This document shows positions 1-64,000 of a stretch of 64,000 bases of DNA, in pieces. Numbering within the stretch: position 1 is the first letter of the stretch; each line of letters opens with the position of its first letter. The stretch comes from Simplicispira sp. 125 (lineage in GTDB: Bacteria > Pseudomonadota > Gammaproteobacteria > Burkholderiales > Burkholderiaceae_C): positions 2,170,001 through 2,234,000 of the forward strand of contig NZ_QEKM01000001.1 of NCBI RefSeq assembly GCF_003096555.1, in the 5' to 3' direction. The notes under the pieces were generated by a model, which worked only from the letters and a program-made list of their open reading frames with translations, was not told the origin of the DNA and did not search any database. The position numbers and the translations under genes are program-made.

Positions 1-710
1 TCGGGTATGCCCAGGTGCTCGATCGGGTTGATCTGCACCAGCAAGATGTCGCTGCTCTCGGTTTGGTAGATCAAAGGGTGCAGGGCGGGATTGCCAGAGT
101 AACCACCGTCCCAGTAAAGCTCCCCCTCGATCTCGACCGCCTTGAAAACCATGGGCAGGCAAGCCGATGCCATCACCGCATCGGCCGAGAGCCGTGCTCC
201 CGAAAAAATCTCGCCGCGCCCGGTGCGCACGTTGGTGGCACAGACAAAAACCTGCAACCCATCCTTGCGGGGCTGGGACAACCGTTCGAAATCGATTTCG
301 CGCTCCAGCAGGCGGCGCAGAGGATTGAAGTCGAACGGATTGGCCTGCGCCGGAGCGAGCCACGGGGTCATCATCGACAGGCCCGGCAACGCCTGCGCCT
401 GGGGCACGCCCCACACCAGGCTGCCCATGGCTCCCACACCTTCCCACAAGCGCGCCAGCGTGGCCCGCGCCAGCGCGGCCCCTGCCTGGCGCGCTTCCTG
501 TGGGTCAGAAAACTCCTGGGCGGCATGCGCAAAGCCATGCGCCATGGCCACAGCATTCATGGCGCCTGCGCTGGTGCCGCTGATGCCTTCAAAATCAAGC
601 CCGCCGTCTTCCAGCAGGGCATCGAGCACGCCCCAGGTCAGTGCACCGTGCGAGCCCCCACCCTGCAGCGCCAGGTTCAACCGCTGCTGCGGTTTGCGCG
701 GCTTAGGCAT
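1..710 (-). CDS. Patatin-like phospholipase, 3' end cut by window edge
   Basis: About 236 codons are visible and the C-terminus lies outside the window. The protein begins [19 protein letters not shown] and carries the patatin set: glycine-rich oxyanion loop (GGGSHG), nucleophile elbow GTSAG (GXSXG) and the DGG motif (YWDGGYSGN) holding the catalytic Asp. Patatin-family enzymes are Ser-Asp dyad lipid acyl hydrolases; the substrate cannot be read here. No signal peptide or membrane segment is seen, so it is probably cytoplasmic or membrane-peripheral. Its ATG overlaps the end of the preceding small membrane-protein gene by 8 bases, so the two are translationally linked and it is the last visible gene of the hisI-hisE unit. 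Family assignment is secure; physiological role is unknown. Confidence 0.88.
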   Translation of the reverse strand, partial: MPKPRKPQQRLNLALQGGGSHGALTWGVLDALLEDGGLDFEGISGTSAGAMNAVAMAHGFAHAAQEFSDPQEARQAGAALARATLARLWEGVGAMGSLVWGVPQAQALPGLSMMTPWLAPAQANPFDFNPLRRLLEREIDFERLSQPRKDGLQVFVCATNVRTGRGEIFSGARLSADAVMASACLPMVFKAVEIEGELYWDGGYSGNPALHPLIYQTESSDILLVQINPIEHLGIP

Positions 711-1089
711 CCAGCGCCTGGTCTTTGTTCATGGCAACCATGCCGCGCACAATGCGGTACAGGAACCAGATCGAGATCAAGCCCCAGGCAATCCAGCCCG
801 GAAAGATGAACAACAGCCACAGTGGCGATGTCACCAAATACAGCACCCCCGCCCACAGCACGGTACGGATGCGCCACGAAAAATGGCTGGCCTGCCAGGT
901 GCCCTGGGCATCGCCTTTTTTGACAAGATCGATGACCAGCGCAATGATGAGCAGTGCCGCCCCCGGTTGGGCCCCTGGAATGACCGCTCCCACCGCCACG
1001 ATCAGGTGCAGCACATAACTGACCCAGCCCCAGGCCTTGAGACCCTCGGCACGTTCGTCACTGGCCTGCACGTCAATGATGTCACTCAT
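703..1089 (-). CDS. Small integral membrane protein, DUF4870-like
   Basis: A 128-residue protein starting [20 protein letters not shown]. It has about three hydrophobic helices, around residues 20-50 and 75-115, the pattern of DUF4870/TIC20-like small membrane proteins of unknown function. The start at 1089 is preferred over upstream in-frame codons because AGGAGG lies six bases before it. It overlaps the hisE stop and its own stop overlaps the start of the patatin gene, so it lies in a translationally coupled run. Such a gene is commonly found beside hisIE in Burkholderiales (family knowledge). Its function is unknown. Confidence 0.75.
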
Positions 1090-1483
1090 GGGGAGCCTCC
1101 TGCGCGGCACGCGCAACGGCCTTGCGCAAGGCTTTTTCCTCGATACCGCTGGTGCCCTCTCGGCGCTCCAGTTCGGCCACCACGTCGGCAGGACTCAGCC
1201 CATAGTGCGCCAGCGCGATCATGGTGTGAAACCACAGGTCAGCCACCTCGTAGACGATTTTTGCGGGGTCGGCTCCATGGTCTACATCCTTGGCGGCCAT
1301 CACCACCTCGGTGGCTTCCTCGCCGATTTTTTTCAGGAAGGCGTCCGGCCCCTTGTGCAGCAGGCGGGACACGTAGCTTTTTTCAGGATCTCCGCCATGG
1401 ACTGGCTTGCGGCTCTCGATAACGCTGGCCAGGCGTGCCAGTGCGCCTTCGGTAAAGGGAGTCGAGGTATCAGAAGAGGACAT
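1082..1483 (-). CDS. hisE: Phosphoribosyl-ATP pyrophosphatase
   Basis: A 133-residue HisE (EC 3.6.1.31), which removes pyrophosphate from phosphoribosyl-ATP in the second step of histidine synthesis. It belongs to the MazG-like all-alpha NTP pyrophosphatases; the metal-binding acidic pattern [16 protein letters not shown] and the later [13 protein letters not shown] helix are present. It starts five bases after the hisI stop and overlaps the next gene by 8 bases, so it is cotranscribed with both. Length is normal for a stand-alone HisE; hisI and hisE are separate genes here, not fused. The remaining his genes are not in the window. Confidence 0.95.
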
Positions 1484-1488
1484 GGCAC

Positions 1489-1878
1489 TTATTTGTAGAT
1501 GGATTGCGGGTCTTTCAAGACCGGATCGACGCTCTGCCAGGCGTCGCCCTGCAAAACACGGAAAAAACAGCTGTGCCGCCCGGTGTGGCAGGCGATGCCA
1601 GGCTCGTGGCCCTGCTGCGTCACCTGCAATAGCACCACATCCTGGTCGCAGTCGACGCGAATTTCGTGCACGGTCTGCACGTGGCCGGACTCCTCGCCCT
1701 TGAACCACAGCTTGCCGCGCGACCGACTGAAATACACAGCCCGGCCCAGCTCTGCGGTTTTTTGCAGCGCCTCGCGGTTCATCCAGGCAAACATGAGCAC
1801 GTCGCCCGTGCCTTTTTCCTGCGCAATCACGGGGACCAGCCCCTGTGCGTCCCATTTCACTTCGTTGAGCCAGTTCAT
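1489..1878 (-). CDS. hisI: Phosphoribosyl-AMP cyclohydrolase
   Basis: A 129-residue HisI (EC 3.5.4.19) that opens the adenine ring of phosphoribosyl-AMP in step three of histidine synthesis. The zinc and magnesium ligand motifs are intact: RVDCDQD around C77 and the CHTGRHSC segment with C97 and C104. It lies directly upstream of hisE. Upstream, 52 bases away, is the S49 peptidase gene on the same strand rather than hisF, the more usual neighbour, so hisI probably depends on read-through from that unit or on a promoter inside the peptidase gene. Confidence 0.96.
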
Positions 1879-1930
1879 GGCTGCATTGTCGGTGATTTAC
1901 CGGGCCTGCCCGGCCATGCGTCTCTGGACT

Positions 1931-2977
1931 TCAGCGCAACTGCGGCATGAACGAACGGGCGGCCTGCACGGCCCCGGCGCCGATGGCTGCACCAAAACGC
2001 TTGGCCAAGCGTTCGGCCACGTTTTCATGGCGCGTGTAGTCGATGATGTCCTCGGCCTTGACGATCTCACGCGCCACATAGTCAAGGTTGCCCAGCTGGT
2101 CTGCCAGGCCCAACTCGATGGCCTGCTGGCCCGTCCAGAACAGGCCGCTGAAGGTGTCGGGCGTGCTCTTGAGCCGGTCGCCCCGGCCTGCCTTCACTAC
2201 GGCGATGAATTGCTGGTGGATCTGGTCGAGCATGGCCAGCGCATAGGCGCGCTGTTTTTCGGTTTGCGGACTGAAGGGGTCGAGAAAACCCTTGTTTTCG
2301 CCCGCCGTCAGCAGACGGCGCTCCACACCCAGTTTCTCCATGGTGCCGGTGAACCCGAAGCCGTCCATGAGCACGCCGATGCTGCCCACAATGCTGGCCT
2401 TGTCCACATAGATGTCGTCGGCCGCGGCAGCAATGTAATAGGCGGCCGAGGCACAGGTCTCCTCGACCACGGCATACACGGGCTTGCCATGCTTGGCCTT
2501 GAGACGCACGATTTCGTCGTTGATCATGCCCGCCTGCACGGGGCTTCCGCCGGGCGAATTGATGAGCAGCACCACCGCCTTGGAGCCGTCGTCTTCGAAG
2601 GCGCTGCGCAGGGCGGCGACCACATATTCGGCGCTGGCGTCGGCGCCAGAGGCGATTTCGCCCTTGATATCGACCACCGCCGTGTGCGGCGCGCTCTTGC
2701 TCGACGAGGTCGCCATATTGCTCGACATCAGCGCCCACGCGAGGGCTCCAAAGAATGCCAGCCAGCACAAGCGCCAAAAAATACGCCAGCGCCGCGCCGC
2801 TCGCTGCTCGTTCAGCGCGGCAAAAGCGAGCTTCTCCAAGACGGAGCGCTCCCAGCCCGGCGCCTGAGCGTCTGCATTTTTTGCTCCTGTATCAGTAGCT
2901 GCCTGCGCCCACAGATCGGGCGTTGCAGCGTTTTTTTGCTCAGATCCATTCGGAGGAAGCTGGTGGGACTCGGTCAT
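1931..2977 (-). CDS. sppA: SppA-type signal peptide peptidase (peptidase S49)
   Basis: A 348-residue membrane-anchored S49 serine peptidase of the short type, expected to degrade cleaved signal peptides. It has a cytoplasmic N-terminal tail, one transmembrane segment near residues 64-84, then the protease domain. Aligned by eye with the short Bacillus SppA, the nucleophile is S177 (TCASAAYY) and the general-base lysine is K229 (ENKGFLDP), with the same 52-residue separation. The SPGGS oxyanion motif is near residue 141. It starts one base after the Rieske gene stop. Residues about 13-33 of the tail are encoded by a copy of the dispersed palindromic repeat, so this part of the protein looks acquired. 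The ATG at 2977 is preferred; no strong ribosome site is visible, which fits coupling. Confidence 0.9.
   Translation of the reverse strand: MTESHQLPPNGSEQKNAATPDLWAQAATDTGAKNADAQAPGWERSVLEKLAFAALNEQRAARRWRIFWRLCWLAFFGALAWALMSSNMATSSSKSAPHTAVVDIKGEIASGADASAEYVVAALRSAFEDDGSKAVVLLINSPGGSPVQAGMINDEIVRLKAKHGKPVYAVVEETCASAAYYIAAAADDIYVDKASIVGSIGVLMDGFGFTGTMEKLGVERRLLTAGENKGFLDPFSPQTEKQRAYALAMLDQIHQQFIAVVKAGRGDRLKSTPDTFSGLFWTGQQAIELGLADQLGNLDYVAREIVKAEDIIDYTRHENVAERLAKRFGAAIGAGAVQAARSFMPQLR
2881..2940 (-). repeat. Dispersed palindromic element, copy 1, inside sppA
   Basis: On the minus strand it reads ACGCTGCAACGCCC, loop, GGGCGCAG, GC, AGCTAC, 7 nt, GGAGC: the two-hairpin pattern of the other copies. 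It is read in frame as SppA residues about 13-33, including QAATDTGAKN, in a poorly conserved cytoplasmic tail. Sense and element orientation agree. Confidence 0.6.
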
Positions 2978-2978
2978 A

Positions 2979-3356
2979 TCAGAACTTGATGGGCTGGATG
3001 TGGCTCGCAGTATGCCAGTGCACCATGCCATCGCTTTCGGTGAGGGCGATCTTCACCAGCCCACCGCGACAGGGACCTGCAACGCAGGTGCCCGTGTCGG
3101 GGGCGTAGGTTGCGCCATGGGTGGCGCACAACAGCCAGCGACCACTGTCGTCGAAAAACCGGTTTTCCTGGTAGTCCATTTCCATGGGCACATGTGCGCA
3201 GCGGTTCAGGTAGGCATGAACAGCCCCCTGGAATCGGACAGCAAAGGCGCGGCAGGTTTCGCCTGCGTACACCACATCGAAGGACACGGCCATGCCGCCG
3301 TCCTGCAGATCGGCACTGGGGCACAGGGGAATGGTGTCGGAAATGTTCGGCATCAT
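2979..3356 (-). CDS. Rieske [2Fe-2S] domain protein
   Basis: A 125-residue single-domain Rieske ferredoxin-like protein. The cluster ligands are C53 and H55 (RCAHVP) and C77 and H80 (CATHGATY), the usual C-X-H and C-X2-H pairs. There is no signal peptide or membrane anchor, so it is cytoplasmic, unlike the bc1 Rieske subunit. It could be an electron donor to an oxygenase, but no oxygenase lies nearby; partner unknown. It sits 20 bases after the HAD gene and one base before the S49 peptidase gene, in the rluC-led unit. Two adjacent ATG codons begin the frame; either could be used. Confidence 0.9.
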   Translation of the reverse strand: MMPNISDTIPLCPSADLQDGGMAVSFDVVYAGETCRAFAVRFQGAVHAYLNRCAHVPMEMDYQENRFFDDSGRWLLCATHGATYAPDTGTCVAGPCRGGLVKIALTESDGMVHWHTASHIQPIKF

Positions 3357-3376
3357 GGCATTGTCAACTGTCGAAA

Positions 3377-4048
3377 TCAGCCCTCACGGGCCAACCAGTC
3401 GTGCAGGTCGGCCACCGATTGTGCGATGTACAGGGGGCCCAGCGCGCCAAAGGCGTCGGGCGCATGCGCGCCGTAGCTCACGCCCAGGCTGGCACACCCG
3501 GCGTTGCGCGCCATCTGCAAGTCGTGCGTGGTGTCGCCAATCATGAGCACGCGCTCGGGCGCCACGTCGAACTCACCCATCAGTTCATGCAGCATCAGCG
3601 GATGGGGCTTGCCCGCCGTTTCGTCGGCCGTGCGAGAGCCATCGAACACCCCGCGAAGCTGCACGCTGTGCAAGGCCTCGTCCAGGCCGCGGCGGCTCTT
3701 GCCCGTGGCGACGGTCAGCAGGTGCCCGCGTTCGCGCAGCGCACCCAGCAAAGGCAACACGCCATGGAACAGGCTCAGGTCGTCCTGGTGGCGGGCGTAG
3801 TGGTAGCGGTAGCGCAGATTGAGATCGCCGTATTTTTCGGGCGGCACATCGGGTGCGGCATGGGCCAGGGCCTGGTTCAATGCCATGCCAATCACATAGG
3901 CGGCGTCACTGTCGCTGGGTACGGTGCCCCCGACATCGCGCACGGCAGACTGGATGCTGCGCACGATGATGGCGGTGGAGTCGAACAAGGTGCCATCCCA
4001 ATCGAAGGCGATCAGGTCAAAACGGCGCGGACGGGCAATAGGGCTCAT
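3377..4048 (-). CDS. HAD-superfamily hydrolase, phosphoglycolate phosphatase-like
   Basis: A 223-residue HAD subfamily IA phosphatase. Motif I is FDWDGTL with D16 and D18, motif II is in VATGKS, and motif IV is GDTTHDLQMA, with the helical cap inserted between motifs I and II. The closest familiar family is phosphoglycolate phosphatase/PGMB-like, but the substrate cannot be fixed from sequence. The ATG overlaps the rluC stop as ATGA, indicating translational coupling to the pseudouridine synthase; rluC-HAD pairing is common in Burkholderiales. A role in metabolite repair is possible but inferred. Confidence 0.9.
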   Translation of the reverse strand: MSPIARPRRFDLIAFDWDGTLFDSTAIIVRSIQSAVRDVGGTVPSDSDAAYVIGMALNQALAHAAPDVPPEKYGDLNLRYRYHYARHQDDLSLFHGVLPLLGALRERGHLLTVATGKSRRGLDEALHSVQLRGVFDGSRTADETAGKPHPLMLHELMGEFDVAPERVLMIGDTTHDLQMARNAGCASLGVSYGAHAPDAFGALGPLYIAQSVADLHDWLAREG

Positions 4049-5076
4049 GGGATAGAGGGAACAAAACAGGCCAGGTCGGGTGGCAGGGGCGCCAGCAGTT
4101 CGATGCGCTCGCCGCTGGCAGGGTGGGTGAACTGCAGCCTCCAGGCATGCAGAAACATGCGCTTGAGGCCGTGGCGGGGCAAACGGCGGTTGAGATCGAA
4201 GTCGCCATATTTCTCGTCCCCGGCAATCGGATGGCCCTGGCTGGCCAGGTGCACGCGAATCTGGTGGGTGCGCCCGGTCTTGATGGTGACCTCCAGCAGC
4301 GAAAACGTGGGCAAATCCTGGTCAGGCCGTGCGGGCAGGCTGGTGCGCAGCTTCACCAGCGTGATGGAACGCATGCCATCGGGATCATCCACCGTGGTGG
4401 TGCGCACACGCCGCTCGCCATCGGGCTGCAGGTATTTGTGCAGCGGCGTATCGATCACCTTCTTGTTCGCGGGCCACGTGCCGATCACCAGCGCCAGGTA
4501 GGTCTTACCGGTCTCCCGCTCGCGGAACTGGTCCTGCAGGTGCGTGAGTGCGCTGCGTTTCTTGGCCACCAGCAGGATGCCCGAGGTTTCGCGGTCGAGC
4601 CGGTGCACCAGCTCCAGAAACTTGGCCTGGGGCCGCGCCTGGCGCATTTGTTCGATCACACCAAAACTCACGCCGCTGCCACCGTGCACCGCTGTGCCGG
4701 CGGGTTTGTCGAGGGCGATGAGGTGCTCATCTTCGAGCAACAAAGGAAACTCCCGCGCTGGCGCGGGGCGTTCAGCCTTCTCGGCCATTTTTTCAGACAC
4801 GCGCACGGGCGGCAGGCGCACCTGGTCTCCTGCCTGCACACGCGTATCGGCCGTGGCGCGCCCCTTGTTGATGCGCACCTCGCCGCTGCGAATGATGCGG
4901 TAGACATGCGTCTTGGGCACGCCCTTGAGGTGGCGCATCAAAAAATTATCCAGCCGCTGGCCCGCGGAGTCAGCGTCCACGTCCAGCATGCGAACGGCGG
5001 GTGCCATGCGCGCGGGCAGGGGCTCTGGCGCCTTGGGACGGTGCGAAGCCGGTTTGGCCTCTATAATGTGTTTCAC
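4045..5076 (-). CDS. rluC: Ribosomal large subunit pseudouridine synthase C
   Basis: A 343-residue RluC/RluD-family synthase that isomerises uridines in 23S rRNA. It has an N-terminal S4 RNA-binding domain (about residues 35-85, KTHVYRIIRSGEVRINKG), then the catalytic domain with HRLDRETSG; D161 is the catalytic aspartate. The reading frame stays open far upstream, but homology begins near a GTG at 5076 (VKHIIEAKPA), which I take as the start; an ATG at 5010 is the alternative. It is the first gene of the minus-strand unit and diverges from rne. A plus-strand TATAAT lies just inside its 5' end, so the two promoters probably overlap. Confidence 0.93.
   Translation of the reverse strand: MKHIIEAKPASHRPKAPEPLPARMAPAVRMLDVDADSAGQRLDNFLMRHLKGVPKTHVYRIIRSGEVRINKGRATADTRVQAGDQVRLPPVRVSEKMAEKAERPAPAREFPLLLEDEHLIALDKPAGTAVHGGSGVSFGVIEQMRQARPQAKFLELVHRLDRETSGILLVAKKRSALTHLQDQFRERETGKTYLALVIGTWPANKKVIDTPLHKYLQPDGERRVRTTTVDDPDGMRSITLVKLRTSLPARPDQDLPTFSLLEVTIKTGRTHQIRVHLASQGHPIAGDEKYGDFDLNRRLPRHGLKRMFLHAWRLQFTHPASGERIELLAPLPPDLACFVPSIP
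5062..5067 (+). promoter_or_regulatory. Putative -10 box of the rne promoter
   Basis: A perfect TATAAT sits on the plus strand at the rluC 5' end. No convincing -35 is present at 16-18 bases. If used, transcription would start near 5074 and give an rne leader of about 590 nt. Long, self-regulating rne leaders are known in gammaproteobacteria; extending this here is inference. Confidence 0.4.
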
Positions 5077-5664
5077 CTGCGCAGTGTTTTGTAAGTAGTT
5101 GATTCGTCTGGAGTTTAGTCCACACGGCCGCTCACCCCGCGCAGGCAGGTCGATGCCAGCGGGCGTTGCACATGCAGATGACAGGCCAGTTGCCTGACAT
5201 GGCCGGTGCACCGCACGGGAGGCTGACACATTGGAACACTGATACGGAATCCCCTGTCTGGCAGGCTGCCCCACCCGGGCCCAGCGTGCCAGAGGATCGA
5301 AGCGAACATGTTGGTACTGGTCATGCGATTTTTGTCCCTCTGGCGGTGGCGTCTGCCGCTGCTGTGGGCAAAAAATTACACCCCAGAGCCCACCCTGCCT
5401 GCGCAACTAGCTATTCAATTTATAGCAAACCTGCACTATTCCAGGCTCGCCCCCATCCACGCGCCCTTGCCGCCCCCGCAGAGCTAGCAGCTGTGCGGGG
5501 CGTTGCAGCATTCCCGGCAATTCCCTTCGTTCCAAAGCGTCAGTCCAGGCATTGTTGGCCCCTTGAGGGCCTGTTGTCAGTATGGAATCACGCGCGCCGA
5601 CAGCCCGCGCAGCATGTTTGCTGCCAGACCGTCGGCGCCCGGCACACACAAAAGGAAATGCATC
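5077..5664. other. 588-bp divergent intergenic region, long rne leader
   Basis: This space separates rluC and rne. It holds no recognised gene. There is one small plus-strand frame at 5308-5490 (59 codons, beginning MLVLVMRFLSLWRWRLPLLW) with a weak GAGGAT ribosome site, a half copy of the dispersed repeat at 5407-5429, and several GC-rich inverted repeats. The likeliest role is the untranslated leader of rne, where RNase E could act on its own message. Confidence 0.5.
5407..5429 (+). repeat. Half copy of dispersed palindromic element (second hairpin only)
   Basis: AGCTATTCAATTTATAGC matches hairpin 2 of the element: AGCTAT, 7-nt loop, ATAGC, followed by AA as in full copies. The first hairpin is not recognisable. 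It lies inside the rne leader. Confidence 0.4.
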
Positions 5665-8600
5665 ATGAAGCGGATGCTGATCAACGCCACGCAGCCTGAA
5701 GAACGGCGCCTGGCCATCGTCGATGGACAAAAACTCCTCGACTACGAAATCGAAATCGAAGGGCGCGAGCAGCGCAAGGGCAACATCTACAAGGCCGTTG
5801 TCACGCGCGTCGAGCCTTCGCTGGAGGCCTGCTTTGTCGACTACGGTGAAGACCGCCACGGTTTCTTGCCGTTCAAGGAAATTGCCCGCCAGTATTTCGC
5901 CGCCGGCGTCTCGCCCAACCAGGCACGCATCAACGACGTCATCAAGGAAGGCCAGGAACTGCTGGTCCAGGTGGAAAAAGAAGAACGTGGCAACAAGGGC
6001 GCCGCCCTCACCACCTTCGTGAGCCTGGCCGGCCGCTATGTGGTGCTGATGCCCAACAACCCGCGTGGCGGTGGCGTAAGCCGCCGCATCGAGGGTGAGG
6101 ACCGCGCCGAACTCAAGGAGGCGATGGACCAGCTCGAATACCCCAACGGCATGTCCATCATTGCGCGCACCGCCGGTATCGGCCGCAGCGCGCCCGAGCT
6201 GCAGTGGGACCTGAACTACCTGCTGAAATTGTGGAACGCCATCGACGGCGCTGCCCAGGGCGGCAAAGGCGCTTTCCTGATTTACCAGGAATCGAGCCTC
6301 GTCATCCGCGCCATCCGCGACTACTTCAACAACGACATCGGTGACATCCTCATAGATACCGACGACATCTACGAACAGGCGCAGCAGTTCATGGCGCACG
6401 TCATGCCCGAGCATGCCGCCCGCGTCAAGCGCTACCGCGACGACGCCGCCCTGTTCTCGCGCTTCCAGATCGAGCACCAGATCGAGTCGGCATACGCCCG
6501 CACCGTGCAACTGCCCTCGGGCGGCGCCATCGTCATCGACCACACCGAAGCGCTGGTCAGCGTGGACGTAAACTCGGCCCGCGCCATCAAGGGCGGCGAC
6601 ATCGAGGAAACCGCCACCCGCACCAACCTGGAAGCCGCCGACGAAGTGGCCCGCCAGATGCGCCTGCGCGACCTGGGCGGCCTGATCGTGATCGACTTCA
6701 TCGACATGGAGGAGAGCAAGAACCGCCGCGAGGTGGAGAGCCGCCTGCGCGACGCCCTGCGCCAGGACCGCGCCCGCGTGCAGTTCGGCACCATCAGCAA
6801 GTTCGGCCTCATGGAAATGAGCCGCCAGCGCCTCAAGCCCGCATTGAGCGAAGGTTCCTCCATCCCCTGCCCGCGCTGCGGTGGCTCGGGCCATATCCGC
6901 GACACCGAATCGTCGGCGCTGCAGATCCTGCGCATCATTCAAGAAGAATCGATGAAGGACAACACCGCCGCCGTGCACTGCCAGGTGCCGGTGGAAGTGG
7001 CTTCGTTCCTGCTGAACGAAAAGCGCACCGAGATCGCCAAGATCGAGCTCAAGCAGCGCGTGGCCGTGCTGATGGTACCCAACAAGGCACTGGAAACACC
7101 CAACTACAAGCTCGAACGCCTCAAGCACGACGACCCACGCCTGGACCATGTGCAGGCCAGCTACACGCTCGCCGAAGAAGTGGAAGACCCCACCGCCGTG
7201 ACACGCCGCTCGCAGGAGCCGACCAACAAGCAAACCCCGGTGATCAAGGGCGTGCTGCCCGACGCCCCGGCACCACAGGCCGCGCCCCGCACCGAAGCAC
7301 AGGCCGAGGCCCGCGCTCCGCGCGCTCCCCAGCGGCAAGCCGCTGCTGCACCCCAGCCGGCTCCGGCACGTGCCCCGGTGGCCCCCCAGGAGCAGGGCTT
7401 CTTTGCCTGGCTCAAGGGCTTGTTCGGTATGGGCGACCCCCCTGCCGCAGCCCCCGCACCGACCCCAGCACCCGCTGCAGAAACCCCAGCCCGCGAGCCG
7501 CGCCGTGATGGACGTGGCGGTGATAGCCGAGGCCGCCGTGGCGAACGCAACGGCAGCCGTGATGGCAACCGCGACGTGAATGGCCGCGATGGCAACCGCG
7601 AAGCCAGTGGCCGTGATGGCGCTGCCGACGGCCGTGGCCGCCGCGGTGAACGCAGCGAGCGCCCATCGGAAGCACGCTCCACCGAGGGTGGTGGTCGTCC
7701 GCCCCGCGACGGCAACCGCGAAGGTGGCCGTGGCCGCCGCGACGGTGCCGAAGCACGCCCCGCAGCCGACGCTCCAACGCAGACAGCCCCCCAAGGCCCG
7801 GACGCGGCAGACAGCGAAAACCGCAACGAGGCACGCGGTGATCGCGCGCCCCGCAACGGCAATGGTGGCCGCGAGCGCCAGCCCCGTGGTGAAGGCCGCG
7901 AGCGCCAGCCCCGCAGTGAAGGCCGTGAACGCCAGCCCCGCGCCCAGGAAAGCCAGCCCAGCAACGCACCGGCGGATTTTGCCGATACCGCTCCACTGGC
8001 ACTGCTGCCCGACCTGGACCTGACAGGCAATGACATGCCCTCCGCAGCGGCGCAGGCCGACACTGGCGAGACCCGCACCCGCCGCTCGCGCGACCGTTAT
8101 GGCCGTGACCGTCAGCGTGGCGAACGTGGCGAGCCGCGCCGCGATGGACAGGAAGCGCCGCCAGCACCCGCAGCGGAAGGCATGATGGACTTCGAGTTGC
8201 CCGGCCAGCCGGTTCAAGCAGCTCCCTCGGACAACAGCCGCCGCAGTTACTTTGCACCCGCAGCCACAGCACCCCAGGCCGCTGAGCCAGCACCAACCCA
8301 GGCACCGGCACCAGTGGCCGCAGCCCCTGCGGTGGCAGCACCTGCACCGGCCATGCCAGCACCAGCCCCCGCGATGGCAGCACCCGTGCCAGCACCCGTG
8401 GCTCCTCCTGCGGCACCGGTCGCAGCACCGGCTGCAGCACCAGTGGCCGCCAGCAATGGCGCCCTGCCGGTCGTCGCGCCCTTCGTGCTGCCGATCGATG
8501 AAATGCAGCAAGTGGCCCAGGGCTCCGGCCTGCAGTGGGTGCAGTCGGACGCTGACAAGGTCGCCGCCATCCAGGCCGCCATTGCCGCCGAACCACGCCC

Positions 8601-8724
8601 CATCCACGTGCCCCGCGTGCGTCCACCGGCCGTGGTGCTAGACGACGGCCCGCTGGTGCTGGTGGAAACCCGCCGCGACCTGCGCGACATGCAGCTGCCG
8701 TTCGATCAGCCGCCAAGCGCCTGA
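5665..8724 (+). CDS. rne: Ribonuclease E
   Basis: A 1019-residue RNase E, the endonuclease that starts mRNA decay and processes rRNA and tRNA, and scaffolds the degradosome. The start [13 protein letters not shown] at 5665 has AAAGGA upstream; an in-frame extension from 5503 lacks homology. The N-terminal half holds the S1, RNase H-like, 5'-sensor and DNase I-like domains; the Zn-link CPRCGG gives C402 and C405. After about residue 510 the protein is disordered: an Arg/Gly-rich block with 9-residue repeats (GRERQPRxE), an Ala/Pro-rich linker, and a short conserved terminus ([20 protein letters not shown]) that may bind a partner. The gene is monocistronic, closed by a strong terminator. Confidence 0.97.
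7870..7950 (+). repeat. 27-bp tandem repeats in rne (GRERQPR units)
   Basis: Three near-identical 27-base units encode successive 9-residue blocks of type GRERQPR-[GSA]-x within the disordered arginine-rich region of RNase E. Arg-rich blocks in RNase E bind RNA and helicases. Unit number is likely to vary between strains because such repeats slip easily. Confidence 0.8.
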
Positions 8725-8767
8725 GGACCGGCACGGACGCCCACCAGCGACTGTGCCGATTGATGGA

Positions 8768-8799
8768 CCACTGGCCCCGCTTGGGGCCAGTGGCTTTTT
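8768..8799 (+). terminator. Rho-independent terminator of rne
   Basis: An 11-bp perfect stem (CCACTGGCCCC / GGGGCCAGTGG) with loop GCTT, followed by CTTTTT. It lies between rne and yaaA and separates their transcription. Confidence 0.93.
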
Positions 8800-8814
8800 G
8801 GAGACCCGCACGCC

Positions 8815-9588
8815 ATGATGATTTTGCTGTCCCCCGCCAAATCGCTCGACTATGACACCCCCGTCCCCGCCGACCTGCCGCACACGCGGCCGCAGTTCGT
8901 TGCGCAATCCCAGCAGCTCATCGAGATACTGCGACAGAAATCCCCACAAGACATTGCCTCGTTGATGAAGATCAGCGACCCGCTGGCCGCGCTGAACGTG
9001 GCGCGCTACCAAGCCTGGTCGAGCCGGTTCAGCGCCCGCAATGCGCGCCAGGCGCTGCTGGCCTTCAATGGCGATGTGTACGAAGGTTTGGATGCGCGCA
9101 CGCTGGCCGCTGAAGACCTGGCCTGGGCGCAGCAGCACCTGGCCATTCTCAGTGGCCTGTATGGCGTGCTGCGTCCGCTCGACTGGATGCAGCCCTACCG
9201 GCTGGAAATGGGCACACGACTGGCCACCCCGGCAGGCCAGACGCTCTACCAATTCTGGGGGCCGCGCATTGCCCTGTATCTCAACGCCTGCCAGCAGGAC
9301 GAAGAGGCACCCGTGGTGCTCAACCTGGCATCACAAGAATATTTCAAGTCGGTGGACCGCAAGCAGCTGCGCGCCCGGGTGGTCGAATGCGTGTTCGAGG
9401 ACTGGAAAAACGGCACCTGGAAAATCATCAGCTTCCACGCCAAGCGTGCGCGCGGCCTGATGGCACGCCATGCCATTACGCAGCGCGCCGCCACCCCCCG
9501 CCAGCTCGAAGACTTTGCCGCCGAGGGCTACGCCCATGACATCGGCGCGTCCAGCCCCGATCGTCTGGTGTTCCGCCGACGGGTCTGA
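8815..9588 (+). CDS. yaaA: Peroxide stress protein YaaA (DUF328/UPF0246)
   Basis: A 257-residue YaaA-family protein. In E. coli YaaA limits intracellular iron and oxidative DNA damage during peroxide stress and binds DNA. The hallmarks are present: start [12 protein letters not shown], the [11 protein letters not shown] segment, [18 protein letters not shown] and the C-terminal [13 protein letters not shown] block with catalytic-like basic residues. Length is typical. It follows the rne terminator by 16 bases, so its promoter must overlap the terminator or it uses residual read-through. The next gene begins within 20 bases, suggesting cotranscription with the dioxygenase. Confidence 0.95.
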
Positions 9589-9606
9589 GTGGGGTTAGAA
9601 AGCGCT

Positions 9607-10308
9607 ATGGTCCCAGCTGTTACGCCGACCTCATTGTCCTTTCCCGAAACCCGCCCCCTGCCAGGCCAAGGGCTGCACAGCGGCCCGCATCGCATCGACC
9701 TGAACGGGCACAGCGTGCAGCGCTTGCTGGCGATCGACAAACCGCCGTTGGTGGTGCTGGCAAACCTGCTCAGCGCGAGCGAATGCACCGCCCTGATCGA
9801 CGCCGCGCGCCCCCACATGGCGCGCTCGCTCACGGTGCAGCAGCACACCGGCGGCGAAGAGCGCAACGCCCACCGCACCAGCGACGGCATGTTCTTCCAG
9901 CGGGCCGAAACCCCGCTGGTGCAGCACATCGAGGAGCGCCTGTCGCGCCTGCTGGGCTGGCCCGCCGGGAACTGCGAAGGCCTGCAAGTGCTGCGCTACG
10001 GCCCGGGCGCCGAGTACCGGCCGCATTACGACTACTTCGATCCGGCCGAACCCGGCACCAGCACCCTGTTGCAGCGCGGCGGCCAGCGCCTGGCCACGCT
10101 GTTGATCTACCTGAACACGCCCGACGAGGGCGGCGCCACCACCTTCCCCGACCTTGGCCTGGAGGTGGCCCCGCTGCGCGGCCATGCCGTATTCTTCCGC
10201 TACGACCAGCCCCACCCCAGCAGCCGCACCTTGCATGGTGGCGCGCCTGTGGTCACAGGTGAAAAATGGGTGGCCACGCAATGGCTGCGCGAAAGAAAAT
10301 TTGACTAA
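9607..10308 (+). CDS. 2-oxoglutarate/Fe(II) dioxygenase, prolyl 4-hydroxylase type
   Basis: A 233-residue P4Hc-family dioxygenase. The iron triad is H140 and D142 (RPHYDYFDP) with H210 (TLHGGAPV), and K220 (GEKWVATQW) binds the 2-oxoglutarate carboxylate, so the active site is complete. Bacterial members hydroxylate proline in proteins such as elongation factors, but the target here is unknown. I prefer ATG 9607; GTG 9589 is possible and would abut the yaaA stop. The stop codon TAA (10306-10308) lies at the left edge of a dispersed palindromic repeat, so the native C-terminus may have been trimmed or replaced by insertion. Confidence 0.9.
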   Translation: MVPAVTPTSLSFPETRPLPGQGLHSGPHRIDLNGHSVQRLLAIDKPPLVVLANLLSASECTALIDAARPHMARSLTVQQHTGGEERNAHRTSDGMFFQRAETPLVQHIEERLSRLLGWPAGNCEGLQVLRYGPGAEYRPHYDYFDPAEPGTSTLLQRGGQRLATLLIYLNTPDEGGATTFPDLGLEVAPLRGHAVFFRYDQPHPSSRTLHGGAPVVTGEKWVATQWLRERKFD

Positions 10309-10362
10309 AATACGGCTCAAACGCTTACCAGTAAAGCGCTACTAGCTATTTTTTTGATAGTA
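10306..10362 (+). repeat. Dispersed palindromic element, copy 2
   Basis: AAACGCTT, 7 nt, AAGCGCTA, CT, AGCTAT, 7 nt, ATAGT: both hairpins with the standard geometry. It fills the gap between the dioxygenase, whose TAA is its left edge, and queF, whose ATG is four bases beyond the right edge. Confidence 0.85.
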
Positions 10363-10365
10363 CAC

Positions 10366-11211
10366 ATGTCCTCTGCAGACCAATCTCCCCTGGGCAAGGC
10401 GTCCGCCTATATCGACCAGTACGACGCCTCGCTGCTGTTCCCCCTGCCGCGCGCAGGCAAGCGGGCCGAGATCGGTATCACGGGCAACCCGCCTTTCATG
10501 GGTGCCGACCTGTGGACCGCGTTTGAGCTGTCATGGCTCAACGAACGCGGCAAGCCCCAGGTGGCGCTGGCACACATTACCGTGCCCTGCGAAACGCCGA
10601 ACATCATCGAGAGCAAATCGTTCAAGCTGTACCTCAACAGTTTCAACAACACCCGCTTTTCCGGCGTTGAGGCCGTGCAGGCACGCCTGCGCGCCGACCT
10701 CACCGAGGCCGCGTGGCGCGGCGCACCGCAGTCGGCCAGCCTGGGCGTGCGGGTCCTGCTGCCCGAATTGTTTGACCGTGAGCCGGTCCACGAACTCGAT
10801 GGCCTGAACCTGGACCGCCTCGACCTGGAATGCAAGCACTACCAGCCGGCACCGCAACTGCTGCGCGCCGCTTTCGACGAGGCGCCCGTGAGCGAGGTGC
10901 TGGTCAGCCACCTGCTCAAGAGCAACTGCCTGGTCACCGGCCAGCCCGACTGGGGCAGCGTGCGCATTGCCTACACCGGCCCGCAAATCGAGCAGGAAGG
11001 GCTGCTGCAGTACATCGTGAGCTTTCGCAACCACAACGAGTTCCACGAACAATGCGTGGAGCGCATCTTCATGGACCTCTGGACGCGCTGCAAACCCATC
11101 AAGCTGGAGGTGTATGCGCGCTACACCCGCCGGGGCGGGCTGGACATCAACCCCTGGCGCACCAGCCATCCCATGGCGCCGCCGCCCAACGTGCGCACGG
11201 CGCGGCAATAG
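10366..11211 (+). CDS. queF: NADPH-dependent 7-cyano-7-deazaguanine reductase
   Basis: A 281-residue long-form QueF (EC 1.7.1.13) that reduces preQ0 to preQ1, a step in queuosine synthesis. The tunnelling-fold pair is present: the N-terminal half carries [13 protein letters not shown], and the C-terminal half carries catalytic C188 ([12 protein letters not shown]) with D195. [16 protein letters not shown] is the second-half hallmark. I place the start at ATG 10366 ([10 protein letters not shown]), directly after the palindromic repeat, rather than an upstream in-frame codon at 10354 that lies within the repeat. The ribosome site would have to be supplied by the repeat (TTTGATAGT), and is weak. 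No other queuosine genes are near. Confidence 0.95.
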
Positions 11212-11223
11212 TCCAACCGCCAG

Positions 11224-12783
11224 CTACACCTTGAACACGTCGAGCGTGCGGCCCAGCACACCGGCGTTGTCGCTCATGGCGCGGGCCGAAGCGGCGGATT
11301 CTTCGACCAGCGCAGCGTTTTGCTGCGTGACACGGTCCAGCTCGATCACGGCCTCGTTCACCTGCGCAATACCCTGGGCCTGCTCGCGCGTGGCAATGCT
11401 GATCTGGCCCATCAGGGTATTGACATAGGCCACCGACTGCACCACCTTGGCAATGGTTTTGCCGGCCGACTGCATCTGCCCGGCGCCCCGCTCGATGTGC
11501 GCGCTGGATTCGCCAATCAGCCCACGGATTTCACCGGCCGCGGTGGCGCTGCGCTGCGCCAGCGCCCGCACTTCGCTGGCCACCACGGCGAAACCCCGGC
11601 CCTGCTCGCCAGCACGTGCAGCTTCGACGGCGGCATTGAGCGCGAGAATGTTGGTCTGGAAGGCGATGCCCTCGATGGTAGAAATGATCTGGCCCATCTT
11701 GCCCGACGACTGCGCAATGGCCTGCACCACCGTACCCACCTGGGCTACGGCTTCGCCGCCACTGCGCGCCAGCTCGGCACTGCGCTCACTTTCTTTTTGC
11801 ACCTGCTGCGTGGTTTCCGCCGATTGGCGCACCGTGCTGGACAATTCTTCCATCGAGGCCGCTGTTTCCTCCAGGCTGCTGGCCTGCGATTCGGTGCGCT
11901 CGGACAGGTCTTGCGCGCCCTGCGCAATGCCAGACGAAATGGAGCCGAAGGCCCTGATTTCCTGGCGCGCATCGCCCACCACGGCGCGCAAATTGAGGTG
12001 GATGCGCTGCAGGCGCTCCAGCAGCCGCTCCACGGGGCTGTTGCCTTCCACGGGGCTTTGTGGCTGGGCCAGATCACACCCGGCGATCTCGGTCATCAAC
12101 TGCTCGGCGTCGGCCAGCGGCGCGGCAACAATGCACTGAAACCGCCACAGCATGAACGCGGACAGCGCCAGCAGCACCACGGCCTGGCCGATCATCACCT
12201 CGGGGCCCGCCCAACCCAACAGGCCCGGCGCGAGCGCGGCCACCAGAATGGGAAGCAGCAGCGCAACGAGGCGCTGCGTGAGGCCGAAACGCTGCAGCTT
12301 TCCCAGTTGGTTGCGCAAGCCGGGACGGCGCACGCGCCCGGCATGCAGCCAGAAACTGCTGGCCCCGCGCTCCCGTTCCTCGCGGATCTGGGCGTACAAG
12401 GCCTCGGCGGCGCGCACCTCGTCGCGCGTGGGCTTGACACGCACCGACATGTAGCTGCGCGGCTTGCCGGCCACCATCATGGGGGTGACATTGGCGCGCA
12501 CCCAGTAGAAGTCGCCGTTCTTGCGCCGGTTCTTCACGATGCCGGTCCAGTTGCGGCCCCGGCCGATGGTGGCCCACAGATCCTTGTAGGCCTCGGGCGG
12601 CATGTCGGGGTGGCGGATCAGGCTGTGCGGCTGGCCCATCAACTCCTCCATGGAGTAACCGCTGACACGCGCAAAGGCGGCATTGCAGTGCGTCATCACA
12701 CCCTTGGCGTCAGTCGTCGACATCAGAAGCTCTTCGCCTGGGTAGTCGTATTCGTGGGAGGTGACGGGCAGGTTGACGCGCAT
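11224..12783 (-). CDS. Aer-like PAS methyl-accepting chemotaxis protein
   Basis: A 519-residue aerotaxis-type receptor. The N-terminal PAS domain (about residues 1-125) starts [20 protein letters not shown], the Aer signature for FAD-binding redox sensing. A hydrophobic hairpin near residues 165-210 anchors it without a periplasmic sensor. The MCP signalling domain follows, with the conserved tip region containing [20 protein letters not shown]. There is no C-terminal CheR-tethering pentapeptide (it ends LDVFKV). It would signal to CheA/CheW on oxygen or energy state. It is a single gene; the 191-base space upstream holds its promoter and a dyad at 12910-12925. Confidence 0.92.
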
Positions 12784-12909
12784 AGATTCAAGACTCGTGA
12801 AAAAATGAAAGACACCAGCACCAGCCACTCCGGAGGCACCCCTCCAACGCACCCGCACCGTGTATTGCTACGCTCTTTTTATCTGCAAGCAGAGGAAACA
12901 GATGGTCAC

Positions 12910-12925
12910 ATATTCCGCAGAATAT
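12910..12925. promoter_or_regulatory. Dyad ATATTC-N4-GAATAT upstream of the Aer-like gene
   Basis: A 6+6 base perfect inverted repeat with a 4-base spacer in the 191-base gap between the receptor start and the dinB stop. It could be an operator, but no matching regulator is known to me; chance cannot be excluded. Confidence 0.25.
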
Positions 12926-12974
12926 TGCGTTATCAGTACCACTTGACTGGCGTCATGCAACACATTTTCTTGAC

Positions 12975-14252
12975 CTAGAACAAATCTGCCGTCCTGGGGC
13001 CCGGCGACGTGGAGACCTCTGCAGGGTTTGTGGCAACTTCCTCGTCCAGTCGCACCAGCCCTCCCACCCGCACGCCCAGCAGCCGCAAGCGCCGCTCCAG
13101 CGGTACACGCTTGAGGCACAAACCCGCCGTGCGGCGAATGGTGACGGCGTCCTGCGTGGGTTCGGCAATAGTCTGGTCGCGGGTCACGCTGCGAAAGTCG
13201 TCGTAGCGTAGCTTGATGCCAATGGTTTTTCCTGCATACCCCTTGCGCTGCAGATCGGCCGCCACGCGCTGGCACAGGTCGGTGAAGATGCGCCCCAGCT
13301 CAGCGCGGTCGCGTACGGCGTGCAGGTCGCGCTCGAAGGTCGTCTCGCGGCTCATGCTCACGGGCTCACTCTCGGTCACCACGGGGCTGTCGTCCTGGCC
13401 CCAGGCCGCGCGGTGCAGCCACGCCCCGGTAGATTTGCCAAACTGCGCAATCAACCACTGCGGGTTCTGCGCGGCCAGATCGCCAATGGTCTGCACGCCC
13501 AGTGCCGCCAGCTTTGCACCCGCCTTGGGGCCAATGCCGTTGACCTTGCGCACGTTGAGCGGCCAGATCAGCGTCTGCAGGTCGGTCTCGTAAACGATGG
13601 AAATGCCGTTGGGCTTGTTGAACTCGCTGGCCATCTTGGCCAGCAGGCGGTTGGGCGCCACGCCGATGGAGCAGGTCAGCCCGGTGCGTTCAAAAATGCC
13701 CTTCTGGATGAGGCGGGCCAGAACGCGCCCGCCTTCGCGCTGGCCACCGGGCACATCGGTAAAGTCGATGTACACCTCGTCCACCCCCCGGTCCTGCATG
13801 ACGGGGGCGATCTCGGTGATAGTGCTCTTGAAAAGCCGCGAATATTTGCGTATTTCGTCAAAATCCACCGGCAGCACGATGGCCTGCGGGCACAGCCGGG
13901 CGGCTTTCATCATGCCCATGGCCGAGCCCACGCCAAACTGGCGCGCCGCATAGGTCGCTGTGGTGATGACGCCCCGGCCCACATAGTCTTTGAGTCGCGG
14001 GAAATCAGCCACCGGGATGAAATGCGGCTCGCGCAGACCGGCGCCGTCCGGGCTTTGCAGCAGCAACTCGTCGACCGCGCGCCGCCCGCCGCCGATCACC
14101 ACCGGCAAGCCCTTGAGTTGCGGATAGCGCAGCAACTCGACAGATGCAAAAAATGCATCCATGTCGAGGTGGGCGATGCGGCGCAGAGGCTGCCCGGGGT
14201 TTTCAGAAGAGGGCGATACAGCGGGAAGGGGCACCCTGCCATTGTCGGCCAA
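12975..14252 (-). CDS. dinB: DNA polymerase IV (Y-family)
   Basis: A 425-residue translesion polymerase. Catalytic acidic motifs are LDMDAFFASVEL (residues 29-40) and VDEVYIDFTD in place of the commoner SIDEAYLD. The little-finger domain and C-terminus RTADLF follow. Residues about 58-92 form an insertion relative to E. coli DinB, between VVIGGG and RGVITTATYAARQFGV, a region that contacts the nascent pair; some Burkholderiales enzymes share this (family knowledge, unchecked). The start appears to be TTG at 14252, because the first ATG in frame lies within the catalytic motif; GTG 14234 is the alternative. I looked for but cannot certify a LexA box. Confidence 0.93.
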   Translation of the reverse strand: MADNGRVPLPAVSPSSENPGQPLRRIAHLDMDAFFASVELLRYPQLKGLPVVIGGGRRAVDELLLQSPDGAGLREPHFIPVADFPRLKDYVGRGVITTATYAARQFGVGSAMGMMKAARLCPQAIVLPVDFDEIRKYSRLFKSTITEIAPVMQDRGVDEVYIDFTDVPGGQREGGRVLARLIQKGIFERTGLTCSIGVAPNRLLAKMASEFNKPNGISIVYETDLQTLIWPLNVRKVNGIGPKAGAKLAALGVQTIGDLAAQNPQWLIAQFGKSTGAWLHRAAWGQDDSPVVTESEPVSMSRETTFERDLHAVRDRAELGRIFTDLCQRVAADLQRKGYAGKTIGIKLRYDDFRSVTRDQTIAEPTQDAVTIRRTAGLCLKRVPLERRLRLLGVRVGGLVRLDEEVATNPAEVSTSPGPRTADLF

Positions 14253-14277
14253 TGTGCGTGGTGCTTGCCCCGCGCGG

Positions 14278-14922
14278 TCAGGACCGGCGCCGCCGGGGCA
14301 CCACGCTCAGCGGCACGCTTTCAAGCACCGGTGCAGCGCCGATCTGCAGCGCACGGCGCGGCAAGTCCACCAGTTGCTCAGGATGCCAGACGCGCAGTTG
14401 CGCAGCTCCTTCGGGAATCTGGTCGAAGCGGGCAATCCCGTCGGCATCGGTCTTGAGGGTATAGGCCGAATCGGTGACGAACAAATGGCCGCGCATCGAA
14501 CCATGCAAGTGGCAGCCCAGCAGCACGGCGCCTGGCTCCTGTACGACCACATCGGCCTCACCACCCGTGGCGTCGGCTGTGGCACCGGCCAGGCGCATCT
14601 CGAAGTTCGTGCCTAAAGGCGCGCCAGGGACATTGTTCACCGCCGCCGTTCCCCGGATATGGTGGTCCCAGCGATCGAGGTTGGTGAAACGTACCCGGCT
14701 CCCAGGGGCCACCACGGTGACCAGGGGAACGAAACGCATGCGCTGCTGCCCGATGGTGGCATTGCTGGCCACCGGTGCTGCCGGGGTGCTGGGATAGACC
14801 ACCACCACGGCATCAGGCACCGGGCGGCCTTCTTTGTCCAGCACCTGGACTTGCACATTTCCGGCGGTAACGCTTGCTACCATTGCGCAAGCAGCTATCA
14901 AAAACAGAGTTTTGCGCAGCAT
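14278..14922 (-). CDS. Exported cupredoxin-like protein (methylamine utilisation protein type)
   Basis: A 214-residue periplasmic protein. Residues 1-20 form a signal peptide ending SVTA-GNV. The body is a cupredoxin-like beta-sandwich with likely type 1 copper ligands: H87 or H88 (RWDHHIRG), and C137, H140, M143 (GCHLHGSM). The spacing in the second cluster is shorter than in plastocyanin but typical of the methylamine-utilisation-protein subfamily. A carboxypeptidase-regulatory-like beta domain may follow. It begins two bases after the truncated globin stop and belongs to the DUF3034-globin-cupredoxin unit, so an electron-transfer role with the haem protein is plausible. The signal-peptide codons overlap a possible copy of the dispersed repeat. 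Confidence 0.82.
   Translation of the reverse strand: MLRKTLFLIAACAMVASVTAGNVQVQVLDKEGRPVPDAVVVVYPSTPAAPVASNATIGQQRMRFVPLVTVVAPGSRVRFTNLDRWDHHIRGTAAVNNVPGAPLGTNFEMRLAGATADATGGEADVVVQEPGAVLLGCHLHGSMRGHLFVTDSAYTLKTDADGIARFDQIPEGAAQLRVWHPEQLVDLPRRALQIGAAPVLESVPLSVVPRRRRS
14863..14907 (+). repeat. Possible dispersed palindromic element within a signal peptide
   Basis: Contains TAACGCTT, then TGCGCAA, GC and AGCTAT as in other copies, but the second hairpin lacks its closing arm. It encodes about residues 6-19 of the cupredoxin signal peptide on the opposite strand. The match is weaker than elsewhere, and signal-peptide codons could mimic it. Confidence 0.4.
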
Positions 14923-14923
14923 G

Positions 14924-15406
14924 TCAGTGCACCGTGATGATGTCGCGGTGCATGGGCGCCAGCAGCGCCAGCAGGCGGTTTTGCTGGGTGAAGGCAATGC
15001 CTTGGGCATCCATGGCACGTTGCAGGGTTTCGACCAGGGCGTTGAAGTCTCCCTTGTTGATGTCCATATCGGCATGCAGTTCGCCCATCTCGGGGCCGTC
15101 GTACACGCAGGGCCCGCCACTGAGTTGGCAGAACTGGTTCACCAGGCTTTCCTTGAGCGCAGCGGGCTTGGTGTCTTTGAACTGGCTGCCAATGCGTGGG
15201 TGGCGCACCAGACGTTCGACAAAATCATCGACCAGGCGCACGATGCCGGCCTTCTCGCCCAGCGCGGCATACAGACCGGCTGGGGCTGGGGCCAGGGGCG
15301 CAGCGGCAATCGACGGGGACGCCGCAGCAGGGGTTTGGGCGTGCACGCCCGTCAGGCTGGCACTCGCCAGCAACAGGGCGCAAGACAGGGCAGTGGTGTT
15401 TTTCAT
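14924..15406 (-). CDS. Exported group 1 truncated haemoglobin
   Basis: A 160-residue protein with an N-terminal signal peptide (cleavage near VHA-QT, residue 23), a Pro/Ala linker and a truncated-globin domain from about residue 45. Family hallmarks include GLYAALGEKAGI, FVERLVRHPRI, SGGPCVYDGPEM and the proximal haem histidine H111 (ELHADMDI). Truncated globins bind oxygen, NO or peroxide; most are cytoplasmic, so export to the periplasm is notable. The gene lies between the DUF3034 barrel gene and the cupredoxin gene with gaps of 20 and 1 bases, so the three are probably one transcript. Function is inferred, perhaps periplasmic redox or gas handling. Confidence 0.88.
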   Translation of the reverse strand: MKNTTALSCALLLASASLTGVHAQTPAAASPSIAAAPLAPAPAGLYAALGEKAGIVRLVDDFVERLVRHPRIGSQFKDTKPAALKESLVNQFCQLSGGPCVYDGPEMGELHADMDINKGDFNALVETLQRAMDAQGIAFTQQNRLLALLAPMHRDIITVH

Positions 15407-15426
15407 GGCAATGTTCTGCAGCGGGT

Positions 15427-16356
15427 TCAGAAAGCGACCTGGGCTGAGAGGTAGGCACCGCTCTGGCGGCGTCCGTTGGTGATACCCGGCACCACACGGC
15501 CCAAGTCTGCCCAGGCGAGGGTGAGCGAGAGGTTCTTGGTGGGCGCCCAGGCGATGAAAATGTCTTTCCAGGCGTCTTCGCGCAGTGCGGAACCCAAACC
15601 GGCCGCGCGGCCCGTGGCCTGCAGGTTGTCGGGCTTGAAGCGCACTTCGGCCCCAATGGCCAGGTCGCGCCGCAGCAGCCAGGCCACCGAAAACTCGGGT
15701 TGCAGGCTGCGGCTGTTGCGCCCTGGCGCCCCCGCCCCAAAACCCAGCAGGCCATTCTGGTTGGCGCGCGTGGAGCGCAGCGTGGCATTCAGCAACAGGC
15801 CTTTGTCCAGCACCAGCTTGGTGGCGCTGACGTAAAAATCCGTGGATTGCGTGTCGGCCCCCACAAAATCAAACACCGACTGCAGCGAGCCCGGCCGCAC
15901 GCGCTTGTGCTCCAGGCCCACGGCAATCTGGGGCATCCAGGTGTCTGCGTCGAGCACGGCGTCGCCCGCCACGCGCAGCTTGACACCGAGCACGTCCATG
16001 CGGATGTGCTGGCCGGGCTGCACGCCAAACGGGGCAATGCTGTTGAGGGCCACGGCCGCCCCGGCATTAAAGTCCTGCCGCGCCACCGACAGCTCGACGC
16101 GCTCGTTCCAGGCCAGCGCCGCGCCATAGCTGGTCAGCGCGTAGTCCTGCGTGACGGCACGGGTGGTGAAGGCGCTGGCGCCCCACTCGCCCTCGGTGGC
16201 GTTGCTGCCGATCACGGCCCAGGGCGTGATGCCGCCCCCGGCCGTGCCCGTGATGCTGCTGACGCCACCCGTGAGCAGCAGTTTGCCGGTGTCGGCCTGC
16301 GCCAGCGGACTGGCCAGGGCCAGGGCCGCCAGCAGAAAAAGAGGTGTGCGGTTCAT
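15427..16356 (-). CDS. DUF3034-family outer-membrane protein
   Basis: A 309-residue protein with a signal peptide (MNRTPLFLLAALALASPLAQA, cut near residue 21) and a body of alternating amphipathic beta-strands ending in aromatic F (AQVAF), the C-terminal signature of outer-membrane barrels. The starting segment LLLTGGVSSITGTAGGG fits DUF3034, a family of unknown function. It is the first gene of the unit with the exported globin and cupredoxin; the promoter must be in 16357-16546. An outer-membrane channel or lipid/solute transporter for the periplasmic pair is a reasonable guess only. Confidence 0.82.
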   Translation of the reverse strand: MNRTPLFLLAALALASPLAQADTGKLLLTGGVSSITGTAGGGITPWAVIGSNATEGEWGASAFTTRAVTQDYALTSYGAALAWNERVELSVARQDFNAGAAVALNSIAPFGVQPGQHIRMDVLGVKLRVAGDAVLDADTWMPQIAVGLEHKRVRPGSLQSVFDFVGADTQSTDFYVSATKLVLDKGLLLNATLRSTRANQNGLLGFGAGAPGRNSRSLQPEFSVAWLLRRDLAIGAEVRFKPDNLQATGRAAGLGSALREDAWKDIFIAWAPTKNLSLTLAWADLGRVVPGITNGRRQSGAYLSAQVAF

Positions 16357-16546
16357 CGGGGGTTTCCTTGTTATTTGCGGCACGCATGCGTTGGGGGGGA
16401 TGCCCTGCACAGGCGGATCTGCCAGCGCGGGGCCGAACGCTCCCTGCATTGTGTCGAAGGAATGCCAAGGCTGCTGATGAAGGGCGATGCAGCCCCTGGC
16501 GCACCCTGCCGGGTGCAGATGGCCCCGATGGCAGGCCAGGCCGAGG

Positions 16547-17758
16547 CTACCGCGGGTAGGTGCCCGGCAGCAGGATGCTCTCGTCCACGGTGTTGATGTC
16601 GGTGCGGCCGCAAAACGCCATGGTGAGGTCGAGTTCCTTGCGGATGATCTCCAGCGCCCGCGTCACGCCCAGCTCCCCGTAAGCCCCCAGGCCATAGAGG
16701 AAGGCACGGCCGATCAGGGTGCCCTGCGCACCCAGGGCGCGGGCCTTGAGCACGTCCTGGCCGCTGCGGATGCCGCCGTCCATCCACACCTCGATGTCCT
16801 TGCCCACCGCCTGCGCGATGGAAGGCAGCGCAGTAATCGACGAGGGTGCGCCGTCGAGCTGGCGCCCGCCGTGGTTGCTGACGATCAGCGCATCAGCCCC
16901 ACTGTTGGCAGCCAGGCGGGCGTCTTCGGCGTCCATGATGCCCTTGATGATCAGCTTGCCGCCCCAGCGCTTTTTGATCCACTCCACATCGCCCCAGTTC
17001 AGCTCGGGGTCAAACTGCTCGGCCGTCCACGACGCCAGCGAAGACATGTCGCCCACGCCCTTGGCATGGCCGACGATGTTGCCGAAGCTGCGGCGTTTGG
17101 TGCCCAGCATGCCCAGGCACCAGCGCGGCTTGGTCGCCAGGTTGATGAGGTTGGACAACGTGGGCTTGGGGGGCGACGACAGGCCGTTCTTGATGTCTTT
17201 GTGGCGCTGGCCGAGGATTTGCAGATCGAGCGTGAGCTGCAGCGCCGAGCAGCCGGCGGCCTTGGCGCGGTCGATCAGGCGCTCGATGTAATCGCGGTCG
17301 CGCATCACATACAGCTGGAACCAGAAACCCGGGCCGGCATGCTCGGCCACGTCTTCGATGGAGCAGATGCTCATGGTCGAGAGTGTGAAGGGCACGCCAA
17401 AATCACGCGCCGCACGCGCGGCCAAGATTTCGCCGTCGGCATGCTGCATGCCGGTCAGGCCCGTGGGCGCGAGCGCCACGGGCATGGCCACGTCCTGGCC
17501 CACCATGGTGGTGCGCGTGGTGCGGCCCGTCATGTTCACGGCCACGCGCTGGCGCAGCTTGATTTTTTGGAAGTCGTCTTCGTTGGCGCGGTAGGTGCTT
17601 TCTGTCCACGAGCCCGAGTCGCAGTAGTCATAGAACATGCGTGGCACGCGGCGCTGGTAGACGCGGTGCAGGTCTTCGATGCAGGTGATGGTGGACAGGT
17701 CGGACACGCGGCGCTCCTCGGAGGGTTTCGGGGGAAAGTGTGCCGGGATGTTAGCCAC
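16547..17758 (-). CDS. lldD: FMN-dependent alpha-hydroxy-acid dehydrogenase (L-lactate dehydrogenase)
   Basis: A 403-residue FMN enzyme of the LldD/glycolate oxidase family, a TIM barrel that oxidises L-2-hydroxy acids, L-lactate most likely, and passes electrons to the quinone pool. The substrate and base motif SNHGGRQLDGAPS is intact, as are LAPTGLTGM, the flavin segment FQLYVMRDR and DGGIRSGQDVLKA. Length and sequence match cytochrome-type L-lactate dehydrogenases rather than the shorter lactate oxidases. There is no lactate permease or LldR regulator beside it; it precedes the DUF3034 unit by 190 bases on the same strand and probably has its own promoter upstream of 17758. Confidence 0.93.
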   Translation of the reverse strand: MANIPAHFPPKPSEERRVSDLSTITCIEDLHRVYQRRVPRMFYDYCDSGSWTESTYRANEDDFQKIKLRQRVAVNMTGRTTRTTMVGQDVAMPVALAPTGLTGMQHADGEILAARAARDFGVPFTLSTMSICSIEDVAEHAGPGFWFQLYVMRDRDYIERLIDRAKAAGCSALQLTLDLQILGQRHKDIKNGLSSPPKPTLSNLINLATKPRWCLGMLGTKRRSFGNIVGHAKGVGDMSSLASWTAEQFDPELNWGDVEWIKKRWGGKLIIKGIMDAEDARLAANSGADALIVSNHGGRQLDGAPSSITALPSIAQAVGKDIEVWMDGGIRSGQDVLKARALGAQGTLIGRAFLYGLGAYGELGVTRALEIIRKELDLTMAFCGRTDINTVDESILLPGTYPR

Positions 17759-17854
17759 AGCGCCCGGCTGCGGCCATCAAAATAATTTGCGTGGCCATGC
17801 AACAAATTCAAAACCGGCTCGGCTGCGCCCCTGGAGTGGATGGCAAAACACAGG

Positions 17855-17916
17855 ATAAAAATAGCCTCTAACGCTTATCCATCAAGCGCTAACAGCTCTA
17901 TTTTCAATAGCAATCA
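17855..17916 (+). repeat. Dispersed palindromic element, copy 3
   Basis: TAACGCTT, 7 nt, AAGCGCTA, AC, AGCTCT, 7 nt, ATAGC. Its right edge supplies the TGA stop of the diguanylate cyclase (minus strand, 17914-17916). Outer bases AAAATAG and CTATTTT also pair, so the whole unit can fold. Confidence 0.9.
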
Positions 17917-20229
17917 AAGGTCTGATGGCACGCTGTCCTGCACATCGTCCGGGTCCACATACTCGGGCTCGGCGCCCTGCCCCGCGTAGCAGCGCACCTG
18001 CATGCGCCCCGCGCGCTTGGCGGCGTACATGGCGGTGTCGGCGTGGCGCGCCAGCACATCGTAGCTGTCGCCATGCTGGGGAAACAGGGCCAGGCCCCCG
18101 CTCACGCCGATGTGCAGCTCTTGCCCCTGCAACACAAACGGTTGCTGCGCAACCGCCAGCACCTTGCGCACTACCGTGCGGATCTGCGCCGGGGTGGCCA
18201 GGGCAGGCAGCAGCACCACAAATTCATCGCCCCCCTGGCGGCACACGGTATCGGACTGGCGCATGGCGGCCGTCAGGCGGCAGGCAAACTCCACCAGCAA
18301 CTGGTCGCCAGCGTCGTGGCCCAGGGTGTCGTTGACCTGCTTGAAGCCGTCCAGGTCCAGGTACATCACCGCCAGACCCTTGCCGTCGCGGCGGGCCACG
18401 GCCAGGGCGTGCTGGGCGCGGTCCTGCAACAGCACACGGTTGGGCAGATCGGTCAGGGGGTCGTACTGCGCCAGACGTGCCATGCGCTCGGCCATGGCCA
18501 TGGTTTCAGTCACGTCGTGCAGCACCATCACCGCACCGGTCAGCTGGCGTTGGCGGTCGATGATGGGGCTGGCCGACTCTTCCACCTCAAAGCGCTGGCC
18601 ATCCTTGCGGCGCAGCACCACGCCGCGCGTGGGACCGCAGGCGGCTTGTGTGGCCAGCGCCACACGCAAGGGGCTGGGCTGGGTTTGCTGGCCGTTGGAC
18701 AGGTACAAGGGGGCGACCTCGTCCACATCGCGCCCGGCGGCATCAAAGGCCTGCCAACCCGTCATGCGCCGCGCCACCGGGTTGAGGTAGGTGACAAGGC
18801 CCTGGGCATCGGTGCAGATCACGGCATCGCCAATGGAGTGCAGCGTCAGGCGCATCAGTTCCTTTTCCTGGAACAGTTCGTCTTCCATGCGTTTGCGCTC
18901 GGTGATGTCGGTCATCTGCACAAAAATGCCACGCACCGGGCCGTGGTCGCCATCGCGGTCGGGGGTATGGGAAATGACGGTGTGCCGCAACTGTCCCGAG
19001 GCGTCGGTAACGGTCCGTTCAAACAACTGCGGATGGCCTTGCAATGCCTGCTCTACATAAGGTCTCACGAAGGCATAGTCCTTCTCTCCCAGCACTTCCC
19101 GGGCCGTGAGGCCACGCAGTTCCTCGGGCGTGCGGCCATACAGGGCGCTGCTGGTTTTGTTGACAAAGCGGTTGCGTTGATCGACGTCCCAGTAGCTGAC
19201 CATGGAAGGCAGGTTGTCCAGAATGGTGTGCAGGTAATGCTCGGCCTGCTGCAGGCGGCCGGCCACTTGCTGGCGCTGGGCCAGTTCGCGGGTAAACAGA
19301 ATGGCCAAGCCCACGCAACTGGCCATGAGCACCAGGGCAAACACAGCCAACTGCAGGGCATTCGTCCGCCAGTGGGCCAGCATGGCCTGGGTCGACTGGG
19401 CGACATTGACCACCAGGGGGTACGGCCCCACATGCTGGAAACTATAAAAGCGCTCAACCTTGTCAAGGCTTGCCACTCCCATAAAACTGCCCGTACGGCC
19501 CGCCAGAATACGGCGCATATTCTCCGTGCCCGCCAAGGACTTTCCTACGTCGGCATCGCCATAGGGGTAGCGGCTCACGATGATGCCGTTGTCGAGAATG
19601 AGGTTGACGCCGCTGCTGGGCCCCAGGTTCAAAGAGGAAAAGAGCTCGTTGAAATAGCTCAGACTGATGGAGCTGACCACCACCCCGGCCACCTGCCCGT
19701 CGTCCCCCCGGTAGGACCGCGCCATTGGCAGCATCCAGGATTGCGTGACGCGGCCCATGACGGGACGGCCGATGACAAGGCCCTTCTTTGTGCCCGCCAT
19801 GAGTGTCAGAAAGTAATCACGGTCGGCGTAGTTGGCCTTTCGGGCCTGCAACGAGCTTGAATCCATGATGATGTCCCCCCGGCTGTCGATGACATAGACA
19901 TCCATCAGGCCTACAACACGCAACGGACGGTCAAACAGCAACTGGTGGCGCAGTTCGTGCGGCAGCTCCATGATGCCGGGCTGCTCCAGCTTGGATGTCA
20001 CATCCAGCAATGATTGGTCCATCACGCGCAGCGTCCAGCCAATGGATTGCTCCAGCGCTGTCACCAGATTGCTGTTGGTGCGCGCGGCAAAATCCCATTC
20101 ATCCGACCGCATCGTCCAGATCGTGCGCGCCACCATGGCGCCAATGCCCATGCTCAGCAACAGTGCCAGCCAGATCAGGCGTTGGGAAAAAAAATGGCGC
20201 ATGGACTTCATGGAGGGCTGCTTGTGCAT
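17914..20229 (-). CDS. Membrane diguanylate cyclase, Cache-PAS-PAS-GGDEF
   Basis: A 771-residue c-di-GMP synthase. There is a first transmembrane helix near residues 14-34, a periplasmic double-Cache-type sensor to about residue 285, a second helix, two PAS domains (about 330-450 and 460-590), then a C-terminal GGDEF domain. The catalytic motif GGDEF is at 666-670, and the inhibitory I-site RQSD (657-660) lies five residues before it, so activity and product feedback are both expected. No EAL domain is present. ATG 20229 is the start used; ATG 20211 is the alternative. The last codons and TGA lie at the edge of a palindromic repeat, so the C-terminal tail may not be original. Confidence 0.94.
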   Translation of the reverse strand: MHKQPSMKSMRHFFSQRLIWLALLLSMGIGAMVARTIWTMRSDEWDFAARTNSNLVTALEQSIGWTLRVMDQSLLDVTSKLEQPGIMELPHELRHQLLFDRPLRVVGLMDVYVIDSRGDIIMDSSSLQARKANYADRDYFLTLMAGTKKGLVIGRPVMGRVTQSWMLPMARSYRGDDGQVAGVVVSSISLSYFNELFSSLNLGPSSGVNLILDNGIIVSRYPYGDADVGKSLAGTENMRRILAGRTGSFMGVASLDKVERFYSFQHVGPYPLVVNVAQSTQAMLAHWRTNALQLAVFALVLMASCVGLAILFTRELAQRQQVAGRLQQAEHYLHTILDNLPSMVSYWDVDQRNRFVNKTSSALYGRTPEELRGLTAREVLGEKDYAFVRPYVEQALQGHPQLFERTVTDASGQLRHTVISHTPDRDGDHGPVRGIFVQMTDITERKRMEDELFQEKELMRLTLHSIGDAVICTDAQGLVTYLNPVARRMTGWQAFDAAGRDVDEVAPLYLSNGQQTQPSPLRVALATQAACGPTRGVVLRRKDGQRFEVEESASPIIDRQRQLTGAVMVLHDVTETMAMAERMARLAQYDPLTDLPNRVLLQDRAQHALAVARRDGKGLAVMYLDLDGFKQVNDTLGHDAGDQLLVEFACRLTAAMRQSDTVCRQGGDEFVVLLPALATPAQIRTVVRKVLAVAQQPFVLQGQELHIGVSGGLALFPQHGDSYDVLARHADTAMYAAKRAGRMQVRCYAGQGAEPEYVDPDDVQDSVPSDL

Positions 20230-20280
20230 TGTAGGTGCAAGCAAACATTTGATTACCAATGAACAGGCGTGCGGGCGGCG

Positions 20281-22629
20281 TCAGCGCCTTGCGACCCCCG
20301 CGCCACGCACCTCGATGCGCACCTCATCGAGCACCGTGCCCCGCGCATCGGTCAGCTGCACCACATGGCGGCCCGGCCACGGCAGCCAGGCCCATTGCAC
20401 GCCCCGGCCTACGGGCTTGCCATCCATGCGCCAGCGCAGCGGCATGCCCGCCGCAGGGCCGCCCGCCTCGAACTGCAGGCGCTGGCGCAGCGGGGGAATA
20501 TCGGGGTCGAGCGCGATGATGGTGCCCGACACCGGTGTGGCAATGTGCACCGCAGAAAGAGGGGCCGCCCCGCCTGCAGTGGTTGCGGGCTGCCCCCTGT
20601 TTTTTAAGTGTTTTTGGCCTTTAACGACCGTAGATAAAGCGCCACCAGCTACGATATCCATAGCAAAAATGCCTTGCTGCGTGCCCGGTACGAACCATTC
20701 GCTGCGCGCCGCCTCCAGCGGCAGGGGGCTGCCAGGGGCGGGCCCAAAGCGCACGGCGGTGCGCACCAGGGTGCGCGGCGGTGCGGGCGCGCGGCTGGGC
20801 GTGTGCGCGTGCAGGTAGGCCATCACGGCCGCCCAGACCGGGGCCGCGCCGCTGCTGCCGCTCACATCGTGCATGGCCGCGCCGCTGGCGTTGCCCACCC
20901 ACACGCCCACGGTGTAGCGTGCAGACCAGCCCACGGCCCAGTTGTCGCGCATGTCCTTGCTGGTGCCGGTTTTGACGGCGCTCCAGAAGCGCGTGGCCAG
21001 CACGCTGTCGGTGCCGAAGGTGCGCGCCCGGGCGTTGCCGTCGGACAGGATGTCGCCCACGATGAACGCCGCCTGGGCGCCCAGCACCGGCCGCAAGGCG
21101 GGTACCACCTTGCGCACGGGCAGCACCGGCGGAGCCACCGGACTGTAGCGCCCCCCATTGGCCAGGGCGCGGTAGGCGTTGGCCAGGTGCAGCAGGGGCA
21201 CCTCGCTGCTGCCCAGGGCAAGGCTGTAGCCAAAATAGCCCCCGCTCTCGCGCAGCGGCAGGCCCAGCGCCACCAGTTGCCGAAAGAACGCATCGGGCGA
21301 GACCATGACCAGGGTGCGCACCGCCGGCACATTGAGCGAGGACGCCAGCGCCGTGCGCACCGACACCCAGCCCTTGAACTGGCGGTCGTAGTTTTGCGGA
21401 ATGTAGAGCCCCCCCGCCGTGGCAATGTGGGCAGAAGAGTCCTCGATGAGCGAGGCGGCGGTCAGCCGCCGCTGATCAATCGCCTGTGCATACAAAAAAG
21501 GCTTGAGGGTGGAGCCCGGCTGGCGCAGCGCCAGCACGCCATCGACCTCGGCGGCCTGGCTGAGCAGGCCCGACGAACCCACCCAGGCCAGCACCTCGCC
21601 CGTGGCGTTGTCGAGCACCACAATGGCGCCGTCTTCCACCTGGCGGCCCTGCAACTCGCGCAGGTGCTGTTCCAGCGTTTGCACGGCAAAGCGCTGCAAG
21701 GGCGCGCGCAGCGTGGTGGTGATGCGCGCTGGCGGCGCCGCCCCGCCCTCTGCCTGCGCCAGCGCCCGCCGCGCAAAATGCGGCGCCACGCCTTCGCTGG
21801 CGGCCCAGCCGCGCCGCTGCAGGGCGGCGCTGACAAACAGGTCAAGCGCATCGCAATCGACCCGCGGCCCTGGCGCCTTGCCCTGCATGTCGCGCAGCAT
21901 ACCGCAGGCGCGTTGGGTGACGACGGCCGGCGCGGCATTGGGGCCGCGCACCAGCGCGGCGGCCACGGCGGCCTCGCGGTCGTCCAGCCCGTGCGCGGCT
22001 TTGCCAAACAGGGTGCGGCTGAGTGCATCAATACCCACCAGCTCGCCCCGAAACGGCACGAGGTTGAGGTAGGCCTCCAAAATCTGGTCTTTGCGCCAGC
22101 GCCGGTCCAGCACCTGCGCGGCCACGGTCTGGCCGAGCTTTTGCACCACGCTGCGCCCGCCGGGCCGCTGGCGCAGGTCGGCCATGTCGGGGCTGTCAAG
22201 CAGGCCCGCCAGTTGCATGGTCAGGGTGCTGGCGCCGCGCGTGCGCTGGTTCCACAAATTACCCCAGGCGGCGGCTGTGGCGGCGCGCCAGTCCACACCG
22301 CTGTGCGCATAAAAGCGCTTGTCTTCCGACAGCACCATGGCGGTGCGCAGCGCGGGCGACACATCGGCCAGCGGCACCCACGCCCCGCGCCGCACCTGGG
22401 CATCGGTGCGCACACGCTGCAGCACCTCACCCTCGCGCGACAGCAGTACGGTTTCAGACGACTGGAAATCCTGGCGCACTTCGTCAAACGTGGGCAGGGC
22501 CCAGGCCAGGGAGGGCCCCAGCGCCAGACCCACCCACCACGCACAGCGCCAGGGCGCCACCAGCTCCCACCGAGGACGGAGACCCGTGGGTCGGTCAATA
22601 GAGATCAGGCGCAGCAGGCGGTGGAACAT
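20281..22629 (-). CDS. pbpC: Penicillin-binding protein 1C (bifunctional class A)
   Basis: A 782-residue PBP1C. After a membrane anchor near residues 25-45 comes a GT51 glycosyltransferase domain (EDKRFYAHSGVDWRA, RGASTLTMQLA), a transpeptidase domain (SxxK in PGSTLKPF, SLN, KTGTSKD), and the PBP1C-specific C-terminal domain (VSGTIIALDPDIP). In E. coli it forms peptidoglycan but binds few beta-lactams. Residues about 654-674, between the transpeptidase and C-terminal domains, are encoded by a palindromic repeat copy (antisense to the element), adding a stretch such as DIVAGGALSTVVKGQKH that looks foreign. The usual partner, an alpha-2-macroglobulin-like gene, is not adjacent within the window. 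Confidence 0.94.
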   Translation of the reverse strand: MFHRLLRLISIDRPTGLRPRWELVAPWRCAWWVGLALGPSLAWALPTFDEVRQDFQSSETVLLSREGEVLQRVRTDAQVRRGAWVPLADVSPALRTAMVLSEDKRFYAHSGVDWRAATAAAWGNLWNQRTRGASTLTMQLAGLLDSPDMADLRQRPGGRSVVQKLGQTVAAQVLDRRWRKDQILEAYLNLVPFRGELVGIDALSRTLFGKAAHGLDDREAAVAAALVRGPNAAPAVVTQRACGMLRDMQGKAPGPRVDCDALDLFVSAALQRRGWAASEGVAPHFARRALAQAEGGAAPPARITTTLRAPLQRFAVQTLEQHLRELQGRQVEDGAIVVLDNATGEVLAWVGSSGLLSQAAEVDGVLALRQPGSTLKPFLYAQAIDQRRLTAASLIEDSSAHIATAGGLYIPQNYDRQFKGWVSVRTALASSLNVPAVRTLVMVSPDAFFRQLVALGLPLRESGGYFGYSLALGSSEVPLLHLANAYRALANGGRYSPVAPPVLPVRKVVPALRPVLGAQAAFIVGDILSDGNARARTFGTDSVLATRFWSAVKTGTSKDMRDNWAVGWSARYTVGVWVGNASGAAMHDVSGSSGAAPVWAAVMAYLHAHTPSRAPAPPRTLVRTAVRFGPAPGSPLPLEAARSEWFVPGTQQGIFAMDIVAGGALSTVVKGQKHLKNRGQPATTAGGAAPLSAVHIATPVSGTIIALDPDIPPLRQRLQFEAGGPAAGMPLRWRMDGKPVGRGVQWAWLPWPGRHVVQLTDARGTVLDEVRIEVRGAGVARR
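20609..20668 (+). repeat. Dispersed palindromic element, copy 4, inside pbpC
   Basis: TTTTTGGCCTTTAACG, then ATAAAGCGCCA, CC, AGCTAC, 7 nt, ATAGC and AAAA. It matches the copy before the hydrolase gene at 52716 closely, including the right end ATAGCAAAA. The first hairpin arm is degenerate. It is translated in frame in pbpC from the opposite strand. Confidence 0.75.
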
Positions 22630-22961
22630 GGCGCCGCAGCATAGCAGCGGGGGCTGGCACGATGTGCGAAGCCCTCCTCCCGAGGGGCATCAGCGCGGCA
22701 GTTCGCTCGATCCCATCAGAAACTGGTCCACCGAGCGCGCCGCTTGACGGCCTTCGCGCCGCGCGCGCAGTGCGCGTTCATTCCTTCCCGCCCTGGGCGA
22801 CCGGGAAGGCCGAACCCGGAACGTTTCAACGCGGCAGTTCGCTTGATCCCATCAAGAACTGGTCTACCGAGCGCGCCGCTTGTCGGCCTTCGCGCCGCGC
22901 GCGCAGTGCGCGTTCATTCCTTCCCGCCCTGGGCGACCGGGAAGGCCGAACCCGGAACGTT

Positions 22962-24437
<1,476 letters not shown>

Positions 24438-24477
24438 GTCTGTGTCCTTGTGAATGATGTGCTGGCAGCGAGCGGCC

Positions 24478-27400
24478 TCAAGGGGCCACTTTTGCTACTG
24501 TTTCTGTAGCTTCTACCGCTGGTGTAGCGGACTCTTCAAGCACTTTTCTTTCATATATTTCAGACAGGGCGCGCTTGTATTCGGTGGGGAACACCTTGAC
24601 GAATTTGCTGCGCGATGCGGCCCAGTGGTCGAGCAGTTCGCGCGCACGCTTGCTGCCGGTCCAGCGGTTGTGGTCTTCCAGCATTTTCTTGAGCTGGGCT
24701 TCGTCGGTCTGGTCGCGGTGCCAGGTGGCACGCGGCGTGGTGGCCATTTGCTCGTCACTGGGCAGGATGCGTTCGAGCGTGACCATAGACAGGTTGCAAC
24801 GGGTGTCGAACTGGCCGTCCTCGTCGTACACATAGGCCACGCCGCCGCTCATGCCCGCCGCGAAGTTGCGGCCGGTCTGGCCCAGCACCACCACGGTGCC
24901 GCCGGTCATGTATTCGCAGCCATGGTCGCCCGTGCCTTCCACCACCGCAGTGGCTCCCGACAGGCGCACAGCAAAGCGCTCGCCGGCCACGCCGCTGAAA
25001 TAGGCCTCGCCGCTGGTGGCGCCGTACATGACGGTGTTGCCCACGATGGTGTTGCGCGCAGCATCGCCCCGAAAGTCGATGCTCGGGCGCACGATCACGC
25101 GGCCGCCCGACAGGCCCTTGCCCGTGTAGTCGTTGGCGTCGCCAATCAGGTACAGCGTGATGCCACGGCACAAGAAAGCGCCAAACGACTGGCCGCCCGT
25201 GCCTTCGAGCTGGATGCGGATGTTGTCGTCGGGCAAGCCCTCAGGGTGCAGGCGGGTGACTGCACCCGAGAGCATGGCGCCGACCGAGCGATTCACGTTG
25301 CGCACCACTTCGATGAACTGCACACGCTCGCCCTTTTCGATGGCGGGCTGGCTGCGCTCGATGAGCTTGCGGTCCAGCGTGTGCTCAATGTCGTGGTCTT
25401 GGACTTGAACATGGAAGCGCGGTACGTCGGCGGGCACGATGGGTTGGGCGAACAGGCGGCCGAAATCGAGGCCACGGGCCTTCCAGTGCTCCAGGCCCTT
25501 GCGCATATCGAGCAGGTCGGTGCGGCCAATCAGGTCGTCAAACTTGCGCACGCCCAGTTGCGCCATGATTTGGCGCACTTCTTCGGCCACGAAGAAGAAG
25601 TAGTTGACGACATGCTCAGGCTTGCCCGAGAACTTGGCGCGCAGCACCGGGTCTTGCGTGGCCACGCCCACGGGGCAGGTGTTGAGGTGGCATTTGCGCA
25701 TCATGATGCAGCCCTCGACCACCAGCGGCGCCGTGGCAAAGCCGAACTCGTCGGCACCGAGCAGCGCACCAATCGCCACATCGCGGCCGGTTTTCATCTG
25801 CCCGTCGGCCTGCACACGGATGCGCCCGCGCAGGCGGTTGAGCACCAGGGTCTGCTGGGTTTCGGCCAGGCCGATTTCCCACGGACCGCCGGCGTGCTTG
25901 ATGGACGACCAGGGCGATGCGCCCGTGCCGCCATCGTGGCCGGCGATCACGACGTGGTCGCTCTTGCACTTGGCCACGCCCGCCGCAATGGTGCCCACAC
26001 CCACTTCGGACACCAGCTTGACGCTGATGCTGGCGTGCGGCGCGACGTTTTTCAGGTCGTGGATGAGCTGCGCCAAGTCTTCAATGGAATAAATGTCATG
26101 GTGCGGCGGGGGCGAGATCAAGCCCACGCCAGGCACGCTGTGGCGCAGCTTGCCGATGTAGTTGGACACCTTGCCGCCGGGCAGCTGGCCGCCCTCGCCC
26201 GGCTTGGCGCCCTGGGCCATCTTGATCTGGATCTGGTCGGCGCTGCTGAGGTATTCGGCCGTGACGCCAAAACGCCCCGAGGCGACTTGCTTGATGCGGC
26301 TGCGCAGCGAGTCACCGTCCAGCAAAGGCAGGTCGACCTCGACGTTCTCGGGACCGATCACGCTCTTGAGGCTGTCGCCCTGCTTGATCGGGATGCCCTT
26401 GAGTTCATTGCGGTAGCGCGCGGCATCTTCACCGCCCTCGCCCGTATTGCTCTTGCCGCCGATGCGGTTCATGGCCACGGCCAGGGTGGCATGGGCTTCG
26501 GTAGAAATCGAGCCCAGCGACATGGCGCCCGTGGCAAAGCGCTTGACGATGTCCTTGGCGGGTTCGACCTCGTCCAGCGGGACAGCCTTGGCGGGATCGA
26601 ACTGGAACTCGAACAGGCCACGCAGGGTCATGTGGCGCTTGCTTTGGTCGTTGACCAGCTGGGCGTATTCCTTGTAGGTGCTCCAGTTGTTGGCGCGCGT
26701 GGCATGTTGCAGCTTGGCGATGGTGTCGGGCGTCCACATGTGCTCCTCACCGCGTGTGCGCCAGGCGTACTCCCCGCCGGTATCGAGCATGTGGGCCAGC
26801 ACCGGGTCACCGCCAAAGGCGTCCTTGTGCATGCGGATCGCTTCTTCGGCGATTTCAAACACGCCAATGCCTTCGACCCGGCTGGCGGTGCCGGTGAAGT
26901 ACTTGCCGACGGTGTCGCTGCTCAGGCCGATGGCCTCGAACAGCTGGGCGCCGCAGTAGCTCATGTAAGTGCTCACGCCCATTTTGGACATGATTTTGGA
27001 CAGCCCTTTGCCGACGGCTTTGACGTAGTTGGTGATGGCCTTGTCGGCGGACAGATCGCCGCCCAGGTCCTTGTGCATATCGGCCAGGGTTTCCATGGCC
27101 AGATAGGGGTGCACGGCCTCGGCGCCGTAGCCGGCGAGCACGGCAAAGTGGTGCACCTCGCGCGCAGTACCCGTTTCGACCACCAGGCCCGCCGTAGTGC
27201 GCAGCCCTTCGCGCACCAGGTGCTGGTGGATGCTGGAGAGCGCCAGCAGCGCAGGAATGGCCACCTGCGTGGCACCTACTCCGCGGTCGCTGATGATGAG
27301 AATATTGGCACCGCCACGGATTTCATCGACCGCCTGCGCGCACAGCGAGGCGAGCTTGGCCTCGACACCTTCGCGGCCCCAGGACAGCGGGTAGGTGATG

Positions 27401-29211
27401 TCGATGGTGGCGCTGCGGAACTTGCCCTGGGTGTGTTTTGCGATATCGCGCAGCTTGGCGATGTCGGCAAAGTTGAGCACCGGCTGGCTCACTTCCAGCC
27501 GCATGGGCGGGTTCACCTGGTTGATGTCCAGCAGGTTGGGCTTGGGGCCGATGAAGCTGTTGAGCGACATCACGATGGCCTCGCGGATCGGGTCGATCGG
27601 CGGGTTGGTCACCTGGGCAAAAAGCTGTTTGAAATAGTTGTAGAGCGGCTTGTTGCGGCCCGAGAGCACGGCCAGTGGGCTGTCGTTGCCCATGGAGCCA
27701 ATGCCTTCCTCGCCATTGCGGGCCATGGGCGCCATCAGGAACTTGATGTCTTCTTGCGTATAGCCAAAGGCCTGTTGGCGGTCGAGCAGCGGCAGTTCGG
27801 CTGCCTGAGTGGTCGCCACCTGGGGACCCGCGTCAATGTTGTCGAGCTTGATGCGCAGGTTCTCGATCCACTGCTTGTAGGGCTTGGTGTTGACGATGTT
27901 GGCCTTCAACTCCTGGTCGTCGATCATGCGGCCCTGTTCCAGGTCGATGAGCAGCATCTTGCCCGGCTGCAGGCGCCATTTGCGCACGATGCGGTTTTCG
28001 GGCACGGGCAGCACGCCCGACTCGGACGCCAGGATCACCAGATCATCATCGGTGACACAGTAACGCGAGGGACGCAGGCCATTGCGGTCGAGCGTGGCGC
28101 CGATCTGGCGACCGTCGGTGAAGACGATGGAAGCAGGCCCGTCCCAGGGCTCCAACATAGCGGCATGGTATTCATAGAAAGCGCGGCGGCGTTCGTCCAT
28201 GGTGGTGTGCTGCTCCCAGGGTTCGGGAATCATCATCATCACGGCCTGGCTGATGGGGTAGCCGGCCATGGTCAGCAATTCAAGGCAGTTGTCGAAGGTG
28301 GCCGTGTCGGACTGGTCGGCAAAGCTGATCGGATAGAGCTTTTGCAGGTCGGCCGCCAGCACGGGGGACGACATGACGCCTTCGCGCGCCTTCATCCAGT
28401 TGTAGTTGCCTTTGACGGTGTTGATCTCGCCGTTATGCGCCACATAGCGGTAGGGGTGGGCCAGCGGCCACTCGGGGAAGGTGTTGGTGGAAAAGCGCTG
28501 GTGCACCAGGCCAATGGCCGACACACAGCGCTCATCTTCCAGGTCCTTGAAATACACACCCACCTGGTCGGCCAGCAGCAGGCCCTTGTAGACCACGGTG
28601 CGGCTGCTCATGCTGGGCACGTAATACTCTTTGCTGTGCTTGAGCTTGAGCGCCTGGATGGCAGCACTGGCCGTCTTGCGGATCACGTAGAGCTTGCGCT
28701 CGAGCGCGTCCTGCACGATCACGTCGCTGCCCCGGCCGATGAACACCTGGCGCAGGATGGGCTCCTTGGCGCGCACGGTGGGTGACATGGGCATGTCGCG
28801 GTTGACCGGCACATCGCGCCAGCCGAGCAGCACCTGGCCTTCGGCCTTGATGGCGCGCTCCATCTCCTGCTGGCAGGCCAGGCGGCTGGCGTGCTCCTTG
28901 GGCAAGAAGATCATGCCCACGCCGTATTCGCCAGCGGGGGGCAGTGCCACGCCCTGCGCGGCCATCTCTTCACGGTACAGGGCATCCGGGATCTGGATCA
29001 GGATGCCTGCCCCATCGCCCATGAGCTTGTCGGCGCCTACGGCGCCGCGGTGATCGATGTTTTCCAGGATCTTGAGCGCCTGCGTCACGATGTCGTGCCG
29101 CTTGACGCCCTTGATGTGCGCCACAAAGCCGAGGCCGCAGGCGTCGTGCTCGTTGGCGGTCGAATACAAACCGTGTTGCTTCAGATGCTCTATCTCGGCG
29201 GCCGTGGTCAT
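24478..29211 (-). CDS. gltB: Glutamate synthase (NADPH) large subunit
   Basis: A 1577-residue GltB. The order is an N-terminal class II amidotransferase domain with nucleophile C25 (EHDACGLGF), a central domain, the FMN TIM-barrel synthase domain with the 3Fe-4S cysteine motif ([13 protein letters not shown]) and the C-terminal beta-helix ([16 protein letters not shown]-type repeats). ATG 29211 is chosen because GAGGAAAG precedes it. The last roughly 20 residues ([19 protein letters not shown]) follow the normal end ([12 protein letters not shown]) and resemble the translated palindromic element, so the tail may be repeat-derived. It is the first gene of gltBD; no regulator lies beside it. 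Confidence 0.97.
24491..24546 (-). repeat. Probable dispersed palindromic element at the gltB 3' end
   Basis: On the minus strand: CAGCGGTA, GA, AGCTAC, 7 nt, GTAGC, AA. The second hairpin and the spacing fit; the first hairpin is CCGCTACACCAGCGG and degenerate. It is read in frame as the C-terminal tail of GltB, in the same phase as the SppA copy. Confidence 0.5.
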
Positions 29212-29344
29212 GGCACTTTCCTCATTCATTGCGCAGGGAAGTGAAGATTAGTGCATTGCAGCATCTGCACGCAAGAAGAATAAATGGGGTCAGATTCTAA
29301 TTAATCAGTTCAATTATTCAAAAATACTAAATTGGGGACTTATC

Positions 29345-29394
29345 AAAAACAATAGCTTATAACGCTTTGTGCGCGGGCTTTAATTCAGTTTTTC
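29345..29394 (-). repeat. Dispersed palindromic element, copy 5, beside the RAYT gene
   Basis: On the minus strand: AAGCCCGCGCACAAAGCGTTA, TA, AGCTAT, 7 nt, then GATAAG in place of ATAGC. The first hairpin is partly degenerate. It ends two bases before the transposase stop, inside the mobile element. Confidence 0.55.
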
Positions 29395-29395
29395 T

Positions 29396-30091
29396 TCATT
29401 GTTTTTTTCCCGTGGGTGGCCGCCCTGGTTTCGATTTCGTCACGCGGCGGGTCGATTTTTTTTGTATCTCGCCCACAAAATCCGGCTCGCCCAATGCCCA
29501 GCCACGCAACGCTGCATCGGTCAACTGCGCTTGCTGGCCCGCGCTGATGCCGGCCTGTACGAGTTCAGCGTAGGCCGCTTCACGCGCAAACGGTGTATTG
29601 CCCAGCGCCCAGTACAGCGCATGCGGCGTGACCAGGCTATCGGGGCGCAAACCCAGGTGGTGCGCATGGCTGGACCAGCGCCAATCGGTCGGCTGCAGCA
29701 CCCTGCCGGCGCGCACCGGGTTCAGGTCGATGTAGACCATGCAGGCCAGGAGGTAGCGCTCTGTCTCGATCAACGTAGAGCGGTAGCGCCCTTCCCACAG
29801 GGTGCCGCTGCGGCCATGGCGTTGATTGAAGTAGCGCACATAACTGCGGCCCACCGCCTGCATCATCAAAGGCAGCGCCTCCGCAGTGGCTGGCGTGGCA
29901 AGAAGGTGGAAATGGTTGTCCATGAGCACATAGGCGTGCACCGCGACACCGAACTTTTTTGCACTCTCTGCCAGCAGCCGCAGCATGGCTTCGAAATCCT
30001 GCGCATCGACAAAAATCACCTGGCGGTTGTTGCCGCGCTGGATGATGTGGTGGGGGTAGCCAGGGAGGGTCAGGCGAGGAAGACGGGCCAT
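29396..30091 (-). CDS. REP-associated tyrosine transposase (Y1/IS200-like HUH)
   Basis: A 231-residue RAYT. The HUH metal motif is H60-F-H62 (MDNHFHLLATP) and the nucleophile tyrosine is Y120 (MVYIDLNPVRAG), with GYPHHIIQRGNNRQ at the N-terminus, so the catalytic core is intact. RAYTs are single-copy Y1 relatives thought to spread short palindromic REP sequences. ATG 30091 is used, since it matches the family start MARLPRL. The C-terminus is lysine/arginine rich (KKSTRRVTKSKPGRPP), fitting DNA binding. Whether it acts on the dispersed palindromes of this window is untested. Confidence 0.93.
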   Translation of the reverse strand: MARLPRLTLPGYPHHIIQRGNNRQVIFVDAQDFEAMLRLLAESAKKFGVAVHAYVLMDNHFHLLATPATAEALPLMMQAVGRSYVRYFNQRHGRSGTLWEGRYRSTLIETERYLLACMVYIDLNPVRAGRVLQPTDWRWSSHAHHLGLRPDSLVTPHALYWALGNTPFAREAAYAELVQAGISAGQQAQLTDAALRGWALGEPDFVGEIQKKSTRRVTKSKPGRPPTGKKQ

Positions 30092-30259
30092 AAACGAAAT
30101 CACTCAGCAGGGTAGGTAGAAGACAAGGACGACCAAGGACGGCGCAACAGCATGGAGTGGGCCTGAAACCAGCGCTATTTCAGAGTCTGACCCCAATTTT
30201 ATTCTGCGAAGCGCTTCAAAGTGTGTGATCCAATCCATGTAACTCTGAGAGGCAGCACC

Positions 30260-30586
30260 ATGAACGCACGACGAACCACCAGTTTGGCTATCTTTCTTTC
30301 CGTTGCGAGTTTGGCGGCTTGTACCAGCAACGGGAATTACGCTTATACAAACCATCAGCGCAACCGCATCGCTGCCATGGATGCAGACACCGCAGCGCGC
30401 GTGCGGCACATGATCCTGGCCGATAAGCAAATCGCTTTACGCCAGACGGTGACTGTGAACGTAAAGGAGGGCGAAGCCGAATTGCTGGGCGAAGCGCGCA
30501 ACACCCAAGAGCGAGCGCGAGCCCAGGCGATTGCCCAGCGCACACCGGGTGTGCGCAAAGTCAAGAACCTGATGACGCTCCGGTAG
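30260..30586 (+). CDS. BON-domain lipoprotein
   Basis: A 108-residue lipoprotein. The signal peptide ends in a lipobox (ASLAAC-TS), giving a lipidated Cys near residue 21. The rest is one BON domain (VTVNVKEGEAELLGEARNTQERARAQAIAQRTPGVRKVKNLM), a fold that binds phospholipid surfaces in OsmY and DolP. The start at 30260 has GAGAGG upstream. The gene lies just right of the RAYT element and its 3' end overlaps the convergent methyltransferase gene by 26 bases. Envelope maintenance is the likely role. Confidence 0.88.
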   Translation: MNARRTTSLAIFLSVASLAACTSNGNYAYTNHQRNRIAAMDADTAARVRHMILADKQIALRQTVTVNVKEGEAELLGEARNTQERARAQAIAQRTPGVRKVKNLMTLR

Positions 30587-31487
30587 GCAGATCACCTGCG
30601 GGAACCTCCAGCAGCGGCTCCAGTCCGAAGCGCGCTCCCATCGCCTGTTCCAGTCCGAACTCTCGCAAGATGGACCGCAAGCGCTCGGCAGCACTGCGTT
30701 TTTTCTGCCCGTTGTATTTTGCGATGATGAGTTCGTTCTTCATGCTGTGCTCCCAGCCCACCAGTTCTGTCACCGTGACCTGGTAGCCGCTGGCCTCCAG
30801 GTACAGGCAGCGCAGCACATTGGTGATCTGGCTCCCCAGCTCCCGGGTGTGCAATGGATGGCGCCACAATTCAGCCAACGGCGTACGGCCCAATTGCAAG
30901 GCCTTGTCCTTGCGCAAAAATGAGGCCACTTCGGCCTGGCAACACGGCACGATGACCATGGCACGGGCCCTCTTTTGAAGTCCAAATGCAATGGCGTCGT
31001 CGGTCGCTGTGTCACAGGCGTGGAGCGCGGTCACGATGTCGATGCGATCGGGCAACTCGGTCGCGTCGGTCGATTCGGCCACCGACAGATTCAGAAAAGA
31101 CATGCGACCAAAACCCAGCCGGTCGGCCAAGGCGCGGGATTTTTCCACCAGATCGGCGCGGGTTTCGATGCCGTAGATGTGGCCGCGCCCCAGCGCCTTG
31201 AAGTACAGGTCGTACAGAATGAAGCCCAGGTAAGACTTGCCGGCCCCATGGTCGGCAAGCAGGGGGGCATGGCCCTGGGCGCTGAACTCTTCCAGCAACG
31301 GTTCGATGAACTGGAAAAGGTGCGAGACCTGCTTGAGCTTGCGGCGTGAATCCTGGTTCAGGCGGCCATCGCGCGTGAGGATATGCAGCTCTTTGAGCAG
31401 TTCCACCGACTGGCCAGGGCGCAGTTCTGGGATCTCCACGGCAGCGACTGAGACGGGAGCACGGTCTTTTCCACGCAGCGGCTTCAT
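30561..31487 (-). CDS. SAM-dependent methyltransferase (Methyltransf_32 type)
   Basis: A 308-residue protein with a Rossmann-type methyltransferase core: motif I is LLADHGAGKSYLGF, followed by the acidic IYGIETRADLVEK, then LHACDTATDDAI and VPCCQ, the pattern of the METTL25/Methyltransf_32 group. No membrane segment is seen. The substrate is unknown; RNA or protein are possible. Its ATG overlaps the DUF1415 stop (ATGA), so the two are coupled. The 3' end overlaps the convergent BON lipoprotein gene. Confidence 0.82.
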   Translation of the reverse strand: MKPLRGKDRAPVSVAAVEIPELRPGQSVELLKELHILTRDGRLNQDSRRKLKQVSHLFQFIEPLLEEFSAQGHAPLLADHGAGKSYLGFILYDLYFKALGRGHIYGIETRADLVEKSRALADRLGFGRMSFLNLSVAESTDATELPDRIDIVTALHACDTATDDAIAFGLQKRARAMVIVPCCQAEVASFLRKDKALQLGRTPLAELWRHPLHTRELGSQITNVLRCLYLEASGYQVTVTELVGWEHSMKNELIIAKYNGQKKRSAAERLRSILREFGLEQAMGARFGLEPLLEVPAGDLPTGASSGS

Positions 31488-32110
31488 GTATTGCCTTTCT
31501 GTGGCAATTCGGCGTGTGCCACGGGGCAGCGCGCCCCTACATCCAGCGCCTGCCAGCCCTCTGCGCCCATTTCCTCCAGCACCTTCATGTTGCGCTCGTA
31601 GATGGTTTCGGCCTCTGGAAACGCCGCCACAGCCCGGTCGATGCTGTCTTCGCGCAGCAGGTGCAAGGTGGGGTAAGGTGCTCGATTGGTGCAGTTGGTC
31701 ACGTCGTCCACGGTTGTGCCTCCAAACTGGAACGCGGGATGGAACGATGCAATCTGCAAGATGCCCTCCAGGTCCAGTGCGTTCAGCAGTTGGTCGGCCA
31801 ACTCCAGAAAATCGTTGAAGTCGAGAAAATCAGGAAAGCAGGCTGGCGCTATGAGTAGCGTGGTGTCGCGCTCTTCGGGTGAAATCTCGGCAAGGGCCTT
31901 CAGTTCATCGCCAAGCTCTTGTAGCAACTGCGCCCCCTCCGTGGCGCTACTGACAACATAATGGATCTGCCCTTTGCCATGCACACCCTTGGCAAAGGGA
32001 CACAGGTTCAGGCCGATCACAGCGCGCTCCAACCAGCGCACGGTGTCCTGCCACACGATCGCCGCATCGGGCAAAGGAGACTCTGAAAACATGTGGGGTG
32101 ATGCAGTCAT
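31484..32110 (-). CDS. DUF1415 family protein
   Basis: A 208-residue soluble protein of DUF1415, recognised by VIGLNLCPFAKGV near the N-terminus and IASFHPAFQFGG plus APYPTLHLLRE in the second half. The conserved Cys and His suggest a metal or redox site, but the family has no established function. It is translationally coupled to the downstream methyltransferase by an ATGA overlap and follows dgt by 90 bases, so dgt-DUF1415-methyltransferase may be one transcript. Confidence 0.85.
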   Translation of the reverse strand: MTASPHMFSESPLPDAAIVWQDTVRWLERAVIGLNLCPFAKGVHGKGQIHYVVSSATEGAQLLQELGDELKALAEISPEERDTTLLIAPACFPDFLDFNDFLELADQLLNALDLEGILQIASFHPAFQFGGTTVDDVTNCTNRAPYPTLHLLREDSIDRAVAAFPEAETIYERNMKVLEEMGAEGWQALDVGARCPVAHAELPQKGNT

Positions 32111-32200
32111 GGCGTTGCGGGGACAGGAAAGGTAAGCGAGCGTTGGAGCACGATAGCAGACTCTGCCGATGGCTCCAGGCGGTACGCCGCGCAGGCGCGC

Positions 32201-33376
32201 TCAATCGAGCAAACGCTGTCCTGTCAAGCGCTCGTGCTCCCGGGCCGCATAGCGGTCGGTCATGCCGGCGATAAAGTCGGCCACCACCCGCGCTCGGACA
32301 GAAGGCTCTGCTGCACCGTTAGCCCACTCAGCAAAAGACGGTTTCATCTCCGGCGGGGACGCCATGTAAGTCCTGAAGAGGTCGCGAACAATCTGGCTGG
32401 CGTTGCCCATGGTCTGAACCACCTGTTCATGGCGGTAAAGACGGCTGAGCAGAAAGCTTTTGAGTTCTTGCGACAGCACCCGCATGCTGTCGCCAAAACC
32501 CACGATCGTAGGCATGGTGCGCACCACCTCGACACTGGAGGGGACGGACTGCGCCAATGCGGCTTGTGTGGTGTTGATCACATCGTAGACCTGGGCACTG
32601 AGCATGCGCCGGATGGCGTCGTAGAGCAAGCGCCGTTGGCCCGAGGGTGCATCTAACCCAGGGTATTCGGACAAGGCCTCAGCGCGGTATCGGTCAAACA
32701 AGGGGACGTCACGCAGTTGCTCCATCGTCAACAAACCGGAGCGCACACCATCATCGATATCATGGGCGTTGTAGGCAATTTCGTCTGCCAGGTTGCACAG
32801 CTGCGCTTCAAGGCTGGGCTGCTGGCGTACCAGGAACCGCTGCCCCACTCCGCCGGGCTCTGCCGTCTCCAGCGCTTGGGCATTCGCGCGCGAGCAATGC
32901 TTGAGAATGCCCTCTCGCGTTTCAAAGCTGAGATTGAGCCCATCAAACTGTGGATAGCGCCGCTCCAGCAAATCGACAACACGCAGACTCTGCAGGTTGT
33001 GCTCAAACCCCCCGTAGTCGGCCATGCAGGCATTGAGCGCATCCTGCCCGGCATGCCCAAACGGCGTATGCCCCAGGTCGTGTGCCAGCGAGATGGCTTC
33101 CACCAGATCTTCATTGATGCCCAACGATCGCGCTATGGACCGCCCAAGCTGCGCCACCTCCAGCGAATGTGTTAACCGCGTACGGAACAGATCCCCTTCA
33201 TGGTTCAGGAAGACCTGCGTCTTGTAAACCAAGCGGCGGAAAGCCGTCGAGTGCACGATACGGTCCCGGTCGCGTTGGTATTCGGTGCGCGTGAGAGCAG
33301 GCACTTCAGCGTAGCGCCGTCCCCGCGTACGGGCTGGATCGCACGCATAAACTTGCAATGAAGAAAATGTAGTCAA
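32201..33376 (-). CDS. dgt: dGTP triphosphohydrolase-like HD-domain protein
   Basis: A 391-residue Dgt-like enzyme (EC 3.1.5.1 family) that cuts dNTPs to nucleoside and triphosphate. Metal ligands are seen in RLTHSLEV and AHDLGHTPFGHAG, with a later NLADEIAYNAHDID. The start must be TTG at 33376, since the frame closes a few codons upstream and no ATG precedes the conserved YACDPARTRGRRYAE. The palindromic repeat at 33374-33434 abuts this start and supplies CAGGTG as ribosome site. Next to aroB, as in many Burkholderiales. Confidence 0.92.
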   Translation of the reverse strand: MTTFSSLQVYACDPARTRGRRYAEVPALTRTEYQRDRDRIVHSTAFRRLVYKTQVFLNHEGDLFRTRLTHSLEVAQLGRSIARSLGINEDLVEAISLAHDLGHTPFGHAGQDALNACMADYGGFEHNLQSLRVVDLLERRYPQFDGLNLSFETREGILKHCSRANAQALETAEPGGVGQRFLVRQQPSLEAQLCNLADEIAYNAHDIDDGVRSGLLTMEQLRDVPLFDRYRAEALSEYPGLDAPSGQRRLLYDAIRRMLSAQVYDVINTTQAALAQSVPSSVEVVRTMPTIVGFGDSMRVLSQELKSFLLSRLYRHEQVVQTMGNASQIVRDLFRTYMASPPEMKPSFAEWANGAAEPSVRARVVADFIAGMTDRYAAREHERLTGQRLLD

Positions 33377-33434
33377 ATTGGCACCTGACGCTTATTCTAT
33401 AAGCGCCACCAGCTATCAATTTGATTGTGCATCA
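33374..33434 (+). repeat. Dispersed palindromic element, copy 6
   Basis: TGACGCTT, 7 nt, AAGCGCCA, CC, AGCTAT, 7 nt, ATTGT. Its right edge is the TGA stop of aroB (33432-33434) and its left edge is the TTG start of dgt (33374-33376), so it fills the whole gap between them. Confidence 0.85.
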
Positions 33435-34577
33435 AAGACAGCAGGCATCGATGACTTCGCGCACCAGCGCATCGGGCGCTGCGCGTACTACGGCGCGCCC
33501 TGGGCCTTCGATCAACACAAAACGAATTTCCCCGGCTTCGGCCTTTTTATCGACCCGCATGAGCTCCAGGTAACGCCCCGCATTGTCGGCGGCATCCAGG
33601 ACCGGGCCGCGCAGCGGCAGACCAGCCCGTTGCACCAATGCGCGCAACCGCTGCACGTAGGCGGCATCCACCAAACCCAGCCGATGGGACAGCTCAATGG
33701 CCATCACCATGCCGGCCCCAACACCCTCACCATGCAGCCATGCTCCGTATCCCATGCCGGCTTCAATGGCATGGCCAAAAGTGTGGCCAAAATTCAAAAT
33801 CGCCCGTAGACCCGCCTCCCGCTCATCCTGCCCCACGACCCAGGCCTTGATCTCGCAGCTGCGGCGCACCGCATGCGCAAGCGCATCACGGTCACGGGCC
33901 AGCAAGGCATCCATGGACGATTCGAGCCACTCCATGAAAGCCATGTCGGCAATCGGCCCATATTTGATGACTTCAGCCAACCCGGCGGACAGTTCGCGCT
34001 GCGGCAACGTGTCGAGGGTGGAGAGATCGCAAACCACCAGTAGAGGTTGGTAGAAAGCACCAATCATGTTCTTGCCCAGCGGGTGGTTAATGGCCGTCTT
34101 CCCTCCCACAGAGGAATCCACCTGCGCCAGCAAAGTTGTAGGTACCTGGACAAAGGGCACGCCGCGCATGTAGCACGCTGCAGCAAATCCAGTCATGTCA
34201 CCCACAACACCTCCGCCCAGCGCAAAGAGCACTGTTTTGCGATCGCAACCGTTCTCCAGTAGTGCGTCAAAGATCAAGTTCAGGGTTTGCCAGGTTTTGT
34301 GTTCTTCACCGTCGGGGAGTTGAACGACATGGACAACGGAGTAACACTGCTTGAGGGACTGTACGAGCGCCGCACCATGCAATGGCCACACGGTCGTGTT
34401 GGTGACAACCAGTGCACACGGTGCGCGGGGTAGCGCCGAATGCTGGTACAGCGTTGAAAGGCAAGACGCAGCGATCTGGATTTCATAGCTGCGATCCCCC
34501 AGATCGATTTCCAGCTTGCGCGTCCCTCGGTCTGAAAGAGATTCAGGCATTTCGTATTTATTCTCGGTTTCTTGCAT
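33432..34577 (-). CDS. aroB: 3-Dehydroquinate synthase
   Basis: A 381-residue AroB (EC 4.2.3.4), the second shikimate-pathway enzyme. NAD and substrate motifs are clear: [36 protein letters not shown], and zinc ligands in [11 protein letters not shown]. The N-terminus is uncertain: ATG 34577 (MQETENKYE) or ATG 34550 (MPESLSDRG); homology begins near [13 protein letters not shown] strong terminator lies just upstream at 34628-34653, so aroB needs its own promoter in the short gap. The stop is in a palindromic repeat. aroK, normally just upstream after pilQ, is absent. Confidence 0.95.
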
Positions 34578-34620
34578 CGATGGTGATAAATATGGGTGCG
34601 GGTCACAAAACAACGGTACC

Positions 34621-34658
34621 AAAAAAAAGCCCCTTGGATGCATCCAAGGGGCTTTTTC
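34621..34658 (-). terminator. Bidirectional-looking terminator between lipoprotein gene and aroB
   Basis: A perfect 13-bp stem palindrome (AGCCCCTTGGATG / CATCCAAGGGGCT) with an A-tract to its left and T-tract to its right. On the minus strand it ends in eight Ts, so it should stop transcription of the Ig-domain lipoprotein and pil genes before aroB. Confidence 0.92.
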
Positions 34659-34741
34659 TCAAGACTCAGGACAGACAGGAATTGTATTTCTCAATACCCT
34701 GTGCTGCCCGGACAGAGTGCCTATGATCTGTGAAGACCAAA

Positions 34742-36202
34742 TCAACCGACAACGATGGTGACTTGGCGCCTCACGACCAGACTGCCCCGCGTGGCGGTGA
34801 CGATGAAAGTGAAGGTGCCCTTAGCGGTCGGCGTGCCTGAGATAGTACCGTCGGCAGCCAGTGCCAGTCCGGGAGGCAAGTTCCCCGTGACCGTCCATAC
34901 TACCGGAATCGCTGGGTCGCCAATCGAGAACGAGAGGGTGTGTGAATATTGTTCGCCCAATTTTCCTCCAGGCAAGGCGCAGGGCTTGCTGACGTCGCTA
35001 TCGCAGCCGTCAATAGCAAGATCACCTTCTACCTTGATCTTCACGTTCTTGGTCAACGGGACATCGGTGTAATCGGTCACGGTCACCACCACGTTGTAAG
35101 TCCCCTTCGGTGCAGTGGGTGTGCCGGTGATCACGCCGTCAGCGCTCAAATTGAGGCCCGTGGGCAACCCGCTGCTTGTCCACATGTAGGGTGGCACGCC
35201 GCCCTGTGCGGTCAATGCATACGAGAACGCCATGCCATTGGTGACCGTTATTTCTGTGTCCGTAATCGCCAGCGGAACCGTTCTGATGGCCTTGTGCACA
35301 CCGATGGCCATGAGTTGCATCACGGGATCCTGGATACCGTTGCTTACGTCGTTGTCGAAACGATCCGAAGTCAGTTCCAGCAGAATGACGCCTGCGCTTG
35401 GCCCGCTGGAGATCGCGAACAGTCCCTCGCCCCCAATGGTCTTGACCTGAATCGTGCTTCCCGACTGGCCTCCCTGCAACAGGCGCGATCCCGCAGATGC
35501 GCCGAATGGGCGAATGCTGACCTGCAGATTGGCAGCAACTGGATCAGGAGCCGGTTGATTCGCATCATCCATCACCTTTGCACTTATGGCGACGCTTTTA
35601 GGCAGGTTAAATGTATTGGTACTCGTACCCAGATAGCCAGGAGCCTGGGCTGTTCCAGTCACGCTGGCTGGCTTGCCGGTTGCCGCACCCACCACAATAT
35701 CGACACTCGCGCTGGAAACCAGCTTATCTGCTGGGTTAGTGACCGTGCAGACAATGCGGGCAGTCCCTGCCTTATCTCCTGCATGGAAATGGAACGAATT
35801 TCCGCCCGAGTTGGAATCAAGCACGATGTTGCGATAAGCGCCTGGGACTTTAATTTTTCCGCCCATTCCATCGTCGACTTCAACCATGTGCTCATCTTTA
35901 CCATCAAGATAATACAAAGCACCAGACTCCAGGCCACCAGCGACATTGCAGCCAAAAATTTCCTTCCCTCCGGGAATTGGAGCACTGCCTTCACGTGCCT
36001 CGACGTAGAGCGTGGTCGTGAAGGGCGAATACGCTCCAATACCAGCTCTTTCATTCGCAATATTCAGAGGCAATTGAGTTTTGGCCGCCTTCACTGAAAT
36101 CGAATAAGGCAAACTGCTGTCCCCGGGGCTACCGCCACCGCCCCCGCAGGCCGTCAGCACGGCAACCGATGCCGTCGCTATAAATTTGAAAATCTTTTGC
36201 AT
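34742..36202 (-). CDS. Lipoprotein with Ig-like (He_PIG) repeats
   Basis: A 486-residue exported lipoprotein. The signal ends in the lipobox VLTAC-GGGGGS, with a glycine spacer. The C-terminal third has two putative Ig domains, each with a PP-W-x-x-S/G-L/N-P-x-G-L-x-L-x-x-DG-x-I-x-GTPT core (near residues 335-390 and 425-480). The N-terminal portion has no family that I recognise. It starts 23 bases after pilQ with AGAGGA as ribosome site, so it is cotranscribed with pilMNOPQ, and ends at a strong terminator. Base composition is visibly lower in GC than flanking genes. It occupies the place where aroK is expected. A surface role linked to pili is possible, not shown. Confidence 0.8.
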   Translation of the reverse strand: MQKIFKFIATASVAVLTACGGGGGSPGDSSLPYSISVKAAKTQLPLNIANERAGIGAYSPFTTTLYVEAREGSAPIPGGKEIFGCNVAGGLESGALYYLDGKDEHMVEVDDGMGGKIKVPGAYRNIVLDSNSGGNSFHFHAGDKAGTARIVCTVTNPADKLVSSASVDIVVGAATGKPASVTGTAQAPGYLGTSTNTFNLPKSVAISAKVMDDANQPAPDPVAANLQVSIRPFGASAGSRLLQGGQSGSTIQVKTIGGEGLFAISSGPSAGVILLELTSDRFDNDVSNGIQDPVMQLMAIGVHKAIRTVPLAITDTEITVTNGMAFSYALTAQGGVPPYMWTSSGLPTGLNLSADGVITGTPTAPKGTYNVVVTVTDYTDVPLTKNVKIKVEGDLAIDGCDSDVSKPCALPGGKLGEQYSHTLSFSIGDPAIPVVWTVTGNLPPGLALAADGTISGTPTAKGTFTFIVTATRGSLVVRRQVTIVVG

Positions 36203-36225
36203 TTTCTGTCCTCTTCTATATCAAT

Positions 36226-38355
36226 TTATCGAGAAGCTGATTTATCTGTGATCACCTTGGGGGTGATGAAGATCAGCATTTCTTGCTTGTTTGCCTGTTT
36301 TGTGCGCGTTTTAAAGAGATTTCCTACACCTGGAATATCGCCCAAGAAAGGAACTTTCGCTTCAGTTTCATCTTCGAACAATTCAAAAATTCCACCAATC
36401 ACAACGGTACCACCATTTTCAACCAACACCTGCGTCTTAATTCTTTTCGTATTGATTGCACGAACGTTATTCAAAACCTCACCTGGACTGTCTTTATTTA
36501 CATCCAGATCCAAGATGATATTTCCCTCTGGGGTAATCTGAGGCAAAACTTCCAGTTTCAAAACGGCCTTCTTGAATGCGATGATCGTGCCACCATTGGG
36601 TGCAGTGACAGGGTATGGAAACTCAGTACCTTGCTCAATAGATGCCTTGGTCTGATCGGCAGTGACAACCCGGGGGCTGGACACAATCTTGCCTTTTCCA
36701 TCTGCCTCCATGGCAGAAATTTCCAGATTCAGGAAGCGGTTCGCAGCCGAGTTGAAGATCGAAATAGCAAAACTCGTCGGATCGTATCCACCTTGGGCTT
36801 GTGCAGGCAGGTTGACAAAATTACCCAAAGTATTCACCGCTCCACCTGCGCTGGTCGACGCGACAGCATTGCTGTAACTCGTGCCGACTGCCACTCGGTT
36901 TCCTCCACCGAGGTTGTATCCGCCATCACCACCACGGTTGGCCCGCAAATCAGTTGCGCCCAACCGAACCCCGAGGGACCGGCCGAAGGTATCAGACGCC
37001 TCCACGATGCGCGCCTCAATCATGACCTGCCGAACCGCCACATCCAGTTTGGCGAGTAGTTGGCGCACCTCTTCAAGCTTGGTTGCAGTGTCGGTCACAA
37101 ACAGTTGATTGGTACGCGGCTCGGCGATGGCACTGCCTCGTTCGGACAAGAATCGGTTAGAGGTGCCACCACTGGTCGCTCCACCTGCACTGGTAGTTAG
37201 CTGAACAACCATATCTACCGCTTTGGCATAGTTCATCTGGAACGCCTGCGTACGCAAAGGCTCTAATTTCTGAATGGCAGCCGCCGCTTCGAAATCCTTC
37301 TTTGTACGATCATCAATCTCGTCCTTGGGCGCAATCCAGAGCACATTGCCCGTCTTACGCATCCCCAGCCCCTTGGCCTCCATGATGATTTGCAGTGCCT
37401 GATCCCACGGCACATCCTGCAGACGCAGCGTCATGGCACCCGTCACGGTATCGGAGGTGACGATATTGATATTGGTAAAGTCTGCAAAAACAGCCAAAAG
37501 AGAGCGAAGCTCGATACTCTGAAAATTTAATGAAAGTTTTTCATTGCTATAGCCAGGCCCTTGGCTCAACTTGTTGAGATCCACCTTCTTCTGACGGACT
37601 TCGATCACAAATTGGTTATCGCTCTGGTACGCACTGTGCTCCCAGTCACCAACAGGCTCAATGACCATGCGGACATGGTCGCCTTGTTCAGTGGTCGTCA
37701 CCATCTGCACTGGAGTCCCGAAATCAGCAACATCCAGGCGGCGGCGCAAACCTTCTGGTAGCGAAGAACGGGTGAAATCAACCGTCAATCCTTTGCCTAC
37801 CTGTCGCAAATCGACCCCCACCTGGCTGCTGGCCAAGCCTATGACAATTCGGCCAGAACCATCTGGACCACGGCGAAAATCGACATCCTTGATAGGAAGG
37901 ATATCGTTGGTACCAGCTTCCGCAAAGACAGTGGACGGTTTTGGCTGACTGGCACCCGACGCAACCGGGTCCAGCTGAATCAGCAGCGCTTTGCCCTGGA
38001 GTTCGGCCCGATAAGAAGTCGCCTGCTTGAGGTTGAGCACCACACGCGACCGCCCTCCTGCCTGCACCACATTGACCGACTTCAAATTACCCTGGTTGAC
38101 CTCCACCATGGAACGGCCCATGGCGTTACTGGCACCGGGAAAATCGAGCGCGATCCGTGCCGGCGACTGCGTAGTAAAACCGGTGGGAACGGCACCTAAC
38201 GGCTCGGACATCTCAATCCGGACGACTTCGGCACCCGCCTGCATGCTGCCTGTAACAGATTCGATAGCCCCCTCAGCCCAGGCGAATGACGCCAGACATG
38301 TGGCAACGGCCACAACTGCTGCACGATTAATAATTTTCATGGTCTTTTGCTTCAT
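36226..38355 (-). CDS. pilQ: Type IV pilus secretin
   Basis: A 709-residue PilQ forming the outer-membrane pore for type IV pili. After a signal peptide there are two AMIN domains (about 30-250) that bind peptidoglycan, a secretin N domain (NFQSIELRSLLAVFADFTNINIV is its start), and the secretin core ending NNVRAINTKRIKTQVLVENGGTVVIGG and the FKTRTKQANKQEMLIFITPKVI terminus. ATG 38355 overlaps the pilP stop and has GGAGG seven bases upstream. It is the last pil gene of the unit, followed by the lipoprotein. Confidence 0.97.
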   Translation of the reverse strand: MKQKTMKIINRAAVVAVATCLASFAWAEGAIESVTGSMQAGAEVVRIEMSEPLGAVPTGFTTQSPARIALDFPGASNAMGRSMVEVNQGNLKSVNVVQAGGRSRVVLNLKQATSYRAELQGKALLIQLDPVASGASQPKPSTVFAEAGTNDILPIKDVDFRRGPDGSGRIVIGLASSQVGVDLRQVGKGLTVDFTRSSLPEGLRRRLDVADFGTPVQMVTTTEQGDHVRMVIEPVGDWEHSAYQSDNQFVIEVRQKKVDLNKLSQGPGYSNEKLSLNFQSIELRSLLAVFADFTNINIVTSDTVTGAMTLRLQDVPWDQALQIIMEAKGLGMRKTGNVLWIAPKDEIDDRTKKDFEAAAAIQKLEPLRTQAFQMNYAKAVDMVVQLTTSAGGATSGGTSNRFLSERGSAIAEPRTNQLFVTDTATKLEEVRQLLAKLDVAVRQVMIEARIVEASDTFGRSLGVRLGATDLRANRGGDGGYNLGGGNRVAVGTSYSNAVASTSAGGAVNTLGNFVNLPAQAQGGYDPTSFAISIFNSAANRFLNLEISAMEADGKGKIVSSPRVVTADQTKASIEQGTEFPYPVTAPNGGTIIAFKKAVLKLEVLPQITPEGNIILDLDVNKDSPGEVLNNVRAINTKRIKTQVLVENGGTVVIGGIFELFEDETEAKVPFLGDIPGVGNLFKTRTKQANKQEMLIFITPKVITDKSASR

Positions 38356-38897
38356 TTCTTCGCCTCCTCCTGCAGTTCCAGCGATGTGGCGCGCTCTATC
38401 CAGTCACCCGTAGCGTCCTGCACAATTTCGCGAATCTGGATGGCCGTTTCCGTAATGGCAGTGATCCGCCCATAGTTCTGTCCAAGATAGTTGCCCACCT
38501 GCACTTGGTACAAAAGATTGTCCACCTTCAACAAAGCCGTCGGCTTGCTCGTCTTGTTCAAACTGCCCACCATGGCCATGACATCGAGCGGAAAGGCTTC
38601 CAGCGGTTCTTTTCGGCGTGCCATTTCAGGCGCGATCAGCGCTGCATTCGATGCCACCTGCGAAGATTCGCGCCGCAAAGCCTGGGTCAATTTAAGCGAA
38701 TTGAACGGCTCCATTCCCGCATCGGCGGTATAGGGCTGTGGATTGAATTGCTTGGGTTCTGCGATCGGCGTGACGCGCGGCTTCGCCTGCGCCCGTTCGT
38801 CGGACATCCATTGACGAAGCTCATCTTCACCTGATGAACTACAACCCAATAACGAACTCACACACAGCGCGATGAATGCAATCGGCAGGAATTTCAT
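38352..38897 (-). CDS. pilP: Type IV pilus lipoprotein PilP
   Basis: A 181-residue inner-membrane lipoprotein that links the PilNO subcomplex to PilQ. The lipobox is SLLGC-SSSG. The conserved C-terminal beta domain includes LYQVQVGNYLGQNYGRITAI and IREIVQDATGDWIERATSLEL. It overlaps pilO and pilQ by four bases on each side. Confidence 0.96.
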   Translation of the reverse strand: MKFLPIAFIALCVSSLLGCSSSGEDELRQWMSDERAQAKPRVTPIAEPKQFNPQPYTADAGMEPFNSLKLTQALRRESSQVASNAALIAPEMARRKEPLEAFPLDVMAMVGSLNKTSKPTALLKVDNLLYQVQVGNYLGQNYGRITAITETAIQIREIVQDATGDWIERATSLELQEEAKK

Positions 38898-39577
38898 TTT
38901 TTCGCTCCTGCTTTTTTTCCATCCCGTTGTGCCTGCACTTCTTCCGGATCAAGATAACGGAAAGTGCGCGCTGTCGCATCCATGGTCAGGTTCCCACTCA
39001 ACTTGTCCTTTACCGATACGCCAATAGAAATATCATTCAAGGTCACAATGCGCGACAAATTGGCAATATCGGCTGCAAATGCCCCCATATCGTGGTATTT
39101 GCCAGTGACTCGCACGGCAATCGGCAATTCAGCGTAATACTCCCGCACCACGATCTGCCCGGGCCGAAACAGCTCAAACTGTAAGCTGCGCCCCAGACCA
39201 GCCTGGTTGATATCAGACAGCAGTGCTGCCATTTCAGCTTTGCTGGGCAGTTGTTTTTCCAGTTGGATCACGTACTGCTGCACCTGCTCACGCTGCTTCT
39301 TCAAGAGATCAAGACTGACCGCTTTCTGCAGCTTCTTTTGGTAGTCCTGCCGCAATGTCTGCTCAGTCGCACGCTCACTCTCCAGTTCCACCTCATAGTC
39401 TGTGAGTTTGACGAACCATAATGCGACTGCTACGCCTACCGCCAAGAAAAAGCACAGCAAATAGCGCGGCAAAGGTGGCCAGAGCGAGGGATCTTTGGTA
39501 TCCAGATTCTTGAACTGGCGCGCCAATTGCTCCTGCAACTGCGCCATATCGATATTAGAAGCTTGTTTCTTTGCCAT
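38894..39577 (-). CDS. pilO: Type IV pilus assembly protein PilO
   Basis: A 227-residue inner-membrane protein: cytoplasmic N-terminus, one transmembrane helix near residues 40-58, a coiled coil (about 65-115), then a ferredoxin-like periplasmic domain (LLSDINQAGLGRSLQFELFRPG). It pairs with PilN in the alignment complex. Start is four bases after the pilN stop; the stop overlaps pilP. Confidence 0.95.
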   Translation of the reverse strand: MAKKQASNIDMAQLQEQLARQFKNLDTKDPSLWPPLPRYLLCFFLAVGVAVALWFVKLTDYEVELESERATEQTLRQDYQKKLQKAVSLDLLKKQREQVQQYVIQLEKQLPSKAEMAALLSDINQAGLGRSLQFELFRPGQIVVREYYAELPIAVRVTGKYHDMGAFAADIANLSRIVTLNDISIGVSVKDKLSGNLTMDATARTFRYLDPEEVQAQRDGKKAGAKK

Positions 39578-39580
39578 AGC

Positions 39581-40186
39581 TTATTTCCCCGCCACACTCG
39601 CGGCTTCCATGGCCTTTTGCGCCTCACTGGAACGCATTAACTGAAAGCGCAGATTAAAGGCGGATACGCGGCGCTGGTCGCGCGGCGTCAATGCCACATT
39701 GGCGGCCACAATTTCCACGAGCTCTGGCTTGGAAAGCCAAGGCGTATTGTTGGAAAGATTGCGCAGCATCTCAGAGACACGCTCGTTTGACTGCGCCATC
39801 CCTTGCAACGCCACCGACTGGTTCGTCTGCTTGAGTGCCGTGATGTACACGCCATCGGGCAGTTGCTGAACCAACTCGCTGAGCAAGTGCACAGGCAGGT
39901 TGCGATCAGATTGCAGATCTTCTACCGCCTTTTGGCGAGCACGAAGCGCGGCAATTTCTTCTTCAATGGTCGCGATTTCCTTAATCTGGCCTTCCAGAAG
40001 CTTGATTTCACTTTGAAGAAACTGGTTTTTACCTTGTTGTTCCTCGATTTGCATCTGGAACCACCAATAAATGGCCCCGGCAATCACGAGACCGATCAAG
40101 GCCGATGCCAGCATCGTCGCTTGGAAATTTTCCCGACGGCGCTTGCGTGCAGCCTCCCGATGGGGGAGCAGGTTGATAAGAATCAC
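39581..40186 (-). CDS. pilN: Type IV pilus assembly protein PilN
   Basis: A 201-residue inner-membrane protein. The N-terminal INLLPHREAARKRRR is the conserved peptide that binds the PilM cleft; a transmembrane helix follows (about 22-43), then coiled coil and a small periplasmic domain. The start is GTG at 40186: GGAGG lies eight bases upstream and the GTGA overlap with the pilM stop couples translation. Confidence 0.96.
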   Translation of the reverse strand: MILINLLPHREAARKRRRENFQATMLASALIGLVIAGAIYWWFQMQIEEQQGKNQFLQSEIKLLEGQIKEIATIEEEIAALRARQKAVEDLQSDRNLPVHLLSELVQQLPDGVYITALKQTNQSVALQGMAQSNERVSEMLRNLSNNTPWLSKPELVEIVAANVALTPRDQRRVSAFNLRFQLMRSSEAQKAMEAASVAGK

Positions 40187-41262
40187 TGCAGGAACCTCCG
40201 CATCGCAAGTCCGCATGAGGTGAGGTAGGAAGGCGCCTCACGTACCATTTTTTTCATGCGGACTGAACTTCCGATTTCCATGCCATCAAAGGGATTGACG
40301 ATGCTGCACGGGAACCCCGTGTGTTGCGTAACCGCATCAGTCAGCCCTGGCAAGGGAGCCGATCCACCGGCAAGCATGATGTGATCTACCCGGTTGTGGG
40401 GAGTACTTGTGAAGAAAAACTGCAATGCACGGCCAATTTCCTGGGACAGGCTCTCCACAAAGGGGCGCAACACTGCTGACGAGTAATCGTCAGGCAAATC
40501 TCCACTGCGTTTTTTGCTTTCTGCCTCTTCCGCTGAAAAACCGTACTGCCGCACGATGAGCTGGGACAACTGCGCACCACCAAAAGCCTGGTCTCGGTCG
40601 TACAGGACTTCGTCGTTGCGAATGACCTGCATGCTGGTCGTCAGCGCCCCGACTTCGAACAAGGCCACCATCGTGTCCACACCCTTGTTGGGGAAGGCCT
40701 CCATCAGTCGGCTCGCCGCCAGACGTGACGCATGGGATTCAATATCGATGATTGCAGCTTTGAGCCCAGCCGCTTCAGCCAAGCCCTGTCGATCCTGTAC
40801 TTTTTCGCGGCGTGATGCAGCGATCAGGACCTCAACGTCTCCAGGCGCGTTCTTGCTGGGGCCAATCACACAGAAATCCAGACTCACCTCATCCAGGGAA
40901 AAGGGGATGTACTGGTTGGCTTCGGATTCCACCTGCACCTCCAACTCTTGGTCGGACATGCCTGCGGGCAATGTGATTTTTTTGGTAATCACGGCAGAAG
41001 GCGGCAAGGCCAGCGCCACATTTTTCGTGCGTGTGCCGCTTTTCTTCACCACCCTGCGCAGGGCTTCGGCGACTTCATCGAATTTCTCGATGTTGCCATC
41101 CGTAATCCAACCACGCTCCAGTGGCTCGATGGCGCACCGTTCCAGGACCAGGCCACCCGCCTTGTCACGCCCTAACTCCACCAGCTTGACGCTGGAGGAG
41201 CTGATGTCGATGCCCAGCAGTGGCGCGGACTGGCGACTGAACAGAGATCCCGCAGAGATCAA
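40183..41262 (-). CDS. pilM: Type IV pilus assembly ATPase-fold protein PilM
   Basis: A 359-residue actin-like cytoplasmic protein that binds the PilN tail. Hallmarks are PLLGIDISSSSVKLVEL, the phosphate loop region VALFEVGALTTSM, and DHIMLAGGSAPLPGLTDAV. The start is read as TTG 41262 (MISAGSLFSRQS) with AGGGGG upstream; no better codon precedes the conserved segment. First gene of the pilMNOPQ unit, diverging from mrcA as in most Proteobacteria. Confidence 0.95.
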   Translation of the reverse strand: MISAGSLFSRQSAPLLGIDISSSSVKLVELGRDKAGGLVLERCAIEPLERGWITDGNIEKFDEVAEALRRVVKKSGTRTKNVALALPPSAVITKKITLPAGMSDQELEVQVESEANQYIPFSLDEVSLDFCVIGPSKNAPGDVEVLIAASRREKVQDRQGLAEAAGLKAAIIDIESHASRLAASRLMEAFPNKGVDTMVALFEVGALTTSMQVIRNDEVLYDRDQAFGGAQLSQLIVRQYGFSAEEAESKKRSGDLPDDYSSAVLRPFVESLSQEIGRALQFFFTSTPHNRVDHIMLAGGSAPLPGLTDAVTQHTGFPCSIVNPFDGMEIGSSVRMKKMVREAPSYLTSCGLAMRRFLQ

Positions 41263-41497
41263 GATGGCCCCCTAAAAATTGTCAATCAGACACAACATAA
41301 CTTAACATTTCACATGAATGCTATCAGTAAGATACTTCTCCAGCAAAGAGTTTTCCGGCCGTTGCACATTTGAACCGTTGTCAAAAGCAGACGTTTGACG
41401 CCACACTACAACCCCTCGGGGCCCATCAGCACGCCCAGTGCACACCCATTTGGGGACTGCTTTTTGTCATCCCCCAAAAAATGCCACAGCGCATTTT

Positions 41498-41503
41498 TAT
41501 AAT
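41498..41503 (+). promoter_or_regulatory. Putative -10 box of mrcA
   Basis: Perfect TATAAT 27 bases before the mrcA ATG, in the 267-base gap shared with divergent pilM. No good -35 is seen at standard spacing. The rest of this gap shows no other feature that I can support. Confidence 0.5.
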
Positions 41504-41529
41504 GGCCTGTCATTTCAATCCGGAGCGAT

Positions 41530-43917
41530 ATGCCGCCCCCCGCCACGATAAAATCCGCAAACACTGCGACTCCTTCAACATCCTCAAAGCGACCGGTATG
41601 GCTCCGATGGATGATCCGCTTGACGCTCTGGATGCTGGGCCTGGCAGCCGCTGGCGCACTGTCCCTTGCCTTTGTGATTGCCGTGGCGCTGGCCATGGCC
41701 TACCCCAATCTACCCGACATCTCCGACCTGGCAGACTACCGGCCGAAGCTCCCTTTGAGGGTCTACTCCGCAGAAGGCGCCTTGCTGGGTGAGTTTGGTG
41801 AAGAGCGGCGCAACCTGACGCCCATCGGCGAAATCCCCAAGGTGATGAAGGACGCCGTTCTTGCCATTGAAGACACGCGCTTCTTTCAGCATGGCGGCGT
41901 AGATTACAAAGGCATGCTGCGCGCAGGCTTGGCCAATCTGGGAAAGATGAAAAGCCAGGGCGCATCCACCATCACCATGCAGGTGGCGCGCAACGTGTAT
42001 CTTTCTTCGGAAAAAACATTTACTCGAAAAATTTACGAAATATTACTAACTTTTAAATTAGAGCATTTCCTGACCAAGGATCAGATTCTTGAGATTTATA
42101 TGAATCAGATTTTTCTGGGAAATCGGGCCTACGGCTTTGCGGCTGCATCAGAAACCTATTTTGGCAAGCCACTCAAAGCTGTAACAATTGCAGAAGCAGC
42201 CATGCTGGCCGGGTTGCCCAAAGCCCCATCAGCCTACAACCCCATCAGTAATCCGAAGCGGGCCCGGGCACGACAGCTCCACATCATCGACCGCATGGAG
42301 GAAAACCGCTTCATCACCCCTGAAGAGGCATCCGCCGCGCGCACCGAGCACGTCAAGATCCGCACGGGCTCGGACAGCACCCGTGTCCATGCCGAGTTTG
42401 TGGCTGAAATGGCGCGCCAGCTGATTTTTGCGCAATATGGTAATGAGGCCTACACGCGCGGCCTCAACGTCTATACCACCCTGAACGCGGGTGAACAGGA
42501 GGTCGCCTATCGTGCCTTGCGCCAAGGCATCATGAACTACGAGCGCCGACAGCACTACCGCGGCCCCGAAAAATTCGTCACGCTTCCCAGCACCCCGCAA
42601 GAGCTGGAAGAAACCATCGACGACATTCTGGCCGACCATCCAGACAACGGCGACGTCCTGTCGGCCATGGTGCTGGAAGCTGGAGCACGCAAAATTGTTG
42701 CCATGCGCCCCAACGGCGACACCATCGAAATCACGGGGGAGGGCCTCAAACCCGTGCAATCCGGGTTGAGCGACAAAGCACCACCCAACATCAAGATACG
42801 CCGTGGCGCTGTCATTCGGGTGGTCAAAACTCCCAAGGACACCTGGGAAGCCACACAATTACCCGAAGTCGAAGGCGCTTTTGTCGCCATCGATCCCCGC
42901 ACAGGCGCACTCAAGGCGTTGGTGGGCGGCTTTGATTTTGACAAAAACAAATTCAACCATGTCACCCAGGCATGGCGCCAACCTGGCTCGAGCTTCAAGC
43001 CTTTTATCTATTCGGCTGCGTTGGAAAAGGGCTTTACGCCGGCCACCGTCATCAACGACGGCCCTCTCTTTTTTGATGCCGGGGTCACTGGCGGAAAGCC
43101 TTGGGAGCCAAAGAACTATGACGGCAAGTTTGAAGGTCCCATGACCATGCGGTCTGCACTGGCCCGGTCGAAAAACATGGTCTCGATCCGCGTGCTCCAG
43201 GCCGTAGGGGCCCGCAATGCCCAAGAATGGATCACAAAATTTGGCTTTGATGTCGAAAAGCATCCCGCCTATCTCACGATGGCACTGGGAGCGGGCTCGG
43301 TCACCCCGATGCAGCTTGTCGTGGGTTACTCGGTTTTTGCCAATGGCGGATATCGCGTCAATCCCTGGCTGATCTCACGCGTCACCGATCACAAAGGCAG
43401 GGTTCTCTCGGAGATCGAGCCACCCGCGACGCAAGACCAAGTTCGCGCGATTGAACCGCGCAATGCTTTCATCATGGACAGCCTGCTACAGGAAGTGGCC
43501 CGCTCCGGTACTGCGGCCCGCGCGCAGGCCACGCTCAAGCGGCCCGATTTGTATGGCAAAACCGGCACAACCAACGATTCCTGGGATGCCTGGTTTGCAG
43601 GGTTCCAGCCCACGATCGCCGCCGTCACCTGGATTGGTTACGACACACCCCGCAACCTGGGCAGCCGTGAAACCGGCGGCGGACTCAGTCTACCGGTATG
43701 GATCAGCTTCATGGAAAAAGCGCTCAAGGGCGTTCCTGTGATGGAGCCCACAGTGCCGGCTGGCGTCGTTAACGTCGGTGGGGAGTGGTTTTATGAGGAA
43801 TATGCGCGCAACGCGGGCGTTTCCAGCCTAGGAATGGAAAGCGCCAGTGCGGCACCGCGACCCGAGGGCCCTGCTCCGGAGGAGCGCAGTCGCATCCTCG
43901 ACCTGTTTCGCAATTGA
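41530..43917 (+). CDS. mrcA: Penicillin-binding protein 1A (bifunctional class A)
   Basis: A 795-residue PBP1A making and crosslinking peptidoglycan. There is a short cytoplasmic tail, a transmembrane helix (about 28-57), a GT51 domain (EDTRFFQHGGVDYKG, QGASTITMQVARN), an OB-like linker and a transpeptidase with SxxK at S487-K490 (PGSSFKPF), SKN and KTGTTND. RBS is CGGAG. An AT-rich stretch at about 42000-42125 encodes a conserved part of the glycosyltransferase domain (YLSSEKTFTRKIYEILLTFK), with rare codons such as TTA, unlike the rest of the gene. Divergence from pilM is the standard arrangement. Confidence 0.97.
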   Translation: MPPPATIKSANTATPSTSSKRPVWLRWMIRLTLWMLGLAAAGALSLAFVIAVALAMAYPNLPDISDLADYRPKLPLRVYSAEGALLGEFGEERRNLTPIGEIPKVMKDAVLAIEDTRFFQHGGVDYKGMLRAGLANLGKMKSQGASTITMQVARNVYLSSEKTFTRKIYEILLTFKLEHFLTKDQILEIYMNQIFLGNRAYGFAAASETYFGKPLKAVTIAEAAMLAGLPKAPSAYNPISNPKRARARQLHIIDRMEENRFITPEEASAARTEHVKIRTGSDSTRVHAEFVAEMARQLIFAQYGNEAYTRGLNVYTTLNAGEQEVAYRALRQGIMNYERRQHYRGPEKFVTLPSTPQELEETIDDILADHPDNGDVLSAMVLEAGARKIVAMRPNGDTIEITGEGLKPVQSGLSDKAPPNIKIRRGAVIRVVKTPKDTWEATQLPEVEGAFVAIDPRTGALKALVGGFDFDKNKFNHVTQAWRQPGSSFKPFIYSAALEKGFTPATVINDGPLFFDAGVTGGKPWEPKNYDGKFEGPMTMRSALARSKNMVSIRVLQAVGARNAQEWITKFGFDVEKHPAYLTMALGAGSVTPMQLVVGYSVFANGGYRVNPWLISRVTDHKGRVLSEIEPPATQDQVRAIEPRNAFIMDSLLQEVARSGTAARAQATLKRPDLYGKTGTTNDSWDAWFAGFQPTIAAVTWIGYDTPRNLGSRETGGGLSLPVWISFMEKALKGVPVMEPTVPAGVVNVGGEWFYEEYARNAGVSSLGMESASAAPRPEGPAPEERSRILDLFRN

Positions 43918-43962
43918 ATCCAATATCAGGAGAACGTAGTGCGCCTGAATGCGCCTGGCGCA

Positions 43963-44292
43963 TTACCCTCTGAAGTCCAGTTGCAACCCTGATTGCGCCG
44001 CAGCATCGCTGCGCAGCTGGGCAAAGAACTCATTGCCTCCCTTGGTGTCCCGCCATGCGCTGCCGTCAAAACGGTAGTGGTAGCCCCCGGACTGCGCGGC
44101 CATCCAGACTTCGTGCAAGGGCCTTTGCAGATTGATGATGATTTGGCTGCGGTTGCTGAACATCAGAGTGATCATGCCGCCAGAGCGCTGGTTGTCGATA
44201 TCGGCGTCCGTCTCATCGTTGATCCGGTCGCAGCATTGCTCTACCGCCTGCAATAAAAGCTCGGCACAGTCCATGAATTCAAGGTCGGTCAT
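43963..44292 (-). CDS. cyaY: Iron donor protein CyaY (frataxin)
   Basis: A 109-residue bacterial frataxin that binds iron and modulates Fe-S cluster assembly. The acidic first helix ([18 protein letters not shown]), [15 protein letters not shown] and the sheet motif [19 protein letters not shown] are clear. Start MTDLEFMD at 44292. It is convergent with mrcA, separated by 45 bases with a short palindrome (ATGCGCCTGGCGCAT), and diverges from lptM with 12 bases between starts. Confidence 0.96.
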
Positions 44293-44304
44293 TACAATTT
44301 CAAT

Positions 44305-44514
44305 ATGTTGAGAGCGATACAAATTCTAGTCAGTGCCTTAATCCTTGCTGCCAGCGTGGCAAGCCTGAGTGCCTGTGGTCAGCGTGGTCCGCTGTTTCTG
44401 CCGACCGACGCAGCAGCACGCCAGCGCGCCACCCTGCCGCAAACACTGGCACCCAGCTCTGCCGACCCCGCTGCACCACACCCTTCCACCCCTGCTTCGA
44501 CTGCCACACCATGA
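44305..44514 (+). CDS. lptM: LPS translocon maturation lipoprotein LptM (YifL-like)
   Basis: A 69-residue lipoprotein. Signal peptide, lipobox SLSAC, then the family peptide [10 protein letters not shown]; the tail is Pro/Ala/Thr rich. LptM binds LptD-LptE and helps form correct disulfides in E. coli. The stop overlaps the lysA start (ATGA), the same lptM-lysA order seen across Proteobacteria. Confidence 0.9.
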
Positions 44515-45788
44515 CTTCCAAGGCCCTGCCCGGCGCTCCCCATATTGCCTACCGTGACAACGCACTGTGCGTCGAGGGGCTGCGCGCCAGCGAGCTTGCT
44601 GCGCAGTACGGCACACCGCTGTTCATCTATTCAACCGCTTCGATGCGTGATGCACTATCGGCCTACCAGCGCGGCTTTGCCGGACGCAAGCTGCATATTT
44701 GCTATGCGATGAAGGCCAACTCTTCGTTGGCGCTGCTGCAGTTTTTTGCTCGCCAGGGCTGCGGATTCGACATCGTCTCGGGCGGTGAACTGGAACGGGT
44801 CATCGCTGCAGGCGGAGACCCCGGCAAGGTGATTTTCTCTGGCGTGGGCAAAACGCGGCACGAGATGCGGCAGGCCCTGCAGGCCGGTATTCTGTGCTTC
44901 AACGTGGAGAGCGAAGCCGAGCTGGAAGTGCTGAGCGAAGTGGCCGTGGCGGCGGGCACGACGGCACCGGTCAGCATCCGCGTGAATCCGAATGTCGATC
45001 CCAAAACGCACCCCTATATTTCCACCGGCCTCAAGGGCAACAAATTTGGCGTGGCCCATGAACGCACCCTCGCCACGTACCAGCGCGCGGCGGCCCTGCC
45101 GGGCCTGCGCGTGGTGGGCATTGATTTCCATATCGGCTCGCAGATCACAGAAGTCACACCTTACCTCGATGCCACCGAGCGCATGCTCGATCTGGTGGAG
45201 CAGATCGAGGCGGCAGGCATTCCCATCCACCACATTGATTTTGGCGGCGGACTGGGGATCAACTACAACGGCGACACACCTCCTGCTGCCGATGCGCTGT
45301 GGCAGCAGTTGTTCTCCCGAATCGACGCGCGCGGCTTTGGTGACCGCCAGTTCATGATCGAACCCGGTCGCTCGCTGGTCGGCAATGCAGGTATATGCGT
45401 CACCGAAGTGCTGTACCTCAAACCTGGCGAAGAAAAGAACTTCTGCATCGTTGATGCCGCCATGAACGATCTGCCCCGCCCGGCCATGTACCAGGCTTTC
45501 CACGCCATCGTACCGGTACAAGCTTCCAGCGATGCCGAGCAGATCTACGACGTAGTGGGGCCGGTCTGCGAGAGCGGCGACTGGATCGGCCGCGACCGCA
45601 GCCTGGCCGTGCAGGCGGGTGATCGGCTGGCTGTGCTGTCGGCAGGGGCGTACTGCATGTCCATGTCCAGCAACTACAACACCCGGGGGCGTGCGGCCGA
45701 GGTGCTGGTGGACGGCGACCAGGCCCAACTGATCCGGCAGCGTGAGACCGCGGCCGACACCTTCCGCAATGAAATACTACTAAAATAA
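44511..45788 (+). CDS. lysA: Diaminopimelate decarboxylase
   Basis: A 425-residue PLP enzyme (EC 4.1.1.20), final step of lysine synthesis. The Schiff-base lysine is K68 (CYAMKANSS); phosphate and substrate motifs are GSQI, DFGGGLGINY, EPGRSLVGNAG and the dimer-active-site CESGDWIG. The final residues EILLK and the TAA come from the palindromic repeat at 45780-45840, so the native end has been recast. Coupled to lptM. Confidence 0.97.
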   Translation: MTSKALPGAPHIAYRDNALCVEGLRASELAAQYGTPLFIYSTASMRDALSAYQRGFAGRKLHICYAMKANSSLALLQFFARQGCGFDIVSGGELERVIAAGGDPGKVIFSGVGKTRHEMRQALQAGILCFNVESEAELEVLSEVAVAAGTTAPVSIRVNPNVDPKTHPYISTGLKGNKFGVAHERTLATYQRAAALPGLRVVGIDFHIGSQITEVTPYLDATERMLDLVEQIEAAGIPIHHIDFGGGLGINYNGDTPPAADALWQQLFSRIDARGFGDRQFMIEPGRSLVGNAGICVTEVLYLKPGEEKNFCIVDAAMNDLPRPAMYQAFHAIVPVQASSDAEQIYDVVGPVCESGDWIGRDRSLAVQAGDRLAVLSAGAYCMSMSSNYNTRGRAAEVLVDGDQAQLIRQRETAADTFRNEILLK

Positions 45789-45840
45789 GGCTCTAACGCT
45801 TTACCATCAAGCGTTAACAGCTATATTTTAAATAGCATCA
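45780..45840 (+). repeat. Dispersed palindromic element, copy 7
   Basis: TAACGCTT, 7 nt, AAGCGTTA (perfect 8-bp stem), AC, AGCTAT, 7 nt, ATAGC. It lies between convergent lysA and msrQ and supplies both stop codons: TAA at 45786 for lysA and TGA at 45838-45840 for msrQ. It may also act as a two-way terminator. Confidence 0.92.
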
Positions 45841-46476
45841 ATCCGCTGCAACGGCTCCGCCAATGCGCGTGGATTTTTCGCGCTGGCATACGCGGCGCCA
45901 GAGCCGCCAGCCCAGCAGAACAGCCAGAATGGCGCCGTACAACCAGACCTCGGCAAAGTTGTTCTTGCCGGCCCGCATCCAGTAGAAATGCAGAATCGCC
46001 AGCCCCGCCACGGCGTACACCGCGCGGTGCAGCGCCCGCCAACGGGCGCCGCCGAGCCATCGGATAGCACGGTTGAACGAGGTTGCCGCTAGCAGCGTCA
46101 ACAACACCCCCGCCAACATGCCGACGAGGATGAAGGGACGCTTGATGACATCGCGCACAATCTCGGCACCGTCCAGACCCATGTCAAACCAGGCATACGC
46201 CAACAGGTGCATTGCCGCGTAAAAAAAGACAAATAGACCCAGCATGCGGCGAAAACGCGCCAGCGCAGGCGTTGCGGTCATCACCCGCAAAGGCGTTACC
46301 GCCAGCACCAGGCACAGCATGCGTAACGTCCAATCGCCCAGCGCGCGAATCAAGGCCTCGGCCGGGTTGGCACCCAGCGCGTCCGTGGCGGCGGCAAAGA
46401 CCAGCCAGGCCAGGGGCAGCAGCGCCAGCCCAAAGACCAGGGGTTTGGCAGCGGGGTGCATCAACAATTTTTTCAT
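45838..46476 (-). CDS. msrQ: MsrQ, haem-binding membrane subunit of MsrPQ
   Basis: A 212-residue inner-membrane protein with about six helices and conserved histidines for haem (FYAAMHLLAYAWFD, LHRAVYAVAGLAILHFYW). It passes quinol or flavin electrons to periplasmic MsrP for repair of oxidised methionines. ATG 46476 (MKKLLMHPAAK) is preferred; a TTG at 46527 overlapping the msrP stop is possible. The stop codon is the edge of a palindromic repeat. Confidence 0.94.
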   Translation of the reverse strand: MKKLLMHPAAKPLVFGLALLPLAWLVFAAATDALGANPAEALIRALGDWTLRMLCLVLAVTPLRVMTATPALARFRRMLGLFVFFYAAMHLLAYAWFDMGLDGAEIVRDVIKRPFILVGMLAGVLLTLLAATSFNRAIRWLGGARWRALHRAVYAVAGLAILHFYWMRAGKNNFAEVWLYGAILAVLLGWRLWRRVCQREKSTRIGGAVAAD

Positions 46477-46523
46477 GGAAATAGCGGCACGCAGCAGCAC
46501 CGTCTGCTCAGAACGGCAGGTCG

Positions 46524-47519
46524 TCAATAGAACTTTTTGAGGTCCATGCCGGCATACAGCTGCCCCACTTGTGCCTCGTATCCATTGAACATCAGAGTCT
46601 TGCGCTTGCGGGCGAAAAGACCATCTTCGCCAATACGGCGCTCAGTGGCTTGGCTCCAGCGCGGGTGGTCCACCTGGGGATTCACGTTGGAATAAAACCC
46701 GTACTCCTGGATGGCGGCCTTGTTCCAGGCAGTGGGAGGCTCTTTGTCGGTGAAGCGAATCTTGACAATGCTCTTGGCGCTCTTGAAGCCATATTTCCAC
46801 GGCACCACAATGCGCACCGGCGCACCATTTTGTTTCGGTAGCACCTCGCCGTACATGCCAAAAGTCAGCAGGGTCAGCGGGTGCATGGCTTCGTCCAGCC
46901 GCAGGCCCTCGGTATAAGGCCAGTCCAGCACGCGCGAACCCACACCGGGCATGGTGGCCTTGTCGGCCAGCGTCAGAAACTCCACATATTTGGCACTTCC
47001 CAGGGGCTCGACACGCCGAATCAGGTCGGCCAGCGAATAACCTACCCAAGGAATCACCATTGACCAACCTTCCACGCAGCGCATGCGGTAGATGCGCTCT
47101 TCCATGGCACTGAGCTTGAGCAAGTCTTCGAGACCGTAGCGACCGGGTTTCTTCACCAGCCCTTCGATCTCTATCGTCCAGGGCGTCGTTTTCAGCGTAT
47201 GGGCGTTGCGGGCCGGGTCGGCCTTGTCGGTCCCGAACTCGTAGAAATTGTTGTAGCTGCTAGCGTCCTGGTAGCTGGTGGGTTTTTCCATCGTGACTGC
47301 ACCTGCCACGGCCGACTTGATGCCGGGCAATGCGGTCAACTTGCCTGGTGCCTGCACCTGGGCCAGCGCCTCGCGACCCGCCCAGGCGGCCAACGTGGCA
47401 CCTGCCAGGCCCGCAGCACATTGGCGCAGCAGCTGGCGGCGCTCTTCGTACACCCCACGGGGGGTAATTTCAGAAGCGACAGGGTGCTGGAATCCCGTAT
47501 CGCGGGAAAAATGGGCCAT
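46524..47519 (-). CDS. msrP: MsrP, periplasmic methionine sulfoxide reductase catalytic subunit
   Basis: A 331-residue molybdopterin enzyme. The N-terminus has a Tat signal ([21 protein letters not shown]). The molybdenum ligand cysteine is in [14 protein letters not shown], and SYNNFYEFG is the family mark. It reduces both diastereomers of methionine sulfoxide in periplasmic proteins (E. coli and Azospira work). Followed by msrQ after 47 bases. Confidence 0.96.
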
Positions 47520-47648
47520 CGAATTGCTCCAGTGGGGTTTTTGGTTGCTGTGACAGATAGAGCGAAATGAAAACCAATTCGTTCCATTCATTGTTCAGAT
47601 TACAACGCTCACCAAAAACCCGCCGACCGGGCCCCGCTTACCCATCTA

Positions 47649-48986
47649 CTACAGTGTGCCGTAGCTGTGCAGACCGCTCAGGAACATGTTGACCCCGAGG
47701 AAGGCAAAGGTGGTGACCACCAAGCCCACCAGCGCCCACCAGGCGGACACCGTACCGCGCAAACCCTTCATCAGGCGCATGTGCAGCCAGGCAGCGTAAT
47801 TGAGCCAGACGATCAACGCCCAGGTTTCCTTGGGGTCCCAGCTCCAGTAGCCGCCCCAGGCCTCGGCGGCCCAGAGTGCGCCCAGCACGGTGGCAATGGT
47901 GAAAAACGCAAAACCCACCGCGATGGACTTGTACATCAGGTCATCGAGCACCTCGAACGAGGGCAGGCGCTCACCAATACGCTTACGGCCCAGCAAAATG
48001 CTGGCAACGATGAGCGCGGATACGCCGAAATACACCATCCAGTAGCTGCTGCCCGCGGCGGTGGAGCCCTGGCGGAAGACCAGGGGCTCAAAGCACAGCA
48101 CCACGCCCAGCAGCCATAGCGGTGCCAGCTTGTACCAGCGCGTCTCGGTCGCCTGCTGCTTGATCAGGTAGGCAAAAGCCACCATGGCCGACAACGCAAA
48201 GGTACCGTAACCAATGAAGTTGGCGGGTACATGCAGCTTCATCCACCAGCTTTTGAGAGCAGGTACCAGAGGCTGGATTTCATGCGCGTCGCGCACCACC
48301 GTGTACCACAACAGAAAACCCACCGCTGCGCTAACCACCAGCATGACAAAACCGCCCAGGGCGCGCGTGCCGTACTGCTCTTCGTAGTACAGGTAGAACA
48401 GCGCGGTCATCCAGCAGAACATGACAAACACCTCATAGAGGTTGCTCACCGGAATATGGCCGATGTCAGGGCCAAGCAAGTAGCTTTCATACCAGCGCAC
48501 CATGGTGCCGATCAAGGCCATGCCCACGGCGACCCAAACGAGGCGTGAGCCGATGAGAGACATCACATCGCCCTCGCCGCGCGAGAACATGCCGATCCAG
48601 TAGAACAGCGTTGCCATGAAGAACAGCATGCTCATCCACAGGATGGCCGACTGGCTGGACAGAAAATACTTGAGGCCGAACACTGTTTCGGCGCGCCCCA
48701 GGCTGCCTGCACCATCGATCTGGTACAGACCGATGGCCATCAACGAGAGTGCAGCCACCGCCAGCATCAAGGAGCGCAGGGGCCGCCAGAACCAGCCCAG
48801 CCACACCAGGCTGGGGATGGCGGCAAGCAAAATGCCTTTTTCATAGATGTCCATGTAGGCGCCGTAACGCTGCAACGCATACAGCCCCCCCACCACCACA
48901 ATGGCAGCAAAGAGCCAGTCCAGCCAGTTTCGGCGGGAGAAGAAGCCCTCATTGAGGGTCACCGTGATGGTGCTAGCAGTATTCAT
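47649..48986 (-). CDS. ccsB: Cytochrome c biogenesis protein CcsB (system II)
   Basis: A 445-residue polytopic protein with the tryptophan-rich haem motif WGGYWSWDPKETWAL and conserved histidines, forming with ResB the system II haem lyase/exporter. The ATG overlaps the resB stop. It is the CcsA/CcsB-type subunit, also called ResC. Confidence 0.96.
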   Translation of the reverse strand: MNTASTITVTLNEGFFSRRNWLDWLFAAIVVVGGLYALQRYGAYMDIYEKGILLAAIPSLVWLGWFWRPLRSLMLAVAALSLMAIGLYQIDGAGSLGRAETVFGLKYFLSSQSAILWMSMLFFMATLFYWIGMFSRGEGDVMSLIGSRLVWVAVGMALIGTMVRWYESYLLGPDIGHIPVSNLYEVFVMFCWMTALFYLYYEEQYGTRALGGFVMLVVSAAVGFLLWYTVVRDAHEIQPLVPALKSWWMKLHVPANFIGYGTFALSAMVAFAYLIKQQATETRWYKLAPLWLLGVVLCFEPLVFRQGSTAAGSSYWMVYFGVSALIVASILLGRKRIGERLPSFEVLDDLMYKSIAVGFAFFTIATVLGALWAAEAWGGYWSWDPKETWALIVWLNYAAWLHMRLMKGLRGTVSAWWALVGLVVTTFAFLGVNMFLSGLHSYGTL

Positions 48987-51136
48987 GTGGAGCCTCCATG
49001 GCGGCTCGAAGGTGCCGCCCCAATGAGTTTTTCGGTCAGTTGGGCAAACTCGCGGTCGCCATCCATTGTCTTGCGATTGGTCGAAAGTGCCATGGTGGCA
49101 TGGGTACGCCCATCGCGGGGGGCCAGCCAGACCCAGACACGGCGCTCACGAATATAGAGCATGGAAAACACCCCCAGAATCAGCAAGGCGCAGCCCAGAT
49201 ACACCACGTTTTTACCCGGCGCACGCGCTACCTGGAAGACACTGGCCTGCACCTGTTTGAAATCCTTGAGTTCGAACAGCACAGGCGCCGGATAGAACTG
49301 GACATCGCTCAGCGCCATCACCGACTGTGTCATGAACCCCAGTGTCTGGTTACCCGGTTGAAGCGGCGCAAGCCCGGCGCGCTCTTGGGTGATCTGCGCC
49401 AGTTCGTATAACGCGCCATTCAAAATCCGGATCAGCACCTCGCCAGCACGCGAGCGTTCTGCCTCGGGAACATTGGCTTCCATAAACTCGGAGATAGCCG
49501 CCAACCCGCCATGGCGTTTGCCCGCTTCATCCGTGCGCCCGGCAAAAAGCGTCAGCGCCCGCGAAGTCGATTCGGCCAGTTGTGCCGACAGCTCTTTACG
49601 GCCCGGATCGACGGCCTGGGCCACATAGCGGCGCACAGCCTCCGCACGGTCGGCGGGACTGGACAGCGCCGCATGCAGGCGCATGAAACCGTTGATCCCG
49701 CCCTGCGCATCGACCGGCAGGCGCAAGTAACGGAAAGGATCGGATGGTTTTTCGCGCACGCCGAACAAGAAAACCGCAGGCGAGCCGTCGCCCATGTCCA
49801 CAGGCAGCATGTAGTTGTGGAACTCGCGCGCCTGGCCTGCCGCATCGCGCAGCTTGTAACCGATGCTGGGGCCGACATTGCGCAAATCCGTTTTGCTCTC
49901 GGTCTTGTTGGCCGCGCCCATGCGGGCGTCGATGGAGTGGCGCAAATCCACCTTGCGAACGTCGGTGCCGGTAGCGTCTTCGTTATTGCCAAAATTTTCT
50001 ACGTTGATGGTGCGCAGCGAGGTGAATTCCAGCGACATCGGCTCCCCCCCCACGCCTTGGGCCAGGCGGGAGCTGGTGCCAATGGTGCCCTGCACATCGA
50101 ACGCCGCCGCATTCGCTGCCAACGGCAGCGCGTGCAAAGACACCGTAGATCCGCCGTCGTCAAAGCTCGACTGGTAAATCTCGACCCCCTTGTAGCTGGC
50201 CGGATGGTTGACCTCAATGCGCGCCGGAACGGTCTCGCCCGTGGCCTTGTCGTGGATGATGACCTCACTGGCAAACAGCTTGGGCATTCCCGTGGAGTAG
50301 TACTCGACGATGAATTTTTTAAGCTCCACCGCGAAAGGCAGCTCCTGCAGCAGCACACCATCAGACTGGCTGAGGATGGCTGTGCTCGCCTGCGCACCTT
50401 CGCTGACCACCAGATTGCCGCGGAACGTGGGGTTGCGTTCACTCAAACGGTGCTCAGGGCGTACGTCGGCAATCATGCCGCCACCGGCAAACGGCGTTTT
50501 GCCGCCCACCCACATCTGCGCACGCACGATCAGATCGCCATCGAGCAAGCCGCCCAGACACACCAGCACGATGGCACTGTGCGCCGCGATGTAGCCAATT
50601 TTGTTGGCTGCGCCAGCCTTGGCGGCCACCATCCAGCCCGTACCCGGGCCTGCAGCGGTGTCACGCTGCTGCAAACGCACCTTCCAACCGCCGCCCACCA
50701 GCATCTGGCCAATGCGCCGGGCTTCGGTTTCGGTGCTTTGTTCCAGAGCGGCCTCGGCCTTGTGATGGAAAGCGCGCAGATTTTGCTCGCGGATGTTCTC
50801 TTTGTAGGTCTTGAGATCGGCAATGATTTTCGGGGTATTGCGCGCAATGCACAGCGAGGTGCTGGTGACCAGAAACGCCAAGATCAGCAAAAACCACCAG
50901 GCGCTGTATACCGTGTTGAGCTGCACGGCCGCAAACAGCTCCGCCCAGAAGGGGCCAAACTGGTTGACGTAGTTGATAGCAGGTTCGTGCTGCTTGAGCA
51001 CCGTGCCAATCACCGAGGCGATACAAATGATCGTCAGCAGCGCAATGGCGAAGCGCATCGAGGACAACAGCTCGATACCGGCGCGCATCGCGTGCGAGCC
51101 CGTGCGGATGCGCACGCCGTGGGTGGTGTCAGACAT
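48983..51136 (-). CDS. resB: Cytochrome c biogenesis protein ResB (Ccs1)
   Basis: A 717-residue system II subunit with N-terminal helices (SSMRFAIALLTIICIASVIG), a large periplasmic domain and a final transmembrane helix near residues 650-670 (VVYLGCALLILGVFSML). It holds apocytochrome and haem with CcsB. ATG 51136 (MSDTTHGV) is used. It follows the cytochrome c4 gene by 131 bases. Confidence 0.95.
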   Translation of the reverse strand: MSDTTHGVRIRTGSHAMRAGIELLSSMRFAIALLTIICIASVIGTVLKQHEPAINYVNQFGPFWAELFAAVQLNTVYSAWWFLLILAFLVTSTSLCIARNTPKIIADLKTYKENIREQNLRAFHHKAEAALEQSTETEARRIGQMLVGGGWKVRLQQRDTAAGPGTGWMVAAKAGAANKIGYIAAHSAIVLVCLGGLLDGDLIVRAQMWVGGKTPFAGGGMIADVRPEHRLSERNPTFRGNLVVSEGAQASTAILSQSDGVLLQELPFAVELKKFIVEYYSTGMPKLFASEVIIHDKATGETVPARIEVNHPASYKGVEIYQSSFDDGGSTVSLHALPLAANAAAFDVQGTIGTSSRLAQGVGGEPMSLEFTSLRTINVENFGNNEDATGTDVRKVDLRHSIDARMGAANKTESKTDLRNVGPSIGYKLRDAAGQAREFHNYMLPVDMGDGSPAVFLFGVREKPSDPFRYLRLPVDAQGGINGFMRLHAALSSPADRAEAVRRYVAQAVDPGRKELSAQLAESTSRALTLFAGRTDEAGKRHGGLAAISEFMEANVPEAERSRAGEVLIRILNGALYELAQITQERAGLAPLQPGNQTLGFMTQSVMALSDVQFYPAPVLFELKDFKQVQASVFQVARAPGKNVVYLGCALLILGVFSMLYIRERRVWVWLAPRDGRTHATMALSTNRKTMDGDREFAQLTEKLIGAAPSSRHGGST

Positions 51137-51267
51137 GGGTGGAGAGTATGCAGCGCAGAAAGAAAAAGGGCGGGCCATCCAAAGATGGGCCCGCCCGCAT
51201 TGGGGTTAGTCGTGCGCGATTGGTTCCGTACAGTGGCGGCAAAACCGCCCCGGACAGCGCGCAGCGA

Positions 51268-51897
51268 TCAACGCAGCCCGGCGATGTAGTCCGATACTGC
51301 AGCGATTTCGCGGTCGTTCAGCTTGGCGGCCACACCGGTCATGTGGATATTGTTGTTGCGCACGCCGTCACGGAAAGCCTTGAGCTGGGCCTCGGTGTAG
51401 ACCGCGTGCTGGCCCGAAAGACGGGGGTACTGCGCGGGAATACCAGCGCCATTGGGGCTGTGGCAGGCAGCGCAGGCGGCGATCTGGCGATCTGGGATAC
51501 CGCCGCGGTAGATGCGCTCGCCCATCACCACCAGGTTTTTGTCCTTGGCAGCATTCTCGGCAGCGGGCTTGGAAGCCAGCCAGGCAGCCACGTTCTTCAT
51601 GTCCTCGTCCGACAGCATGGAGGCAAAGCCTTGCATGATGGCGCTGGCGCGCTTGCCCGATTTGAATTCTTCCAGCTGCTTGACCAAATAGGCGGGGTGC
51701 TGTTGCGCCAGCTTGGGATTTTCAGCAATGCTCGAATTGCCGTCGGCCGCGTGGCAAGCCACGCAAACGGTGGAATAACTGGCTTCGCCCTTCGCAAGGT
51801 CGGGCTTGGCGGGTACCGGGGCGGCGTCCGCAGCAAAAGCAGGAAGAGCGGGAGCTGCCAGCACGGCAGCCATGAGCAAGGAGGCGAGCAACTTCAT
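51268..51897 (-). CDS. Dihaem cytochrome c4
   Basis: A 209-residue periplasmic protein with a signal peptide (MKLLASLLMAAVLAAPALPAFA broken near residue 22) and two haem sites, CVACH and CAACH, each with a later methionine ligand region (IMQGFASML, IHMTGVAAKL). Cytochrome c4 donates electrons to terminal oxidases. It sits upstream of its maturation genes resB and ccsB, and diverges from engB. Confidence 0.95.
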   Translation of the reverse strand: MKLLASLLMAAVLAAPALPAFAADAAPVPAKPDLAKGEASYSTVCVACHAADGNSSIAENPKLAQQHPAYLVKQLEEFKSGKRASAIMQGFASMLSDEDMKNVAAWLASKPAAENAAKDKNLVVMGERIYRGGIPDRQIAACAACHSPNGAGIPAQYPRLSGQHAVYTEAQLKAFRDGVRNNNIHMTGVAAKLNDREIAAVSDYIAGLR

Positions 51898-51970
51898 ATC
51901 GAGGGACTTCGTTGTGGTGGCGCTAAACCACGCGATTCTACAATGAGGCTCCACCGCATCCAATTGATCC

Positions 51971-52681
51971 ATGACACTCTCTGTTCCTGCGCCAACTGCT
52001 GGCCCTGTTTCGCCCGCACCCGATGCCCGGACCGCCATGGGCTGGATGCACACGGCGCGCTTCCTCACCACCGCCGCGCAACTGCACCAGTTGCCGCCCG
52101 TGGATGTGCCGGAGATCGCCTTCGTCGGGCGCTCCAACGCGGGAAAGTCCTCGTGCATTAACACCCTGGCTCAGCAAAAGCAGTTGGCCTTTGCCTCCAA
52201 GAAACCGGGGCGCACGCAGCACATCAATCTGTTTTCACTGGGCCGCCAGGGCATCACCGACGCAGTACTGGCCGACCTGCCCGGCTACGGCTATGCAGCG
52301 GTGTCGCGCACCGACAAGAAGCGTTGGCAGCAGGTGATGGTGAACTACCTGGTCAGCCGCACCAGCCTGACGGGCATCGTGCTGCTGTGCGATCCGCGCC
52401 TGGGCCTGACCGAACTGGACGAGGCTCTGCTCGAAGTCGTGCGCCCGCGCGTCGAGGAAGGCCTGAAGTTTCTGGTACTGCTCACCAAGGCCGACAAGCT
52501 GACCCGCGCCGAGCAGACCAAGGCGCTGTCGATTGGGCGACTGCAGGCCGGCGGGGGCGAGGTGAAGATGTTCTCTGCGCTCAAGAAACAGGGCGTGGAC
52601 GAGACCGCACAACTCCTGTGGCAGTGGGCCCACCCGGATGGAGCCGCCGAGCCAGTCACCCCGGCAGCGCCCCAAGGCTGA
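51971..52681 (+). CDS. engB: Ribosome biogenesis GTP-binding protein
   Basis: A 236-residue EngB/YsxC GTPase needed for 50S assembly. G1 is GRSNAGKSS, G3 DLPGYG, G4 TKAD; KKPGRTQHINLF is the family switch. The first 30 residues are Pro/Ala rich and may not all be translated; an in-frame ATG at 52037 (MGWMHTARF) precedes the core. Divergent from cytochrome c4, the standard order in Burkholderiales. Confidence 0.94.
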   Translation: MTLSVPAPTAGPVSPAPDARTAMGWMHTARFLTTAAQLHQLPPVDVPEIAFVGRSNAGKSSCINTLAQQKQLAFASKKPGRTQHINLFSLGRQGITDAVLADLPGYGYAAVSRTDKKRWQQVMVNYLVSRTSLTGIVLLCDPRLGLTELDEALLEVVRPRVEEGLKFLVLLTKADKLTRAEQTKALSIGRLQAGGGEVKMFSALKKQGVDETAQLLWQWAHPDGAAEPVTPAAPQG

Positions 52682-52715
52682 CACCCGGTGCAGGGCGGCA
52701 GCGGTTTCATTTTCA

Positions 52716-52775
52716 GTAAAAATGGCCTCTAGCGCTTATAAATAAAGCGCAGAAAGCTCTCTTTTAAATAGCAAA
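52716..52775 (+). repeat. Dispersed palindromic element, copy 8
   Basis: TAGCGCTT, 7 nt, AAGCGCAG, AA, AGCTCT, 7 nt, ATAGC, AAAA. It directly abuts the ATG of the hydrolase at 52776, so its second hairpin lies in the ribosome-binding region. Confidence 0.88.
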
Positions 52776-53687
52776 ATGATCACCCGTATCGACATTCCCC
52801 TGCCCCACGGCACGACCCTGCACTGCCATGTGAGCGGTGAGCGGGGCCGCCCGGTGCTCATGTTTCTGCATGGCTTTCCAGAAGGCGCCTTCATCTGGGA
52901 CGACCTGCTGGCGCACTTTTCGCAACCTGCCCACGGCGGCTACCGCTGCATAGCGCCTTACATGCGGGGCTTTGGGCGCTCCAGCAGCCCACCAGAAGCC
53001 GAGGCCTACCGCGCCAAATACCTGGTGCAGGACCTGGCAGCGCTGATCGCGGTGGAATGCGCCGACGGAGCGCCCCTTGAATGCCTGGTGGCGCACGACT
53101 GGGGCGGCGCCGTCGCCTGGAACCTGGCCAACCAGTGGCCGCAACGCCTGCGCCGCCTGGCCATTGTGAATTCACCGCACCCCGGCGCCTTTTTGCGCGA
53201 GTTGCAGCACAGCCCCGCCCAGCAGGCGGCCAGCCAGTACATGCATTTCCTGTGCCGCCCCGATGCCGAGGCGTTATTGGCCGAGGACGACTTCCGTCGC
53301 CTGTTCGCTTTCTTCAATGCCCCCGACGGCCGCGCGCCCGCCTGGCTGACCGACGCCGTGCGGGCGCAGTACCGTGCACTGTGGCAGCAAGGATTGACGG
53401 GCGCCTGCAACTATTACCGCGCCAGCCCGCTGCGCCCGCCCCGCGAGGGCGACGCCGGGGCCGCCACTGTCAGCATGCCTGCGTCCATGCTGACAGTGGC
53501 GATGCCTACGCTGGTGCTCTGGGGCATGGACGACCCGGCGCTGCTGCCCGGCCTGCTGGACGGCCTGCCAGGCTGGGTGCCGCAATTGCAACTCCAACAG
53601 ATCGCCGGAGCCTCGCACTGGCTGGTGCATGAACAGCCCGAACTGGTGCGCCAAAGGCTCGCGGATTTTTTGCAATCAAAAGAATAG
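52776..53687 (+). CDS. Alpha/beta hydrolase, epoxide hydrolase-like
   Basis: A 303-residue alpha/beta hydrolase. HGFPE (oxyanion) is at residues 32-36, nucleophile D108 is in HDWGG, the acid is likely the D of GMDD, and the His is in GASHW. An Asp nucleophile plus HGFPE points to epoxide hydrolases or dehalogenases. The gene is bracketed by two palindromic elements: one abuts its ATG and the other, inverted, supplies its last residues (QSKE) and TAG. In addition, codons 229-242 lie in a perfect 16-bp hairpin encoding a short insert before VLWGMDD. Function on a natural substrate is unknown. Confidence 0.85.
   Translation: MITRIDIPLPHGTTLHCHVSGERGRPVLMFLHGFPEGAFIWDDLLAHFSQPAHGGYRCIAPYMRGFGRSSSPPEAEAYRAKYLVQDLAALIAVECADGAPLECLVAHDWGGAVAWNLANQWPQRLRRLAIVNSPHPGAFLRELQHSPAQQAASQYMHFLCRPDAEALLAEDDFRRLFAFFNAPDGRAPAWLTDAVRAQYRALWQQGLTGACNYYRASPLRPPREGDAGAATVSMPASMLTVAMPTLVLWGMDDPALLPGLLDGLPGWVPQLQLQQIAGASHWLVHEQPELVRQRLADFLQSKE
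53462..53501. repeat. Perfect 16-bp inverted repeat within the hydrolase gene
   Basis: CGCCACTGTCAGCATG and CATGCTGACAGTGGCG flank an 8-base loop. It lies in frame, between the cap region and the strand before the acid residue. A stem of this length is not expected by chance in coding sequence, so it may be a recent palindromic insertion, different from the dispersed family. Confidence 0.92.
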
Positions 53688-53733
53688 CTGCTTGCGCTCT
53701 CTGCATAAGGGCTGCGAGCCAATTGGGCATAAA
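53673..53733 (-). repeat. Dispersed palindromic element, copy 9 (inverted)
   Basis: On the minus strand: AATTGGCTCGCAGCCCTT, then GAGCGCAA, GC, AGCTAT, 7 nt, ATTGC. It supplies the TAG stop of the hydrolase at 53685-53687 and its last codons. With copy 8 it brackets the gene in inverted orientation. Confidence 0.75.
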
Positions 53734-53774
53734 TCCACCCTTCCAAACCCTGGCCACAGGCGTCTCAGAGGCAC

Positions 53775-54641
53775 TCAGTAAACACCTGGCTCACCCTCGG
53801 GCCGGGTCTTGAAACGCTTGTGTACCCAGTAGTACTGGCCCGGCATGGTGTCGATGTAACCCTGCAACTCACGGTTCATGCGCGCTGTGTCGGCCTCTGC
53901 ATCGTCGGTGGGGAAATGCTCCCAGGCGGGAGACAGCTCGGCCACATAGCCCGTGGGCGTCAGGCGCGTGTACATGCCCAGTACCTTGGCGCGGCCCAGC
54001 CGGGCAAAGCGTGACAGCGAAGGCACCGTGGCCGTGGGCACGCCGTAGAACGGCACGAAGATCGACTCGCCCGGACCAAAATCCATGTCAGACAACAGAT
54101 ACAGCAGCCCGCCTTTGCGCAGGCTGGAAATGATGGGCTTCACCCCGTCGGCGCGGTTGAGCATGCGCACATCTCCAAAGCGCTGGCGCCCCGCCATGAA
54201 CCAAGCATCCACCGCGGGATTGGGGTGCGTCGAGAAAATGGACGTGAACGCGCGCTGGGTGCGCAGGGGCAAGGCCAGCCCCCCCGCATCCATGCCGTAG
54301 AAATGCGGCGCAAAGATGATGGTGGGCGCATCGCCTTCCAGCTCGTGCACAGCGCCCTGCAGCTTCACGCGCTGCAGCACCACATCGCGCGGCGCAGACC
54401 ACAGCCAGCTGCGGTCCAGCCAGGTCTGGCAAAACACCACGAAAGTCTCGCGCGCCCAGGCCTTGCGCTGCGCCAGCGTGGCCTGCGGAAAGCACAATTC
54501 CAGATTGCGCAGTGCCACACGGCGGCGCGGCGCCGCCAGCACGTACAGCACCTGCCCGATCAGCCAGCCGATGGCGCGCAATACCGGCAGCGGCAGATAC
54601 GCCAGCATGCCCATGAACCACACCCCAAGGCGGCCGCTCAT
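53775..54641 (-). CDS. Lipid A lauroyl/myristoyl acyltransferase family protein (LpxL-type)
   Basis: A 288-residue inner-membrane acyltransferase with an N-terminal anchor and the catalytic HX4D pair H113-D118 (HFYGMD). Then DMDFGPGESIFVPFYG and WVHKRFKTRPEGEP, both LpxL/HtrB hallmarks. It adds a secondary acyl chain to lipid A or a related lipid. Its ATG overlaps the stop of the preceding homologous gene. Confidence 0.9.
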   Translation of the reverse strand: MSGRLGVWFMGMLAYLPLPVLRAIGWLIGQVLYVLAAPRRRVALRNLELCFPQATLAQRKAWARETFVVFCQTWLDRSWLWSAPRDVVLQRVKLQGAVHELEGDAPTIIFAPHFYGMDAGGLALPLRTQRAFTSIFSTHPNPAVDAWFMAGRQRFGDVRMLNRADGVKPIISSLRKGGLLYLLSDMDFGPGESIFVPFYGVPTATVPSLSRFARLGRAKVLGMYTRLTPTGYVAELSPAWEHFPTDDAEADTARMNRELQGYIDTMPGQYYWVHKRFKTRPEGEPGVY

Positions 54642-55486
54642 GCAGCACCTCCGGCGGATGCCTCGGCGCGCGGCTGCTTGTAGCGGGCATAGCCCCACAG
54701 GTACTGGTCCGGGCACTGGCGAATGATGTGCTCCATGGCGCGGTTGATTTGCAGCACAGCGGCCTCCAGAGAATCATCGAGCACCGCAGGCAGCGGCTCG
54801 ATCACCAGCAAAAAACCCCGCCCCCAGGGCTGGCGCTCGCAGCGCGCCAGCAGCACGGTGGCCCCGGTCTGCTGGGCCAGGCGCACGGCCAGGGTCATGG
54901 TATAGGCGTCACGCCCAAAGAATGGCGCCCACAGGCCCTGCCCCTCGGGCGGCACCTGGTCGGGCAGCAGACCCACGGCCTCACCCCGGCGCAGCGCCTT
55001 GATCATCTGGCGCACACCCGCCAACGTGGTGGGTACGGCCTGCATGCCCGGGCGGTTGCGCGCGGTCTCCATCACCCGGGCCAGCCAAGGCTGGCGCGCC
55101 GGGCGGTACAGCACGGTGATGGGGCCGTGCGCAGCGCCCCAGCGCTGGGCCACGGCCTGGGCCGACATCTCAAAACACCCCAAGTGTGGGGTGAGAAACA
55201 CAATGCCCCGCCCTGCCGCATGGGCTTGCAGCAGATGCTCGGCGCCCACGATGCGACAAGGCGGCGCGGCCCCCAGCCACAGCCGTGGCAACTCGGCCGC
55301 CATGCGCCCGGCATGGGCTACCGCAGCGCGCACTTGCGTGAAGCCGTAGCCTGCCAGCGCGGCGTTGTGCAGAAACCGCCGCCGGTACGTGGCCGAGGCC
55401 AGAAACGCCGTCCACCCCATGAGCGCACCCAGGGCGTGCAGCAGCCACAAAGGCAGCAAGGAAAAAAACCGGAATACAAAAGGCAT
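54638..55486 (-). CDS. Second LpxL/HtrB-family acyltransferase
   Basis: A 282-residue relative of its downstream neighbour. The catalytic pair is H101 and E106 (HLGCFE, HX4E), with DQVPPEGQGLWAPFFG and the end QYLWGYARYKQP. Tandem lpxL-like genes divergent from metK are typical of Burkholderiales. The two probably add different secondary acyl chains. Translation is coupled to the next gene. Confidence 0.9.
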   Translation of the reverse strand: MPFVFRFFSLLPLWLLHALGALMGWTAFLASATYRRRFLHNAALAGYGFTQVRAAVAHAGRMAAELPRLWLGAAPPCRIVGAEHLLQAHAAGRGIVFLTPHLGCFEMSAQAVAQRWGAAHGPITVLYRPARQPWLARVMETARNRPGMQAVPTTLAGVRQMIKALRRGEAVGLLPDQVPPEGQGLWAPFFGRDAYTMTLAVRLAQQTGATVLLARCERQPWGRGFLLVIEPLPAVLDDSLEAAVLQINRAMEHIIRQCPDQYLWGYARYKQPRAEASAGGAA

Positions 55487-55618
55487 TAAAATGACGGGGT
55501 CGCTGAGTTAAATGAGCAACTTGCAGGGCGACACTAAATAAATCTGCTAAAGCGTTCGCCAGAGCTCCCAAGGCTTCGGGCAACGCCCAACGATGCCGGA
55601 ACACAGGAGTTTATTCAA
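55487..55618 (+). other. metK leader, 132 bp
   Basis: The gap between divergent acyltransferase and metK starts holds GC-rich pairings around GGGCAACGCCC (55579) and TGCCGG. I cannot match it to a known SAM or SAH riboswitch class; a promoter and leader are expected. metK has AGGAG 10 bases before its ATG. Confidence 0.4.
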
Positions 55619-56800
55619 ATGGCGAACGACTTTCTTTTCACATCCGAATCTGTCTCGGAAGGCCACCCTGACAAGGTGGCGGACCAGATCTCCGATGCGA
55701 TCCTTGACGCGATCTTCACACAGGACCCTCTCTCCCGCGTTGCAGCCGAAACCTTGACCAACACGGGCCTGGTCGTGCTGGCCGGCGAGATCACCACCAA
55801 CGCGCATGTGGACTACATCCAGGTGGCGCGCGACACCATCAAACGTATCGGCTACGACAACACCGACTACGGCATCGATTACAAAGGGTGCGCCGTGCTC
55901 GTCGCCTACGACAAGCAGAGCAACGATATCGCCCAGGGCGTGGACCATGCGTCAGACGACCACCTCAACACCGGTGCCGGTGACCAGGGCCTGATGTTTG
56001 GCTACGCCTGCGACGAAACGCCAGACCTGATGCCCGCACCCATCTATTACGCCCATCGCTTGATGGAGCGCCAGGCCCAGGTGCGCAAGGACGGACGCCT
56101 GCCCTTCCTGCGCCCCGATGCCAAAAGCCAAGTGACCATGCGCTATGTGGACGGCAAGCCCCACAGCATCGACACCGTGGTGCTCTCGACGCAGCACAGC
56201 CCCGACCAGAGCGAGACGCAAACGAAGATGAAGGCCAGCTTCATCGAGGCCGTGATCGAGGAAATCATCAAGCCCGTGCTGCCCAAAGAGTGGCTGCAGG
56301 ACACCAAGTACCTGATCAATCCCACAGGCCGTTTCGTCGTCGGTGGTCCGCAGGGTGACTGCGGCCTCACGGGCCGCAAGATCATTGTCGATACCTACGG
56401 TGGTGCCTGCCCGCACGGCGGCGGCGCCTTCAGCGGCAAAGACCCGACCAAGGTAGACCGCAGCGCAGCCTACGCCGCACGCTACGTGGCCAAGAACGTC
56501 GTGGCCGCTGGGCTGGCGCGCCAGTGCCAGATCCAGGTGGCCTACGCCATCGGCGTGGCACACCCGATGAACATCACGGTCTACACCGAGGGCACGGGCG
56601 TGATCCCCGACTCCGAGATCGCCAAGCTGGTGGCCGCGCAGTTCGACCTGCGCCCCAAGGGCATCATCCAGATGCTGGATCTGCTGCGCCCCATCTACGA
56701 AAAGACCGCCGCTTACGGCCACTTCGGCCGCGACGAACCCGAGTTCACCTGGGAGAGAACGGACAAGGCTGCCGCGCTGCGTGCAGCGGCTGGGCTGTAA
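55619..56800 (+). CDS. metK: S-adenosylmethionine synthetase
   Basis: A 393-residue MetK (EC 2.5.1.6) making SAM from methionine and ATP. Motifs [28 protein letters not shown] (ATP loop) and [19 protein letters not shown] are all intact; length is typical. It is followed by a run of short hairpins rather than a single clear terminator. Confidence 0.98.
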
Positions 56801-56945
56801 GCCCGGCAACCCGCGCAGCGGGTTCGGCAGCCTTGCGGCGCAGGCTCATTTCGCGCAGCGAAGTGAAGGCCCGCAGGGCCGGGCTGAAGCCACAAAGCCC
56901 CAGCGCTGCGAGCAGCCGGGCTGTAGGGCGCGCCGCACCCAAGCG
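56775..56945. repeat. Cluster of short GC-rich hairpins after metK
   Basis: Successive hairpins, several with a GCA loop: AACCCGC-GCA-GCGGGTT, TTCGC-GCA-GCGAA and GGCCC-GCA-GGGCC, plus AGCCC...GGGCT. The first overlaps the metK 3' end. No coding sense is evident. It could be a structured 3' end, a Rho-independent-like stop without T-tracts, or a small RNA. Confidence 0.6.
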
Positions 56946-57111
56946 CAGTGTCGCGGGACGTCAACTACGGCACCAGGATGGACCGGGCCTACATGCCCGG
57001 TTCGTCCTACAAACGCTTCGCCCCCCTTCCTACGGCGTACGACGGGTCGCCCCGCTACCTTTGCAGACAAGCCGCGCCATCCAGCGCGCGGGGTCCTTCA
57101 AGGGGAACGAC
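56946..57111 (+). other. Gap before the DUF1328 gene, no gene seen
   Basis: Between the hairpin cluster and the small membrane-protein gene I see no supported gene. A short open frame begins at 56948 but overlaps the next gene in another phase and has no homology that I recognise. The ribosome site AAGGGGA lies at the end of the gap. Confidence 0.4.
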
Positions 57112-57297
57112 ATGCTCAAGTACGCCATCATCTTCGCCATCGTCTCGCTGATCGCCGGCGCGCTCGGTTTTACCGGCATCGCAGCCGGCGCGGCCGGTAT
57201 TGCCAAGATCCTGTTCTTCATCTTCCTGGCAATTGCCGTGCTGTTCGTCATCCTGGCAGTGCTGGGCGTTGGGGCTGCCCGCAAGGCGCTGAGGTAA
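57112..57297 (+). CDS. UPF0391 (DUF1328) small membrane protein
   Basis: A 61-residue protein, [16 protein letters not shown] onwards, with two hydrophobic helices and the Gly-rich [19 protein letters not shown] typical of DUF1328 (YtjA-like). Function unknown, often stress-induced. AAGGGGA precedes the ATG by six bases. Confidence 0.92.
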
Positions 57298-57300
57298 ACG

Positions 57301-57334
57301 AAAAAAGCCCAGCCCTGCCTGAGCAGGACTGGGC
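57301..57334 (-). terminator. Hairpin with T-tract on the minus strand
   Basis: A 12-base stem with one mismatch (GCCCAGCCCTGC / GCAGGACTGGGC) and loop CTGA. Six As at its left become a T-tract on the minus strand; on the plus strand no T-tract follows. It may stop antisense transcription into the DUF1328 gene, or act weakly on the plus strand. Confidence 0.6.
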
Positions 57335-57610
57335 GCTGATTCAGACGGTCTCCTGCGCCTGCACCACGCGGTTGCGCCCGCACGGCCATGACCATGGCGG
57401 CACCCCCGGCAGCACCAGATTGAATTTAAGCCACAAAGACATGGATCTCTTTTATTTGTTTTGACTGCGCCGTGCGCGCTGATCTGGCCCACAGCGACAA
57501 GCCCGGCACAAAGTGTGCGTTTGCGCCAGATTTATCCCCTGTGGTCTATCGGGCCGTATGCCCACCACACGCCGTGGCTTCCTGGTAGGCGTGTTCGACC
57601 CATTTGACTG
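57335..57610. other. Gap before nadM, no gene of normal size
   Basis: This region holds only short open frames. One of 17 codons at 57558-57611 begins MPTTRRGFLVG, which looks like the start of a Tat signal and stops at the edge of the next palindromic repeat; it may be a gene remnant. I see no RNA gene or terminator here. Confidence 0.4.
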
Positions 57611-57664
57611 AAAATCAACACCTGCGCTGCATACACCAGCGCCAGCAGTTCATTTTTTCAAAGC
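57611..57664 (+). repeat. Dispersed palindromic element, copy 10
   Basis: CTGCGCTG, then CAGCGCCA, GC, AGTTCA, 7 nt, AAGC. It abuts the ATG of the NadM-Nudix gene at 57665, like copy 8 before the hydrolase. Hairpin 2 is degenerate. Confidence 0.6.
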
Positions 57665-58735
57665 ATGTACGACACCGCCATCCTCATTGGGCGCTTCCAG
57701 CCCGTACACAACGGCCACCTGGCACTGCTGCGCGATGCACTTGCCGCAGCGCGCCAGGTCATTGTCGTGCTGGGCTCTGCCCATGCCGCGCGTTCGCCGC
57801 GCAACCCTTTCACCTGGCAAGAACGTGCCGCCTTGCTGCACGGTGCGCTACCCGAGTCCGACCAGGCACGGGTGCACATGCTTCCGATACGCGACTACTT
57901 CGACGAAGCCCGGTGGGCGCACGCAGTGCAGGCGAGCGTGCACGATTGCCTTGTGCAGCAGGGCGAATCATCGCCGGAGCGGACCAAAATCTGCCTGATC
58001 GGGCACTTCAAGGATGCCACCAGCGGTTATTTGCGCAGCTTTCCCCATTGGGAGTTGCGCGCCCTGGCTCGGCAGACCGACACCGATGCCACGCCCTTGC
58101 GCGCCGCCTATTTTTCGGCCGCACCGGGCCACGCCCAAGCAGCCTTGGCCCAGATACAGGACGAGTTGCCCGATTCCAGTCTCGATTTTCTGCGCCAATT
58201 TGCCCTGCACCCCGCCTACAGCGCACTGCAGGGCGAGTGGCACGCACTGCAGGCGGCCCGCCAAGCGTGGTCTGCAGCGCCCTATCCGCCTGTTTTTGTC
58301 ACCGTCGATGCACTGCTGCGCTGCCGCAACCAGGTGCTGCTGATCCGGCGCGCCCATGCACCAGGGCGCGGCCTGCTGGCACTGCCCGGTGGGTTTATTG
58401 AATCCAACGAAACCCTGTGGCAAAGCTGCCTGCGCGAACTGGCGGAGGAAACCCATTGCGACCTGCCACCGGATGCGCTGGCGCAGGCGTTCCAGGCGGT
58501 ACGCGTTTTCGACCATCCGGCGCGCAGCCAACGCGGGCGCACCATCACCCATGCGCACTACTTCGACCTGGGCGATCGACCACCACCGCACGTGCTTGCC
58601 GATGACGACGCCGCACAGGCCGAATGGGTGGCCATCGACGCACTTGCGGGGCTGGAAGACGAATACTTCGAGGACCATTTTCATATCCTCGACAGCTTTC
58701 TGGGCCTGCTGGCGCCTGCCGAGGCTCAAAGCTAG
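57665..58735 (+). CDS. nadM: Bifunctional NMN adenylyltransferase / Nudix hydrolase
   Basis: A 356-residue fusion. The N-terminal nucleotidyl-transferase domain (1-185) has GRFQPVHNGHL with H15 and H18; the C-terminal Nudix domain has the box GGFIESNETLWQSCLRELAEET near residue 241. NadM-Nudix proteins make NAD from NMN and cleave ADP-ribose. No nadV, nadE or NrtR regulator is in the window. There is no clear ribosome site; a palindromic repeat precedes the ATG. Confidence 0.94.
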   Translation: MYDTAILIGRFQPVHNGHLALLRDALAAARQVIVVLGSAHAARSPRNPFTWQERAALLHGALPESDQARVHMLPIRDYFDEARWAHAVQASVHDCLVQQGESSPERTKICLIGHFKDATSGYLRSFPHWELRALARQTDTDATPLRAAYFSAAPGHAQAALAQIQDELPDSSLDFLRQFALHPAYSALQGEWHALQAARQAWSAAPYPPVFVTVDALLRCRNQVLLIRRAHAPGRGLLALPGGFIESNETLWQSCLRELAEETHCDLPPDALAQAFQAVRVFDHPARSQRGRTITHAHYFDLGDRPPPHVLADDDAAQAEWVAIDALAGLEDEYFEDHFHILDSFLGLLAPAEAQS

Positions 58736-58836
58736 ACGCGACTTCCCCCCGCTTGGGCCCCGTACCCTGGTGCGCCGCGCCACCGCATCGGCCACCAGAA
58801 ATGGTGGCTTTTGCCATGGTGGCAAAGGCCCTCCTC

Positions 58837-58864
58837 TTGAAACGCCGCCAAATGCCCTTATCAT
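58837..58864 (+). promoter_or_regulatory. groESL promoter
   Basis: TTGAAA (58837-58842), 16 bases, TATCAT (58859-58864): a good sigma-70 pair. CTTGAAA with CCCTTATCA at 12 bases also loosely resembles a sigma-32 promoter, so dual control is possible. Confidence 0.7.
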
Positions 58865-58890
58865 TAGCACTCGCCCGACGTGAGTGCTAG
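58864..58890 (+). promoter_or_regulatory. CIRCE operator (HrcA-binding)
   Basis: TTAGCACTC, 9 bases, GAGTGCTAG: the CIRCE inverted repeat with one mismatch at the last base. It overlaps the -10 end and start site, so HrcA would block groESL until heat shock. Confidence 0.96.
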
Positions 58891-58978
58891 CAGCACCCCA
58901 TATCGAGCTGAAATTACTGAGCGCCTGCCTATCAGGCGCTTTGCATCGCAAGTGTTTTTTGAATCCAGGAGATATGCA

Positions 58979-59269
58979 ATGAAACTTCGCCCCCTGAACG
59001 ACCGTGTGATCGTCAAGCGCATCGAAAGCGAAACCAAGACCGCCTCCGGCATCTTCATCCCCGACAACGCCGCCGAGAAGCCCGACCAGGGTGAAGTGCT
59101 GGCCGTGGGCCCGGGCAAGCACGACGAAGACGGCGAGCGCATCGCCATGAGCGTCAAGGTCGGTGACCGCGTTCTGTTTGGCAAGTACAGCGGCCAGACC
59201 GTCAAGGTCGATGGCGACGAGCTGCTGGTCATGAAGGAAGACGACCTTTTTGCCGTCGTTGAGAAGTAA
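58979..59269 (+). CDS. groES: Co-chaperonin GroES
   Basis: A 96-residue Hsp10 that caps Gro[16 protein letters not shown], the mobile loop [19 protein letters not shown] and [10 protein letters not shown] are all present. AGGAG lies 11 bases before the ATG. HrcA/CIRCE-controlled and upstream of groEL, with a palindromic repeat between them. Confidence 0.98.
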
Positions 59270-59272
59270 TTC

Positions 59273-59332
59273 GCAAGCTACTTTATTGATAGCTTACAGC
59301 GCTTGACAGACGGGCGCTGGAACCGTATTTAA
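59273..59332 (-). repeat. Dispersed palindromic element, copy 11, between groES and groEL
   Basis: On the minus strand: CAGCGCC, 8 nt, AAGCGCTG, TA, AGCTAT, 7 nt, GTAGC. It begins three bases after the groES stop and ends 21 bases before the groEL ATG, so it folds inside the operon message and may set stability or relative levels of the two genes. Confidence 0.88.
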
Positions 59333-61003
<1,671 letters not shown>

Positions 61004-61051
61004 TGCCCACCGGGCAGGGCTCGGCCCTGTCCTGAGGCGCCCGCCTCATAC

Positions 61052-61091
61052 GCAAAAAGCCCGTAGGCAACAACACCTACGGGCTTTTTGC
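61052..61091. terminator. Bidirectional terminator of groEL and the FapA-family gene
   Basis: GCAAAAAGCCCGTAGG and CCTACGGGCTTTTTGC form a 16-bp perfect stem with an 8-base loop; A- and T-tracts on either side allow use from both strands, which suits the convergent genes. Confidence 0.95.
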
Positions 61092-61106
61092 TATCTCACT
61101 GGTAGC
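61090..61106 (-). repeat. Second-hairpin fragment of the dispersed element
   Basis: On the minus strand GGCTAC, 7 nt, ATAGC, AA: same geometry as hairpin 2, sharing its last bases with the groEL terminator. The rest of 61107-61319 holds no gene; only an 11-base direct repeat (TCCATGGGCCT) is seen. Confidence 0.35.
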
Positions 61107-61319
61107 CATTTACACCCCATCCATAGGCTTCAAAGTTCTTTTGGAAGGCAACGTCGATGGAATGCCTGATGGACTGCAGCCTGCTGACTCACGCACGCTC
61201 CATGGGCCTGTTGCACACCATCCATGGGCCTTCACCAGGATCGCACCTGGCGCATTGCTTGCGGTCTGCACTCGCCATACGTCCACAGCACCATCTGTCC
61301 GGGCAAGGATACGCCACCG

Positions 61320-62921
61320 CTACACCGCAGGCACTGCGTAGCCACTGCGGTCGGTAAATACGACAACGCCCTCGCTATCGAGCCGAAAGCTGCCCGTCCG
61401 GTACTCACGGCGCAGGCGCGCCTGCACGCGACCAAAGGCGATGTCCACGGCGCCAGCCACTGCCATACCAACGTTGACCGCCGCATGGCGTGTCTTTGCC
61501 AGTTGCTGCTCGAGGTCTTCCACCGCCAACTGGGACTGGGCATGCACGTTCTGCGCATTTTTCAACGAAGCCTGTGCGCGCCCGAGCATGTCCTTAGGGT
61601 CGCCTGCGGCAGTCAGATGGGCGATCAATTTGAGCAAGCTGTCCTGCGCCGCCAATTCTTTTTCCATCTGCTGCTGCAAGGCAAGGTAGCGGGCTTCGAG
61701 TTCAGGGTTGGCGCCAAGCACCAGCCTGGTCACACCTGCGCTGGATGAACCCAGCAACGGCACCTGGATCAGCATCATGGCGGTGGCGCGGCCACCGATC
61801 AGCCGCCCGCGTTGCGGTGCACTGGCACCAATCATGATCTGGTTGAGCGATTGCAGTTCACACTCCATTACGGTGTCGCCAATGTCGATGGAGGTGCCGG
61901 CATACAACTGCGCAGCCTCGGCAAAGCGCGCGCTGATGGCGCCTGCGGCGCGCAGCCTGGCGTGGGCAATGACGCCGCCCGTGACCTTGATGGCACCACC
62001 GGCCTGGACAATACCGCCGTCCACCATGCCGCCGACAATGACATCACCGCTTGCGTGCACTTGCATGCCTTGGCCGATGTCGCCATCGACCTGCACCGTT
62101 CCGTCGTAATGGATGTTGCCAGTCTCCATATTGACCTCTGCAAGACGCAGGACAGGCTCGATCATCACGCCGCCGCGCACCCGAACGGGGTGGCCGGTCT
62201 GGCTGGCCTGGAGCAGGTTGGGGTCTTCGTCGGACACCTTGGCACCCGTCAGCTGCGCAGCGAAGGGCTCGTCCAGTCCGGGTTGGGCCAACAGGGGCTC
62301 GCCGCGCACGGTAACGCCCGCAACACCCAGCGTGGCCGGTCGGCGGCGCATCAGCAAGGCGCCGGTATGCACCATGACGATTTCCCCATGCTCGCGGTAG
62401 TCAATGAAACCGTTCTCATCCACCCTGGGCGTTCGGTCGGGCGCCGCAGGAATCAGCTCCTCAAACTCCGCATCGTGCCCATCCTGCGCCGGCACACCGC
62501 GCGCCACGACCACGGCTTCGCAGGCTCCGGCGGCGACCGCCTGGGCGATGGCCTGCGCGTCGACTTCAGCCACTACCCCTGCAAGAATGAGGCCCTGGTG
62601 CACGTCCTGGACCGTGGCCGACACCCCGCCTTGTGCGGGTGTTATATCCAGACTGGCAGACATGGCATCCGTGGCAACATGGATGCGCACGAGGGCGTTA
62701 CAGCGCTTTGCAACGGGTAGCGAGAAGGGAGCAGGCGCGCTCTTGGCGTCCTGGGCGGCACGCTCCAACGCCTCGTGGTGCAGCAGGCAGTCGCCATAAC
62801 CCTCGCGCACCAGCCAATCGTGCAGCGCCGCAGCATCGATATCGCCCCGCCCTTGTGCAGGCTGCACGTGAAGCAGGATGCTGCCATCAGACTCGCTCAG
62901 CGCCATACCGACAAAATCCAT
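61320..62921 (-). CDS. FapA family protein (DUF342)
   Basis: A 533-residue cytoplasmic protein. After a less conserved N-terminal part comes the DUF342 right-handed beta-helix (VDGDIGQGMQVHASGDVIVGG, AGGAIKVTGGVIA) and a coiled coil near residues 385-460. Members are tied to cell-surface or flagellar regulation in some bacteria; role here unknown. ATG 62921 has GGGAGG upstream. Confidence 0.85.
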   Translation of the reverse strand: MDFVGMALSESDGSILLHVQPAQGRGDIDAAALHDWLVREGYGDCLLHHEALERAAQDAKSAPAPFSLPVAKRCNALVRIHVATDAMSASLDITPAQGGVSATVQDVHQGLILAGVVAEVDAQAIAQAVAAGACEAVVVARGVPAQDGHDAEFEELIPAAPDRTPRVDENGFIDYREHGEIVMVHTGALLMRRRPATLGVAGVTVRGEPLLAQPGLDEPFAAQLTGAKVSDEDPNLLQASQTGHPVRVRGGVMIEPVLRLAEVNMETGNIHYDGTVQVDGDIGQGMQVHASGDVIVGGMVDGGIVQAGGAIKVTGGVIAHARLRAAGAISARFAEAAQLYAGTSIDIGDTVMECELQSLNQIMIGASAPQRGRLIGGRATAMMLIQVPLLGSSSAGVTRLVLGANPELEARYLALQQQMEKELAAQDSLLKLIAHLTAAGDPKDMLGRAQASLKNAQNVHAQSQLAVEDLEQQLAKTRHAAVNVGMAVAGAVDIAFGRVQARLRREYRTGSFRLDSEGVVVFTDRSGYAVPAV

Positions 62922-63145
62922 AGTCGATCGCCTCCCTTCAAGCAGGTGCCATGGCTGTGATTGCATTGCTGCAGCGTGGACCGCTGCCTGGAATTCTTGA
63001 CGGCAAAAACTCTCGGCCGCTTTTCCACAAACGCAATGTTGCTACAACGCTTATAGCTTACTCTGTGCACTTGGGGAATGCGCAAAAACTCCGTACACCG
63101 GCTCTCGCCCCGTCTTACCCCCTCTACAGCACCGTATCATGGCCC
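62922..63145. other. Divergent gap between FapA-family and PlsC-like genes
   Basis: Holds the promoters of the two genes. A second-hairpin-like palindrome is at 63041-63058 (minus strand AGCTAT, 7 nt, GTAGC). An upstream open extension of the PlsC frame is not conserved-looking and is not annotated. Confidence 0.35.
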
Positions 63146-63880
63146 ATGCTTGCCAAGTTGATGGGTTTCTTCCTGCTGGGCCTGGTGCGTCTGCTCACCG
63201 GGTCGCAGGCGCGCTGGTATGGCTGCCCGCCCAAGGCGGAGCAGCGCATCTACTTCGCCAACCACCAGAGCCACGCCGACCTGGTGCTGATCTGGGCCGC
63301 CCTGCCCGAAGAGCTGCGCAGCATCACCCGGCCGATTGCCGCGCGGGATTACTGGACCAAAACACCGTTCCGGCAATGGATCACCACCGCTGTGTTCAAC
63401 GCCATCTACGTCGAGCGCCAGGCCGCCACCCCACCGCCTGCCCCTGCAGCACCTGCCCACGACACCGCCGACGGCACGGCGGGTGGGCCAGACCCTGCCC
63501 CGCCAACGCCCGAACCCGCGCCCAGCCCCGAGGCGCTGCGCGCCGCCCTGCCCGATAACGACCCGCTGGCGCCGCTGGTGCGGGCGCTCGAGAGTGGCGA
63601 CTCGATCATCATTTTCCCCGAAGGCACGCGCGGCCATGGCGACGACCCGCAACCCTTCAAATCGGGCCTGTTCCGGCTGGCCCAGATGTTTCCGCAGGTG
63701 GTGCTGGTGCCCGCGTGGATCAACAACGTGCAGCGCGTCATCCCCAAGGGCGAGGTGGTACCGGTGCCCATTCTGTGCTCGGTGACCTTTGGCGCGCCCG
63801 TCGCGCTGGCCGATGGCGAAGCGCGCCGCCCCTTCCTGGACCGGGCACGCCACGCTGTGATGGCGTTGCGGGAGGTGTAA
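63146..63880 (+). CDS. 1-acyl-glycerol-3-phosphate acyltransferase-like (PlsC)
   Basis: A 244-residue acyltransferase with an N-terminal hydrophobic helix, the catalytic H40-X4-D45 (NHQSHADL), and block III FPEGTRGHG. A Pro/Ala-rich stretch at about residues 93-130 is inserted between the two blocks, unlike typical PlsC, and is probably a surface loop. It ends just before the next gene on the same strand, likely an operon. Confidence 0.85.
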   Translation: MLAKLMGFFLLGLVRLLTGSQARWYGCPPKAEQRIYFANHQSHADLVLIWAALPEELRSITRPIAARDYWTKTPFRQWITTAVFNAIYVERQAATPPPAPAAPAHDTADGTAGGPDPAPPTPEPAPSPEALRAALPDNDPLAPLVRALESGDSIIIFPEGTRGHGDDPQPFKSGLFRLAQMFPQVVLVPAWINNVQRVIPKGEVVPVPILCSVTFGAPVALADGEARRPFLDRARHAVMALREV

Positions 63881-64000
63881 ATGAACAACTTCCTGCGCAG
63901 CCTCTCCACGACCGAGCAGATCGGAGCGCTGTTTCTGGTGGTCTTTGGCGTGCTCACGCTCATCACGCTCTGGGCCATTCTGCGCGGCCTGCGCGAAGCG
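63881..64000 (+). CDS. N-terminus of a membrane protein, cut by window edge (possibly CdsA-like)
   Basis: Forty codons are visible, MNNFLRSLSTTEQIGALFLV onwards, with one hydrophobic helix. GGGAGG precedes the ATG. By its place after a PlsC-like gene it may be phosphatidate cytidylyltransferase, but too little is seen to be sure. Confidence 0.5.
   Translation, partial: MNNFLRSLSTTEQIGALFLVVFGVLTLITLWAILRGLREA

Follow-up and report, generated by a model that had tools for sequence, protein, structure and literature searches.

A palindromic 60 bp repeat read in frame inside core genes of Simplicispira sp. 125 and conserved at the DNA level: a possible DNA uptake signal

Repeat Copies in the Window

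The window analysed is a stretch of 64,000 nucleotides of the Simplicispira sp. 125 genome, in which copies of a palindromic repeat are found both between and inside genes (Table 1). The initial annotation placed copies within sppA, pbpC, a cupredoxin gene, and probably gltB, and the repeat profile finds all four, the first three clearly and that of GltB weakly. Since Pfam gives only a sub-cut-off CarboxypepD_reg match for the third of these genes, the cupredoxin name rests on that annotation. At all four sites the conserved AGCT is read with GCT as an alanine codon; the sense copies encode QAATDTGAKN in SppA and EATETVAKV in GltB, while the antisense copies encode IVAGGA in PbpC and LIAACA in the cupredoxin-like protein, exactly as had been described.

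Table 1. Host genes and copies of the repeat in the window.
Feature	Position	Strand	Remarks
sppA, S49 peptidase gene	1931..2977	-	Pfam PF01343
Copy inside sppA	2881..2940	-	sense, phase 0; peptide EQKNAATPDLWAQAATDTGA; 33.7 bits, E 8.7e-7
Intergenic copy	5369..5428	+	24.5 bits; same place in G012, G016, G022, and G024 has related sequence
Copy over gene 3' end (9634-10308)	10304..10363	+	54.2 bits
Cupredoxin-like gene	14278..14922	-	ORF; Pfam only CarboxypepD_reg, below cut-off
Copy in signal peptide of cupredoxin-like protein gene	14853..14912	+	antisense, phase 0; 21.1 bits, E 0.0017
Intergenic copy, top score in own genome	17854..17913	+	77.1 bits
pbpC	20281..22629	-	Pfam: Transgly, Transpeptidase, BiPBP_C
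Copy in PbpC linker before BiPBP_C domain	20607..20666	+	antisense, phase 0; 26.3 bits, E 7.5e-5
gltB	24478..29229	-	Pfam
Degenerate copy in GltB C-terminal tail	24492..24551	-	sense, phase 0; 16.1 bits, E 0.035; weak
Intergenic copy, ends 2 bases before gene at 33432	33371..33430	+	42.5 bits
Copy over stop of upstream gene (44511-45788)	45779..45838	+	73.2 bits
Intergenic copy	52715..52774	+	65.2 bits
Copy across gene 3' end (52776-53687)	53670..53729	-	21.9 bits
Doubtful copy	57607..57666	+	15.5 bits, E 0.049
Intergenic copy	59275..59334	-	36.1 bits

The site in the cupredoxin-like gene is matched in all four nearest loci (L121-L124, own included; weakest E 0.059) and in none of the four distant ones (L125-L128). 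At the GltB site 14 of 26 loci from repeat-bearing genomes, the own one included, match at E<=5 and only 3 at E<=0.05, while none of four loci from repeat-free genomes matches.

Sequence, Abundance, and Placement of the Repeat

The repeat profile is a covariance model trained on 30 copies that the core pattern had picked out, and the window was scanned with it without filters. The majority-base sequence of 71 intergenic copies is AGTAAAATTGGCCTCTAGCGCTTATTCATCAAGCGCTAGCAGCTATCAAATTAATAGCAA, where the blocks AAA, CGC, AAGCG, AGCTAT, and TAG are the most strongly conserved. In an 864 kb sample 134 copies were counted, 36 of them inside predicted genes, and extrapolation gives about 600 copies of the 60-bp repeat per 3.97 Mb genome. 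The repeat is thus present in hundreds of copies and over-represented against chance, since its core pattern with up to three mismatches has 266 matches genome-wide and the reversed pattern only one. No Rfam family matches at gathering scores within the window, k-mers taken from the repeat led to no paper on such a repeat as judged by titles and abstract openings, and a literature search for "DNA uptake sequence" together with Comamonadaceae found nothing.

The copies lie shortly after the 3' ends of genes, on either strand, and few of them are placed between divergent genes, which suits permissive placement over regulation. Some spacer sites differ in length among relatives (L189:158, L159:8466), and in one 0.4 Mb bin 18 plus-strand and 3 minus-strand copies were counted among the 150 best. 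A hairpin function, for which compensatory stem changes were sought, was rejected: in the stem columns of 86 copies the pair counts equal those of independence, and with 30 copies the covariation score is equalled or exceeded in 64 of 500 shuffles. As there is no stem covariation, the repeat is regarded as a linear motif. In the examples compared the loop between the arms differs among orthologous copies.

Reading Frame of the In-Gene Copies

Gene hosts in the 864 kb sample include dapF, truB, mutL, ligA, priA, and comEC. A possible lean towards genome maintenance is suggested by mutL, ligA, priA, and dnaX among the 36 in-gene copies, and one good copy lies inside a type I restriction gene, usually an accessory gene type.

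According to the initial annotation, unrelated proteins have the repeat translated in frame within them, at sites that tolerate it and always in the same phase. In-frame translation at such sites and a clear phase preference were borne out, and all four named copies share the phase; "always" is nevertheless too strong for the genome, because in the 864 kb sample only 22 of 31 gap-free in-gene copies share it (11 sense and 11 antisense), the remaining 9 being in other phases. Stop codons alone are insufficient to explain this preference. Over columns 11-58 of the 71 gap-free intergenic copies frame s1 is open in 46, s0 in 36, a0 in 33, a1 in 14, s2 in 6, and a2 in 1, yet s1, the most often open, is used twice among the 31 in-gene copies, and s0 or a0 22 times. 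Tolerance of the encoded peptide may, at a guess, be a further cause. No clear over-represented short core word was found in coding sequence outside the profile matches.

Insertion or Origin in Place

If the copies had entered genes as blocks, orthologue alignment was expected to reveal some 20 extra residues, cleanly inserted. The number of residues between anchors flanking the element site was compared in repeat-bearing and repeat-free genomes. Three of the four named sites gave lengths: PbpC fits insertion, with 44-72 residues in bearers versus 27-38 in repeat-free genomes; GltB does not, having 34 residues in 23 of 26 bearers versus 32-39; and SppA may fit it, with 36-43 residues in bearers against 36 in outgroup G026 and 24 in outgroup G031. 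As a general rule clean insertion is contradicted further by TruB (37 residues in 22/22 bearers and in 6/6 measured repeat-free genomes, another, G032, being 4 shorter), DapF (41-43 residues in bearers versus 40-44), ComEC (31 residues in 17/18 bearers versus 26 in 8 of 10 other families), and MccB/PccB, which aligns with a solved homologue without gap. Compared with solved homologues the element region is 0-10 residues longer and never 20, and five of the six informative comparisons give homologues that are shorter by 4-10 residues. Equal lengths in G002, G004, and G007 are weak evidence owing to the carrier ancestry of these genomes. Since repeat-free TruB, DapF, GltB, ComEC, and MccB are equally long or nearly so, the repeat formed there from existing codons, that is, by origin in pre-existing homologous sequence as in uptake sequences; PbpC shows the extra block typical of Rickettsia palindromic elements (RPEs), and SppA may do so.

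Conservation and Concerted Loss

The codon test covered SppA, PbpC, DapF, and TruB and counted how often the same codon is used, given the same residue, where the own codon ends in A or T. Such codons are kept in 522 of 655 cases (80%) inside the element versus 1693 of 4668 (36%) elsewhere in the same genes, while the residue conservation is lower inside the element (0.57 versus 0.78). In orthologues classed as lacking the element the A/T-ending codons are kept in 24/124 cases at the site and 502/1270 elsewhere. At third codon positions of five genes the match to consensus in bearers is 0.79 in high-information versus 0.42 in low-information columns, and in repeat-free genomes 0.24 and 0.25, respectively. 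The element in genes is maintained at the DNA level while the protein changes, unlike a drifting insert; as in uptake sequences, the motif is more conserved than its surroundings and occupies permissive places.

At E<=1, own copies included, the element is present in 99 of 111 loci from bearers and in none of 38 from repeat-free genomes; the DapF copy is absent from five repeat-bearing genomes. In two lineages nested inside the repeat-bearing clade, G002/G004/G007 and G033, none of the tested genes contains it and each genome has 0-4 copies in all, so both lineages have lost the repeat in concert, completely or almost completely. Loss of ComEC (PF03772) is not supported as the cause, since ComEC is kept in repeat-poor G002 and G004; this competence protein occurs in the own genome and in 35 of 40 genomes searched and is not discriminating. 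Among the carriers are Acidovorax temperans and A. facilis, both naturally transformable, as well as A. defluvii. According to PMC4212676 sequence specificity of transformation is suspected in Verminephrobacter, a relative, and no transformation was obtained between Acidovorax species and none whatever in A. defluvii.

Proposed Explanation and Alternatives

The repeat can tentatively be considered a linear signal in chromosomal DNA, about 60 bp long, likeliest a putative uptake sequence kept by molecular drive, with a probability of slightly below one half. The element arises and persists in permissive stretches, namely just behind stop codons and in protein loops, linkers, tails, and signal peptides, and its sequence would be recognised by a reader acting in trans, the likeliest candidate being the natural-transformation machinery. 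Better-matching DNA would be preferentially taken up and recombined, copies would decay once the reader is lost, and the phase preference would act as a filter passing only stop-free frames with tolerable peptides. Several points count against uptake: a length and dyad symmetry unlike those of published uptake motifs, ComEC in repeat-poor genomes, the lack of transformation between Acidovorax species and the failure of A. defluvii to transform, the copy in an accessory restriction gene, the insertion-like PbpC and perhaps SppA, the DapF copy missing from five bearers, and the ability of non-allelic gene conversion to keep copies alike.

The main rival, itself rather unlikely, is that the repeat binds a putative protein of the chromosome, such as a nucleoid organiser or a factor for segregation or regulation, with every site maintained individually by ordinary selection. 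The dyad symmetry of the conserved blocks and their lack of covariation would suit such a protein, as would the strand-biased bin, and concerted loss would follow from loss of the protein; however, about 600 copies of 60 bp seem many for a chromosomal protein site, and the placement behind 3' ends with few copies between divergent genes speaks for permissiveness and not regulation.

Quite improbable is an RPE-like mobile palindrome that entered genes in frame and some copies of which later overwrote or lost neighbouring residues. It would explain why the PbpC linker is about 6-20 residues longer in bearers and SppA longer than in G031, together with the shorter solved homologues and the spacer sites of variable length, but it is at odds with the absence of block insertion in TruB, DapF, GltB, ComEC, and MccB and with DNA-level conservation in place of drift. 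Moreover, the sole Y1_Tnp match in the genome (window 29726-30052) has no clear copy adjoining, only a 7-bit match at 30157-30203, and 50,697 phage records gave no match and 72,556 plasmid records two weak ones, though 22 stretches of viral contigs hold the exact pattern. Least probable is functionless non-allelic gene conversion between dispersed copies; it would likewise yield similarity at the DNA level and accommodate the variable loop, but a 60-bp stretch set in unrelated flanking DNA offers little length for homologous exchange, and conversion alone leaves origin in place and loss in two lineages unexplained.

Returning to the putative uptake signal, a more doubtful proposition is that the repeat gives Comamonadaceae a candidate for the first signal for uptake (or recombination) beyond Neisseriaceae and Pasteurellaceae, the longest by far, which would rewrite parts of perhaps 150 ordinary proteins per genome in place and fix their codons, "first" referring to the literature searched. 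If that were true, residues of core enzymes would be dictated by a DNA signal and not by the protein. An uptake signal would extend sequence-specific DNA uptake to an environmental family, and a single oligonucleotide would then suffice to test the suspected Verminephrobacter specificity. Irrespective of what reads the repeat, selection or drive at the DNA level outlasts protein-level change inside core genes, and the repeat-free sister lineages are natural controls.

Comparison with Known Systems

REP/REPIN elements with RAYT transposases are also abundant short palindromic repeats; according to PMC3733652 REPs have 20-40 bp and are extragenic by name. They were rejected for want of a Y1 transposase flanked by copies, and the present repeat shows no stem covariation. 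The attC site of integrons (59-base element) has a similar length and a AAGCGTTA-like box. What defines attC is the fold, while the sequence varies; on that definition it was rejected, because here the sequence is fixed and the pairing does not covary. The window has no Rfam match.

The parallel with RPEs drawn in the initial annotation holds for a palindromic repeat read in frame at tolerant sites of conserved proteins and fails for insertion as a general mode. According to PMC2229807, RPEs are insertions of 105-146 bp with terminal inverted repeats, whereas several sites of the present repeat show no block insertion, and its DNA is actively conserved.

The repeat resembles more closely the DNA uptake sequences of Neisseria and Haemophilus, which PMC2397512 and PMC1939737 report as motifs conserved in permissive parts of the core genome that arose where homologues had none. 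Published uptake motifs, which are not palindromes, have about 10-12 bp, or 29 bp in the extended form of H. influenzae, while the present repeat has about 60 bp with dyad symmetry and another sequence. Like the DNA uptake sequence of Neisseriaceae and the uptake signal sequence of Pasteurellaceae, it occurs in hundreds of intergenic and in-gene copies at permissive sites, is strongly conserved, arises in pre-existing sequence, is restricted to a clade, and belongs to a family that includes naturally transformable species.

Element Family and Its Distribution

A dispersed repeat family was revealed in the window (bases 2170001-2234000 of the 3.97 Mb single-contig genome) by repeat search, and its core pattern of 26 bases, when as many as 3 mismatches were allowed, matched 266 times genome-wide versus 1 match for the reversed control. 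The covariance model, built from an alignment of 30 copies and run unfiltered over the window, gave 25 matches at E≤10, of which 13 were retained as sites and 12 rejected as opposite-strand overlaps or as short or weak; the copies that the initial annotation placed in sppA, pbpC, and, as probable, gltB and the cupredoxin gene are all among the 13. In a sample of 40 stretches of 20 kb the model matched 154 times at E≤1, which was reduced by eye to 121 sites after removal of 33 rows overlapping a better one, nearly all being the palindrome on the opposite strand. Together with the 13 sites of the window these make 134 sites in 864 kb, which extrapolate to about 600 copies per genome. One chromosome bin was more one-sided than the others, with 18 plus versus 3 minus among the 150 best copies.

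Among 60 relatives, with the best 91 candidates scored per genome and counts thus not exceeding 91, the model matched at E≤0.001 in 30, all in one family, two of them being nearly empty (G031, 2 matches; G004, 4 matches). A wider draw within the family, under stricter filters and limited to the best 27 candidates of each genome, was positive in 71 of 200 genomes and in 50 of 126 genera. When species genomes were scanned for the exact pattern, at least 120 stretches matched, and the carriers among the 80 listed are Acidovorax (temperans, facilis, defluvii, radicis, and others), Simplicispira, Alicycliphilus, Extensimonas, Comamonas, Polaromonas, and Rhodoferax, MAGs whose titles name Comamonadaceae, Burkholderiaceae, Burkholderiales, or beta proteobacterium, and a single isolate with Gammaproteobacteria as its title. 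In mobile DNA, 22 viral-collection stretches contained the exact pattern; a single element copy as query gave 2 weak matches in plasmid records and no match in phage records.

Coordinates of element copies and other features (L, individual loci; G000, own genome)
Feature	Location	Strand or orientation
Copy in sppA	window 2881-2940	
Copy in cupredoxin-like gene, N-terminal	window 14853-14912	antisense, phase 0
Copy in pbpC	window 20607-20666	
Copy in gltB	window 24492-24551	
N-terminal copy, Chalcone_3	L180:6566-6625	antisense, phase 0
N-terminal copy, DsbD	L176:8546-8605	antisense, phase 0
Copy in HsdR gene	L190:4764-4823	
Copy at predicted gene start	L161:12222	
Copy at predicted gene start	L179:14443	
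One-sided bin	G000 1.98-2.38 Mb	
Probable gene	window 5674-8724	+
Short repeats in probable gene	window 7556-7609	
Tandem repeat	window 22690-23097	
Element-like spacer sequence	near window 29350	
Y1_Tnp match	window 29396-30103	-

Placement and Reading Phase

According to a home-made hexamer gene finder, 82 of the 134 sites lie in spacers, 16 across gene edges (including the cupredoxin copy, since the finder misplaces that start), and 36 inside genes, two of which begin at a predicted gene start and may be misassigned; random 60-mers fall inside genes in 85% of cases. In spacers the copies follow genes closely: the distance to the copy falls between -10 and +20 bases for 68 of 97 flanking 3' ends, compared with 26 of 65 flanking 5' ends. 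Of the 81 spacer copies with both neighbours known, 22 have convergent and 6 have divergent neighbours (61 and 79, respectively, among 411 comparison spacers of at least 50 bp). Pfam, run on 30 of the 33 copies that lie in genes beyond the window, gave domains that we read as DapF, TruB, ThiL, MutL, LigA, PriA, DnaX, PepN, AceE, TilS, HsdR, ComEC, and a CinA-domain protein, among others. The copy in the type I restriction HsdR gene scores high, at 49.3 bits, a surprising finding if signals of this kind keep out of accessory genes.

The four named copies had been described as always read in the same phase, with GCT of the conserved AGCT as an alanine codon; this is correct for these four, and genome-wide it is a preference, seen in 22 of 31 gap-free in-gene copies of the sample. 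Stop codons are not enough to explain it, as more of the intergenic copies have another sense frame open. Three exported-looking proteins, Chalcone_3, DsbD, and the cupredoxin-like protein, carry an antisense copy at the N-terminus, where the element can apparently serve as signal peptide.

Several other features of the window were recorded. The genome's one Y1_Tnp (RAYT-type) match is directly upstream of gltB, and the spacer near it contains AATAGCTTATAACGCTT, similar by eye to a part of the element, with no model match there. A tandem repeat with a 136 bp unit lies in the interval that separates pbpC from the end of the following minus-strand gene; its second and third copies are 96% and 60% identical to the first, and it looks like a partial duplication. 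The coding score of another region puts the real gene on the plus strand, and the minus-strand ORF of 1066 aa there had no Pfam match.

Insertion or Origin in Place

A clean insertion of about 20 residues had been expected at these sites. Residues were counted between anchors flanking the element site in repeat-bearing and in repeat-free or repeat-poor genomes.

Anchor distances (residues) and same-site presence (our reading at E≤1, own genome included; PbpC fragment L085 left out)
Protein	Distance, bearers	Distance, other genomes	Same site, bearers	Same site, free or poor
TruB	37 (22/22)	37 in six free; two missed by the anchor pattern, by alignment: G026 no gap, G032 4 shorter	21/22	0/8
DapF	41 or 43	41 in G031, G033; 40 in G004; 44 in G002, G007	20/25	0/5
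ComEC	31 (17/18), 39 (one)	31 in G002, G004; other families 26 (8/10), 35, 38	16/18	0/12
GltB tail	34 (23/26), 39, 44, 53	32-39 in four free		
SppA	36-43	37-38 in G002, G004, G007; 36 in G026; 24 in G031	23/25	0/5
PbpC	44-72	27-38 in seven free	19/21	0/8

The expectation fits PbpC, whose copy looks like an insertion, and may fit SppA; it fails at most sites, where codons already present turned into the element and the loop often grew somewhat longer. Equal length in G002, G004, and G007 proves little, since these descend from carriers, and the weight of the length evidence rests on G026, G030, G031, other families, and solved homologues. In comparison with the latter the element region is longer by about 10 residues in DapF, 4 in TruB, 7 in PepN, 7 in ThiL, 9 in AceE, and 0 in MccB/PccB, never by 20. 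Comparison with sister genomes, possible at 14 of the 134 sites (43 comparisons), mostly gave about equal length with related sequence, and in some cases did not.

In most orthologues from bearers the element occupies the same position. The DapF of five bearers of one subclade (L215-L218, L220) lacks the element and, sharing only 68-71% identity with the own protein, may be a replaced gene. In a FastTree phylogeny of 32 genomes, based on 2018 columns from five concatenated proteins and rooted on G026 (topology read without support values), G002, G004, and G007 (0, 4, and 0 matches) are nested within the repeat-bearing clade, and G033 (0 matches) is the sister of G027 (59 matches). Because the SppA, DapF, and TruB copies occur at matching positions in G027, these copies look ancestral and then lost in sister lines, and such joint loss points to something that would maintain the copies in trans.

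Conservation at the DNA Level

The element is kept as DNA within genes. In SppA, PbpC (23 of 30 loci), DapF, and TruB, own-genome codons with A or T in third position were scored where the orthologue has the same residue, and the same codon was kept in 522 of 655 cases inside the element versus 1693 of 4668 elsewhere in these genes for the same genome pairs (the group with the element including a few copies missed by the model), while residue conservation is lower inside it (0.57 versus 0.78). Orthologues classed as without the element, which for DapF include the five from bearers, kept it in 24 of 124 cases at the site versus 502 of 1270 elsewhere. At third codon positions of five genes (20 of 30 PbpC loci; the five DapF exceptions counted as bearing) agreement with the consensus increases with the information content of the motif in bearers, whereas in free genomes high- and low-information columns match alike. 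All these counts are not independent, as relatives share ancestry.

A hairpin function was rejected, since paired cells per stem pair in 86 copies were about as expected from independent columns (largest excess 64 versus 57.9), and the covariation score of the 30-copy alignment was reached by 64 of 500 shuffles. The arms are conserved as sequence and not as hairpin.

Likeness to Uptake Sequences

Literature searches by repeat k-mers and for uptake sequences in Comamonadaceae and Acidovorax found no paper on the element. RPEs, the Rickettsia elements to which the copies had been likened, are described as inserts (PMC2229807). Natural transformation is reported in A. temperans, A. facilis, and Verminephrobacter eiseniae, with sequence specificity suspected by the authors in the last; in the same study A. 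defluvii was not transformed, and transformation from one Acidovorax species to another was not seen (PMC4212676). Neisseria uptake sequences are reported to be highly conserved, to occupy permissive sites in the core genome, and to originate by recombination in places where the homologous region has no such motif (PMC2397512); uptake motifs reportedly build up in sequence that was already there, the H. influenzae consensus extending to 29 bp (PMC1939737); and intragenic distribution bias is known (PMC2346458). Since the properties of the element resemble those printed for the uptake sequences of Neisseria and H. influenzae, we would say, by analogy, that it works like an uptake sequence.
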